64,000 nucleotides of DNA from Sipunculus nudus. Its lineage: Eukaryota; Annelida; Sipuncula; Golfingiida; Sipunculidae. Each line of letters opens with the position of its first letter. The first letter of the stretch is position 1. The DNA lies in NCBI GenBank assembly GCA_026874595.1, contig CM049316.1, forward strand, positions 22,593,839 to 22,657,838, in the 5' to 3' direction. Both the position numbers and the translations under genes were made by a program. The notes below the pieces were generated by a model. The model was not told where the DNA came from and did not search any database. It worked only from the letters and a program-made list of their open reading frames with translations. Shown piece after piece: positions 1 through 64,000 of this stretch.

Positions 1-1200
1 ATACTCGTAAGGAAAAAATATTTTAACCAACGCGTCTCTGACTTCCATATATATGTTGTATAGTCGAGACTCCAAGCCCATCTTTTTTAAACAATAAATT
101 GGCTAATTTCAGTTAAACCCATATTCTCCTTGCCAGCAAAACCAACAAAGCATCTCAGAATATACCCTTTTGCACTTCAGTGGTGCCAATGAGCCAATCA
201 GATGCCAATTTACTCGTCTGTTACCATTGATATTTTATTTTACAAGCCTTATTTGACACTGAAAGGGTTTTGATACTTTTCTAAAAGCCGGACGTCTTGT
301 TTTAAACTGGCGCTGCGTCTGGGTTTCGTACATGGATGGCAATCCATATTTTTTTATATCGGTGCTTAGTAATATACAATATGAAATCTGTGAACGTTAA
401 CCATTGGCCTTGGTGACTGTGAATGGGTTTCAGTCCAAATGTTTGATATACTCAAGGTTGGATGTTTTATTCAACCACCTACATGGTCGCGATTTGGTGG
501 GGCACAGGGTACTTGTCCCCCATGCACACTTTTCATAACACTTCCCCTCCCACATTACGCTAATTAAGGAATGTAATTTTGTGATAAAGGTTAAAGTTTT
601 ATATGAATCAATAGATTCATAGATATTACAAAATTAAATCCCTTATATTAAATTAATGTCCCTTGTATGGATGTATGTAAGGGTTTCGGAGACCACTTTA
701 ATATAATAAACCATGTCGAAAAGAAGGGGTAAGCCCAACCCACCCCCCACCCCACACCACCACCATTGCTAAAAAACATTTGGTCAACTGTATACCCAAG
801 TCTCTCTTTTTATAGTTGCTAAACATACCTTGCTTCAGTAACGCCAGTATTAAAAAGAGCAACTACAAAAGGTGGTTAACGATACAAAGTACCTTGCTTT
901 GTTTGTTAGTGTTTACATCGACAGCCCTAGAGACGCTATATTTCGCGTCCTTGTGGTACCATCCATAGTTGCATACATTTTGTTTGCAACCGGCATAATA
1001 TTATGTTTAATTTAGTTCTTACGGTACATCAACCATGAGATATTTACACCTTACTTGGCAACAAAGAATACTAATGAACCATGCAAGAAAGCAAATATAA
1101 CAACCCTTCTAAATTAGTTAACATGTGAATAATAAAGAATATATATTGTCCTAATGATCAGCTACATGTGAACCCAGCGAGCATGTTACCAAAACACACT
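1..1200 (+). repeat. Dispersed repeat, copy 1 (pairs with 7240-7900)
   Basis: This stretch is similar, in the same orientation, to 7240-7900. The match is clearest from about 870 to 1200, where long blocks such as GTTTGTTAGTGTTTACATCG and ATAATAAAGAATA recur in the same order. The start (ATATTTTAACCAACSCGTCTC) also recurs at 7250. This copy is longer, so one copy has gained or lost internal sequence. No open frame or transposase motif is visible. It could be an old segmental duplication or two copies of an unidentified mobile element; it runs off the left edge. Confidence 0.7.
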
Positions 1201-1501
1201 TTGAGCATTCATAACCCTGCCTTGCCTCTAGACATGCACCACTTATCCGATTATTTTCAGTACTGAAGGCTTCCGCCATTTATACTTTTGACCCATATCT
1301 GCAGCATCACTTGTGTCTGTGTGTGTTATGTACAACAACCCGTTTTGATAGAATTAAAAGTCAGCTTGAACTATCCCATATATGTACACAGTAAAATTAT
1401 TACTTTTATTAATCTTCTCAATACCAATTAAATACTTTCACTGTATCCTGTAATTTTGCAGTCATGTTTACTGTTATCATTATCTGTGTCATGTCTTTAT
1501 G

Positions 1502-1506
<5 letters not shown>

Positions 1507-1532
<26 letters not shown>
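1507..1532. repeat. (TA)n microsatellite
   Basis: Uninterrupted AT dinucleotide tract lying directly upstream of the MITE at 1539. Confidence 0.9.
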
Positions 1533-1538
<6 letters not shown>

Positions 1539-1725
1539 CAGTGGAACCCCACAATTACGACCACCTTGGGGACTGACCAAAGTGGTTGTTATTTGGGGGT
1601 GATGGGATATGTGAAACTCTAAGTTACCTGGATCGTATATTTGGGACCAAGAAAAGTGGTCGTAATTGTAGGGGCGGTCGCGATAGCGGGGGGGGGGGGG
1701 GTCGCAAGGCGGGTTTCCACTCTAT
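1539..1725 (+). mobile_element. MITE with CAGTGGAACC termini, copy 1
   Basis: A ~187-bp element begins CAGTGGAACCCCACAATTA and ends GGTTTCCACTC, giving short terminal inverted repeats. The interior alternates GTGGTCGTAATT-like blocks and their complements. A second copy lies at 53712-53890 with most of the same sequence. The ends resemble pogo/Tigger-type TIRs (CAGTnnAACC), but the assignment is inference. A G-run interrupts the 3' part. Confidence 0.7.
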
Positions 1726-2852
1726 ATATGTGTGTGTGTGTGTGTTGCAAGCTCTGGTCTTTTCGTTTTTCCACATTCAAAAACTCATTATGAACAGGAG
1801 AAAGTGTTATTCTTAGACAGTAATCAATTCTCTGATCGTATTTATAAAAAAAGTTAAGACTGATCATTTTTTCATGTAGGTACGTAGCCGTACATATTTA
1901 TTTTAGGGCTTTTATTTAAACAACTATTCAATCAATTCGAGCATTTTTGACGCTACCGCGTATGTACCACTCAATTTAATGTCAAAGTACATCCCTTCAC
2001 AGCTTCACAAATAATTTGTGTATTGGGGTATAAAATTAAAATAAATTAGAAAAAAATGAAGAAGTCCTACAATAATTAAACTAGTAATCTGCATTCTCTG
2101 GAAAGTAGACCTCCGCCCCTTACTGTGGGGTTCTCTAAAATCCTTGTTTCCATTCACATATTGGTCCATGTTTCCATTTTTATTGGCGGATAATTTCCTC
2201 AACAAGTGTTTGGGAACTTATTCGGACCATATACCAATGTTCAATTGGGCACATGCGACTGCACATTAGTGAATATTACTGGACGTCCTTCCTGTATCAA
2301 GATCACCCCAAAATCTGATTCTTGATTGGCCCATTTTCATGAGACCTCATCCATGATTGCGGGGATTATGTTGTGAACAAACACAGACACAGACACACAA
2401 ACCAAAATGATCGATTACCCTTCTTGCAGAGGCATCAGTTATTAGTAACAATCATGAATTTATATTGGCGATACACATATGGCCCCACATAAATACGTCT
2501 GACAAGTCGTATTTGTGTGACGACATGAAAATGTATTTATACCTGTAACAGTTTGCTGACCTGTGTAGCAACTCAGCATTCTTCATTGTCGCGATGTTTA
2601 CTAACATAATGCGTTAATAAGAGCCAATAATTTAATTAGAGGTTAATGTACTGGTTTATTCAGTGTCAGAACAGACATTCTTAATGACAGCGACACGATG
2701 TTAGTAAACAAGGGACCACAGATGAGAAGGCGGATGTGTTCCCGTTACTGGTATGTTTATATAAAGCCCGGGTATGATTTGACTGCTGTACTTTATATGA
2801 AGTTTACTGATAAGCAAAGGTGCGATTACCTGATATATCCGTTTATCCACAA
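1726..2852. other. AT-rich stretch with no recognised gene
   Basis: No open frame with recognisable homology, RNA gene or clear repeat was seen on either strand. Confidence 0.5.
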
Positions 2853-4012
2853 GCCTTTGAAATCAATATTAAAACGCGTCTAAATGGCCCCTATATAGCC
2901 CTATGGCACCCATAGTAATATAAAGACACAAGGTATGAAACGACTGACTGGGGGCCCCGAGCGACCTGCCGTATAAACTGTCCATTTCCAACCCACCGAC
3001 GGTGTGGCACGAACTTATCTCTTGCATGCACATGAAATTGAACTAAATGGTTCCGTCTGACACAAAACTAATGGCTGTCCCACACAGGCGACTCTACAGG
3101 CGACTATAGGCGACCAGGCAGTCGCCTCATGGTCGCCGGGGGATCGCCTGTAGTCGCTCGAAGTCGCCTAAAGACGCGTGGCCACTTGATTTTCAACATG
3201 ATCATAATTCACAGGCGACAGCTTTTTTTTACGCCAGTGAGCGTAGCATGTCTTCTACTGGCCAGTGAGCGTAGCATGTCTTCTACTGGCGTAGGTGCTG
3301 TCCCAGGCTGTCGCCAGGTGACGTGGGTTGTCGTAGGTACTGTCGTAAGCTGTCGCCAGGTGACGTGGGTTGTCGTGTGTGCTGTCGTGGGCTGGTGTAC
3401 TTGATACATGGCCCACCCTTGTCTCCGGCCCGTCACATTGCAAAGTGGGAAGACCCGTAGAAACTTGTCGCGGGTGGACGCAGCATGAATTCTGGTGTCG
3501 TAGGTTGTCGCCAGTGTAGTCGTAAGTTGTCGTAGATGTGGTCGTAAGTTGTTGTATGTGACTGTCCTTTATCGCGGCGATTGTGTCGCCGGTTGTCGGC
3601 AGCTTGTCGTAGCTTGTCGTCAGACAGTCGTAAACCTGTTGAAGCTTGTCGTAAACTAAGGTCGTAGCGGAGGTCCTGTCGCCTGTTTTCGGCGACCATA
3701 AAGCGACAACCAGGTCGCCTGTAGTGTCCTGTAGAGTCGCCTAAGTGAAACAGTCCCATAACTCGCGTTACGGTTTCTAGACGCGTATAATTACCTGTTT
3801 AAGCAGGCTGAGGGGACACAGTTCAAACGGTCTTCCCTTTCCTTGACACTCGAAAAGGCCCGAGCGACTTCCGAGCATTATTGTGGGATTGTTTTTCATA
3901 GCCAAGGCAACCAATCAGTGACGCTCTTATTGGCCAATATGATTAAACAGCTATACAGTATGGGGCTTTATAGGGGCCATTTAGACATGTTTTAATACTG
4001 ATTTCAAGGTAC
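2853..4012. mobile_element. Fold-back element, arms 2853-2905 / 3957-4012
   Basis: The left arm (reading GAAATCAATATTAAAAC then TCTAAATGGCCCCTAT) is inversely repeated at 3957-4012 with a few differences. The arms enclose about 1.05 kb that itself contains a second inverted-repeat element rich in GGCGAC/GTCGCC (3071-3760). Nothing in it encodes a transposase. Most likely a non-autonomous DNA element with another inserted in it. Confidence 0.65.
3071..3760. mobile_element. MITE built of GTCGCC-type reiterations
   Basis: The ends are inverted: GGCGACTCTACAGGCGAC near 3085 and GTCGCCTGTAGTGTCCTGTA near 3715. Both arms consist of reiterated GGCGAC or its complement with short spacers. The centre has tandem copies of a ~27-bp unit (GCCAGTGAGCGTAGCATG at 3234 and 3261) and of a ~56-bp unit containing GTCGCCAGGTGACGTGGGTT. 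Short frames through it are artefacts of the repeat. Confidence 0.7.
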
Positions 4013-5561
4013 CGTGGTTAATCGCAGTACACCCATGCAGCCGCATTCATATTGCGTATCGCCATATTGCTATGATATATAGAGATTTCCAGTAAATCGT
4101 CAACCTGATTTATTGCCATAAAAATAAGCATTGTTAGCTGTTTTGCATTTCAAAACGGATGGAGATTGATTAAAGCTCATGTCATTGTCTCGTGAGAGTC
4201 GCTCAACAAAATGTTTTAGTGTTAGCCTTTACTATACTAGGCCTACTAGGCTCCAGGCCCGATAACCAAAGGTCCGTTCCCATAAACCCGCATGTTGGTA
4301 ATGAAGCATCGGTATTTATTAATAATCTTTGATAGCGCTACTTTGTCAGGATTATGATATAAACAGGGGCGTGTTAAGGATTTAGGGTTCGGGGTCTGAG
4401 CAGATTTTGTAGCCATCGACCCCCCCCCCCCCTCCACCCCCGATGATTGTATCATATAAATACGTGATTGAAGTGGCGAGTCCGGGATTTTGGAAAAGGA
4501 GGGTTCCAACTGAGGAAGATTTAATAAAAAAACTTAAGAAAATTCAAATGTTCCTCGGAAGGAAATTGTCTCGAACCAGACATGAACCGCTCAAATTTTT
4601 TTTTTTTTTTATTTTACTTTATATATCAGTTATCCTGTGGATAATGTGCGTGTTTTTTTTATCCTCGCATACTATGCTATAAACACGCGAGACGCCTCTT
4701 ATACAATACACCTCGTATATTCAATTTTGGGTGATCAATTTTGTAGGATGATACGTCGGATCCGGACCGCATCCGTAACCTTTTAAAAAGTATAGATCCT
4801 TCATAATATCATATACTACTATGTTTGACTTGTCCGCAACCGCCGACCACGAGTTTAAAAGGAATCGTAATTAAAGCGTATATGAAGAAGTGGGTATTCT
4901 AAACCTAAAACAATATTTGTGAATTCTGAGCAGAGTTAATACCTTGAGTGTTGAGTAAGGATTTTCTTTACACGTACGTCGTGTGAAAACGGCTTAAAAT
5001 AGCAGCAAGTTGACAAATGTTGACAGAATGTTGAGACTATAAAACCATAGATTAAACGCTTAAGGGACAAGGTGCGGAAATCAACCTTTTTTGGGTTATT
5101 TAAATCACCACTGGACTGTCTCTGTGTTAATCTGGTACCATCTAATCACGTAGACCTGTCAATCACTCTACTGATACGCCTTAAAGAGACAACAGTATAC
5201 AAGTTAAATCCGTCGATAAGAAGAAATTAATAAGCATTAGGCTCTATGGATCTTTGACAGCGACATTCATAACAAAACCTGCTTTGTACAGGTCAGGGTA
5301 CTTCACACCGTACATTTAACTTTCAGTACCAGTGATGGATACTGGTATTTGTACTTCTGTTAGCTTGCCTATACATCGAGGAAGCCACCCCAGTTGGTCC
5401 CGATGTGCTGTCCCGATGTCGAAAAATCCACGGAATGCTTTTAACAATGTACAAAAGAAATTGATAACATAAAAATATACAAGTGTGTGCTTATCATTCA
5501 GGATAAAAAGGTATTTGTCCACACAATAAAAGGGTCTTTTTGTACTAAAATAATTTAGCAT
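4013..5561. other. Intergenic, no recognised gene
   Basis: Contains a short repeat remnant around 4365-4440 (CAGGGGCGTGTTAAGGATTT then a C-run), related to the CAGGGGCGGATCC family seen at 25107. Otherwise only AT-rich sequence. Confidence 0.5.
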
Positions 5562-6962
5562 TCACCAACTGCACGTACAATATCGTTCTGAACGCGGACA
5601 GGAGCTAGCTCGGTGCTGTGCCCGTTCCTGTAGGCAGATTGTAAAGGCTCTTGAAGACCGTTGCTATTCAAATATTCCCTAATCTGTTGATCTACCACTT
5701 TCTCAAGCACTTTTCAAATAAACGAAAGATTGGAGCTGGTCGATAGTTTTTCTGACAATTTCTATCAACATTTTGTCATTTGAGCAGATGAGTCACAAGA
5801 GCAGACTTGAAATCCTCCGGAAAATATCCCTCTGTCAATGATATATTGACAATAGCAGCAATAACAGCTCCAATTTTATTTAGAACTTTCTTCAGCAGTT
5901 GTGTCTGGATTGGGTCAATTGTACAACTCTTATTTGGCTTCGATGCTAAGATCTTGATTATCTCGACTGTCGATAAGATGTTGAAGTTGTTGAAGTGGCT
6001 TTCCGGTGTCGCAATGTTGGCTTCCTTATTGTAAGCCTTCTGATTAATAGAATTTTAATCTTTGTAAATATGTCATAACAAAAAGTCCCCGAACATGGCA
6101 ACCAGTTCAGCTTTTATTTGTGGAGATTTGGCAGGCGCGGATCCAGGATATTTATCAGAGGATGGAGGGTCAACGCTAGTGTAGATAAACATTAGGTGAT
6201 TATTCCGAGCAATTTACCTGTCATGATTCAGAATTGGTCTAAAAAATATTGGAATTTGAGCCAACCCCCTCCCCAGAATCCGCGCGCCTGGTTGGATACT
6301 GGATTTCTTACCCAACAGTCTATATACCACCTGAAATAGATGCCCAGTATCACCTTTATTTTCTTCAATGGCTGACTTGAAATAGTCTGCTTTTGTCTGA
6401 CTGGTTAGACTATTGACTTAAGTCCTTCTCTGAATGAACATTTCACGATGGACAATCCACTGTGCTTTTCGCCAAAGTCTTTTTGCTTGCCTCCTTGCTT
6501 GTTTGGCCTCACATATATTGTCAGTGTACCAATCAGCTTCTTAACGAATGGCAGGGGCGGATAAAGGAATTTAGAATAAGGGGGGCTCACATTGCGAGGG
6601 TAGGAGGGGGGTAGAAATGTGTTGAAAATTTAGGTTATAATCGTGCAATCTGGGATAGCTTAAATGCATTATAAAGCAAGACATAGGTTATAACTAGAAG
6701 CGTGACGGTTTACTTTGAGTTTTTTCCCCATATTTTTTTTAGGTCGAAAAAGGCGCCTCCCCAACCCATCCCAGAATGGTAATTTTGCTGGTTTTAGAGA
6801 AGCTATTTCATCCATAATGGAAGACAATGCTTTGTTGTAAGTGTTGACTAACTCATCCAGGGAAGAATCTGAAGGCACCGCATCAGGCAGTACAGACTGT
6901 TCGATAGCATTTGTGAGAGAATCTTTATTGGTTGAATGCGGCTTTCTATATGTTACTTCCAT
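5562..6962 (-). pseudogene. Decayed non-LTR retrotransposon (LINE) fragment
   Basis: Reading the - strand in shifting frames gives pieces of a LINE polyprotein. Around 6700-6960 there is a segment with LDELVNTYNKALSSIMD, typical of the region between endonuclease and reverse transcriptase. Near 6405-6560 comes an arginine-rich stretch with WYTDNI and EAKQARRQAKRLWRK. At 5640-6030 come reverse-transcriptase blocks NYRP and QSAYRNGHSTE, preceded by a segment with FPEDFKSALV. Stops, frameshifts and two insertions (about 6120-6295 and 6550-6790, both GGCGGAT-type repeats) break it. The pattern fits CR1/L2/RTE-like LINEs; clade is not resolved. It cannot be functional. Confidence 0.75.
6120..6295. 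repeat. GGCGCGGATCCAGG-type insertion in the LINE
   Basis: Bounded by GGCGCGGATCCAGGATA at the left and CCAGAATCCGCGCGCC at the right, roughly inverted. Related in its ends to 25107-25282. It separates two homologous pieces of the LINE, so it is probably younger than that element. Confidence 0.55.
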
Positions 6963-7239
6963 AACGGGATGAGGTGGTTTGGCTACAGACAGGCGAGCAG
7001 AAAAACGGGGTAACGGTCTGGAAAACCATGATCAACGGAAATTACAGCAGAATCTAAGGAGTCATTTGTCTTGTTTATAATCATGTTTATTCACATTTTA
7101 ACCATTCTAAGTGAGAAGTATACACGTCATTTAAAAAAAACTTAACTGATGCTCTACTTGAATAAGTTTTACACTATTTCTCCCTTAAATTATGAACATT
7201 GCCCGTTTGCAAATGATCCATGTCGTAATTTTTTAAAGA

Positions 7240-7900
7240 ATTATTACAAATATTTTAACCAACCCGTCTCTGACCTCAATGTATAAGCTGTTTAATCAAG
7301 ATTCAAAGCCCTCTACTGCTTTAAAAATAAATAGGTTAAGTCCATCATTTTTCAGATCTTTAATTTTCATTGCGAAATTACATTCATTATATTAGCAAAA
7401 ATGTTTGTGTGTATTTTTGTATCGGGTCGCTGTTAAATATGGCGTATCCAATGTCGAAGGGGGGAAGAATCCAAACTCAGTATCACCACCACCATTGCAT
7501 AAGGAAATTGCCCCAATAGCGTCGTTATTAAAAAAATACCACTACAAAAAACAGGTAAATGTTACAAAGTACCTTACTATGTTTGTTAGTGTTTACATCG
7601 ACGACCCTAGAGACGCTATTTATTCCTTGTGATACTATCAATATTTGCATTCATTTTTTATAGCAACCGGCACAATATTTTGTTTAATTTATTTCATACG
7701 GTACATTGATCACGAGATATTTACCCCTTACTTGGCAACAAATGAACTACTAGGACTACTAATGAACCATGCAAAAGAAAAAACAATTAAATCAAACCCT
7801 CTAAATTAGATAACATGTGAATAATAAAGAATAAATATTGTCCTAATAATTAGCTATATGTGAACATTGCGAGCAAGTTACCAAAACACACTTTGATATC
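7240..7900 (+). repeat. Dispersed repeat, copy 2 (pairs with 1-1200)
   Basis: Direct copy of parts of 1-1200, see that entry. Matching blocks include TTGTTAGTGTTTACATCGAC and CTTGGCAACAAA, ending near the shared CAAAACACACTTTGA. Many substitutions and indels indicate an old duplication. Confidence 0.7.
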
Positions 7901-8517
7901 CACGTTTTCTGACCTATTTTTATGTAAGCTTCAAGGGATAATCTTTAGTTTATAAAGGCCCTTTATGTATCGGGCTTCAAATAGGAATATATATATATTC
8001 GAATGACTAGCCAATTTAGCTAAATAATGTGGTTTTGAATGGAAAAAAGAACTCGCTTAAAAAACTGCTTGAAACCGACTCTTTATCAGAAACAATGATT
8101 TGCGTGGCCTTTCCTCACAGGCAGATGATGCACTTCCTGGCTTGAAGTGGCTCGGTTAGAACATAGGGCACATATTGTTTGCCGCTTATCACCTCCGATC
8201 AGTGCTTATTAAACTATTTGTCAAGTGAAAACCACTGCCGATGAGTATTTTACATATGCTTTCGATAAAAATGTATTTTCGATTTATGATGAATACAACA
8301 CGTTTTAGCTGAGATAACATAATATTATCGCTAAGTGGAATGACCCTAGTTTTCCGAAGGGAACTTCCAGGGCTCTCGCACAGCGTGTGATTTACTGTGA
8401 TTAACCAAATGTCTCCTGGTAAGCTATGAATTCTTTATATAGGAACGGCTTGGCGGTGGATTTGAACGTTAGAACTAAGGAAATACACGCCGTACACACA
8501 CACATATATATACACAT

Positions 8518-8518
<1 letters not shown>

Positions 8519-8570
<52 letters not shown>

Positions 8571-8660
8571 GGCTGTATCAATATATCGATATATCGATAC
8601 GAATCGATACACGACGTCGATACCATAACCGAAATGTGTTGCATGCTGTGTCGGTCGAAT
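8519..8660. repeat. (TA)n array plus GGGCTGTATC repeat end
   Basis: A TA tract (8519-8568) runs straight into TTAGGGCTGTATCAATATAT followed by ATCGATACGAATCGATACAC. The same kind of junction occurs inverted near 11650 (CCGATACCCAGCCCTAA then TATA), suggesting termini of one element family with GGGCTG ends inserted in TA tracts. Confidence 0.55.
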
Positions 8661-8907
8661 CGATGTAAAAAATTGATTGCTAATGAATAGGGATATAAAT
8701 CTAAGTTTAAATATAACCTTGACGATTTATAAAGGTAAATGCACAGTATATTTGTTGCTTTGGCTTTTAATACTTGATAAGAAATGTTTATACGCATGCA
8801 CGTCAGTACTTCCATGACAAGCAGGTGCATGTAAGCGATAATAGGAAAATGATACTGACTTATTTATATATATGTGTGTGTGTGTATCAAACTTATTCGC
8901 TTTATGA

Positions 8908-9290
8908 TATAATGAAACCCCGGGCTGCAGGCGGACACCCTTCTGGGGCGGACACCCCGCCTGACGGACACTTTTTGGGCCGATGGAGCGTTTTTACTAC
9001 TTTATGAACCCCATTAAGGTCCGGCCAAACCGAACACTTCGCTGCGCTGCAAAGCGCTGCAAATAAACGGCTGAGCATTTTTGCGGCGCTGCACAGCTGA
9101 GAAAGTTGAACTTTTTTCAGCTTTTTTTGCCGGGCTGCACAGCACGGCGCAGCGCAGCGTTCTGTGTGGCCGGGCCTTCAGGGCGGATTCCCCTTTTATT
9201 CAGACAACGGACACTTTTTTGTCCGCCCGATGGCGAAAATCACCCCGACTAACGGACCCCCAAGTGGCCGCCCCGATCGAAGTCGTGGGA
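8908..9290 (+). mobile_element. GGCGGACACCCC-type MITE interrupted by another MITE
   Basis: Begins near AATGAAACCCCGGG and is rich in GCGGACACCCC and GTCCGCCC-like blocks, matching the fragment at 10245-10370 that ends GAGGTTTCACTGTATA. The GAAACC/GGTTTC termini are of pogo/Tigger style (inference). It is split by the element at 9016-9178. Confidence 0.55.
9016..9178. mobile_element. MITE with AAGGYCCGGYC termini, copy 1
   Basis: A ~163-bp near-palindrome starts AAGGTCCGGCCAAACCGAAC and ends GTGTGGCCGGGCCTT. Subterminal CTGCGCTGC and GCAGCGCAG blocks form the inner arms, with AGTTGAACTTTTTTCAG in the middle. A related copy is at 59604-59826. Its position inside the 8908-9290 element shows a nested insertion. 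Confidence 0.75.
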
Positions 9291-9668
9291 ATACTTTGAA
9301 ATTGCAAATATGGTCTGCTTCTTGTACGCCTAATATCACTTAATTGTTCTCATGATTTTGGCATACTGCCATGACTATAAGACCGGAGCTAGTTTTACTC
9401 AAGTTGCCTTATTTTTCAGCTGGAACATTCATTTATGTATCCTTTTATCAATAGCAGCCCCCCCCCCCCCAAAAAAAAAAAAAATTACCGAATTAATGAA
9501 GTTTCAATTGTGCCGAGCAGCAACATATTTATTCTGAATTTGGACCACATTATTTTATCATTGGCCCAGAAGCCAGGATAATGACGTATCTTTTACACAC
9601 CCTGACGATAACAGTCACGAGTCATGACCTATCGCCTGGGGTAAGGGCTCAGCGATATCAACCAATCC

Positions 9669-9902
9669 CCGATCCTGTAACATTTGCATCACGGAAATCA
9701 GTCCCAACTACCAATTATAAGGCATATATGATATCATGCATTGATTTATCATATTTGCTGACCCTCCCAAAATATTTTCACAAGACCGATCCTGTAACAT
9801 TTGCATCACGGAAATCAGTCCCAACTACCAATTATAAGGCATATATGATATCATGCATTGATTTATGATATTTGCTGACCCTCCCAAGATATTTTCACAA
9901 GA
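9669..9902 (+). repeat. Tandem duplication of a 117-bp unit
   Basis: Two adjacent copies, 9669-9785 and 9786-9902, each starting at CGATCCTGTAACATTTGC. By eye they differ at about two positions (C/G in GATTTATSATATTT and A/G in CCCAARATATT). Such low divergence indicates a recent duplication. No coding function is seen. Confidence 0.9.
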
Positions 9903-10244
9903 CCTGAACGAGATGTCAGAAATTAAATTAAGTCATAAGCGATTCTTTAATTATAAAGGAAAGACTGAGTAATTGAGAAATTTTACAGACCCAGTGCAGA
10001 AATGTATATATCGAGACGAGTAAGTCCTGTTGATGTCAATCAATGTAAGAATATAAATTTTAATAATAGGTAATGGCGATAATGTTCCAGTTAATATAAA
10101 AAGCCTAATTCAAAAATAAATAAAAATAAATAAAAAATAATTATAACAACCGGCAGCATTAAATTTTATTCACATGTAACACATATTTAAGGTTAAATAT
10201 TAAAGGAAAAATACCGGTTTTTTATGGTTGATAAAGTCCCATAC

Positions 10245-10370
10245 TTGGGTCTCCGACAAGTTGCCGCAGCCGGACCTCCTGGGCCCGACCCCCTCTGGGG
10301 CGGACACCCCGCTTCAACGGACAAATTGTCCAGTCCCGTGACTTATCGCCCAGAGAGGTTTCACTGTATA
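10245..10370 (+). mobile_element. Fragment of the GGCGGACACCCC-type MITE
   Basis: Shares GGGGCGGACACCCCGC with 8908-9290 and ends GAGAGGTTTCACTGTATA. The left end is indistinct. Confidence 0.5.
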
Positions 10371-11479
10371 TTATTTTATCTCTTTTTTTTATTTACGCAG
10401 CCAGTCATTGGTTACTTGAAACTCCAACGTTTAACATCAGACGTAAAATAAATGTTTAAAGCCTGGGGACAAATTCTGTTCACACAGCAGATATACTGAT
10501 TTTTAATAAAAAGCCATAAGAATTATTACAAATAGCAAATACAATGCCCACACTGAACCAGATTTTAAATCATTAAAATCTTTAAAATTAATGACATCTT
10601 CAGACTAAAACTTTACTATAACTACTGCCATGAAGCACTACCAAAATATTTACAAACATTTGATTTTTTCAACAAGGACCATGACACACGAACATGACAC
10701 AAGACATAAAGATATCCATGTTACAAATAAAACCAGACTTAAGATAGCAGACAGCTATCTGAGAAACATAACACCAAAAGTCATAAATGAAACCGAATAA
10801 ATCATTGTTGACAAAATCTTCACTCATAGTCTTCAAGGTTTGATTTGCTACATCAAACAACATATTATAAATTATTATAAAGACAAATGCCTTCAGATAA
10901 TATGCTACATCTGTAACAAAAATTAGTCTAATCAATTTTAATCAATAACAAACTATAATTTCAGTAATTCAAGTTGTAAATCTTCCCAGTTTTTTTTTAC
11001 AAATTTTCTCATTAAATCATATAGTATCAAATATTGAGAATGTTAATATTTAACTTCCATATTTATGTACAATTTATCTCTCTCCATGTTTCATGCACAG
11101 GGAGCTGTTGTGTCAGCGGATTAAAATCCTTAACAAGTCTCCAGACATAATAAAAACAAAAATATTGACATGCTTAATATATTTTGTATGGATGCTTTAC
11201 TTTTATGTCGAATAAAATATTTCTCTCTCGCACACACACACACACTAATGGATTCACACATGAAACAAAAAATACAGCCTATGACCTTTCCCATCAAATG
11301 CAATAAAACTGTTTGTGCGGGGGGGGGGGATGCAATGGGCTCAAAGAAGATAGAGAATTTGGTAGTTTTAATTAGATAGATTTTGATAATTAAAATCAAC
11401 TGGTCTGATTTTGTATTTAATATCAAGCTGAAGCTGTTCAACTTGGGTGCATATCATACGGAATATTTGCTATATTAAA

Positions 11480-11480
<1 letters not shown>
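10371..11480. other. AT-rich intergenic, no recognised gene
   Basis: Only low-complexity AT-rich sequence, a short CA tract near 11230 and a G-run near 11320. A moderately long - strand frame at 10669-10935 has no recognisable motif and is likely chance. Confidence 0.45.
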
Positions 11481-11481
<1 letters not shown>

Positions 11482-11532
<51 letters not shown>

Positions 11533-11663
11533 AAGAAACAGAGCTTTTATTAAGAAATGATATACAAAAAGAAATAAAGCGTATCGTCAATACATATCGG
11601 TATCGAATTAACTGTATTGCAATACGTATTGTACCGGAGGAGGCGGACCGATACCCAGCCCTA

Positions 11664-11748
<85 letters not shown>
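11482..11748. repeat. Two (TA)n arrays flanking a short repeat
   Basis: TA tracts at 11482-11529 and 11662-11748 surround about 130 bp. That segment ends CCGATACCCAGCCCTAA, an inverted version of the GGGCTGTATC end at 8570. Confidence 0.7.
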
Positions 11749-11751
<3 letters not shown>

Positions 11752-11816
11752 TTGCGGTTTTTACCAGTATGTTATACATGGTATGGGATTATCTTTAATG
11801 TGTGTAGAGTAATAAA

Positions 11817-12710
11817 GGTCCCGCTTGAAAAAGCGGATGCCTTAAATAGTAATCACCCTGTCCGTCCGTTCGTCCACAAATTCGTTTCCGGATGGTAACT
11901 CCAATTTGGATGAACATATGGATTTCAATCTTGACTTATATATGGCCCACCACCAAAGCAAGAACCCTTTCGATTATGGGTCATGATGTAAAGGTCACTG
12001 TCACAGGACCCACACGTTTAAAAAGTTTGTGGATTCTTTTTAAGTCAAACGTCCTATGTAAGACCTCCCGCCTTGCACATATACCTCCGCTGTCAATAGG
12101 GTAAGATCAGAATAGATCTTGGAGTCACAAGGTCAAAGGTCAAGGTCACGAGCCATCTGTCTACAAATTTGTTTCTGGATGATTATCCAATTAATTTGAA
12201 TTGACATATGGATTTCAAACTTGATTTACTTATGGTCCAACAACAAATGTAAGAACCATTTTCATTTTGGGTCTAGAGGTCACAAGTGAAGGTCACAGTA
12301 CCCACACCTTTAAAAAAGATTGTGGAGGCATTGTAAATGTTTCATCCAAAATCTCTAACTTTTGGATTACCTAACAGTAACAATAGGGGATATTGATTTC
12401 GCCATCACAAGTCCAAATCTCAAGGTCCCAGGACCATTCTTGCCGATTTATATGCTGACCCGGCGTAAAGTTTAATTCACCTGATGTAATTATGCCTCTG
12501 TTGTTTGGGATTCACCTTCATACACGACTATCACTCAGTCAACCCTTAACATCTTGTTCAAATGTGTAAATACTGTTTTGTGTTAGTTTTGTGTTAGTTC
12601 CCTCTGTCTCTGCATGTAATAATGTCCTTTATTATATTATTATATATTTTTTCAAGCATCATTCAGCAAGCACTGAAAGTATACCCGCCTTTTGCGGGCT
12701 CTTCCTGACC
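11817..12710. mobile_element. Family B hairpin-ended tandem-repeat element, copy 1
   Basis: Starts with a perfect hairpin CCGCTTGAAAAAGCGG (11821-11836), then AATAGTAATCACCCTGTCCG and CCGTTCGTCC. The body holds about two ~290-bp tandem units: GGATGGTAACTCCAATTTGG at 11890 and GGATGATTATCCAATTAATT at 12177. Each contains AAGGTCA-type blocks. It ends near CCCGCCTTTTGCGGG (12684-12698), which shares the CCCGC core of the first hairpin in inverse. No protein is encoded. Layout matches families A and C in this window and suggests a non-autonomous Helentron/HINE-like element; that is inference. Confidence 0.6.
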
Positions 12711-13378
12711 TGTCAGTATTCTAGTTTATTGTTGTCAAAATAAAGTCGATATTCTGGATTTCCTATAAATAAATTAAAATCCATTTCTTTCATTCAAAAT
12801 GGCTATATTGAGCACTAAAATATAAAGAATGTGGCGAATTAATTACAGTCACCTGTCATCGGATCAATGTGCCCTTATTTGTTTGTCACCCTCTAGATTA
12901 ACGAGTTTGTATTTGACACCAGCGATGCACCCAAAATCGATCATTTGGCCTAGAAGTGAACTATTGTGCAGGAAAGTATAAACAAGCTGATAGATCAAAG
13001 AATCCATCAACGCGTAGAACAATAGATATTAGCTCACCATGTCATCCAACATCGGCTGCGCCTCCGAACATGACTCGAAAAACTTCATTATATATAGACA
13101 GCTGCAGTAGTAGTCAATGCACTGTACATATACAGATTGAATGGCAGAGGAGCAAGTGACTGTCTATAGCAACGGCCCCAGCAAAGATGTAAAGGGGTAA
13201 TGTGGCAGCGCTTTCTGGGAATCATTGAACACCACCGGCCCCATCACGGTCACCAACACAAAATTATTGATTTACTACAAGTGTTTCATTTTTGTTTCAG
13301 CATTTTTGTACAAGTAACAGTGACAATGTGAGTAATAATAGAAGGAAGTTATGTATACCTGAACCAGTGATTCATTCA

Positions 13379-13380
<2 letters not shown>
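12711..13380. other. Upstream of the CAP gene, no exon recognised
   Basis: The missing 5' exon(s) of the CAP gene would be expected here or further left. No segment encoding a signal peptide or the first CAP helix could be identified. A + frame at 12956-13159 has no recognisable similarity. Confidence 0.4.

Positions 13381-13420
<40 letters not shown>
13381..13420. repeat. (GA)n microsatellite
   Basis: Uninterrupted GA dinucleotide tract. Confidence 0.95.
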
Positions 13421-13423
<3 letters not shown>

Positions 13424-14304
13424 GTGGGGTTCTGTTTAATCTTATGTGACAGCGTCCCTGTAGGCCACGGGGCGTTTTAAAAAAATGACGCAAATATTTG
13501 CAAACCTCATTGAGCCTAACATTGCGGGTACTATTGTATGTCAGCACCCCTTTATTCCGCCACTGTAAAATTAGTGGTAAAAAATAGACGTTGCAGTTAA
13601 AGAAGTTGTAGTAATAGTGACAGTGGTATTATTGTTATTTTGGTGAAAAAAAGGTATGAGGGCTCGTTGAATTTCCCTGGGTACTGACGTCACCTGTAAA
13701 ATAACATCAGATGCAGAAAGATTATACCAAGACATTCGCAGTATCGAATGTTCATTTCAGCAATATCCATCATGCATTAAAACTCTAATATTATATTTTT
13801 AACTTGTTATTTAGAAATGTATATATATAAAGCATGAACATTATGTCAAGATTACCTACAATGATTATCTAATGCGTCATTTAATGTATGTCATTTGTAA
13901 CGATTATTGTATACTTAATATGATGCCAAGGGTCCTCGCTGTATCAACGCAAAGTTCGCCCTCATGTGCAGCGCCTTTTAGGTTTCATTGACCCATGACA
14001 GAATCCTTATAAATACACGTTTTATACCAAAGGTCCTCCCTGAGCCGAGGGTTTTCGCTGTGAAGGTATATACTTGAATATATATTGAAGTTTATAGTAG
14101 TATAGTATTCAGTTAATTTAGAATAGGATGTAAACTAGCAGTTACATATGATGCATACATTTACTATATAGATCCCGGGTCTTTGTTTCTAACTTTTTAT
14201 CCTTTCTATTAACAAATAAGACATGACCACAAAACACCGGGCAAATATTTAGACATCGTCTATGTTTTATAGCTTTCCAGCATTTTCTTATGCTTTGTTT
14301 TCAG

Positions 14305-15661
14305 CAATGGAACTCATACCTGGCGGACATGGCTCAGGAGTGGGCGCAGAATTGTTCCTTCGCGCATGGGCAGCCGTCACGTGACAACAACACCATGCCG
14401 TACAGCTCCCTCAGACAAAACCTCTTCATGACAACTGGGACATTTAATGTAGAAAACGCTACACAAGTTTGGTTTGATGAGAAGAAAGACTATAATTTTG
14501 ACACTGGTACCTGCGCCGCTGGAAAAGCTTGTGGCCACTACACACAGGTACGGGCAAAGAATCAAATAAGGTAGAACTGCTCGGTTAGCCATTAAAATTG
14601 CCATCCTAAGGCCAAAATAAAAAAAAAAGGTATGGTTCTCAGGCACTTTTTTTTCAGAAATCAATGCGGGCGGGCGCTTTTATTATTTTAAATTTTTTGG
14701 TATGTTTCGAAAAAAATGTCAAATGATAAGGGAAAAGCATGAAAATAACAGTTTTATTTTGCTAAATAAGTAAAAGCACTACAAAACAAAGGGAATTGTA
14801 TGGTTTTATCTTCTTGAAAGAAATGTCGGAGCGGCAGCAGCTCAAAATTGGAAAGTTTGATTGAAAATCAAAATAAAAATTTTTGATGCGGGGGTTTAAA
14901 ATTGATGCGGGCGGTGCCTGAGAACCATACCTTTAATTTTTTTTGGCCTAATATAATTTGCTTTTAAGGGCGCGGTCACCGGCAGATCGTTTTGTCTGAT
15001 TCTGCTTGAAAGATACGGGTCTAGCTGCCAACATACTCTCTTCAGTCACAGATAGATTCTCACATTGTCTTCACCCAGAATATACTTATATTTCCGTACC
15101 CTTGACCTGCTTATTATTAACTGACGATAAAGATATGGAACCTACTCATGGGGGCTGCCATCTTGTCTACACACTAAAACCAAGATACAACAATACGCCG
15201 TTAATGTGCATAATTCAGGCATCAAATCGGCCTTTTAAATCAAGGTGACATGTTGCACAGTATGGTGTTCTCGGGACGTAATATCTCTTTCATCAAACGC
15301 CTATTAATTATTGTACCGTCACAAATTATGTATCATTTTAAAGGTCTTGAGTTTTAATTTCGAATTTTGACTGTTACAAAGTTTACAGATTAATTTTATG
15401 GTAGTACGAATTAGCTCAATACACGAAACATATGCTGATTTTTCTTGTTATCATGTGTCTTAGCCCTTTATTCATCAAGCTTTAACTTCTTATATGGATA
15501 AAGGGGCGTTCACACCTATCTGTTTTTATCCTTCCGCACCCGCACCAACTTCCGTCATCCGCCATCCATTGTCTCTGTTCACACCTATCCGCGCTTTTTC
15601 CGTCCGCACCCGCACTCATCACCTTTGTTTTTTATTAAATACACTATTATCTTTCGTGTAT

Positions 15662-15719
<58 letters not shown>

Positions 15720-15905
15720 TATTAATTCGTATCTAATCTAATAACAAAAAATGTATTACCATGAACCCTCTTAAACTTGAATTTGACCAAACTCGTGTAA
15801 TTAAGGTTTAGAACTGTGATTCATTCTGAAACCCCCGTTTCCACAAGGGCGCTTAAATTATTCTCCATACATTATGTTTAAAATATATATTATTATTATT
15901 ATTAT

Positions 15906-15965
<60 letters not shown>

Positions 15966-16549
15966 CTTTATACGCGCAAGTTCCAACTTTTCAAAGTGAA
16001 AAAGTGACGTATTATATTACGTCATAGTATGGAATCCCGTCCGCACCCTTTGTCCGCTTCCGTCGTGAATCAGGGGCGTTCACACCTGTCTGTTTTTTTT
16101 CCTTCCGCACCCGCTTCCGTCATCCGTCAAATTCGAGTTAGTTAAAATTACATTGGGCATTCACACCTATCACACCGTCCGCACAAATCGGTCTTGAACC
16201 GATTCACGACGGAAACGGACGACGGGTGCGGACGGGAATCCATATTATGACGTCATATAATAGGGGATATTCTGGAATGTGCTTGTGTCCTCCCCTTGAT
16301 AGAAAATGACAAAAGCGGTTTATTTTCACTATGAAAATTTGGAACTTGCGCGTGCCTCAATCCCGCTCGGGGAAAGCTTTAATTATTAATTGATATAATT
16401 CAAGCAATGTTATAAATAGAATCATATAAATCACCAAAGGAGCGGGGGCGGGGTAATTTGGAATAAAGACTGATAAGTAAAGACTGAATATAATATAAAT
16501 TTACTAGTAAGCCCACGAAAAATAAAATATAGCCTATTATATAAAGTAG

Positions 16550-16615
<66 letters not shown>

Positions 16616-19137
16616 ATAATGTTTGCATGGAGAATAATTTAAGCGTGCTGTCTACAAAAAATGTCTAATGACACAAAGATGTTATGTGTCATTGTCATGA
16701 ATCATGATGAATTTGAGAGTAAAACATTTGATAATCCTCATTATACAGTATGATTCCTTATCATATAGGATGATTGTTTTGTTCATGTTCATATACAGGT
16801 GGTTTGGGCTTCCAGTTGGGAGGTGGGATGTGGAATGCACCAGTGTACTACACTGACAGACCCCGACAACAGCAAAACCTACAGTAACGCTACTTACCTC
16901 GTGTGTAATTACGGCCCACCGTAAGTGTGAATAACACATTACAGCGTCATGCCATCATTACTACAGGGGAAATTTTTGCGAAAGCTTTTGGGAAATCTAT
17001 ATGAGAGATCTATCACTTGCCCGAGGTTCTGTTTTCTCAATGCTAACAGAATATGATTTATATTATGTATACCAATATACGAATATGTTTGTTTATGTTG
17101 CTGCTAACTAAAATGAAATTTCCGTTCAAGATGTGTGAATAATCATATTATAATTTAGTAAAATTCAACGGGAAGAGTTTGGGGATATTTATAAGAAATG
17201 CTGCATGTGAAATTTGAATTATATTACACCATGGAGTTATCAAAAATAAGCATATATAGTTAAAATATGTTTATTCTCTCCAGTGGGAACTACGCTGGAC
17301 AGAAACCATATCAGAAAGGCGACGTGTGCACAAAATGTTCTTCTGGAGAAGGCTGGTGTTTCGCAAACCAGTGTCGTATGTTTTGCGGTCAAATATTTAA
17401 TCATTAATCAACACAACTTTGTTAATAGTTAAATAAATAAAATTTAATTTTATATTCTTCCCGCAAAGGTGTATTTTATCAGTATTAATACAGATAATTA
17501 TTTATTTTCGAGTTAATTCATAAAACTGCATGGTATGCATAGACATATGTTTATATGTACCATGTATCAGAATTTATCGGGCAGAATAACAATATAAAAT
17601 GTTTTATTTAACCAGAAATAAATCGAAACTTGTTGCCTATTTGAAAACCACTCTAGCTTTGCAAAATGTGTAAAATTGGAATAAAGCTGTGATAGTTGTC
17701 AGGTTCATCTTTCATTAATTATAAAACGAACAATGAGTAAACTGTTCAGTTGTGATAATCTGTAAGAATATTGTGTTTTATTATGCAGGATCTAATTGCA
17801 CTGGAAGCGGAGTAATTTGTCGTAAGTTCGCAGTATTAAATACACTAACAAATCCATATTTGCACATTGTGTATCAAGTGTGTGAACTTTGTGTCACGAG
17901 TTATTCATCATTATGGGTAAATGCCGCTCGTGCATCCTTTGGCATGTTGTTTATTTCGCTCCAGTAAAGACTTTTACCAGACACGGCATCGCTGATGTTG
18001 AGTTTCTCATGCTTAAGAGATTTGATAATCATTTATAGGATGTATCATCAACCAAAGGGAGTTAGGCAATTTCGAGTTTTGTTCTGCTTAAAGACATAAA
18101 ACCGTCTGAATTAATGTAGAGTTAGTGTAGAGGAAGTCGTCTTCATAAAATATCCGAATATGTGTCAGCTTGTAGGAAAAGCGTATACTTAAATCAGTGT
18201 TGCCACGAAATTGTCACTTGTTGTGACGTTTATATATGTCACTGTTACTCTACGGTGTTTACTCGAGTGGTCCTTCAAGAGGTCAATTAATTTATTTCTA
18301 TTTATTTATTTATTTTTTGATACACGCATTTCTTTGTCATGTGGTAAATCTGTTTCTGTATCTTGACATGAAAGTTTAATAATTCCGTTTGCTCTTTATC
18401 GCACACAGAGTGTAAGGCCAGTTGTGGATCTTGCGGAGTAAGGTCAGAAGGAAACTGCACATGTGCCTGCAAAGCCGGCTGGATGGGACCTGATTGCGGC
18501 AGTAAGTGATAATAGTTATAATGTCCCGCTCAGTAAAAAAATTTACACATTTTTAGCTTATAATTAGTAAGAGTTCTGCCAAAAGGTCACTTGGTTATGT
18601 TTGCGTATACTGTTTCTATTTAATTCTTCTTTTTCGCTAAGCGGTTCACTGTATTGGTATATATAATACTCAGTATCATTACCGCATTATCTTTGCTCTA
18701 AAAGCATACCAGAATGGCACTCACGAACCCTGGCCCCGTCCTGGCCCTAGTCTTATTTTCCCTTTTATATAAATCACCCCTGCACTAGTTCAGAGTATAA
18801 TATTTCAAACCTTGTGAGGACTTTTTCGACAAAGGTCTTTCCTATTGTGATCCTAGCAACGCTGGAAATATGTGCACTGTTTTTTTTTAGGTCAAATATC
18901 CCGGTCGGATAGACTGATCTGATCATTCATGTTTTATAGGATCATACCTGTCTACAATACGATACACTTTGTTTATCTGATTTTTGGCTGGTGTCTTCAA
19001 AGAGGCTTGTGGCTGCATTAAAAAGATTATCTTGTTATTCTTCACTCAGTTTGCTTTACAGCTTAGAGCATTTCTCTGGTAGGTTCAGAGTTGCCCGGAA
19101 ACGATGATATACAGATGTATGGACTTGTATATACACG

Positions 19138-19189
<52 letters not shown>

Positions 19190-22100
19190 CCCTCTTGAGT
19201 AAGCGGTTGCCCTATAGTAATCATCCTGTCTGTGTGTCTGCCTGTTCGTCTCTGTACGTTGGTCATTATGTTTTCCTGGTGATAACTCCAGTTTGGATTG
19301 ACATACGGATTTCAAACTTGACATATATATGATCTTCCACTATCGCAAGAACTCTGTAGATTTTTTGGGGGTTATGAGGTCAAAGGTCAAGGTCATCCAA
19401 CCCACTTATTTAGAAAGATTGTGGATGCATTTATTGCCAAACTTTTCATCCAAAACCTTCAATCCTTCACATATGGCTTACCAGCGAATAGGGGAAGATT
19501 AATATTGGGGTCACAATTAAAGATTTAAGGTCCAAGTCACAGGGGCCATCGGTCTGCATATTTGTTTCCGGATGATAACTTCAGTTTGGAATGACATATT
19601 GGTTTCAAACATGACTTTTAAAATTTGACCCACAAACAATGTATGACCCCTATTGATTTTTGGGGCAAAGGTCAAGGTCACAGGACCAACTTATTTTTAA
19701 AGATTGTGGATGCAGTTTAAGCCAAATTTGTCTTCTCAAACCTTCCCTTTAACACATATAGGTGACCTGCAATTAGGAGATGAACCTGGTTGATTTTAGT
19801 GTCACTAGTTCAAAGGTCAGGGTCACAGTGGGCATCTTTCCATATATTTGTTTCTGAGTGATAACTCCATTTTTTTCGGATAAGAATTTAGGGGATTCAA
19901 ACTTGATTTATAAATGAACCAACAATAAAGTAAGAACCCTTTTTATTTTGGAGTCATGAGGTAATAGGTCAAGGTTACAGGGCAGTAGGCATCATTCAGT
20001 ATTATGTCAAATTACAGTCTGATTCAGGATTTTGGCTGGACCACATCGTGTTCAGGGTTTCGGCAGGTCAAATTTCTGATTGGAATTTGGTCTGGACGTT
20101 ATAAAAATATTCTTATAATCAATTTCAGCTGAGCGCCGTGACCCACAGGTCTCTTGTCTTTAGCTCACCTGACTGAAAGTCATCTGAGCTATAGTAATCA
20201 CTCTTTGCCTGTCGTCCGTTTAGCTGTCCGTCTGTCCGTCCGTCCGCCCGTCCGTTAACAAGGCACAAATCGCAACCGCTGAACCTATAATCTTTTAACT
20301 TGACATCCAGACAGGTCCATAAAAATCTCCTTGGAAAACTTTGGACCTCCAAGTAAAACCCCATCTGTTAACAGGGTACAAATCATAACCACTGGACCTT
20401 GAATCTCCTTACTTGATATCTATAGGCAGGTCCACAATAAATCTCCGTATAAACCGGAAATTAGGTCTCTGTTATCCATTTAATCTAAGCTATGGGCTCA
20501 GAAATTACCCCCAAAGATTAATTGAAAATTTGATACAAAAGCTCCTGTATCTGAACAACTAACGCATTGAACACCATGATTCTTGGCATGCATATTCATC
20601 ATGGAGTGTTTCATCAGTTCCTGCAGAATGGAGGCGCCACTTGGATTTTTTTTTTAATTTTACGCATTTTTTTCTCTATTTTTGAGACCTTCAAAGATGC
20701 AGTTGTCTGTTTACAGGGTACAAATTGTAACTATTCACCCTAAAATCTTGTAATATAACATCCAGTTAGGTCCATGAAAAATCACCTTGGAAACCAATAA
20801 TCAGGTCTCTGTTTCTTTGCATGCACTTTTATCATGGAACTTTTATCAGACTGGTTTGCCCCACCAAGATTTTTTTCAAAACTTTTATGCATTTTCTTAA
20901 TATTTTTATTTTTGAAACCTTGAAAGATACGTTCGATCCTTCACATGGCACATTTCGTTACCATTGCACCTAGAATCTCCTTGGAAATTACGTCTCTGTT
21001 ACCCATATCCTCTGACCTTATATGCTTCAGCTGAATTTGATTACCAACTACAAACTTTGACATTCAGATAAAAAAAAATTCCTTTTTATGAATGTCTTCC
21101 TAGTCAGCTGATCGTCATGACCCCTGGTTCACTTGTTTTTCTAAAGTCGTTCAATCTTTGAGCCGGTAATAATGATATTTTGTTCATTACTTATGACACA
21201 AAAGGGTTGGACTAAAGTGAGCAGCAAATCTTTAGGTAACAGATAACTAGTTATGTGGTTTTAAAGAAGAGAAACAAGTACAGCCGCCTTGCCAATATTC
21301 AAACATAATTCCATTCAGTCTTACCTGCCCAATTGTCAACATGCATATGTCACGGCTCAGTGACCAGGATCCACATCCGGGTACACGGTACATTACACGG
21401 CACACACATTCGGGCCTTGCACCTAGCAGCAGCACGTGTTTTATTTTTTTGCACATAGTTAAGATGGGGAAAAAGAAGGACCAAGAAGCAAAAGCAAATG
21501 ATTTTTCAGAGGAAATGAAGGCAAGAAACTTCAGTGAACAGACTATTAAGAAACTTCTGTCAAATGGTTTTGAATCAATTGAACTTTTAAAATTAATGTG
21601 TGAGAATAGAGGCGTCATTGAAGACTCAGGTCTCACGTTAGCCCAAAAATTGTTGTTATCGAAATACCTGGATGAGTGGGCCCAGGGTGATAACAGGAAA
21701 GCAGGGGACAAAACTCCACTGAAAGGTACGCCTAACATACAGCAAGAAGTTAATCTCACAGACTTCCTACAATCATTGAATGTCATCATTGAATGTCGAC
21801 TGATTAAAACTACGTTTTGTAATGCCAATTCAAGGCACAATTTAAGCTCGGATGAGTGAAAGTCATCTAATAATAGTAATATATAAGAAATGGTCTTCGT
21901 CCGTCTTCTGTCCTGCCGATAATTTAACCTGGTAATTTTTGTCCCTTTAAGGACTGCAATGACCATTATGCACTTTGCATTTGTAGCGCTCTTCATAAAT
22001 AATACTAAGAACGCAGAATTAGAATTTCAGTAGCATGAATTGTTAAAACTTTTCAAAGTTGTAGTATGTAGATATGAGTTATGGTGATGAGACACGCTTG

Positions 22101-24149
22101 ATTGTATATAATATTTATAATTAACGTATTTAATACAGCCCAATGCGTGGACACAGATGCCAAGTGCGGTGCCAACCCAGGATGGCCGGCGTCCATGTGC
22201 AGCTCTCAGTCGTTCATCCGGGTGAAATGTCCCGCCATGTGTGGAATATGTGGTGAGTATACAAGTACAATACTGCTCCGCGCATGACCGGAAACTTAAA
22301 GTCAGCTGAAGGCCTGCCAAATCAATTCTTATAAAGAGTCACTCTTTTTAAGACTTACTGAAAATGACGCTAATTACTCTTTTTTCACTCGGTTCTTAGC
22401 AGCACTCTATTTTAATTTTTTAATGTTTTATTTATTTTTTTTTTTCAATAAAAAAAATGATATATTCTGCTATAACAGTTTAGTTAGAACAAGAATTGGA
22501 CACATCGCAATTTTTGTGTGTGCAAATATCCAGCATGTGTCACAACGTGTGGACAATGTCCTGTCTTAATGCAGGGGGATGTGCAATGTATGTTTCAGAC
22601 TATTGCAGGGATATTTATACACATACTTAAAGTATGTGAAGCACATCTTTATTCATTTTGTGATAAAAAAATGATAACAGAGTGGGGAATAATTTTTCTC
22701 TTTTTCACTCGTTATTTCAAAGAAGGCTACTCTTTTTTACGCGAACACTTACTCTTATTTCTGTCATTCTTAATCACTTTTGGCAGGTCTGAGATCATTA
22801 TCTGTTGTAGAATTGAACATTATGATATCTGGCTTACTCTGGGCACGTATTAATGAACTGTATCCCTTTCACACCGAGCCTACGAAGAGTTGCTTATTGC
22901 GTACCGAGTACGCCGTAAATAAGCTGCGTACTGATGAAAACATGTCGCTACGCGCAAGATCGGCGTAGTCCATGCGTAGGTTATGCATTGGCTGGCTACG
23001 ATGGCCTATTTCGTCGGACTGGCGTAGGGTAGTGTTGCGAAGACACGTAAAAACTGCGTACTTGGTGCTTCGAGTGCTCTACGCCGAAAGTACATACGCG
23101 AGAAAAAATAAACAGGTTTTTTTTTTGCATCTATCTTGCGTACCCCTTTGCGTCCCTCGGCGTATTGCCACGTAGGCCGGCGTAGGCATAGCGTAGGGCA
23201 GTGTAAGCTCGGTGTAGTCGGTACGCCGCACTACGCAACTCTATGTAGGCTTGGTATGAAATAGGCTTAAGGAAAGTTCTTATTATGTTTTTTTGACGGA
23301 TCTTTGAGTTTAATTATCTGTAACTTGTTAGTCAGACCAGTGCACATGCACACTGAATACTGCGATCGGAGGTGGTTGATTGCGCATGTGCAAAAGTTGA
23401 AAAGTCACTAATTATTGTTAGTGAGAGCATGTGAAGCAAGACCATCTTTTTTGTCGTTTTCAAAACTTGTTTGATTTGCCACCAGGCGTCTATGTTTTTT
23501 TTAACACGTGCGCCCCATTTTCCCCCGCCCGGAGGTTGCAAATAGTCCAATTCTATCTAGACTGTTGTCATGACTTGTCCTTCATGAATATTAATACAAT
23601 TACGTTCGGTACAGCTTTTCATAGCATCTTAATATTCAAATAAAGGTGCAAGATGTAGGTGGTTAACAAATGTACATACTATCTATCCTCAAAATGGGAT
23701 TTTTTTCGGGGGGGGGGGGTCACAAAGTGAGTACATGTCCATAAAACGGAAATCCACCTCAAGGTCATGGCAGTCTAAATATGTCACATAGACAGAATCA
23801 GGCAAATAGTAAACTGATAAAAACATGAGGGAGTGGAATAAAACATTACTATTTCACTACGATATGAATAACGATAGCGCCATCCGGTAAAACCATATCA
23901 CGAAATAAAATTAAGCTTAATTCTGTTGACCTGTTTAATGACTCCATACAGAAATAATAAACTGTAATAACTTCACTGATATTTTTTAATTAAAAATGAA
24001 TTTTTTTTTCTTAATTCGCAGCTGCCGCTGATCCAAATGACCCATGTGGAGCCGCAGCGCCACCTGCCAGCTCTCCGCAACGTCTTCTTGCCATGACCGC
24101 AGGATTTCTGCTTCTGCACTATGTGGCGCCACTGTACATCAACTCATAA
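14305..24149 (+). CDS. CAP-domain protein with EGF-like and ShKT modules, 5' end missing
   Basis: Seven exons join in phase: 14305-14547, 16799-16920, 17284-17375, 17789-17821, 18409-18501, 22139-22252 and 24022-24149. All have AG/GT borders and give 274 residues plus TAA. Residues 1-153 form most of a CAP/SCP domain. Signature 1 (GHYTQVVWASS) is split by the first intron and signature 2 (YLVCNYGPPGNY) by the second. FAHG and GHYTQ supply the two pocket histidines; the usual first pocket glutamate (GEN motif) appears as Gln in LRQNLF. A 33-nt microexon follows, then an EGF-like exon (CTCACKAGWMGPDCG), a ShKT-like exon (CVDTDAKC ... CPAMCGIC), and a last exon ending in a hydrophobic stretch (residues ~254-273) suited to a GPI-anchor signal. 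The signal peptide and first CAP helix must lie in an unseen upstream exon. Predicted secreted or surface glycoprotein; ligand unknown. Introns hold many repeats. Confidence 0.85.
14607..14951. mobile_element. MITE with TTAGGCCAAAA / GGTATGGTTCTCAGGCAC termini
   Basis: Inverted ends: TAAGGCCAAAATAAA then AAGGTATGGTTCTCAGGCAC at left; GTGCCTGAGAACCATACCTT then TTTTGGCCTAA at right. Lies 60 bp after the first observed CAP exon. A diverged relative is inside borealin intron sequence at 54440-54710. Confidence 0.8.
15500..15625. repeat. Fragment of CCGCACCCGC repeat family
   Basis: Contains GGGGCGTTCACACCTATC and CCTTCCGCACCCGCACC, closely related to parts of the fold-back at 16075-16260. Confidence 0.6.
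15664..15716. repeat. (TA)n microsatellite
   Basis: Uninterrupted TA tract in the first observed CAP intron. Confidence 0.9.
15849..16649. mobile_element. Large fold-back element in CAP intron
   Basis: Outer arms (GCTTAAATTATTCTCCAT at 15851 and its complement ATGGAGAATAATTTAAGC at 16627) are each next to a long TA tract (15916-15961 and 16551-16611). Further in, GCGCAAGTTCCAA at 15975 is inverted at 16340. Then CGTCCGCACC and CCGTCGTGAATC at 16037-16072 are inverted at 16199-16240. Several nested inverted arms therefore share one centre near 16135. No coding sequence. Confidence 0.75.
19141..19185. repeat. (TA)n microsatellite
   Basis: TA tract immediately before the second family B element. 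Confidence 0.9.
19190..20005. mobile_element. Family B element, copy 2, truncated
   Basis: Opens CCCCTCTTGAGTAAGCGG then ATAGTAATCATCCTGTCTG, matching copy 1 at 11817. Units recur at about 19271, 19564 and 19850 (GTGATAACTCC / GGATGATAACTTCAG), a period near 290 bp, each with AAGGTCAAGGTCAC-type blocks. It breaks off near GGCATCATTCAGTATT, the point matching 12655 in copy 1, so the far end is missing. The hairpin is degenerate here. Confidence 0.6.
20120..20158 (-). repeat. Isolated 5' end of a family A element
   Basis: On the - strand reads ACAAGAGACCTGTGGGTCAC then GGCGCTCAGCTGA, matching the 5' end of the family A element at 27733-27757. It abuts the next family A copy. Confidence 0.6.
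20160..21137 (-). mobile_element. Family A hairpin-ended tandem-repeat element, inverted copy
   Basis: Lies on the - strand. The 3' hairpin is at 20162-20190 (arm AGCTCACCTGACT, loop GAA), followed on the + strand by ATAGTAATCACTCTTTGCCTG and a GTCCGTCTGTCCGTCCGTCC tract. The body has about three diverged units with ACCTAGAATCTCCTT-type blocks. The other end is TCAGCTGATCGTCATGACCC then CACTTGT. Same family as 27733-31267. No protein. Confidence 0.7.
21464..21859 (+). CDS. SAM-like-domain ORF inside CAP intron
   Basis: An ATG at 21464 opens a frame starting MGKKKDQEAKANDF. It continues through a compact all-helical region around residues 17-70 (KARNFSEQTIKKLLSNGFES ... GLTLAQKLLLSKYL) with the spacing of a sterile-alpha-motif-like fold. 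The stop is at 21859; an AAAG|GTACGC at 21722 could be a splice donor, after which similarity seems lost. A frame also runs upstream to 21341 but looks less coding-like. The gene is on the same strand as the CAP gene but breaks nothing in it. SAM-like ORFs of this type are often parts of repeated or mobile genes in molluscs, which is my inference. Function unknown. Confidence 0.45.
   Translation: MGKKKDQEAKANDFSEEMKARNFSEQTIKKLLSNGFESIELLKLMCENRGVIEDSGLTLAQKLLLSKYLDEWAQGDNRKAGDKTPLKGTPNIQQEVNLTDFLQSLNVIIECRLIKTTFCNANSRHNLSSDE
22309..22790. mobile_element. MITE with AGGCCTGCCAAATCA termini, copy 1
   Basis: Left end AAGGCCTGCCAAATCAATTC, right end AATCACTTTTGGCAGGTCT, inverted. Subterminal GAGTCACTCTTTTT-like blocks also invert. 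A relative is at 51365-51877. It sits between the ShKT exon and last exon of the CAP gene. Confidence 0.7.
22862..23267. mobile_element. MITE built of CGTAG-type reiterations
   Basis: Ends CCTTTCACACCGAGCCTACG / CCTACATAGAGTTGCGTAG (on complement) are inverted. The interior is a series of GCGTAGGG, GGCGTAG and CTACGCC blocks in both orientations. Short frames through it are artefacts. Confidence 0.7.
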
Positions 24150-25106
24150 TAATACTGCAGATGCATCCAACCGACCTGAAACCGTCCATTTTTATAAAAT
24201 GTTTCAAACACTTTCATCTTAATTTCTGCAGTTCTGCATATCTTATTGTGAAATCATTTTTAGTGCAAATGTTGGTATAGAAGTTTCTGTAAGGTCTGGG
24301 TTTTGTTTAATGTCGAACTTATTCTCAGAATCGTCCTTCTCTCACAGAATTATGTTTTTGCCTTTACGCCTTGGTCAGTTAAATTTTAGTATCCTTGAGG
24401 TAAAAAATACATGCATAACCAACATATATAAATATGATTGCGATACTGTATCTTTGTATTCAATCCATATATTTACAATCCTTTTTACCCAAAACGTGCC
24501 TATATTATAGGGTGTCCATATTGCACTAAATGCATGTCAGTGTCACTGACGGTCGAAACGAACCGAACAGCTTTGGCAGGGTAAAACGTCAATATGAGAC
24601 ACTGAACTGCTAAATCAGTATGGCCGCTATAAGCAGATAATCGGCACAGTGAAGGATTTTCCCACATAAAATAAAACAACACAGCAGTTAAAGTTTTAAA
24701 TCACCAAATGGCCGAAAAGTATGTCTAATTTGGAATTGTTTTAATTACAAAGCCAAAACATATAGTGCAAGTCTGTGGGTTGAACGTGATGTTAAAAGAG
24801 CTAGACAGTCGCAGCGGGTACTTTCAAAAGATGTCCCCGGATGTCGATTAACGTGTAGCCTCTCAGTGTGTCATGGGGACTTGGTCAAGTGCCGTCCCTG
24901 ACGTGGGTTAGTTGGCCTATGTCTGTATCATCCCCGGCGCTAAAGAACAAGTGAGTGGCCATTCCTGCCTTGAACCTGCTGCACCTTAGGGGTAGACCAT
25001 TAATGGGTCAGTCCACTTATAGATGAGAGGGGTAGTAGGTAACTGATGTTTTACAATAGGACTAGACACAAGGGAGGGGGAGGGGGTACCTGGTCAAAGC
25101 AGAAGC
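24150..25106. other. CAP gene 3' flank, no recognised gene
   Basis: Probably holds the 3' UTR of the CAP gene at its left part. No clear polyadenylation signal was picked and no other coding region is recognised. Confidence 0.4.
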
Positions 25107-25282
25107 GGATCAAGGGGGGGTTCAGGGGGTCCGGACCCCCCCCCCCCTTTTTTTTTATCAGAAACAACGTATTTTAAGGGCTTCAGACAAGATTTTGCGG
25201 CCTGGACCCCCCCTTTTCCAGCCCTGGGGACCTTTTTTTAGGTTGCACCCCCCTTTTCCCAAATCCTGGATCCGCCCCTGCA
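25107..25282. mobile_element. CAGGGGCGGATCCAGG-type repeat
   Basis: Starts AGAAGCGGATCAAGGGGGGG and ends CCTGGATCCGCCCCTGC, giving inverted ends around C-runs and T-runs. Related pieces at 4365, 6120 and 6550. Confidence 0.6.
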
Positions 25283-25391
25283 AAGAACTTCTTGGTGGTC
25301 CAAAAAGGCGCGATTCCTCTCTCGCCTGGACGTTGTCTTCGGAGTACTTTCTTGTTGCGTCCCCGCGTCCTTATCCAACCCTGGCAGGTTT

Positions 25392-26059
25392 AAGGTAGTT
25401 TTCCATAAATGCGTAGTTCGTATCCGTAGTCCGCACGGGTAGTCCGTATGCGTAGTCCGTATCCGCAAAGTTCGTTTTCCATAAATATATGCGTAGTCCG
25501 TACTCCGTATTGATAGGTGCTCGATAGCTGAAGTTTATCTTTTTTTGCAAGCCATTTCTCCATATAGTTATTGTACATTTATATATATTAGCATCAAAAG
25601 TTAAGCAATAAAATAAAATAATAAATTTTTTTTTAAATCATAATTAGTAATATTTTATACGCGACAGCGATGTTTACGTTTCAATCATCTAAAAAACATG
25701 TTGTCTGTGATAAAGAAAAGAAAACAAAATTCAGCCATATGCCAATATATGTTTGGTTTATGGAAAACTGATACCAGAAACGACATTCATACCAGTTGAA
25801 AATAGAGACTGTGAGTACAGCACGGCCTGAATGGGGAAAACTCTTTGCTAAACCTGAAATCGACACGATGATTGGTATGCGTAGTGCGCAAAAATCTCTC
25901 CCAGCAGCGTGCGGATACGGACTACGCATACGGACTAAGCATACGTACTACGCATGCGGATGAATGGAAACGGCTCAGTTAAAAAGTCTACAAAGCGATT
26001 TTTGCGGACTACGCATACGGACTACGGATACGGACTACGCAGTTATGGAAAAGCACCTT
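25392..26059. mobile_element. MITE built of CGTAGTCCGTATG reiterations
   Basis: Left end AAGGTAGTTTTCCATAAATG, right end CAGTTATGGAAAAGCACCTT, inverted. Each arm is a tandem series of GTAGTCCGTATGC-type units (left 25412-25510, right 25915-26040 in complement). The ~400-bp centre is AT-rich without coding signs. Confidence 0.8.
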
Positions 26060-26487
26060 TATTTGTCCCAGTTTCTCGAAACTCCGCATGAAGCCTGCCA
26101 TTTTGCGTACACACAAAAACCGGTTTCACAGGTCACATGCTGAAGTTATGGATATTGAGTAAGTTCAGGCAGCCTCTTTCTTGTGTGCAAGCGTAGATAC
26201 TTTGGGAGTGTTTGTTCGAATAAGGAAAATACATTTAATGATCATCAATTTTTTAGATGCTGTGATTTTTTAATCAAATTTTAATTAAGGACATGCATAT
26301 TTGACCGTTATAAACAAAACGTTCATTTATTAAAATAAGTGGACTATTATTAAAACTAGAGCATTGATAAAAAAAGGTGTGTATTTCCTTTTCACTAGAA
26401 CCGCTGTAAATCGATTGCTTTATGTGTTGAATGTTGAGCCACTTGCCCTAAAAACACATTTCTTTCTAAAGGAAATCCAATTAGTGA

Positions 26488-26494
<7 letters not shown>

Positions 26495-26540
<46 letters not shown>
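26495..26540. repeat. (TA)n microsatellite
   Basis: Uninterrupted TA tract. Confidence 0.9.
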
Positions 26541-26542
<2 letters not shown>

Positions 26543-27732
26543 TGGAGAAAGACGATGGGCTGCCGCCCGCTCAGGCCCATATGTAATCCGATAAGGTTAC
26601 CTTGGCCTAAAAAATAAAGCACAAGTTTATGAACCATAAACGCCATCTCCACCGGTATTCCAGGTTTGGATTTTCCGCTTGTGGTGCATTTACAATTATT
26701 TCAGGGCTATAGATATACTTTATTTATTAAATTATAAATGATGGAGACAGGAATATGCTGTGTTAAGGAAAGGGGCGTCAATACAGGGGGTTAGGGTAAA
26801 TAGCCCCCCCCCCCCCCCACACACACACACACTTTTTAGCAAGTGGGATGGTCAATGTAATCATCCCCTGCTATTCAGAGAATAATATTTATGTACTGAA
26901 AATGAAATATATTATTAATTGAAATTATAAGTAATAAAAATTCCAAATATATAAATGAAAATTCAATTTTAGATTTGACTATGAAACGTGTATCCAATCC
27001 TGGTTTTAAAATTAACCTACACTGGAATGTAATACCAATGTGTGACACAGACAATAAAAGGTTTATATGTGTGTGGGTGCGTGTGTATATATGTTTAAAA
27101 AAAAATTCCCAACTCTTATAACCTTCCACGCCTGCAAGTCATCCCCCATTCTTGAAGATAAATTGTCGCCAATGGTTAATGCAAACCTTGCTATAATTTC
27201 ATGTATATAAATTCTCTTTTACCACCAGTGAGATGTTTCTTTGATTACATATATAGATTTAATATTTTATATTTTGTAATATTTACACTTGATTATATAT
27301 AGATATGTATAAATGTATTTATTTCTTGGTTGGATTCGGGAATTTGGTGAAAATATTTTCAACTTTGTATGCCTGTAGTCGTTATTAAAATTCACAAGTT
27401 TCATATATACATTACTGTTCAATTTTATAAAGGAGGTTAATTTACTGAACCCCCTGAATCATCCAACCACACCCTGGATCAAACTTATGATGCACATACA
27501 CTGTACAAACTGCAGGAAAGGATTATGTCTCAAAATAAATATTTGATACTGAACCTATTGATGAACTTTTTTGTTCTTGTTTGATTGACTGTGTTTTAGT
27601 TTGTGATGAAAGCAATATACATGTTCAATTCTTAGCCAAATAATGGCTCTAGCACTAATGTGGACCTCCATTTTAAAGCATTTATATGTAGTGATATACA
27701 TATATATGTAGTAATTCATTGCATGGGTAAAA
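26541..27732. other. Intergenic, no recognised gene
   Basis: Contains a C-run followed by a CA tract near 26805-26830; otherwise AT-rich without recognisable features. Confidence 0.5.
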
Positions 27733-30700
27733 CAAGTGGCCCATGACGCTCAGCTGAATTCAAGGAATGTTGAACAATGAGCAAAATGACTTCCAGAGTG
27801 GAAACAAATAATGAATTTTGTGAAGAGTCCTTAGAAATGGGTTTCAGTGGGCTTTTGGACAGATGACAACTTCATTGAAGGTCTCATAAATAGAAAAAAA
27901 AAATGCGTAAAAATTTGATAAAATAAAGGGAGTGCCACCAGTCTGCAGGAACTGATGAAACACTCCATGATCAATACATATCCAAAGAATCATGGCTATC
28001 AAGGCATTAGTTATTCAGATACTGGAGCTTTTGTTTGTATCAAATTTTTAATTATTCTTGGGGGAATTTATGAGCCCTATAGCTCAGGGAATATGGGTAA
28101 CAGAAACCTTATTTCAGGTTTCCAAGGAGATTTTTCATTAGTCTCCCTGGATGTGAAGTAAGAAGAATCTAGGTTCAGCAGTTAGTTTGTGCCATGTTAA
28201 CAGATGACCACTTCATTCGAAGGTCTCATAAATAGAGAAAAAATGCCTACAAAATTGATAAAAAATACAGGTGGCACCACCAGTTTGCAGGACCTGATGG
28301 AACACTCCATGATCAATATACCTGCAAAGAATCATGGAGATCAATGCATTGGTTATTCAGATACTGGAGCTTTTGTATCAAATTCTTAATTATTCTGAGG
28401 GGTACTTACTACGAAGGATATGGGTAACAGAGACCTAATAACATGTTTTCACACAGACTTTTCATGGACCTCACTTGATGTCAAGTTAGAAGAATCTAGG
28501 TCAAGCGGTTAAGATTTGTGCCCTGTTAACAGATGACAGCTTCTTTGAAGGTCTCAAAAATAAAGAAAAAAATACAGGTGGCGCCACCAGTTTGCAGAAA
28601 CTGATGGAACATCCAATGATCAATATTCATGCAAAGAATCATGGTGATCAATGCAGTAGTTATTCAGATACTTGAGCTTTTGTATCAAATTTTGCATTAT
28701 TCTGGGGGGTACTTTGGAGCGCCATAGCTCCAAGGATATGGGTAACAGAGACCTAATTTCAGGTTTTCCAGGAGATTTTTCATGGACCTCCCTGGATGTC
28801 AAGTGAGAAGATTCCAGGTCCAGTGGTTACGATTTGTGCCCTGTTCACAGATGACAGTTTCATTGCAGGTCTGAAAAAAAAGAGAAAAAAATTCGTAAAA
28901 ATTGGAAAAAATATAGGTGGCACCATCAGTCTACAGGAAGTGATGGAACATCCCATGATCAATATTCTTGCAAAAAATCATGGTGATCAATGCAGTGGTT
29001 ATTCAGATACTTGAGCTTTTGTATCAAATTTTGCATTATTCTGGGGGGTACTTTGGAGCGCCATAGCTCCAAGGATATGGGTAACAGAGACCTAATTTCA
29101 GGTTTTCCAGGAGATTTTTCATGGACCTCCCTGGATGTCAAGTGAGAAGATTCCAGGTCCAGTGGTAACGATTTGTGCCCTGTTCACAGATGACAGTTTC
29201 ATTGCAGGTCTGAAAAAAAGAGAAAAAAATTCGTAAAAATTGGAAAAAATATAGGTGGCACCACCAGTCTACAGAAAGTGATGGAACATCCCATGATCAA
29301 TATTCATGCAAAGAATCATGGTGATCAATGCAGTAGTTATTCAGATACTTGAGGCTTTGGTATCAAATTTTGCATTATTCGGGGGGGGGGGGTACTTCGG
29401 AGCGCCATAGCTCGAAGGATATGGGTAAAAGAGACCTAATTTCAGGTTTTCCAGGAGATTTTTCATGGACCTCCCTGGATGTCAAGTGAGAAGATTCCAG
29501 GTCCAGTGGTTACGATTTGTGCCCTCTTCACAGATGACAGTTTCATTGCAGGTCTGAAAAAAAAAGAGAAAAAAATTCGTAAAAATTGGAAAAAAATATA
29601 GGTGCCACCACCAATCTACAGAAAGTGATGGAGCATCCCATGATCAATATTCATGCGAAGAATCATGGTGATCAATGCAGTAGTTATTCAGATACTTGAG
29701 CTTTTGTATCAAATTTTGCATTATTCTGGGGGTACTTTGGAGCGCCATAGCTCGAAGGATATGGGTAACAGAGACCTAATTTCAGGTTTTCACGGAAATT
29801 TTTCATAGACCTCCCTGGATGTTAAGTGAGAAGATTCCAGGTCCAGTGGTTACGATTTGTGCCCTGTTAACAGATGACAGTTTCATTGCGATCTGGAAAA
29901 AAGAGAAAAAAATCGAAAAAATTGGAAAAATACACGTGGCACCACCAGTCTGCAGAAAGTGATGGAACATCCCATGATCAATATTCATGCAAAGAATCAT
30001 GGTGATCAATGCAGTGGTTATTCAGATACTTGAGCTTTTGTATCAAATTTTGCATTATTCTGGGGGGTTATTGGGAGCCCCCCGTAGCTCAAAGGATATG
30101 GGTAACAGAGACCTTATTTCAGGTTTCCATGCAGACTTTATATAGACCTCTCAGTGTGTCAAGAATGAAGATTCTAGGTCCAGTCTTTATGATTTATGCC
30201 CTGTTAACAGCTGTTCACATTTTTAAATTCGTAAAAAATCGAAAAATTCAGGTGGCGCCACCAGTCTGCAGGAAGTGATGGAACATCTCATGATCAATAC
30301 GTATGCCAAAAATCATGACCATCAGTCAAGTAGTTAATGAGATATTGAAGTTTTTGTATGAAATTTTTGACTTTTCGGGGGGGTACTTTGGGGCCCCATA
30401 GCTCGAAGGATATGGGTAACAGAGATCTAATTTATGGTTTCCACTGAGACTTTTAATAGGTTTCTCAGTGTCGAGAATGAAGATTCTAGGTCCAGCGGTT
30501 ACGATTTGTGCCACGTTAACAGATGACAGCATCTTTAAACGTCTCAAAAATAGAGGAAAAAATTGTAAAAAAATCGAAAAATACAGGTGGCGCCACCAGT
30601 CTGCAGGAACTTATGGAACATCTCATGATCAATATGTATGCCAAAAATCATGACCATCAGTTTTGTAGTTATTGAGATATTGAAGTTTTTGTATGAAATT

Positions 30701-31267
30701 TTTTACTATTCTGGGGGGTACTTTGGGGCCCCATAGCTCGAAGGATATGGGTAACAGAGACCTAATTTCTGGTTTCCAAGGAGATTTTTCATGGACCTCT
30801 CAGTGTATCAAGAATTAAGATTCTAGGTCTAGGCTTTACGATTTGTGCCTTGTTAACAGATGTTCACATTTTTAAAGGTCTCAAAAATAGAGAAAAAAAT
30901 TTGTAAAAAATCGAAAAATACAGGTGGCGCCACCAGTCTGCAGGAAGTGATGGAACATCTCATGATCAATATGTATGCCAAAAATCATGACCATCAGTCA
31001 AGTAGTTAATGAGATATTGAAGTTTTTGTATGAAATTTTTGACTTTTCTGGAGGGTACTTTGGGGCCCCATAGCTCGAAGGATATGGGTAACAGAGACCT
31101 AATTTTTGGTTTTCATGGAGATTTTTCATGGACCTCTCAGAATCCCAAGTTACAAGGTTCTAGGTTCAGCAGTTACGATTTGTGCCTGGTTAACGGGCGG
31201 ACAGACGGACGACGGACAAAGAGTGATCGCTATAGCTCAGATGACTTTCAGTCAGCTGAGCTAAAAA
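27733..31267 (+). mobile_element. Family A element with ten-unit tandem array
   Basis: The 5' end is ACAAGTGGCCCATGACGCTC followed by AGCTGA. The core CATGATCAAT of successive units falls at 27966, 28308, 28615, 28954, 29292, 29639, 29973, 30289, 30624 and 30961, spacings 307-347 bp. Each unit contains GGTGGCACCACCAGTCTGCA, a CATAGCTCGAAGGATATGGG block and GATTTGTGCCCTGTTAACAG. The end has GGACAGACGGACGACGGAC, then a hairpin at 31235-31263 with ~13-bp arms (one mismatch, 3-nt loop) followed by A-rich DNA. GCTCAGCTGA (27748-27757) and TCAGCTGAGC (31253-31262) are exact subterminal inverted repeats. The design resembles non-autonomous Helentron/HINE elements with central tandem repeats. Short frames in it are not genes. 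Confidence 0.75.
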
Positions 31268-33329
31268 ATAGATATCGCTATTCTATGGAATGAAAGCCTC
31301 CGTCATCTTTGCGATTCCTTTTGCGGGATGTTCCATGTGTGCATTTACTTTTTCAGCACATAATTCCAGGTAAATGCGTCCATGGGTTAGGGAACTGCTG
31401 CACGAATGAAACTGTTCGTATGGGTCGAATAAGATAATGCAAACACATTTAGGGAGCATGCTACATTAAGGACTACCCACATGCCGGGGGCTTGCATTCC
31501 TTAGAATGCAGATTTCTAATTTCAAATAAAATTAAAACGTTTTATTGTGATGGGAACATTTTATTGGATCAGGAATACAATCCATGAAACTGCATTTGTT
31601 CTGATCCAATACTTTTTATAAATTAAGATTAGCTAAGATCCATCATTTATATACATCCACACATAAACGCCAGTACCGACTGTTAAATGGACATTTGTGC
31701 AGGATATCCAAACACACTGATGATTGAAAATGTTTTTAATAATGAGCAAAACTTAACAAATCTACAATAATCATAATACATATGAACATATATACGTAAG
31801 ATTATGATTGGTATGAAATTTATGAATGACATGTGCAAATTTACCTATTCTTACGCACGTAAATGTGATATAACAGATATAAAACCTTATCAAATCGGTT
31901 AAGAATTAAATGATATATTGGCAACCAGCACATGGCAATCATTGAAATAGTCTAAAATTGCAAAATGAAAGGATGAAAATGGCCCTATTCCGATAAGCCA
32001 GTATCTCGAGAGACCCTGCTTTAACTGGCCAGTCTGTCTGTTTTTTTTTTTATCATCTACTATATGAATACATACACTGGTGTATGAATGGAAATACAGA
32101 ACGCAGAAACATAGGTTGGAAGGTTTTGATGTCGTAGAATTCTGGCAAATTATGGATCGATCAACAACAGAATTTACAACTGAATTTACAATTGACAGAA
32201 TTTTCCTTGAAACCATGGCGATCTCGGGGAAATCGAAACAAAAGTTAGTAAATATGAGATTATACGTGGCATAACAGGTCTTATTCAATAGCAAACGAAC
32301 AAGTATATGAAGCTATTCCTGAACAATCTTCCAGATAATGACTGTACTCAAAATGGACCAATATATGGTATGTTCAACCTCAAACAAAGGCCAATCAGAT
32401 AAACAGGATCATGATTATGTGGCATACAAAATGCCAGGGTCCAATTTAAAGAGAATTTGTCCACATGTAAGCACTTAAATATAGAGAAGCCTCTCAATCA
32501 TTTTAATTCTCATTAAACATATTACTTTTCTGGGTTGATGAAGCAAATATGCTGAAACTGCATTCCTTGTCAGAGTAAGTATAGGGATACAATAAGTGAC
32601 CAAAAAACATAAATATATAATTATAGTAAAGGCACCCTGAGACTGATGAAATATTTAACTGACAAATCAATAACAGTGAAGAAGCATTGAAAATAAATTG
32701 CACATAAGCATAAAAGCTGTCAAGTAATGTGTTTGTCATGAGAAGATTGTGTAAAATCATAAATGAACACAAAAAAGATGACCACATGTCGTAACAATTA
32801 ATGAAAAATTGTTCAATTGTTACAGTATGCTCTTATCTAATATTGCGTATGATTATTATCTGCCCAAAGGCATTTTATGAACCATTTTCCTGGTTCCCCT
32901 ACCCAGACATCATAATTTAAATTAAGTAACACTCTGTACAGTATTCCCTTTAGGTCCTGTGGTATACCTTAGGCATTGGGAATGGAGTAGATCTAGCTTC
33001 CAAGAAATCAGGTTAACAAGGGTCAATTTTCTCAAAACTGCACATGATGACAGGAGTTAGTCATGCACATTTTTGGTAATAACACACAATGTTAAAAATT
33101 GTTTTTTAAACATCTGATTGCAAAAAAGCAGGTAAAACATTGATTCATTAAGTGTGTAGTACTTTCCCTGACAAATATATCAAACATATACACAATAAAA
33201 ATATTAATATCTTTAAACAGTCCTGTAGATCCTGGTAACGAAAGAATTAGCAATGTTTGCTGTATTGGCATAAATCTGGATGACTGATTCCTTCTAGGAC
33301 AGACTAAAAAGCATATATTAAAAAAGGCC

Positions 33330-33332
<3 letters not shown>
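31268..33332. other. AT-rich intergenic, no recognised gene
   Basis: Moderate frames on the - strand (for example 31899-32294 and 32503-32787) show no motif or repeat and look like chance in AT-rich DNA. Confidence 0.45.

Positions 33333-33421
<89 letters not shown>
33333..33421. repeat. Long (TA)n microsatellite
   Basis: About 89 bp of uninterrupted TA, among the longest in the window. Confidence 0.95.
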
Positions 33422-33424
<3 letters not shown>

Positions 33425-35654
33425 AATGACTGAATTCTACATCATATTCCAAAGTACTTCATTAGCTGACAACAAAGGCATATTGGCAAATTTAAAGATA
33501 TGTAAATGATACCGTGTTACCATATAATATAAGTATGTGAATAAAGGAAATGTAAATTTTCTTTGACATGAACAAAGATATAAAATGACATGTTTTGATG
33601 TGTCTACAACTGCTTCTGAGATAATTATACCAGACAGAATGCGCTAAAAATAGTTTAACTGGACAGAATGAGCAATAAATAGTAAACAATTCTGACAAAT
33701 ACAATTTGTGCATCATGAACAAAGTTTGTGCTACATGAGTACATGCTCATGCAATGACAATGAAAATAAAAGGGTGGCCTACTCTGATGTAACCATATAC
33801 TGGTATGTCAAGAACACTAGAATACATGAGAAAGTACCTGAAGAACTTCTGTTTACTGTACATTAAAAAAAGTTTATTCATAGGCTGAAGAAAATACTGA
33901 ACAGGTGAGGTAACACTCAAATTGCACTTGAAGGGATAAGCTGAATGTACATTTTATTTTTAATAAGACCATAAAATCAGTAAATTGAACCACTTTTAAC
34001 ATAAACTATTACAGTCTGTCCTGCTGAATTGTAAATCATATAATTGTACAATTTTGATAATCAAAAACTTATAAATTTAATTAAATGACACATAATGACA
34101 ACAAATTGCAAAATACCATTTTAGAAAATATATCCTTTGTATTAAGAAGTCTGCTATCAGTTGACTGATATCAATACCACTTATGGCACAGTGACTTATT
34201 TAATACTTGCATTCACATCTGTTAAAATCAATAATGCACAATGGTAAACTTAGATCTATCCAAAGTATGTGTTATGAGGTCTAGCATGATGCAATAACTG
34301 ATGAAGTACATTCATCAAAAGACTTATAAAGAATAACTATCTATTACGATACAGCTTCATCCAGAGTTTTTACAAGTAAACACGGTTATGGCTTTATAAG
34401 AAAAATAACACATTTGTGTCCTGCCTCAGATTTTCTCTTAGTATCGAAGTTAACATTTAAATCTATTAAAACAAAACTGTTATCATAACGAGATTGAATA
34501 ATTCTCAAACCAAGGCAGGAGTTACACATCCAGGTTAGGTCTCTGTTTACATAATTATAATCCTGTAAATTAACCCTTAATTTTATCATTTTCCTTTGCA
34601 ATAAAAAAGAACTATATATAATACATGTATATGCATGCATTCAGTGTCTTATTATGACTATATCATCAACAGGGCTAAATACTATTACCCAGTACCATAA
34701 AGTGGTCCATGAAGGATGCAGTTTAGCCAACTCTGGCATTCAGGGATATATAAAATGTTTCAAAACAGAGCCAGTTCATCTTAAGCTAGACAATCAATTT
34801 TCCCTCTTTGGTTACATAAAAGGCTAAGAGTATTGGACACTGGTTACATTCTAAATTAATTATAAGAAGTATTACATATGAGAATGATAACCACATACCG
34901 GTAGTTCATCATCTCTGACCAATATGAGAAGCAGTGAAGGTTCCAGAAATTCGAGAACAGGTGGGCGCTAATATTGGATTGGTGGATCCAGGTATTATTA
35001 AAGTTCTTTAAAATTTTGTTTTGTTCCAAAATAATGGTGAAAATGAGCATATATGTTTAATACTTATAAAATATCATCATCTTTTACAAGTTATTCTCGT
35101 GGTAAATAATTGTTCAAATGTTTACCTGCCCTTTGTGCTCTAAAAAGTGCCCTGGGGCCACCAGAGCAAAGATCGTAAGTTCGGGTATAAGCCTTGGAGC
35201 CATGAAATTTTTCACAGTTGACCCAAACTCAGGCTAAGCTGTATAGGACAATAGTAAGGCCGTGCCTCACTCACTCTCAGTCACATGCTATTTTGGGGGT
35301 TCCTCAGTGTTATGACCCAGCAGAGCTAGTGTAATGACAGAAAGACTTATTATAGAAATATTTGGATGCTATCTCAATATGAAGTCAATCACAAAGCTGT
35401 TCATTTAATATAATATACTCAACTAATGAATTTGATAGTAATAAACTGTTCATAATTGAATAATTTAATTGCTAGGGAATAAAACAAAAAATATGTGAAA
35501 TGGAAATTAATTATCAATAAATGGGAAAAGAAAAAGAGAGATGGTTCTTCTCAACCAGTGTGGGGGGGGGGGGGGGCATGCCCTCTAGATCTGCCACTAA
35601 GAAGCATGTAAAGGATGTGACGGCGATGTCATAGAATTATATGTCTGTGAGAGG

Positions 35655-35657
<3 letters not shown>
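33422..35657. other. AT-rich intergenic, no recognised gene
   Basis: No coding region, RNA gene or repeat recognised apart from a G-run near 35563. Confidence 0.45.

Positions 35658-35726
<69 letters not shown>
35658..35726. repeat. (TA)n microsatellite
   Basis: Uninterrupted TA tract downstream of the TMPPE minisatellite. Confidence 0.95.
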
Positions 35727-35729
<3 letters not shown>

Positions 35730-35869
35730 AAGGCCCGGTTCAAGGGATGTATCTCCTCAACTCATGACTATGAATCTTCATTGATAACTCCCCTCACTAT
35801 GAGTATGATCAAGAGGGGCTCCCATCTACAAGGGATGTACTAATTTAGGTACATGTACCTCCACTTTTA

Positions 35870-36440
35870 TGAGGGTTTCCAAAGGATTATGTTACTTATT
35901 TTCACAGAGATGATTATCTCCTGAGTGGGGGGGGGGCTCCTGAGGGTTATGCGACTGATTTCCACAAAGGTACCACATATTTAGGTGATTATGTAGGAAA
36001 TTTCTACAAATGTACCACCTTTTAAGATGATTATGGGAGGCTCCCGAGGATTTTGTGACATATTTCCGCAGAGGAACAACTTATTAAGCTGACTGAGGAG
36101 TTTCTGTTGGTTATATAAGAAATTCCCAGAGGTACCACCTTCTTTTTTTTTGGGGGGGGGGGGGGGCTTCTGAGGGTTATGGGACTGATTTCCACAGAGG
36201 TACCAAACTTATTTAAGTGATTATGTGGGTAATATCTACAAATGTACCACCTTTATAGGTAATAATGAGGGGCCCTTGAGGGTTATGTAATAAATTACAT
36301 GGAGGTATCACCTTTTTAGATGATTATGAGGGGCTCCTGCAGGTAATGTAATAATTTATATGGAGGTATCACCTTTTTAGGTGATTGTGGAGGGGGATGG
36401 GGGGCTCCTGAGGGTTATGTGAGTAATTTCCATTGAGGTT
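35870..36440. repeat. ~60-70-bp minisatellite overlapping the TMPPE stop
   Basis: About nine diverged units of the form GGCTCCTGAGGGTTATGTGA + CTGATTTCCACAGAGGTACC + ACCTTTTTAGGTGATTATG. Cores sit near 35935, 36030, 36100, 36167, 36276, 36337 and 36410. The rightmost unit (about 36371-36440) contains the last coding codons and stop of the metallophosphoesterase gene; the rest lie in its presumed 3' UTR. Confidence 0.75.
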
Positions 36441-39400
36441 CCCACTCTCATTGGGATTCCCCAATACACAGTACCAGGGGAGACATAGACCTGACTGTGC
36501 TCTCTGTACTGGTACAGTCCCACAAAGAACGGGTTCAATATGTACGCCCCTATCATGATAGGAAACATCTGGCCCCCATGAGTGTGACCTGAAAAGAAAA
36601 GAAACAAGCATATACAATGAATTTATGTCACAAGCTAGTGACACCTCTTGGTGATTAGTGAAACTAAATGTGCTGATTCATCATATCAAAAATGAAATAT
36701 CATATTGTATTAATATCTTGTGAGACAGACACTTCAAAACCAATTCTGACCAAGGTATGCATAAGAGTAATCATTGACTAAAATTTGAAAGAAATCAGAT
36801 AATATTCAGGAAAGTTATCATACAGAAATGAAAACGTAACGGACAGACAGACAAACCCAAATCAATGTCCCCTGTTCCAAGTAAGCAATATAGCATAATG
36901 GTTAAGGGTGCTGGATTTGTGACCACAAGGTTGTGGGTTTGCATTTTGATCTGCCAGCTGTCTGTGCTAAGACACCTAGGCAAAGTCTTTACCACAAGGG
37001 TGCGCTCTCTCGACCCAGAAATTATGATTACTGGTCATGGATGAAAGGCAAATGTGGTACGAATAACCATCTAGCACCTGATATGGCTGCTTGGGTTGTA
37101 TGCTCCCCAGGGAGCTGAGAAAAGCTACAAGAATGAGCAGGCTCGAAAGACCAGGAAGGCAATGTGTGAAGTCCAATGAGACTGACATTGTTGGTGATAT
37201 CAGACTATAAACCCCAACCTTTACCTTTACCTTTATACAATAATAACTGTCCATTCAGAAAGCTTGTTAACTTTTAATTTTTGTGATTTTTTTGCAGCAA
37301 AATAGATCACAGTGTTCTTCATGTTTTGGTAGGTTTTCCAAAACTAAAAACAAAAAGAAAATCACATTTCTGGTAAAACAGCAATGCTCCAATCAGTGTA
37401 CACTAAATAATAAGATAATGAAACATTTTCAGTGACTTCTATGTATATATGATGAATCACTTTATAACATATTTATAACATAGCACTCTTTGGAAATAAT
37501 TTGCTTCTGTAATATTTAGTTGTGATTTGTTAGCATAAGGTAAAAAGTAAATTTATATAAGTGTTCCTTCTCTTTCATATCTTTGAGTGTTTTCATATGT
37601 TAAAATTCATTACCAATGATTGAAAATTAATAACAAATTTAAACCCCATAATAATGTTTACCTCATAATGAACCACAAGTGGCAGTTTGAATAGTATACT
37701 TACCAGATAACACAAGATTGATGTCATATTCAGAATCCAGTGCCTTTTTGGCAACTTTTGGCTGATGTGCCAGTAGAACAATGGGTGCACTGGGGTCACA
37801 GGGTGCAACTGCTTGGTCTAGATGCATGCCATGATCACCATAGCTGCAACAAATGAAAAGCCAACAGTTGAGGAACATGCGATGAAAATGAAATCCTTAT
37901 AAAAATATTAGCAACCAAATTATGTTCACCCTGACTTTGTCTTTAGTGATATGCATGTTGCAACAAGAAAGATGCAGACAACCCAGATCAGGTTCAATTT
38001 ATGACAATCAGTATATACAAACAAAATGTTATCAGTAGACAGATACAGAAATGTCCTCTATAACAAACCTTCATACAGCTTGCCTGACTAACCTTTTAAC
38101 TTTATAGAAGTAAACCTCCTACAATAAAGTTTGTTCTCTGCATCATAACTATATTACTGATGGTTAATATGGCTTAAGTCAGCCTGGCATGTGAACTGTA
38201 TTAAGTGACACACAGCTTGAAATGAAATTAGCAAGCATTACAGGACATGATGTCACTGAGCTAAAAGATGCTCTGCCCAGGAATGAAATTTACCACCTAC
38301 TAGGACCCAGAATCTGTGAAGGTGCATTCTAGGAAGGTGCTGGGGTGTGAGTATTGTTGAAGTGTTGAATAGGAGTACCGGTACTGTGTGAATAGAGTGG
38401 CTTGATGAACATATGTGGCTGCTTAATAAAACTATGAACATGCTTTCGGGTATTGCCTTTATTGGGTATTGACTTTATATTGGCCTACCCACACTGTGAA
38501 AAATCATCCCTTGGTCCTGTGTGCCTCAGTCTGATATGCTGCCTCGAGCCTTAATTTCATTTTTAAACTGGACAGCCCAATGGTACAAAACAAAATTTGG
38601 GATATTTTTATGTAGTTGAATTATTGGCCTTCTGAAAAATGCACCAATTGCCCTTATTGTGTGCTTTATGTAATGCACATGTAAGATTTGCAATTTATAA
38701 TGCAGGTGTGAAGAGTAAAATATCACACATACATGCATGACAATTTCATCAATATGTATACAAGTTGGGAAAAGAACACTGTATCATGATTATAATTATG
38801 CATTTTAAAACTTTCAGATTGATTTAAGCATTTTATTTTTTATAACCATGGATGCTATATATCAATCCCCCCCCCCTTCCCGGCTGTTCTTTTCTCCTTT
38901 TTTTGAGGAAATATGGATGAACAGATAGGGTAAGGGGTGTACCTAGTATGTACATCAGAATCTGGTTATCAAGGATTCCTCATCCTATATACATAAATTT
39001 GTAAATTGATAATATGCTTCACCTATACACCTCCTTCTGACACATGTAATAACATAAACAAAATACACACCCTACAATATCAGCAGTTGGGTCATCCACC
39101 CCTGCCAGACATATGTGGTCCTTGGGTTGTTGTTTGCTGTATATGTTATGATGACTGTTATGAAGGGCAGTAAAGCCAAGCTTCTGTACATGTTTTAACC
39201 AGTTGTCTACATCCCCTGTATAGTATTCATGGTTTCCTGAAAGAAATGTTTACATTATTTTTATTTTATTCATATCTTTTATGTGCATCCTCCAGTGCAC
39301 AAGGTATTAATAGGGTTTGCACAAGTACATCAGTAGAGCAGCAGTCTATATATAAAAGTATTACTTCTAAGTAATATAAGATGTATAATAAAATATATAT

Positions 39401-42074
39401 AATGAAAATCCATCTATAAATAATGTATAATGTACCTCAAAAGCCTCAAGATTACATGTGTAACTTTACTTTTATAATTCTATTGAAATCTGTGTGTATG
39501 ACTTATAAACGTTTGTAAAACAGAAAAAAAATGTTGGTTTTCTTCCAATGTTAGATGGTAGTGTCCTTTTAAAATCAGATTAAGTCTATGTAACTGTTTA
39601 TGTTTAGTCTGCTTGCAAAGACATTATTCATGTGTGTGTCTCAGTCTGTGATATTAATAATTAATATAAAGTAAAATAACTCCTAGGAATGTTTTTATTT
39701 GCTTCAACACTGGTTTTAAACATTGAAGACTTTCACATTATCAGAAAATCTCTCAAATTCAGGTGCATGATTTTGTTTTCTTTACTATAGAAAAAAAATG
39801 TCTTGATCATTTAATAATATTATTGCACTGAAAAAAACATTGATGTTTGCACCCAAACTTTTACACATAAAATTTTTAAAAAATGCCTGATTTGGTCATG
39901 CTTGCAAGAAAACCTTTGACACTTTTGCAAATCTGTAATTGGAAGTACATGTACCATTATGGTATTAAAATACTGTAAACAAAGATGTATTGACAAATTT
40001 ATTCAAAATAACATATGTTTTCATTGTCTTTTAAACTTAATAAAATCTAATCATGGGAAATACTGCACCTATGAGGTTTTAAAAATCATGCAATTTTCAA
40101 AACTTTATCAAGCCTCATCAATTTTTCTTTTAAAATTTTAAGAAACAAAAATGTATAAGGAATTTCCTACCAATATGTTAGAATAGAAGCAATAATACTG
40201 TGGCATACAGTAAGTTTTTGTTTTACAAATGGTGTTTGTCAATAAATTTCCTGAAAGAGCAATTCAAAGTGTTAATATTTAATATAAATAAAAATTTTTA
40301 TGTTTGACTGTGGAACTCAAATGCCATTTTTCCACAGCTTACAGGACCACTCTAGACATTTGAGAAATTCTCACCTGTGATATAATATTTCCCATATTTA
40401 GCTTTAATGAGTCTTAGTGGTTCGGCAGCTTCATGTAACCTGGCAACAGATCCATCAACAAGATCCCCTGTAAGCACTACCGCATCTGTAAAAATAAAAT
40501 ATGTATATATAAGACCTGATTAAAGACATAAGATCTTTCAGGGAATGGACCCATATTTTTTTATGTATTTTATCTTTCATGGCACTGAACCTATGAATTT
40601 TATAATTTTAGAGCCATGTTCACTACCTATAACTCAATTTTGTAACATTAACTGGAAATGTGTCAACTTTAAGAACTAAGCTAGACTGATGGAGAACAGT
40701 GCAGAAAGAAGTGCAGTGCATTAGAGATCAGGGCAGTTCTGTCCATATTATATCTGTAGGGGCACAGCTTTTACCTGGACTGTTATCTGGCTGAATATAT
40801 AGTTTTTGGCTTTAATTTAGTGTGATCATAGACATGGGTTATTTAAATACCATGTAGCTGCACTTTTTTGCTAGTGTCATACTTTGTGTTGATGGAGCAG
40901 GTACATATTTTATTCAACAGTTATACCTAAATTAGTTATAAGAGCCATCTGGTGTTCACTCAGTGAAAAAAAAGTAACTCTGGCATCCAGGCATCCATTC
41001 TGTTTAACTTCTCTATATATAACTTCTTTTAAAAAAATGTTAATAAATTAATGTGAGGAGTTACAGTTATAGCCTTATAATTAACAGCAATATGATTCCA
41101 TCATTAATGAATACACCATTTTCTAAAACCTAAAAAAATGTAAAAACTTTAAAACAAAGATTCCCATAAATTTTGATAAATCAATTGAACAGATACTGCT
41201 TCTGCCAAGGGATCTGAACTATCATGAATTTGGTCTTTCTTGCTTTCAAATGTCTGTAGAAGCAACAATACAAACAAATTTTAAATCAAGCTTACATAAG
41301 TTAGTGGAAACGTAAAAGAAAATTACCTGGATTAAGCTGGTTTACCATGTTTACAACGCGTAACATCTTGGAGAATCCTACTGTAGGCCCCAGGTGAATG
41401 TCACTTATTTGAACAAAGGTTATGCCATCCATGCTTTTTGGTAATTTATGCAGTGTAATTTCCACAGGTTTTATACCAGGTGGCAGTGAAGCTTTGTGGA
41501 GTCCATACATTGTAACAATCACGGAATATGCAATAGCTGTGAGCACTCTGTGAGGTGGTCTTAAAATCCGAGGTACAGGGTTGATTTTGTGTTCTTTATC
41601 ATGGATGCCATCTTGACTATATTTAGCATCTGTTGTTTTTGTTTTTTGTCCTTTATTAAATAATGCATAAAAAGCCTTAAATATATAGGCACAACCGATT
41701 AAAATAACCAAACAAAATGTAAGCTGGATAAAGCTACCAAGGCAGGCATAAGACATGAGACTAATAATATTTGGTTCCTTTGATATGAAAAATAAATTAC
41801 TAGCATAACTAAGGTGAGCAACAGTAAGATATATTACCGCTGTAACCTTCATTATCGCCCGGAGTTTCCGTGAAGCGATGTGAGACCAAGACGCTGAGGC
41901 ATTTACCCAAAAGATACGCCCGATTATGAACAAAATTGTTTGTAACATCAGCACAAAATGGAATCGGAAGACTAATGCCTTTGTTTCTTTTGACCTCGTG
42001 AACGCATAAAGCTCACCCAAAACAAAAATTGGTATGACTATCAATGCCCAGACGACAGCTCTGGGCGCAGCCAT
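36377..42074 (-). CDS. TMPPE: Transmembrane protein with metallophosphoesterase domain
   Basis: Five - strand exons: 42074-41327, 40485-40375, 39236-39071, 37843-37704 and 36588-36377. All have AG/GT borders and join in frame to 458 residues; vertebrate TMPPE is about 450. The start is the ATG at 42074 (AACAACATGGCT context, MAAPRAVVW). Residues 1-195 contain about five hydrophobic segments (~6-25, 38-57, 73-97, 104-131, 177-193). The catalytic domain follows with the calcineurin-like metal-binding motifs in order: SDIHLG (D225, H227), GDLVDG (D257), GNHEYY (N288, H289), LLAHQP and GHTHGG (H390, H392). All metal ligands expected for this family appear present, so the enzyme is probably an active integral-membrane phosphoesterase. 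Its substrate is not known from sequence. The last coding unit is part of a minisatellite, and the 36589-37703 intron carries a SINE. Confidence 0.93.
36878..37238 (+). mobile_element. tRNA-derived SINE in TMPPE intron
   Basis: Head reads TAGCATAATGGTTAAGGGTG (A-box-like), then GGTTGTGGGTTTGCATTTTG (decayed B-box) at tRNA-like spacing. A ~250-bp body includes CTCGAAAGACCAGGAAGGCA and AGTCCAATGAGACTGACATT. The tail is a simple repeat, CCTTTACCTTTACCTTTA. Orientation is opposite to the host gene. No target-site duplication was found by eye. It is a SINE rather than a tRNA gene because the acceptor arm is not closed and a long tail follows. Confidence 0.75.
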
Positions 42075-42754
42075 GTTGTTTTTGGTGATGGGCCGCTTAC
42101 GGTCAAAAGACAAAGGTCAACGAGGTTGTCAGGCTGGTTCCCGCCTCTCTGCCCTGAGTAAAATGCTCCGGCTAGTTCAAACAAAAAAAAAACTATAATT
42201 AGTGATTTATTTATTTAAAATTTTATTTCCAAACGTAGATAGCCACATGGCAGAGAAAAAATTTCATTTATTATGTTGTTTTTAGGCCTATATACCCGGT
42301 AGGCCTATATATAGCTAGGCCTATCATACAAAATTGTAAGACAATTTTTCGAGAAGACTAGGCCTTAGGTTACTTGAAACATATTGGCCTGATACAAGGT
42401 ATGATAGTGGTTTAAAAATTACATTTCGAACTAAAAACAACGTTAATATTGATTTCAATGTTTCATTTTAACCATGGATGCTAAATTAATCCCCCCCCCC
42501 CCAAAAAAAAGAAAAAAGTTCCCGCCTTGGATCGATCGAGAGACCTATGACGATTGGCTTTTAAAGTACCGGTAGACTTACGGGATGTAGGCCGCCTACA
42601 TAAGAAAAACAATATAAACATTGTTTTAAATTTATATTTAACCCCATAAAGTTTATTTCATTTAAATCCAGTGTAATACGTATACAGTGTATATACATGC
42701 CAGATGTATTTTGATGTTTTGTTTTTGTTTTGTTTTATTTGGATATTCATCAGT
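42075..42754. other. Upstream region of TMPPE
   Basis: Presumed promoter and 5' UTR of the - strand gene near 42075-42180; no TATA or specific element is assigned. Short TAGGCCTA palindromes around 42290-42330 and a C-run at 42490 follow. A short piece around 42460-42540 (AACCATGGATGCT then C-run) resembles 38845-38890. Confidence 0.4.
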
Positions 42755-42800
42755 AAAAATTGATTAACTCAGGGGTCATGGCGCTCAGCTGATTTCTGAC
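42755..42800 (+). repeat. Isolated 5' end of a family A element
   Basis: CAGGGGTCATGGCGCTCAGC then TGA matches the 5' terminus of the family A elements; no body follows. Confidence 0.6.
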
Positions 42801-42953
42801 GAAGAGAATTAAATTCTAGCTATCAGCTTTTGTGTCTAAGGCAGTTGCGAAGCAATTATTGAATGGATTTAAATTTCTCCAAATGTTCCATGGTAATTAT
42901 ATATACACGTATAGGCCTATAGGTGTAAATGATGCACGCGTGTTCTTTCAATT

Positions 42954-42985
<32 letters not shown>

Positions 42986-43271
42986 ATGTATAGAATTTGG
43001 TAGCTTGCTTCTTATACAGAGTGATACGTCAAGTCTGATTTCTAAGTCTGAAAATTATTATGAAAGAATATAAAGGGTGGCGTCACGTAACAGTCTCCTA
43101 TACCGCAGAAAAGTCTGTCTATGATCAATCAGATTACCAAATTTTAGAAAGATTATTACGATCATAATAGGGATATCTTATCTAAAAGTAAGAATTTCAT
43201 ACCAACAGGAAAAAAAGTAAAAATTTCGCAAAATTGTCCGATATTTTTTTTTAAATGTTAGATGTGAATTA

Positions 43272-44609
43272 TACGGTGGCTCGTATAGGACATGCACAAA
43301 ATTATTTTTTATCTCGTTCCCACGCGTAAGTATCTCGTTCCCACGCGATAATTATCTCGTTCCCACGCGTTAGTATCGCGTGGCCACGCGTTAGTATGCC
43401 ATGCTATAGCTTAAGCCCTCATTTGGACAAGAACGTCTGTGGTCTGTTTTATATCGAGCGTCGATGCAGCTTAAATTGTTTGTATGTATTTCGTTGTATG
43501 TGTGTTTGCGCCGAATGCTTTGAGGTAAATTTCAGCAGTTTTCATTGCGTTTGTTCACCATTTCATTGCGTTGGTTCAACTAGCTCATTTTTATTTGTTC
43601 ATGGAAAACTGTATTGTACGGTGGCTCGTATAGGACATGCACAAAATTATTTTTTAACTCGTTCCCACGAGATAGTATCTCGTGGCCACGCGATAATTAT
43701 TTCGTTCCCACGAGATAGTATCTCGTTCCCAAGCGATAATTATCTCGTTCCCACGCGATTGTATCTCGTGGCCACGCGATAATTATCTCGTTCCCACGCG
43801 ATATTATCTTGTTCCCACGCGATAATTATCTCGTTCCCACGCAATAGTATCTCATTCCCACGCGATAATTATCTCGTTCCCACGCGTTAGTATCGCGTGG
43901 CCACGCGTTAATATGCCATGCTATAGCTTAAGTCCTCATTTGGACAAGAATGGCTGTGGTCTTTTTTATACCGAGCGTCGATGCAGCTTAAATTGTTTGT
44001 ATGTATTTCGTTGTATGTGTGTTTGCGCCGAAAGCTTTGAGGTAAATTTCAGCAGTTTTCATTGCGTTGGTTCACCATTTCATTGCGTTGGTTCAACTAG
44101 CCCATTTTTATTTGTTCATGGAAAACTGTATTGAGTTTGTTTTAGGGTAAGGGTGATATAAACCCTTGTGTACCAAACATGAATTAAACTGAAACACTTG
44201 TTTGCATTTTACCTTCCCAGAAAATCTTATTTTTTAGGACTAGGGTTGGGGTTATTTAATTTCGGATATACCGAACAGGGTAAACAACATGTCGCTTTGT
44301 GTTATGTCTCAAGGGAGAAGCTTACAACAAAAGGTCTCAGCCATGCCACTTCATTATGACTGGGGGAGGGGTTAAGGAGACCTTTTTACGAGAAATTTGC
44401 TCATTCTTCCCCTTCACATTTTTCTTTCTACAATAAAACTTCAGTTATGTATTCATAGGCGACGAAACCTTGGGGGGGGGGGGGGGCGCGGGGGCCGAGC
44501 CCCCCCCCCCCCCCCCCCCCCATAATTTTTTTTTATTGCTCAGCCCCCCCCCCGACATAATGAAGGGTATAAAAACATCCACTCTATTATTATTGGGTAT
44601 TTGCACCCT

Positions 44610-44674
<65 letters not shown>

Positions 44675-45159
44675 TCTTCTGCTCAGTACTTGGAGTACCA
44701 TATATACAGGGCCGCAGACTCCGGGATTTGCGGTGAAAAAAGTTGATATTCTGAGTGAAAGTGAATTCATTGCCAGACAAATAACAAATAATCTCCCTAC
44801 AAGGAGGTACTGTTTTACTAAATAAGCATTGACCAATTAAATGCACCAGAATGCAGTAGTACCCATACAGTTTTTCAAAATTTTCAAAACCTTGGGAGGG
44901 TGAGACCCCCTCCAAACCACCCCCACCCCCCTATCGCGTGGGAACGAGATAATTATCGTGTGGCCACGAGATACTAACGCGTGGGAACGAGATACTAACG
45001 CGTGGGAACGAGATAATTATCGCGTGGCCATGAGATACTAACGCGCGGGAACGAGATAATTATTGCGTGGCCACGAGATAATAACGCGTGGGAACGAGAT
45101 ACTATCTCGTGGGAACGAGATAAAAATAATTTTGTGCATGTCCTATACGAGCCACCGTA
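43272..45159. mobile_element. Long-TIR DNA element with ATCTCGTTCCCACGCG repeats
   Basis: Exact inverted ends TACGGTGGCTCGTATAGGAC (43272) and GTCCTATACGAGCCACCGTA (ending 45159) are flanked by a 6-bp direct repeat GAATTA (43266-43271 and 45160-45165), a convincing target-site duplication. Inside each end are reiterated ~24-bp near-palindromic units of ATCTCGTTCCCACGCGATAA or ATCTCGTGGCCACGCGATA. A second copy of the left terminus starts at 43617, and an adjoining ~220-bp segment (43396-43616) is repeated at 43913-44136, so the left half is tandemly duplicated. The middle has G/C runs and a TA tract (44611-44673). No transposase is encoded, so it is non-autonomous. Confidence 0.85.
44611..44673. 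repeat. (TA)n microsatellite
   Basis: TA tract inside the 43272-45159 element. Confidence 0.9.
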
Positions 45160-45230
45160 GAATTAAGATGATGCACAAGCTTTCATTTTTTTTTTTGGGG
45201 GGGGGGCTGGTTTCAATATGTGCATTAATT

Positions 45231-46801
45231 GCTTGCCGGAAATCTTCGATTTCGGCAAGCATGTTGGTCAGTTGTGTATGTCTGTTTGTTTGTTTGTCTG
45301 TCTCCACCCGCAAATGCACAGTTTTGTAGCGATCGCTTTCAAACTTACACAGTTGATGTACAACCAAAAGTGTCCGAAGCCTATTGAATTTTGTAAATAT
45401 TAGTCAGAACAAGGTCAAGGTCATCAAAAGTTTGCAAAACGGTTTTTTCTTCATATCTTTGTCACCATTAGTCATATCTACTTCAACTGTAGCTCATTTT
45501 AATCGTCATTCCAAGGCCTTTCTTCTCCTGTGTAGCTGACTCAAATTGGCCGTAACCATGGTTAAATATTTTCGTGGAAAAGTCATGATGAATGGTCTTA
45601 TTTTTCTAACTTTGTCAGTTTTAAAGCTAGAGAGGACTAGTTTTTTGCATCAGGTAGTATTCAATTAGTGTTATTTGATTATATTAAAAGTCTTGCAATA
45701 TCTCGTACAATATCTCGTTAAACGAGATATTTAGAGATATCACTAAGTATAGACTAGAGTCTTCAATTATGCAGGAATCATTTTGAAACTGATATCTTAT
45801 GTCTGACATTAATATCTAGAAACGGATTTTTCATTTTCCGGATATGGCCGCTAGGGGGCGCTGCACTTGAACCTCCCAAACATAACAATTTTTGGACATA
45901 TCTCCAAAATATGAACCTCAGTTACAGAAATTATAGCTTGGTTTCTTCCTCTGGGTCTTCTTGATAACCTGGGAAAGTCATCTGGTCTAAATCTTGTGTC
46001 ACTTTGTCAGTATGTCTGTCTGTTTGTCAGTTGTCCTCAAATTCGCCTGCTTGCTGGTTTTCGCATATATAGCATTCTACAGGACACAGTTTTGAAGGAA
46101 TCCTTTTGAAACTGGTACATGTTATGTCTTACACAAATATCTCGAAATGAATTTTTTCATTTTCCGAATATGGCCGCTAGGGGGCGCTGCACATGACCCT
46201 CCCCAACATATCACTTTTTTTGGCCATATCTCCATAACTATAATTCTCAATTACAGGAAATATTATTTATTTTCTTCCTCTTGGTCTTCCCCATAACCTG
46301 AGTAAGTCATGTGGTCTCATTCTTGAGTTACTTTGTTGGTATGTCTGTCTGTTTATCAGTTGTCCTCAAATTCGCCTGCTTGCTGTTTCTTGTGTCTTAC
46401 ATAAACCATTCTTCAGGTCACAGTTTTGAAGGAATCCTTTTGAAACTGGTACATGTTATGTCTTACACTAATATCTCGAAAAAGATTCTTCATTTTCCGG
46501 ATATTGCCGCTAGGGGGCGCTGCACATGATCTTCCCAAAAATTAAATTTTATTTTCTTCCTCTTAGTCTTATCCATAACCTGGTTAAGTCATATGGTCTA
46601 AAGCTTAATTGTGTCACTTTGTCAGTATGTCTGTCTGTTTGTCAGGTGTTGTCAGCTCTGTCTGCTTTCATGTTCATTTGTGTGAAATTTGTCGTGCAAC
46701 ACGCCTAACTTTTCACCAGTCGTTCTGAAACACTCAGTTGTTAAAAAACCGAAAGTTTATTCTGTCTGTCCGTGTGTTTGTGATTTCAACTTCCGGCAAG
46801 C
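45231..46801. mobile_element. Family C hairpin-ended tandem-repeat element
   Basis: Begins with a hairpin at 45231-45260 (arm GCTTGCCGGAAATC, tight loop), then TATGTCTGTTTGTTTGTTTG and TCTGTCTCC. The body has three ~330-bp units marked by GCCGCTAGGGGGCGCTGCAC at about 45847, 46173 and 46506, each with a GTCTGTCTGTTTGTCAG block. It ends with TTCCGGCAAGC (46791-46801), the exact inverse of the first 11 bases of the hairpin. Same plan as families A and B although sequence differs. No protein. Confidence 0.65.
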
Positions 46802-49599
46802 GTTCGACCTATGGTCGTCTAGTTTTTTTCTCAGCCGAGTTTCGCATTTTTTAAAGGCTAAAAATGTAATTGTGTAAGTATTGATTAACCATCTCTTCTT
46901 TTTTTCCGTTCTGTTCACAATAAGTGTACCATTCGCATGTCTAAATGTATCTATGAAAATTCACTGAAAGATTTCTACACTTAATTAATTTACCAAGTTT
47001 TGACATATAGTACTTAACTATACAACAAACTTGATAATTACTTATAGATGCACTTCTGTCTCCTTAAGGTCTTGCAAAAAGTGCGTGTACTCATATATGT
47101 ACACAATGCCTGTAAATATGAAACAACGTAACTTATGAGATACTTCTTCAGAAATAATAGTTAGTGGGTTTGATGTTTTGTGGAACCACCATCTGAGGCA
47201 GAATAAAATACTATACAAGGTATAAGAGTTTTCATTTAAGAGTTTTGCTCGAGGATAAATTAAGCATTTGAAAAAATAAAAACTAATTGTTTAAAAAATA
47301 GAAATGATCTTTTTAAAGTGTCAGTACTATAACGGCAGTAAAATATAAACAAGTGATACATTAATTGGGAGAATAGTGGTATCTATATTATTATATTTGT
47401 GTCGTTTCTCTTTCTAAAATTCTGACCGGTTATTGTGATTGATTTCCAATAGAAAACCTGTGACTTGGTTTTCTAACGAAGCTTGTGATTTTATTTTTTT
47501 TACAAAATTGTGACATAATTTCTTGTGACTTTTCTCCCCCCAGAATCGTATAAACACTATGCATGAGATCGTTCATGACACAGGAAAGAAATGTTTCACT
47601 ATATCTTCTGGATATGGGTTTAATTTTCACAGGCCTGTTGGGATTAATAGTCATTGGTTTAGAAATTATGGTAGCGTGTGAGTTTTTTTCCAATTAGGGA
47701 GGTACCAGAGTTGACCAGAAATTAATATTTAGCCAATGAATTAGTTCTACAATCTGCCTCGAGATGAGAGTTCTAAAGACCATACAAATCTCAGCGGTAG
47801 GTGTCGCCACCTAGCAGCATAATACGTAACTCCACACAATCAAGGGACCCTGGGTCACGGCACTGCCGAGGTTTGAAATTTTAGCAAATGTAAAATATGC
47901 TGATTTCTGTTGTAATATTTCTCATATATATATAAGCACATGAGAAGCTAAGAGGACATGGCCCTCCTACTTGGTTAAAGTAAAGTTCTAAATATATGAT
48001 TGCAAAAATAAAACTCTGACAAGACTGTCATGAAGAAAATCAGTAAAAGTTTTGAGATACTGTGATGCATATGTAAAATTTACAGATGGACAGGCAAGAG
48101 GACAGAATGGACTGATACCTTTATTTCACTTTCAGGGGAATAATGCATTTCATTTTATATTAACCCCTATTTTTTTAGCATATGCATCATTTCTGTTAAT
48201 AGTTTTTTTTTATCATATTCATTTGTTTTTTTTATTTACAAGTTTTATAAATTTGTAATAAAAAAAAATAAAATCTATGTTAGAAAATCAGAAATGTAAG
48301 TTGAAATCATTATTTGTCCAGAGTGTAGTAACATCATGTCATATTATGCATACACATACATTTTATTATTTTTAAATCACAAATGTATAAACTGAACTTA
48401 GAGGAAAATAATGCAACAACATGGCATCTTCAAGATTATTCCTTGAATCACTATTTAAAAGTTTTGCACATTGGAGTTTTCAGTACATGCTTAATTTTAT
48501 TCACTGAAATAAAATATTCAGTAAATTTGATGAAATAAAAATATCTTTATCAAATAAAGTATACACACTGTTGGCTGAATGAGGGACAAACAATATCATT
48601 ATGCTAATTTATATCTCAGCTATAATTTAATACTGGAATTAATTGCTATTTCACACCTGGTGAAGATTTTACTCTTCTGATATATGGAATTCGTTATCTG
48701 ATGAACATCCCCACTTTCATATCATTACACCACTTTGTGGACACAATTAAATTTGCACTTTAATCATTGTTAACCTGATGTAGACCTGCAACATTACTTG
48801 AACTGGCCATGGCAGCAATAGGGTGGCTGGACACAGGGTGAACAGTGTAATAGTATATGGGTTGCTTTTACTTGGTGTATATTTATGTAAAATTAGAATC
48901 TAACACAATTATAGGGACCTACGCAGGTCTAACCCTGATGGTACAATACAAAATCTAAAATGTAGTAAAAGTCTAGTATTAAGGATGAATCAAATACATA
49001 TATTTATAACATTCAACTAGTTTATGCACTATCCAGGGGGGGGGGGGGGTGCAGGGCAGAGGGGAAGCCTGCCAGTAGTGGCCAAGCTGAGCCAAGATAA
49101 GCTGCCTGGAGTTGGGTACATAATACAGGTGAAGGCTGTACTAGGTGGGCTTGATGTAAACAACACTTGACATGGTGTATTAAAAATTTTTAATAAAAGA
49201 TACTCTTTTCAATCAATTCCATTGAAATTTCAGGTTTTAAAACATTAAATCCTTATGTAAATATTATGTGAAAACTAAATCGACAGTGCTTACTGCGAAA
49301 AAAACATGCCGTGGCCAAAATATTTTTAATTTATGCTAATAACTTTTAAAAATGGCAAATTCAGATCTAATTTTGGGTAAAAAATGTATCTTGATTATAT
49401 AAAGTTATATCCCTGAAAAAAAATACTCTAGCTTCAGCAATTCTTATGTTAAGTGAGTAAATATATTTCTTGATTTTTTTACAAGGTGCATTATGTTCGG
49501 GCCTGTAACTTGAACACATTACGAAATACTGACCTAATTTTTGGTATGTAGATAGAAAATATATGGAAGAATAGGCATACTAAATGTGATAAAAAAAAC
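46802..49599. other. Intergenic, no recognised gene
   Basis: AT-rich with a G-run near 49038. A - strand frame at 47430-47693 has no recognisable motif. Confidence 0.45.
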
Positions 49600-50030
49600 A
49601 GATCAGTGGGTTTGATATTAAGCAGTCTTGAAGTGTAAAACAATGGGCTTTAAAGGGAAAATGGAGGTTTTCCTTAATATCTCAAAGGAACGCAGTCCTA
49701 GTGACCCAATTTTCTGTATGGTAGGAGATTTTGGGGACATCTTACTGTATGCATTATTTGGGATCCGTAGGTCCAACGGTTTCAAAACTTGCCCTGTTAA
49801 CAGAAGGCCGGACGGACAAAGGACTACGACTGTACTTCAGATGACTTACAGTCAGCTGAGCTAAAAACCTGCGAGGGAGAACCGTTATCTTTTCAGAACT
49901 CATTGACGACCCTCTATGCACAGAATCACAATTTTTTTACACATTTGAGTGACAACACGATTACGGACGGCCTGGTAGGTCTATGGAGGTTTTATAACAA
50001 GAGATGGCTTACAGTCAACTGAGCTAATTA
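49600..50030 (+). mobile_element. Family A 3'-end remnants
   Basis: GCCCTGTTAACAG, GGCCGGACGGACAAAGGACT and a hairpin CAGATGACTTACAGTCAGCT (49837-49862) match the 3' end of the 27.7-31.3 kb element. A second, more decayed end GATGGCTTACAGTCAACTGA lies at about 50003. Bodies are very diverged or absent. Confidence 0.6.
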
Positions 50031-51222
50031 AAAAATGGAGCGGATTACATTTAAGTAATTCATAAAAATTCTAGCAATTTAAGGGGTATGCTGCTTTCCA
50101 CTTTGAATATGAAACTCAAATGAAAACTGAGCAAATGACCGCCTGTTAAACGGGAGTAGAGCCAGGCCATATGGGTAAGCCTTCCCTAAACCGTTCATAG
50201 GTAAATCTTTTTTAGAGAAAACTTAATCTATTTCTGAATTTTACGTATCTCGGAACTGGTTTCTCCAATACGGATTTACAGTGTCTCTGGACTGGTCTTA
50301 AAAAAACATTTTCCCCTTTCAGGACTGGCAAATTTTGCTGTCCCTTTCGTTTCAAACTGGCAAGTGACCATCTATTTGATTATTACACCAAGAAAACACA
50401 CAGGCAAACACTATTAACAAATTTATCATATCACATATATTTACATAAACTTTAACAGTCTCCATAGCAGTAGTTAGGCTACATTTCAACATAAATAGGC
50501 AAGCTTAACCATACATACATACAAAATGTCCATATAAACTCTTGACGGAATATGTAGTTTTATTCTGTTACTTTTTATGATATTTTTGTCACAATTACGC
50601 CCCGCATAAGGACACAAATTATTCTATGATATATACAACGGGGAAATGCAAGACAATACGAATAATAAATGCGACTGTTGGCATATTACATGACATGAAA
50701 ACACTGAATAGTAGAACATCTACTTATCAGACTCATAAATATGTAATTTTTCAGCAATCTCATACCCATACATTTCTGAAATATTTTGAACCAGATAACC
50801 TAGGCTAGCTTCTGTGTGATGATAATGTAAATCATGCAAATATGAATGTAATTTAAGTTACTGTATTATAGCTGGTAAATCAATCTGACATGTCAATCAG
50901 ATCTTCGTTCTTACTCTCTTAAAATGGTTTAAGCATGACCAAACGTTGACACCTGTACATTAATGTGATATAAACATGAGGCACTAGATTGTGTTCTCTT
51001 ATCTACAGTGTGCTCGAGAAGTAAACTATCTCACAGTTTAAATTATAAATAGATTGAGAAAATATGTTGAAAAGATATTTTAGTGAACAGGCATAAGTTA
51101 TAGAATACATACCCCCTATCATTATTCATTTGTGATCATATAATAACAAAATATTTATTATACAGGTAAAGTGGAGATGTTGTTTACCTACTTCCTTTAG
51201 TAGGTAGAATATTACTCAATTT
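50031..51222. other. AT-rich intergenic, no recognised gene
   Basis: Nothing recognised on either strand. Confidence 0.45.
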
Positions 51223-51364
51223 ATGACAAAATTAATGCAAGACGATATTTACAGTGAAGGCATACCTGAACTAGAGGGCCAACATACTGAAGATCTTGTA
51301 TATAATATCTGTGATGATTACCTTTTGAGCATTGATTTTAAAAGAGTACATCGGAGTACAAGTG
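51223..51364 (+). pseudogene. Possible LINE ORF1-type remnant
   Basis: A short frame reads GIPELEGQHTEDLVYNICDD followed by DFKRVHRS. The pattern (G-x-PE ... T-x-x-LV ... IC-DD ... I-x-x-x-R-x-HR) recalls the domain of LINE ORF1-like proteins. It is cut by the MITE starting at 51365, and no reverse transcriptase follows. Similarity is from memory of the family pattern only. Confidence 0.35.
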
Positions 51365-51517
51365 CAAGCCTGTCAAAGGGAAATGACCGAAAAAAGAGTA
51401 AGTTCTCAAGAAAAAAAATTAGTCTTCTTTGAAATAAAGAGTGAAAAAAAGAGTAAAACTAGTGACATTTTCCCATTTTTACCACACACTGCACAATGCT
51501 GTGCTTCGCATACTAAG

Positions 51518-51583
<66 letters not shown>

Positions 51584-51877
51584 TCACTCCCGAAGTCAGA
51601 AACATACATCTGGCCCATCCCCCTGCATGAAGATAAGGGCATTTTCTACATGTTGTGACACATACTGGACATTTGCACACAGAAAAATTGAGAATTGTTC
51701 CATCCTTGTTCTAACTGGATTCCTATAGCAGTAGAGTATATATCTGAATTTTTCACAGAAAAAAAAGAAAAAAGAGAACTGCTAAAAAGAGTGAAAAAAT
51801 GTCAATTTGTAATTTTTAGGAAATCCTAAAAAAGTGACTTTTTTTTTTTAAAAAGATGGAGTGATTTGGCAGGCCTG
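51365..51877. mobile_element. MITE with AGGCCTGCCAAATCA termini, copy 2
   Basis: Left end CAAGCCTGTCAAAGGG, right end GTGATTTGGCAGGCCTG, inverted and like 22309-22790. Carries AAAGAGTGAAAAA blocks at both subtermini and an interrupted TA array at 51523-51579. Confidence 0.6.
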
Positions 51878-53131
51878 GTATGGCTTCTTTTCCATTTTGT
51901 AACAAATATTTTATTCTCATGTTCAGGACATCATGGTTGTTGCCTTCTGACCTTTACCATTTTTTTATAATACATGATTTAACACTTTCTTCCAGTATAA
52001 AACAAATTACTTAGTGAAAATCATAAATCCTTATGACTGGAAATTGCTTCCTCTTAATGCACAGAATCTGGTTATGAACCTAACCGCAAGAACTGAAAGT
52101 CTGTAATTATACAATAATTCATTACTTATATCTGCACTGAGAATACACCCTAAGCATTCAATCAAATCCTTAAAAATTAAAACTTATGAAATTGATTTCA
52201 ACTGGCTCTTATTTTTAAGTTTAGGCAGTGAAGATGTGGTAAAAATTAAAGTTCCGACAAAATGAAATGGAATACAATAGTCTTACCCTGATGGGAACCA
52301 GAATTCATCTATAAAAAAACCTCATCCACTTCAAATAAATACTTCACACCAGGTAATTATCAAGCTGTGCATGAGAATGTTTACATTTGACACCATTAAC
52401 AGATTTTTGTCATATAAAATGCCAATTATACTTTGTGTCGCATCATATGCTTTTTACATCTAATGACCATCACTCTACACACTTGTCACACCATGTTATA
52501 GGAGTGTACCCCACCATATGTTATATTTATATGGTGTTTTAATTATATGCCACTCACCATATTTAGGTCAAAGCATATGAAATTAGCTAGGGCTGTATAG
52601 ATTCATCTCTCAATGCTGTACAAATCATGAATATTCATGATCGTGATAAGATACATAAGGTATGTTTTTTTTTTTATTTCCAGGCAAGGTTCTGTCTTCC
52701 TCATGCAACCAAATTTTATTCATGGAATTTAATTCCAACCTGTATTTAAATTAGTTTCCACACAATAAGCCAATCAGATGCTGTCCAGCCCATTTCTTAC
52801 CAATGACATTTAACTTTACTTTGCGCAGAGAGAATCCTGTCCAATTCTTGACATTACTTTTCACTGGATAATATATTGTCATGTTTCAATATATGGACAT
52901 CTGATGAAATATTTGACTTGCTATAAAAATACATGTATTTTGGTGCTCTGGTGTATGATAATTGCATGAATAGCAACACCACATGCATGTCTCAATAATG
53001 TACATGTCACATCATATGTTTGTTAAATGGTACCTCTGTCACCTAAATTCAATATAAATTCAGATGGCAGCATATCTATTATTGAGGAGTTATTTACATC
53101 AGATATACTATTCCACAAGAATACTCATAGT
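51878..53131. other. Downstream flank of borealin
   Basis: Presumably includes the borealin 3' UTR on its right side (- strand). No other gene recognised. Confidence 0.4.
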
Positions 53132-56100
53132 CTAATTGTACTCTTTCAATGTACTCTGGCTTAGCTGGGCCAGGTTTGACAGGTTTTCTCCAAGTTTTTG
53201 CAGATTTACTATCGTTGCTGCATCTAAGTTGCCTAGTTGTTGCCTTGTCAGCATGCTCTGCAGATCCTGATGAAAGAAAAAAAGAAGAAAAACTTTAATA
53301 AAAAATATTCAGTCAAATTGATTATAAATTAATGATTCATATTTTGTTATTATATCTCCAAGTAAAATTAAGAATGACATGGTGTCCACGACACATACCA
53401 TGTGCCCTTTGATGTTATATATATTTGCTAATGATGACTATTTGTTTATGGACAGGTTGATTGATGGGACAATTTTGATTTTATATGCAAGCAATATCTT
53501 AAGAATTAGATAAGGACCAAATAAATATCGAATGAATGGAAATTTTTAGACATCTTTATCAGATAGGTGAGGTGCTAGTAAGGCTGTTGTATGGTTGTTC
53601 ACCTGTGTTGAAAGGGTATCCTATTCATGACAGTTTCATTTTTGTGAATAAATTTTTTGTGAATATGGCAAATTTTGAAACACCCTCACACATAAGGTCG
53701 ATGTGGAACCCACAGTGGAACCCCACAATTATGACCACCTTGGGGACTGACTAAAGTGGTTGTAATTTGGGGGTGGTCATATTTGTGAAATTATATGTTT
53801 CCAGGATCATATATTTGGGACCAAGAAAATTGGTCGCAGTTGTTGGGGGTTCGCAATTGGAGGGTGGTCGCAAGGCCAGGTTCCACTCTTTATAGAATTC
53901 TACTGTACCTCTATTGCTGTACCAATTGTTTTCTTGTCACTCCCTGCGCTGTCCCTTTCAGCGAGTGGACTTCCTGCAAGTGACATGTGAATGCGAACTG
54001 TTGCTTCACCAGGCCGAGCCTTTCTCCTTTCAGTTGGGGGCAATCTTTAAAAAAAAAGATAAAAACTTAAAATGCATCTGACAAAACACTATTCCTATGA
54101 AATATATTGATTCTTCATGAAATATTTACATGTATGTATCACTTTTATCATCTATATTGTAAATATCCAGACTGTCATTGAAACCTGGATAGTGGCAAGA
54201 AGTGTTGTAGTCCAGTTCACAAAAAAAAGTATGAGCAGAAGGCTAGGTCCAAGTTACTGGAGTCAAAGTCCCCTTTTTTTAGCCTGAGTCTTTAAAATTG
54301 AGTCCAAGTCTGTGTCGGAGAGTTAAATATATTCATTGAAAATTAACATGTGCAATTTTGTGTTATTTTTTTTAATTACATATTTCATTGCATTTAGCGC
54401 CAAACACTCAGAGATAAAGCATGGTATATCAAGTCTTAAATTGTTTCTCTTAGGCCCTCCAAAAAACAAATGTTTGTTTTTCAGGCACTGTTTTTAGAAA
54501 TTGGTGCAAGTTTTTTTTTTTTTACTTTTTCATTATCTTTCTTTTAAAAAAAAATTCATATGATCAGGGGTAACATGATGCTAACATAATTGTTTAGCTA
54601 ACAGGTAAACATGCTTAACAAATCAAGTTTTATCAAAATTTATTATTCTATTTTCTTGAAAGATATGTGGGAGAGGCTGGAGCAAAAAAAGACCTTCCAG
54701 TCAAGGACCCTCAAGTCCAAGTCTGAGGACTTGAAAAAATGCACAAGTCCAGACTCAGGTCCAAGCCAATATTCCAGTGCTACATCACCAGTGCCAAGGT
54801 ATATCTTCAAAGTATATGCTGTCATTGTTTGAATCACAACCTTGTATAGTTGGGGCTTGTGAGATTTTAAAGTATTTCCTACTCACTGACCAATTCTTAT
54901 TCCTTTAATAATAACTTCTCAAAGAATTAGACATTTGCCTGAATGGTATTTAAACCATGGCCCTGCCATGGATTTTCCAAGGGAATTGCTAGAAAACTCA
55001 AATAATCTATTCTTCTTACAATCAAGATCAGTGTGATTTAATGAATGATGGGACTCCTTCAAATTCCTACAAATTTAGGGTCACACTAAGGAAAGACAGG
55101 TGGAGTTAACCAACACAACCTCAAATTCAATATTTTAATCAACAAAGGGATATAAGATTTGGAGTTACCTCTGGATTTCACTTGAACATAAGGATATTGA
55201 GGTCATGATATTTTTCCTTAACTAACAGACTATGTTCTTACATACCTGGGGTCAAACTTGGGCGTGACCAGTGGAGTTGGCCAGGGCGTTGAACTGGTCT
55301 GTTGCTGGCTCCACCCTGGTGTGCACATCTCCTGCCTCACTGTCGCTGTGGTCCTTGTGGTTCTTAAATTAAATAAAAGAGGGAATCAAAACATGTCTGC
55401 ATAGAAAACAATCTTGACAACACACTGAGAAGTACTGAATTAAAGGATAAAGCATACGGCCTGATCAAGAAAAGATGTAAAGTAAAACCTCATAATTTTG
55501 ACCACAGTCAGGACCAGGATAAAGTCACCAAATTTGTGAGGTGGTCATCTAGGAAGGTCTTACAAATAGAGTGAAAAAGATTCTGAACGAGTAAAAAGAG
55601 GTAATTGTTTTGAGGTAGTCACTAAACTGAGGTGGTTGCTGGGTGAGGTTTTATTGTAAAACATTTAGCAACCAATATATCAACTTGTGTCAATGTATGT
55701 GTCAGATTTAGGAACATCTAAATCAGAGAATGGTGGATTTATGGCTACAAGGTCCATACTAATCTAGTAGATAAAAATTCAAGGAGTTTTCCAGGTTTTC
55801 TCCATGCCTTAAAAATTCATTTATAATAAAATATAAATGAGTATGGTTGATCCCTTTTTTTTCCCCCGCAGCCATAAAATGAAACTTACATTTGAAAATC
55901 TGGACTACTTTTCTGAACTCAAGGTGTTAAAGGTTTTAATGGTGAGTACAAATCATGTGGCTATGATTGACTATGTTTCAGTCAATTATTCACAAGAAGC
56001 AAATAAAGGAAGCTTTGATACAGCCAAAATTGTGGATGCTGGATAAACAACTCTCTCAGCAATAAAAGAACCGCCACTAGAGCAGACATCTTGTGGAGGA

Positions 56101-59100
56101 ACGTAGTACCATATAGACTTTTTATGGGGTTGGTACACTCTTTACACAGCGCTTTACCTATAGGCCTACTACCTATATTGTAAGCACTATTTGTTTTGAT
56201 CTTTTATTGTGAATCCCACACCAGAGGGGAGCACTGTATTTTGGTCTAATCAGATAAGACCCTGTGCTGGAAGACAAAACGGTTTTCCAGCCAAGCGAGG
56301 AATACATGGAGCAAATGTTGTTCATTTCGTTTTGAATGATGGCTCATCGCCTGGCAACCATTTGAACAGGCCACAGGCTCAGAGAGAATGGCCCTACACT
56401 TAGGTTTGCACAGGTCCTTGTGTATATTAGATGCCCAGCCAGTGAGCTGTTATTCAGACAAAATCTAACAACATAGTGTCGGTGAACACCTCGCTGGCTG
56501 GTGTCAGTTTTGTTGACAATGGATACATAGCTACGCTAACATAGTCGGAATTTCATAATGGAATCTGTCAATGATGCCAGAACGCAGAGGGAGCAATAAA
56601 TTTTGCCTTTTCTTTGCTAAGAGTAAGCATAAAACAGTCATCAAGCGGCGCTTGAAGCACAGCTCTGGGCAGAGCCATGATGCCTGTCGAGCGTTTGTTA
56701 ACTGGCATTTGGACATGGTTGGCTGCTCGTCACATCAGCAGTTATTTCAGCAAGCAGACCCACCACCTTGTATCTAAGTGTACCATAAACGGTCAAACTA
56801 AGGAAGCTGGAAAATCAGTAGCTTCTTTAGAAGCGCAAGATTTCCTCTGCGTCGGGAGCGTAGGGGGTTGGAGGTAAGTTTAAGAAATTAAATTTTATTT
56901 ATTTTACATGGACTATACAAACAGTTATACTAACTAATGCAAGGCTATTTCTATGGCCAAGATGGTAATGTTTGGGAATCTTTAGAGGTGGAGGAAACTT
57001 GATGACCCGGAGAAACCCATCAACCTTGGATAGGCTGCTACAGTTTGCAAGTAGAGAGAGCAAAGCTCATTATCACAAGACTTTTCCAGAAATGTTATAC
57101 AATAGTGATATCTAATCAGGTTTGCTCCTGCCACTAAAGTACAGAGGAATATGTCTGAAAGACCTACTGTGTAATAAGACCAACCATGGGTGAACCAAGA
57201 AAATTCATATTGGTTCTAACTGACCTGTCTGATAAAACCACCTGAAAATTAAAGATCACTTTGAGCCAGTCCTTCAGGAAGTGTCATTAAAAATGTTTCA
57301 TTTTATTAGCTATATAATGAAAACCTGTTACAAACCTTGTTTTGCGGCCAGTGGTTGGAGGCGGCATATTTTCAGATGCTGCTGCCACTGCTGCACGCCC
57401 CCTTCGAGTCTGTTAATATGAAACATAATATACCAAATATGTACATTTTGAGAGCAGTCTTTAATTAATTCTGTGCTCAGTAAAATTCTGGAGTACAAGT
57501 GTGTGATTTAAAGTTTAAAATTTTGACCAGGTGTGTATGAATTAGTTAAAATACACAATTAAATTGTAATCATTCATGATCTCCAAATTGACTCATTTCC
57601 ACTATTATTTGATGCATGTACTATCCTAAAACCCTCAGCAAGCTGTCAGATTTGACACAGAACACTGCGATATGAAGACTAAATATTTATTATGTCCTCA
57701 AATAATTGCCGATAAATTGCTCCACTTGCATAGAATAAAAAATGGCCGTGTTAAAAAGCAGGAAAGCTACATTCTTCCCTTACCTACTTATATTAACTAA
57801 CATCTATTGCAGGGGAAATAATTGTTTTTATTCATAGGAGTCTGAAATTTACCATAAAAGTAATAACTGAATAAGTAATAAAAGTGAAGGTAAGAACTGA
57901 TTAATTATATCAACTCAAAAGTCCCTAACAGGCCTAGTATTGACATACTTTTGAAGCACAGTACACTCAAAGGGTATAATGAACACCAAAACTGGGTTTT
58001 AGCCCATTAAAAATTGTTATCATGATCAGAGGAGCATATTTTGTTAACAGTTAAGCTCTGTCAATCATTTACCTTTTTTGTGGTTGTGGGTTTTGGGGCT
58101 TTCTTCACTCTGCAATTGTAAAAATATACTTCATTCAAAATGATGGGACAAACAACAATTGTGCAATATAAACTGCCTAATGAGTTGTCAATATGATACA
58201 AATGCCTTTCCAGTAAAAATTATCTTTAGTGTTTATTTTAAATTCTTTTAATCCCCTGTAACTTAAATATTTATCATCAGTTATAAAATGAGAAAAGAGT
58301 ATAAATGCATATTATATAGAAACAAGAGTCATGTTCGCTTGTATTTAAGGAGATTATTCATATACTGACACATATACATATACACAATACACAAAGAAGT
58401 TGCTTCCTTGCTATATAAGGTGCAATTTGTCATTGCCCAAAAATATGCTTGGCTTGTAAAAAATTAGTTTATGTTATGCTAGTAAAGCAGAAAACGTTTT
58501 CAATTCACAACTGTCTTAATTCATACAATAAAATGTTTATATAATGTATATTATAAATTTAAAAAAATAAATTAAATTAAAAGGAAACAATGTTATGTGG
58601 ATTAATTTACATTTCCCGGATGTCTAGAAGGGCCTGTAAAAAATATTTTTTTTTTGGATGAACCTCTAGCTTGTACAACTACCCTGTTCCTAATTTGTAT
58701 CCCCGTTTTTTCCTGAAATAGTCAACTTACGTGGATTTAGGTTTGACACTCTTTAGAGTTTCCATGATTTCATCTACAGCCTGGTCTACCTTCTCCAGGC
58801 TGTTACGACCTGCCTGTTCACCAGAGGCTGCAACAGATTAATAAAATTATGCAAAAGAAAGTGTAAATCTACATGCAGATGTTGAAATTTATAAGATTTC
58901 TATATGCCAAATACTGTTGTTTTCTCTAGAAGATCATACTATTTTTTATTCAGTAAGATTAAAATATTAATTGCTTAGTGCAAGTAAGTTTTCAAAACCA
59001 TAAAATGCAATATATAGCAACCCCCCCCTCCCCCCCACACACACACACCATAGAAATTTGCAGACTTCAAGAAAATTATTAGTTTCAGTTTTCAAGGTGA

Positions 59101-59224
59101 GCTTAAACTTAAAACACTTTTTCAAATGTGTGTGGCCCTTGTTAGATGTTAGAATGATATATAATAGTAATAATAGAGAAGAGAGAGATATTCTTTTTGG
59201 ACACACCAATGGAATAATAGGACA

Positions 59225-59316
<92 letters not shown>

Positions 59317-62300
59317 CCTTTAGTTCTAAATATCTGTAAAATGAATTAAAGAATTCAAATGTGTCACAGTAATTCTTACTGAAAGACTGATCAAGTAACT
59401 GAAAACATGTATATTTATAAATATTATTTATAAATAAATTCATACTCACACAAGTAGTCTTTATACTTCTTTTTCTTTATATCCTTTAGAAAAAGAAGAT
59501 AAAATGTAATTATTATCTTCTAGCATATAAAAACTATAAAAATCCAGTCCCCCTTTAATTGATAAGCTAATGCCACATTGCATTCTTGCTTTTCATGATG
59601 CTTAAGGCCCGGTCACAACGAACACTGCGCTTCACAGCACTGCACTGCAAATACTTTACTGAATTAACAGCTGAGCCTTTTTGCAGTGCTGCCAAGTGCA
59701 GAGAGTTGAACTTTTCTCAGCTTTGCCCTGCAGCACTGCACAGAGTGGCACAGTGAGGCGTTTGGTGTGGACACCCCAGTGTATCTGCGTTTTCTTCAGC
59801 ACAACGTGTGGTGTAAATGGGCCATTAGACTAACTCATGACTTAAAATGGGCAATATATCAACAAGACTTCAGAAAAATGTTGATAAGAATGAGCAAGTT
59901 TAATACTGATATTAACACCTTTAATTAACCTTTAATTAATCTCTTACTAAACCCCCCCATTCCCTCCCTGTGAATGGTGGTTTTGTTAGTAAACTGTTGT
60001 GAGGTTTTCTGTATTAATGAGAATTTTCTCTGTTAAAGTTTATACGCCAGAGTAAGCCACCATTCACAGGGAGGGAATGGGGGGGTTTTATTACGTCAAC
60101 ATAATTGTGAGCTGTTTCTGTATTAATGAGAAAAAAACAGACATGCCTTGGGGAGGGAGCACCTACCTGTAACGCCGGAACGAGGAATCACAGTGCTGTG
60201 ATGGAGCAGCAGACGACGTCGGTGGCGGAACCGACGTAGAGGAATAAGATGGCCTGGAAAATTGTAGGACCTCACCCGACTCGATCACAGGGCCCATGGA
60301 GTAGAGGCCCGAAGCCTGGAGCTGAACATCTTTAGATAGAAGCGTGTGAACGTAGATGGGGATTTCCAGTAACCCTTCTTGACCAACTGATAAGGTGAGA
60401 TCCTGGAGAAATGGGCCAAGGAAGTCGGAAAAAAACTCGAATGTCATGGGCCTTGAAGTGAAGTTGGTCTAATGTGGATTGAGAAGCTGATTCATATGTG
60501 GCGACGATAGTAGCTGTGAGCCACGCACTAATGGTGATAGGGCTAATCTCCTTATTGGAAGATGTGACTTCTGTAGAAATAAACAACTTCTTGCGCCCCC
60601 CCCCCCCCTGTAAAGAATGAGTAGCGTGTAGATAATAACGCAACGCACGAACCGGGCAATTGGTAGCCCCATAACGGTATGGACCGTTAGGGAGTGCCGG
60701 AACGTGCCAAGCAGATGGAGGGGCATCGAAATTTTGAATTTTCCTATAAAAGTCCGGAGAATAATCTAGGGTGGCCGACGAAGCGTCGGCCGCAATATGC
60801 GTGAATGTTGAATCAGCCACGAGGGCATGAAGCTCAGAACAGCGACCTGCCGAGGCAAGAGCGAGGAGGAAAACCTTGTTCAGAGACAAATGGAGAAGAT
60901 GGGCCGAACGCAACGGCTCATAAGGGGTTCCTGGAGGTGACGTAAGACGACGTGCAGACGAAATTGCCCGTTTGTTGAACATAGATTGAATGGCCTCCGC
61001 CAAGCGAGGCGTTTTGCCGGAACGGACGGAGGCGGAGCGTGCTAAACGTAAGACGGAACCCAAACTGTAGGGAGCTGAGAATTAACCGCTGTGAGGTGAA
61101 ACCCGCCCACGCGGGAAAACGGTCGCTGAGCTGAGCGCCGACCGGAGCTAGAGAGTCATTTCTTGGTCGAACCGCGTTTGGAGGATCGACCACGAAAAGG
61201 CGGAGAACGGCTGGAACGTCCTGAAGGACGTGAAGAGGTAGCAGATGCGAGACGCGGCTGAGCGAAAGCCGCAACCGGAGGCCGAAGGCGGGGAACGCGG
61301 CAGGAAGGCCGAGGCGCAAGAGAGGCCGAGCGGAGGCGGGCCTGACGATCCGAGCGCGCCAAGGCGCGGTCAAAGAGAGGCCGTAATTGTCGCCAAACAG
61401 CAGGGAACCGGGAAAGGCGGAGAATAAAGCTCGGTTAACTCCGCCTGAGAAGCTGCAGCTGTAAGTGCATAAATGACTGAATGCAAGCCGGGCGGCGTAA
61501 CAAGATGCAAGTTTCAACCGGGCGCCAACGACCTGAATTTAACACAGCGCCAGTATGGGCAGAAGCCTGCCATATGTCGTGGAGAGTGAGCGTGTCCGGA
61601 AAACCGCTAGCAAGCTAGTGACAGCCTGCAAGGCGTAAACCATACCGGCCGCTTGCCGGCCGAGCCCCTCCAGATCCGATAGGTGACGATCGGAAAACTG
61701 GACAGAGGAGGGAACGGCCGGACACGAGGCGCAGCGGAGCAGACTGAACATCCGGTAGCCAGGTACCCAAGGGAATTCCCGAGGGGACCGGGGGACCAAG
61801 TGTATCCGAACCCGGCGGAAGCGGGGCCCCAGTAGAGCGAGACCCCGAGACCTCCGCATGGCGCCCACGGAAGAGATCCCCCGTGTGGTCAGTAATTCAA
61901 GACACACGGCGGGCGCTGCGGAGGGCGAATGAAGGGGCCAGGATTCAAAGAAGAACCGGCCGCCGACGCTGAGGAAGTCCGAGGTGGTACCTACGGAACT
62001 TCAGACCACTAGGGTTAGCCTCCTGTGTGGAGGTAGCCTCTAGGTCCATAAGCGCAGATTTGCGCGTACGCCAAGCCTGGCGGTGCAGCGCAATCGCCGA
62101 CCACTGGTCTGGTGCCAGGGCGGGATCGGCTGACTGAGCAGTCCGGTACCCTAGAGAACCCCGTGGAGGGGGAGCCAGAGAGACCCGCTGAGCCGGAGCC
62201 ACGGGAGGCTGGAAACAGGAAGCCGGGGAACGTGCAGCAGCAGGAACCATCCGGGAAGGCACAGGAACCAGAGCAGCAGGCCGCACAGCAGATGGTAACT

Positions 62301-63687
62301 GAAAAAGAGCCGTCCGGCTGGTAAGTAACGAAGGCAGACCGTGGAACCGGAGGCGAGGCCGGCAGCCCCGAATGGAGGCAGTAGGGACCGACGCACTTAC
62401 CTGCACACCAGGAAGGTCCGGGCGATCCAGCTGGACGGGCCCAGCCGGCCCTTGGGATAATGAAGGAATCCGGCGAGCGCCGGTGACGAGAACGGCCGGG
62501 GAGAAAGTACCGGGGCGCCGGCGAGGGCGCCGGGCGGACAGAATCGGGTCTAGACGAATCGGGGAAAGAATTCCGTTTCCTTGAATGAGAATTCAACGAT
62601 TTAACTGTCTAAACCACTGGAGAGGTGACAGGACCGGCGGGAACGGACGGTGAACGCAGCACGGCCGTGGTGCGGTCAACCAGGGTAGGCCCCCCCCCCC
62701 CCAACCCCCTCGGAGACAACCAGGGGGCCAGACAATGGAATACAGGAGGGGACCCCCAAGCACCGGGGAATGAGCCCAATCCTGGAAGGGCCCACTGGTC
62801 AGACGTCCAAGTCTGGCAGTGAAAACAAGGATCAGCCGGAACACGGCAGGAGTCATTGTTGGAGCGGCAACGAAAACAAGGGGGGTGGGAGTCCCAACCG
62901 GGATTAAAGAACCACAAGAGCCACAATAAGTGGGGTTCTCCATGGCGGGCAAGGGAAAAAAAAAAAGACAACTTACAGTTCAGTTGGCAAACTCATTAGT
63001 ACAAACCCAACAGTGGACGAATCTCGCAGAGCGGGATCACACGTCCATCATGGCGAACGCCAGAAGAAAATGTGATTATGGGTAACTGAAGTGTGACCTA
63101 GATACACAGGAACGAGGCGGGAAGGGCGATAATAGGCCCAATAAGGGAAAATTTTCGGTTGGCTTACTCTGGCGTATAAACTTTAACAGAGAAAATTCTC
63201 ATTAATACAGAAACAGCTCACAATTATGTTTACGTAATAAAACATTATATTAAAAAAAGCAGGTTTTTATACACTTTTGCGTAAACAAACTGTGAAAAAC
63301 CTATGCATGTTCTGACATGAACAAATCCAGCTGAACAGCAGTAACTATTCATTATCAGTTAATTATTGGGTATCTATATTTATCATACCAATGGACAATA
63401 GGCTTGACAGTCTGATGTATAATAAGTTTGCTACTTGGTCATGATTTCTGTGACAGGAGCAACTGGCTTGTGCACTGCTAGACCACATTAAAGGAATTAT
63501 AGCTGAAGTCTACATTGTTTGCATATTTTAAGGAATGGTTGAAGCTGAATGGGCCATAACTGAGCAGGGTATAAATCTACAGTGCTACTCACATTAGGTA
63601 TTTTCATCATTTCACACATGAACATGACTCTGAGCTGTTCCACTTCCTTCTTTGCCTCACACCTCATAATTTCAACCCTTGAAGCAA
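53132..63687 (-). CDS. CDCA8: Borealin, chromosomal passenger complex subunit (5' end off window)
   Basis: Eight - strand exons join in phase: 63687-63593, 59483-59450, 58827-58731, 58109-58073, 57409-57336, 55362-55246, 54044-53909 and 53266-53132. They give 240 residues to the TAG; vertebrate borealin is about 280, so roughly the first 40 residues lie beyond 64000. The first exon (KKEVEQLRVMFMCEMMKIPN) and second (DIKKKKYKDYL) match the N-terminal helix that bundles with survivin and INCENP. A basic, proline-rich linker follows, with VKKAPKP, TRRGRAA and the conserved TPKFDPR. SLAGSPLAER and the last exon (DLQSMLTRQQLGNLD ... NLQKLGENLSNLAQL) match the C-terminal dimerisation domain. Exons of 34 and 37 nt are small. 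Borealin helps target Aurora B to centromeres in mitosis (family knowledge). The largest intron holds a DIRS-like element in the same orientation. Confidence 0.88.
53712..53890 (+). mobile_element. MITE with CAGTGGAACC termini, copy 2
   Basis: CAGTGGAACCCCACAATTAT to GGTTCCACTC, a close relative of 1539-1725. It lies in a borealin intron, and its right end is only about 20 bp from the 5' splice site at 53908. Confidence 0.75.
54230..54800. mobile_element. Nested repeats in borealin intron
   Basis: An inner part (about 54440-54710; CAGGCACTGTTTTTAGAAAT, TTTTCTTGAAAGATATGTGG) is a diverged relative of the 14607-14951 MITE. It interrupts a repeat made of CAAGTCCAAGTC/GACTTGGA blocks seen at 54245-54330 and 54700-54770. 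Short frames here are not exons. Confidence 0.5.
55480..55656. mobile_element. MITE with AGTAAAACCTCA termini
   Basis: AGTAAAACCTCATAATTTTG at left and GAGGTTTTATTGT at right form inverted ends. Interior GACCAC and GTGGTC blocks resemble the CAGTGGAACC family. Lies in a borealin intron. Confidence 0.6.
55657..57335. other. Borealin intron, no recognised feature
   Basis: A stretch at about 56200-56880 is less AT-rich and has overlapping + frames, but none carries a recognisable motif, so no gene is called. Confidence 0.4.
59226..59312. repeat. Long (TA)n microsatellite
   Basis: About 87 bp of TA in the borealin intron between exons 58827 and 59450. Confidence 0.95.
59604..59826. mobile_element. 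MITE with AAGGYCCGGYC termini, copy 2
   Basis: Starts AAGGCCCGGTCACAACGAAC and shares the central AGAGTTGAACTTTTCTCAGC with 9016-9178; ends near GTAAATGGGCCATT. Lies next to the DIRS-like element in the same intron. Confidence 0.65.
59949..60059 (-). repeat. DIRS right inverted terminal repeat with extension
   Basis: 59980-60059 is the inverse of 63160-63243: about 52 bases are near-identical, starting TGGCTTACTCTGGCGTATAA on the - strand, then it diverges. 59949-59980 (AAACCCCCCCATTCCCTCCC...) is an end extension with no counterpart in the left repeat, as in DIRS-1. Confidence 0.85.
60058..60132 (-). repeat. DIRS internal complementary region
   Basis: 60058-60089 is the exact complement of the right extension (59949-59980). 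60085-60132 repeats the left terminus (63243 down to about 63196) with one mismatch in 48. This is the circular-junction template found in DIRS elements. The right ITR lies immediately beside it. Confidence 0.85.
60163..61063 (-). pseudogene. DIRS tyrosine recombinase, frameshifted
   Basis: A long - strand frame (to 60332) carries the first catalytic arginine in LALASAGRCSELHAL (near 60844) and the HxxR box KAHDIR (near 60440-60450). Beyond this the reading frame is broken. The segment with the expected catalytic tyrosine (WKSPSTFTRFYL) is in a different frame around 60330-60385, and C-terminal residues are in a third (to 60163). Residue order R...HxxR...Y is that of DIRS-type YRs. The N-terminal side begins abruptly at about 61050, next to a Pol remnant. 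Confidence 0.75.
61040..61142 (-). pseudogene. Remnant of the start of DIRS Pol
   Basis: The - strand reads PVGAQLSDRFPAWAGFTSQR followed by ILSSLQFGF. This resembles the beginning of DIRS reverse-transcriptase ORFs (G-x-L ... W ... T-S-x-x-x-L-x-x-L-x-x-G). The sequence then passes straight to the recombinase region, so the internal deletion point is near 61040-61075. Confidence 0.55.
61156..62943 (-). pseudogene. DIRS Gag-like ORF, frame-broken
   Basis: Starts at an ATG at 62943 (GCCATGG context) with MENPTYCGSCGSLIPVG. A second cysteine cluster (CFRCRSNNDSC ... CFHC), in a shifted frame near 62800-62890, fits the zinc-ribbon-like heads of DIRS Gag proteins. A long Pro/Ser/Arg-rich middle follows. 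The region near 61640-61700 has LSDLEGLGRQAAGMV. The last frame ends in a basic FRGRSSKRGSTKK before a stop at about 61156. Frameshifts, partly at C-runs near 62695, split it. Confidence 0.6.
63160..63243 (-). repeat. DIRS left inverted terminal repeat
   Basis: On the - strand it opens GTTTTATTACGTAAACATAA and ends at the block TAAGCCA shared with the right repeat. It is the 5' end of the element. Confidence 0.85.
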
Positions 63688-64000
63688 CTTAAACAAATAA
63701 AACATTCAATGTCAAGACTGTGAATAATTTTACAAGTTGGCATGACGTGCAATAAAAATTTCTAGAAATAACAGGTTGTATTCTTGCCAAGATAAATATT
63801 TATTCCTTTTTACTGATAGTGATGCACTTACTGCTTTACAAATATACAAGTGAAATAAAATGATGAATTCATTAAAAATTGTCAGAGTAAAGTAAAATCT
63901 GTAACTTATTTAAATATCATCCGCTAAGGATTCCCAACACAAGGCCAATCTTCATCAGACAAAAAAGGTCACTTATTTGAAATTGGAAAAAAAGTAGTTA

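Follow-up and report, generated by a model that had tools for sequence, protein, structure and literature searches.

Three repeat families of Sipunculus nudus with the anatomy of non-autonomous Helentrons, and a candidate Helentron partner for one of them

The closest described counterparts of the elements considered here are the Cg_HINEs of the oyster Crassostrea gigas, which, as reported, carry a 5' subterminal inverted repeat (subTIR) with a complementary inverted repeat, a GTCY-like microsatellite, central tandem repeats, and a 3' subTIR with a palindrome; they are inserted in T-rich or TT sites without target site duplication (TSD) and form several families unrelated in sequence (PMC7492417). 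DINE-1/INE-1 of Drosophila (PMC2374699) and HINE-Mo of a mite (PMC4067079) are likewise described as having subTIRs, a partial inverted repeat beside the 5' subTIR, a GTCY microsatellite, central repeats, a 3' stem-loop and a preference for TT. The bivalve Pearl elements, non-autonomous and classed with the HINEs, contain short tandem core arrays of at most six units (in PMC7492417). The Helentron partners known from the mite code for Rep, helicase and endonuclease, and the mite HINEs are given as deletion derivatives 84-99.9% identical to their partner (PMC4067079). One oyster report was unable to relate any autonomous element to the HINEs of that animal (PMC7492417), and the partner also went undetected in another (PMC7992393).

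The window analysed here, a stretch of 64,000 nucleotides from Sipunculus nudus (GenBank assembly GCA_026874595.1, contig CM049316.1, positions 22,593,839 to 22,657,838), contains three families of elements, A, B and C (Table 1), which were delimited by comparing copies within the 1.43-Gb assembly to which the window belongs. All three share one layout: a T-rich 5' end is followed by a subterminal repeat held in a hairpin, a GTCY-rich tract and tandem units, and on the 3' side an inverted subterminal repeat precedes a second palindrome and a CTAGTT or CTTGTT terminus. This anatomy is already known from oyster and Drosophila, and A, B and C are further families of that class. Very probably, they are three non-coding, non-autonomous Helentron families (HINE/DINE-1-like) mobilised by rolling-circle transposition, with a Helentron lineage of the same genome as the probable source of A and other sublineages as the presumed sources of B and C. 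The sequences of DINE-1/INE-1 and HINE-Mo differ from those of A, B and C, and the likeness to Cg_HINE and Pearl is one of description, the units being mostly 140-180 bp in Cg_HINE and about 160 bp in Pearl (PMC7492417) as against approximately 290-337 bp here.

Table 1. Positions of the A, B and C elements and their parts in the window.
Feature	Position	Strand	Remark
Family A HINE, whole element	27731..31267 (27731-31262 plus T run)	-	limits common to 20 genome copies; 5' end on the high-coordinate side
A 5' subterminal repeat and hairpin AGCTCAGCTGACTGAAAGTCATCTGAGCTATAG, T run before it	31230..31262	-	
A GTCY-rich tract	31195..31219	-	direct reading
A tandem array, ~337-bp units	27859..31194	-	
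A 3' end: TCAGCTGAGC, remnant of 3' palindrome, CTTGTT	27731..27757	-	7 nt of palindrome lost in window copy
Second A-type copy	20162..21137	+	hairpin 20162-20194, 3' end 21104-21136
A-type 3' end	20125..20157	+	5/33 mismatches; directly upstream of second A copy
A-type 5' hairpin	49830..49862	-	4 mismatches
Degenerate A-type 3' end	42760..42792	-	8/33 mismatches
Family B HINE, whole element	11816..12726	+	
B 5' hairpin	11818..11841	+	eroded copy
B 3' end: subterminal repeat, palindrome CTGACCTGTCAG, CTAGTT	12693..12726	+	
Second B copy	19186..20005 (end about)	+	3' end missing
Family C HINE, whole element	45229..46824	+	
C 5' hairpin TTGCTTGCCGGAAATCTTCGATTTCGGCAAGC	45229..45260	+	
C GTCY/GTTT tract	45280..45305	+	direct reading
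C 3' end: TTCCGGCAAGC, palindrome CGACCTATGGTCG, CTAGTT	46791..46824	+	

A preliminary description of this DNA had recognised hairpins, TGTCYG tracts and tandem units in all three families and had proposed that they are HINEs; direct reading found each of these parts, and the structural features tested agree with the proposal. The unit lengths then given (about 335, 290 and 330 bp) are borne out by a period of 337 bp for A (7.8 copies at 28568-31194, Tandem Repeats Finder) and by the self-alignment of the window, in which B shows offsets of approximately 287-293 bp and C of 323-334 bp. The locations also stood, with limits revised to those of Table 1, and so did the hairpin with its inverted arm, to which the previously overlooked second, 3' palindrome has to be added in each family. 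For the A element at 27.7-31.3 kb the orientation was corrected as well: it is a minus-strand element with the hairpin at its 5' end and GCTCAGCTGA (27748-27757) as part of its 3' end. At the family level, A, B and C all have an inverted subterminal repeat towards the 3' end with a palindrome after it, parts that are damaged in the A and B copies of the window; the A palindrome is GGCCCATGGGCC, of which the window copy lacks 7 nt. The inverted repeat of B had been called weak, but other genome copies bear a perfect 10-mer, AGGGCCCCGC / GCGGGGCCCT. The 5' subterminal repeat with its complementary inverted repeat is present in the genome copies of all three families, the hairpins fold, and the 5' ends read as a T run plus AGCTC, TTAGGGC and TTGCTTG. 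Inside the elements, the six-frame list (frames of at least 90 aa) contains only short reading frames.

A GTCY-type microsatellite follows the 5' hairpin in A, B and C. The suggestion that this TGTCYG tract serves as a recognition site is not supported: DINE-1 is described as having a variable (GTCY)n microsatellite, to which the tract corresponds (PMC2374699), and GTCY-like motifs, listed as common to 6 of 11 oyster elements, are not universal among oyster HINEs (PMC7492417).

Genome copies stop at the hairpin on one side and just beyond the 3' palindrome on the other, and no outer terminal inverted repeat (TIR) or TSD was seen beyond these ends, an outcome in favour of the HINE proposal under the refuting test that the preliminary description had set. 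The limits of A are common to 21 of 21 sequences on each side, including one (L023) whose hairpin end is 5.4 kb off and may belong to another element; TTTTT precedes the A hairpin in 17/22 cases and TT follows CTTG in 18/21. Both ends of C agree in all 10 copies read, and the 3' boundary of B is common to 25 of 30 loci. One could suppose that the tandem arrays alone are real, as dispersed satellites, and that the hairpin design reflects chance or an artefact of reading, the more so as the units of A, B and C do not resemble one another, no match between families being among those listed in the self-alignment of the window. This view, to which we give practically no credence, is already contradicted by the boundary data, since the copies are dispersed with fixed ends in differing flanks. 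The design is, furthermore, absent from shuffled sequence: a scan for a hairpin, at least three GTCY, an inverted 10-mer with no more than one mismatch and a CTWGTT end picked out A and C from the window, whereas 10 shuffled windows gave nothing; B was missed, its window copies being eroded. When an intact 3' palindrome was also demanded, one of seven matches in the window had the hairpin, namely C, as compared to none of 81 in 20 shuffles. Exact matches to the hairpin patterns number 23,424 for the A type and 1,181 for C, with none for the reversed controls.

Empty sites were found for three A copies, representing two independent sites, and there the insertion is in T or TT with no other target duplication; within a T run a TT duplication is indistinguishable from none, so that these sites fit either. 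The other 44 of 47 joined flanks had no empty site in the sequence examined, and for B and C no empty site was found, their flanks being T-rich. These data bear on the possibility that A, B and C are cut-and-paste elements of the MITE type, with the subterminal inverted repeats acting as TIRs and TT as a 2-bp target duplication. Inverted repeats do occur at both element ends, and DINE-1 was once interpreted as MITE-like with TT duplication (PMC2374699). However, these unequal repeats lie in subterminal positions, a hairpin partner accompanies just one of them and the opposite side has its own separate palindrome, the A sites show no duplication beyond T, and the A-type 3' end is also carried by an element coding for Rep and PIF1 (see below), all of which makes a MITE origin very unlikely. 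Derivation from canonical Helitrons (5' TC, 3' CTRR, insertion between A and T), or identity with them, would accommodate the CTAG that precedes T at the ends of B and C, which fits CTRR, and the palindrome a few nucleotides upstream; yet the 5' ends are T-rich rather than TC, the A sites are T/TT, and the Rep of the coding element has S where L is given for Helitrons (PMC4067079), so that we consider this derivation scarcely probable.

The coding element in question, here called the C17 lineage, is a Helentron with one open frame of 2,342 aa, read in its outer parts, in which PF14214, PIF1 and DUF6570 match above the cut-off and Exo_endo_phos falls below it (E 1e-4, 22.6 bits, Pfam cut-off 24.5). 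Its sequence contains GDFNID and DHGTLIDLVF, which may belong to a putative C-terminal AP-type endonuclease. The motif FYR...RGSPHIH, given as diagnostic of Helentrons (PMC4067079), was read in its Rep, and a Rep with such residues and a PIF1 helicase together are the features by which Helentrons are recognised there. In all three copies read, the C17 lineage ends at an A-type 3' terminus, just past which the copies diverge. This terminus differs from that of A by 2-5 of 34 positions in 20 of 21 A sequences (minimum in 300 kb of shuffled sequence, 12); the window copy of A, because its palindrome is damaged, has 14/34 mismatches. The exact 34-mer of the C17 3' end occurs 339 times, its reverse not at all. 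In addition, the A unit and the C17 3' region have blocks of about 60 bp in common, with 44 hits spread over 15 of 21 copies and no hit in any of 50 shuffles; no such block was found between the A unit and another lineage, C11.

The source of A is, judging by the nearly identical 3' signal, probably a Helentron lineage of the same genome, and A may descend from the C17 Helentron itself, since its unit holds diverged blocks of the Helentron's non-coding 3' region. Support for this link comes from the 3' end and from the short internal blocks, since the 5' terminus of the C17 lineage was not found in the upstream sequence examined; the A-type hairpin is absent from the stretch upstream of C17 (L097). 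The elements concerned, at C17:35638099, C5:42919721 and C10:71607518, are on the minus strand. The tested likeness between A and its candidate partner, confined to the 3' end and short diverged blocks, differs in this respect from that of the mite HINEs (PMC4067079). Several other candidates were discarded: TTTTTCAGCTCACCTGA (in L087) as a Helentron 5' terminus, as the C10 copy is still alike upstream and at least five other places show likeness starting at query position 1; as a partner, the C11 lineage (represented by itself and by three places at 98-99%, with an OTU domain), whose 3' region extends beyond the stop by over 2 kb in each of the four and gave one CTWGTT without a preceding palindrome; and the guessed 1.7-kb 3' region at C13:9109249, with no CTWGTT. 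A search for an autonomous Helentron with matching ends, as proposed earlier, gave a match at the 3' end of A and no partner for B or C. The related idea of one rolling-circle machinery is supported only as to the type of machinery: A is tied to one Helentron lineage via its 3' terminus, while B and C differ in their subterminal repeats and palindromes.

We infer the steps of recognition, strand transfer and termination for A, B and C, as well as the origin of their arrays. The Helentron Rep-helicase-endonuclease would recognise the T-rich 5' end with its hairpin and, on the 3' side, the subterminal repeat, palindrome and CTWGTT. In the course of rolling-circle replication one strand would be peeled off, starting at the 5' end and halting at the 3' palindrome, and the single strand would then be joined into the target at a T-rich (TT) site, which would not be duplicated. 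B and C would share this design and have different recognition sequences, presumably those of other Helentron sublineages.

Unexpectedly, most neighbouring copies separated by up to about 100 kb have the same orientation; at distances of 20-100 kb, this is the case, among the matches listed, for 30 of 33 in A and 10 of 11 in C. One A stretch keeps a coherent orientation for about 1 Mb. In bacteria, the single strand of IS200/IS605 elements is inserted specifically into one of the strands at replication forks. Helentrons might, as a rather doubtful conjecture, owe their orientation coherence to a similar joining into one particular strand of passing forks; among the papers listed in our literature search, none was seen on orientation domains of Helitrons or Helentrons.

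With the C17 lineage, HINEs that carry satellites gain a candidate partner of the sort reported as missing in the oyster (PMC7492417, PMC7992393), and the terminal signals of A, B and C are now defined, as needed for a transposition assay. If genome-wide tests show that neither local duplication nor gene direction accounts for the orientation coherence, fork targeting by eukaryotic rolling-circle transposons would become testable from assemblies alone and, were the fork reading true, the orientation of HINEs would be a fossil record of the direction of germ-line replication in an animal genome.

The window corresponds to C11:22593839-22657838 of the genome searched (1.43 Gb, 153 contigs). The boundary ACAAGTGGCCCATGGGCCATGACGCTCAGCTGA (strand first queried) is common to the window copy of family A, from which 7 nt of it are missing, and to the 20 copies fetched. 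In the HINE orientation (5' hairpin first), A starts with a T run followed by AGCTCAGCTGACTGAAAGTCATCTGAGCTATAG, a GTCY-rich tract and ~337-bp units, and finishes with TCAGCTGAGC, a spacer, GGCCCATGGGCC and ACTTGTT. The A-type hairpin end is present in all 21 sequences; in locus L023 it lies 5.4 kb off and may belong to another element, not to the A copy itself. Both end probes matched 19 of the 21, with 1.5 to 4.25 kb between the ends; where there are two hairpins, in L011, the farther one was matched. The 5' probe found no match in L020 and L023. In the window, the second A copy begins 4 nt past an A-type 3' end, and in L013 two A-type elements stand in succession.

The 3' end of family B, ...GGGCCCTTCCTGACCTGTCAGTATTCTAGTT, was found in 25 of 30 loci (<=9 mismatches in 31) and its 5' hairpin in 22 of 30 (<=5 mismatches in 19), the match in L031 being spurious. 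Its subterminal repeat is AGGGCCCCGC / GCGGGGCCCT; hence, the weak inverted repeat ascribed to B in the preliminary description reflects erosion of the window copy. One window stretch combines a B-type 5' end and units with an A-type 3' end, with no B 3' end, and may represent either a chimera or the remains of an A next to a truncated B. Family C, in ten chosen copies with both ends read, extends from TTGCTTGCC (with variants) to CTAGTTT; directly upstream of the window copy, a 43-bp repeat (TTATCTCGTTCCCACGCGATAG...) forms two direct arrays and one inverted. A further family of the common design has the hairpin TATGCCCCCGCC, GTCY and the end GGCGGGGGCATTCGTGTCGTTCCGACACATCTAGTT.

Coordinates of elements and neighbouring features
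Feature	Sequence	Coordinates	Strand
A	window	27731..31267	-
A, second copy	window	20162..21137	+
A-type 3' end to second A copy	window	20125-20162	
B	window	11816..12726	+
B	window	19186..20005	+
B-type 5' end to A-type 3' end	window	19186-20157	
C	window	45229..46824	+
43-bp repeat	window	43265-45164	
Fourth family, D	L087 (reverse complement)	~1614-2477	
Fifth family	L023	3346-4520	
C17 Helentron	C17	35630192	
C11 lineage	G000:C11	50385293	
Three C hairpins	C1	327821-327976	
Five C 5' ends	C1	19449791-19454960	

A structural scan combining hairpin, GTCY, inverted 10-mer and CTWGTT found 2 matches in the window and 0 in 10 shuffled windows; the 14 matches in the window plus long loci come from no free sample, as these loci were fetched for A and B. 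Under a stricter scan, the only window row with a hairpin was C, and 20 shuffles yielded no such row. Genome-wide, the exact A-type 5' hairpin pattern occurs 23,424 times, related subfamilies counted in, and that of C 1,181 times, each reversed-pattern control giving 0.

Five Ts precede the A-type hairpin in 17 of 22 ends, and CTTG is followed by TT in 18 of 21 A ends. A search of a small sample of fetched sequence with the joined flanks of 47 copies of A, B and C revealed empty paralogous sites for 3 A copies; since L021 and L024 lie in one host repeat, these represent two independent sites, where the insertion point is a T run or TT and only T is repeated on both flanks. The other 44 joined flanks had no spanning match in this sample.

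The candidate partner of A is a protein-coding Helentron on contig C17. PF14214 has 143 matches genome-wide, seven in open frames >2,200 aa. The C17 element has a 2,342-aa open frame, and the pieces read of it contain DUF6570, a PIF1 helicase and a Rep carrying FYRVEFQQRGSPHIHM, besides a Herpes_teg_N-like stretch scoring 25.1 bits against a cut-off of 25 and an Exo_endo_phos match below threshold; the available text of PMC4067079 gives F/Y-x-R and G-S-P as Helentron-diagnostic residues. Approximately 1 kb beyond the stop lies TCAGCTGAGCATCATGACCCATGGGTCACTTGTT. The C17 copy and copies on C5 and C10, selected among the listed Rep matches and examined at the expected distance, match by 98.6% over 495-499 bp and all diverge just past CTTGTTT. 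From this 3' end, 20 of the 21 A sequences differ by 2-5 of 34 nt and the damaged window copy by 14, the best approach in a 300-kb shuffled control being 12 mismatches; between A and the Helentron, both arms of the palindrome differ yet still pair (GGCC..GGCC against GACC..GGTC). Since the exact 34-mer occurs 339 times in the genome, as against about half a dozen other places matching the Helentron 5' region at >95% among the matches listed, most of its carriers are probably non-autonomous. Furthermore, the A unit and the Helentron 3' region have in common two diverged blocks of ~60 bp each (44 matches in 15 of 21 A sequences, none in 50 shuffles), which points to, but does not prove, an origin of the A array from Helentron sequence. 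The tie rests on the 3' terminus and these internal blocks, within sequence that ends short of the lineage's 5' terminus. A second lineage of long Rep-coding elements (C11:50385293 and relatives), with OTU protease and DUF6570 domains, is represented at four places that agree by 98-100% over 2 kb; no A, B or C ends were seen in it, and no such blocks were found between it and the A unit.

A fourth family of HINE-like build, D, lies inside the C17 Helentron and inside five or more other copies of this Helentron. It has the hairpin GTATCCACCAAAACGAAGTTTTGCAGATAC and the end CTATATTCTAGTT, its tandem units contain GGTGGCGCCACC, and its 5' part recurs at ~30 other places at ~80%, starting near one common point. 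In L092, the C10 Helentron end lies ~11 nt ahead of another A-type 3' end.

Neighbouring copies are mostly co-oriented up to ~100 kb among the matches listed, namely, the first 100 A-type hairpins (C1:96419-2656454, the first 2.66 Mb) and 100 C hairpins (C1 and C2:1-3715251). Among these, same-strand neighbours number 48/52 at 2-20 kb and 30/33 at 20-100 kb for A, and 19/20 and 10/11 for C, with 5/10, 6/13 and 10/18 in successive classes beyond 100 kb. The A list forms 9 strand runs (59 of the first 60 places are minus), a number as low being reached in 0 of 100,000 shuffles, also with places <2 kb apart merged. Both lists have a minus excess (A 85/100, C 75/100), so that agreement of ~75% (A) and ~63% (C) would be expected with no local effect at work, and by itself the C value for 20-100 kb carries little weight; genome-wide totals are near even (A-type 11,537 and 11,887; C 556 and 625). 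Local copying accounts for part of the co-orientation, as five C 5' ends spaced by 1,292-1,293 bp form a head-to-tail array of whole elements near C1:19.45 Mb. Elsewhere on this contig, three C hairpins lie ~60 bp apart. By analogy with bacterial IS200/IS605 elements, which record replication direction according to the available text of PMC5371812, HINE orientation might do so too, a bold reading of rather low probability. Near C1:1.38 Mb, a plus-strand A copy has a minus-strand C copy 0.2 kb away, which speaks against a single orientation rule, as does the mixed window: B, B, A, A and C are plus there, and the A at 27.7 kb is minus, like the A-type ends near 42.8 kb and 49.8 kb.

The anatomy of A, B and C is like that described for oyster HINEs in the available text of PMC7492417, which also states that no relation could be established between 10 autonomous oyster elements and the HINEs; according to the available text of PMC7992393, there was no evidence for any autonomous sequence. 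Whereas in oyster that relation was not made, here A is tied to the C17 Helentron by its 3' end. For one family of an already known class, this is a step forward.
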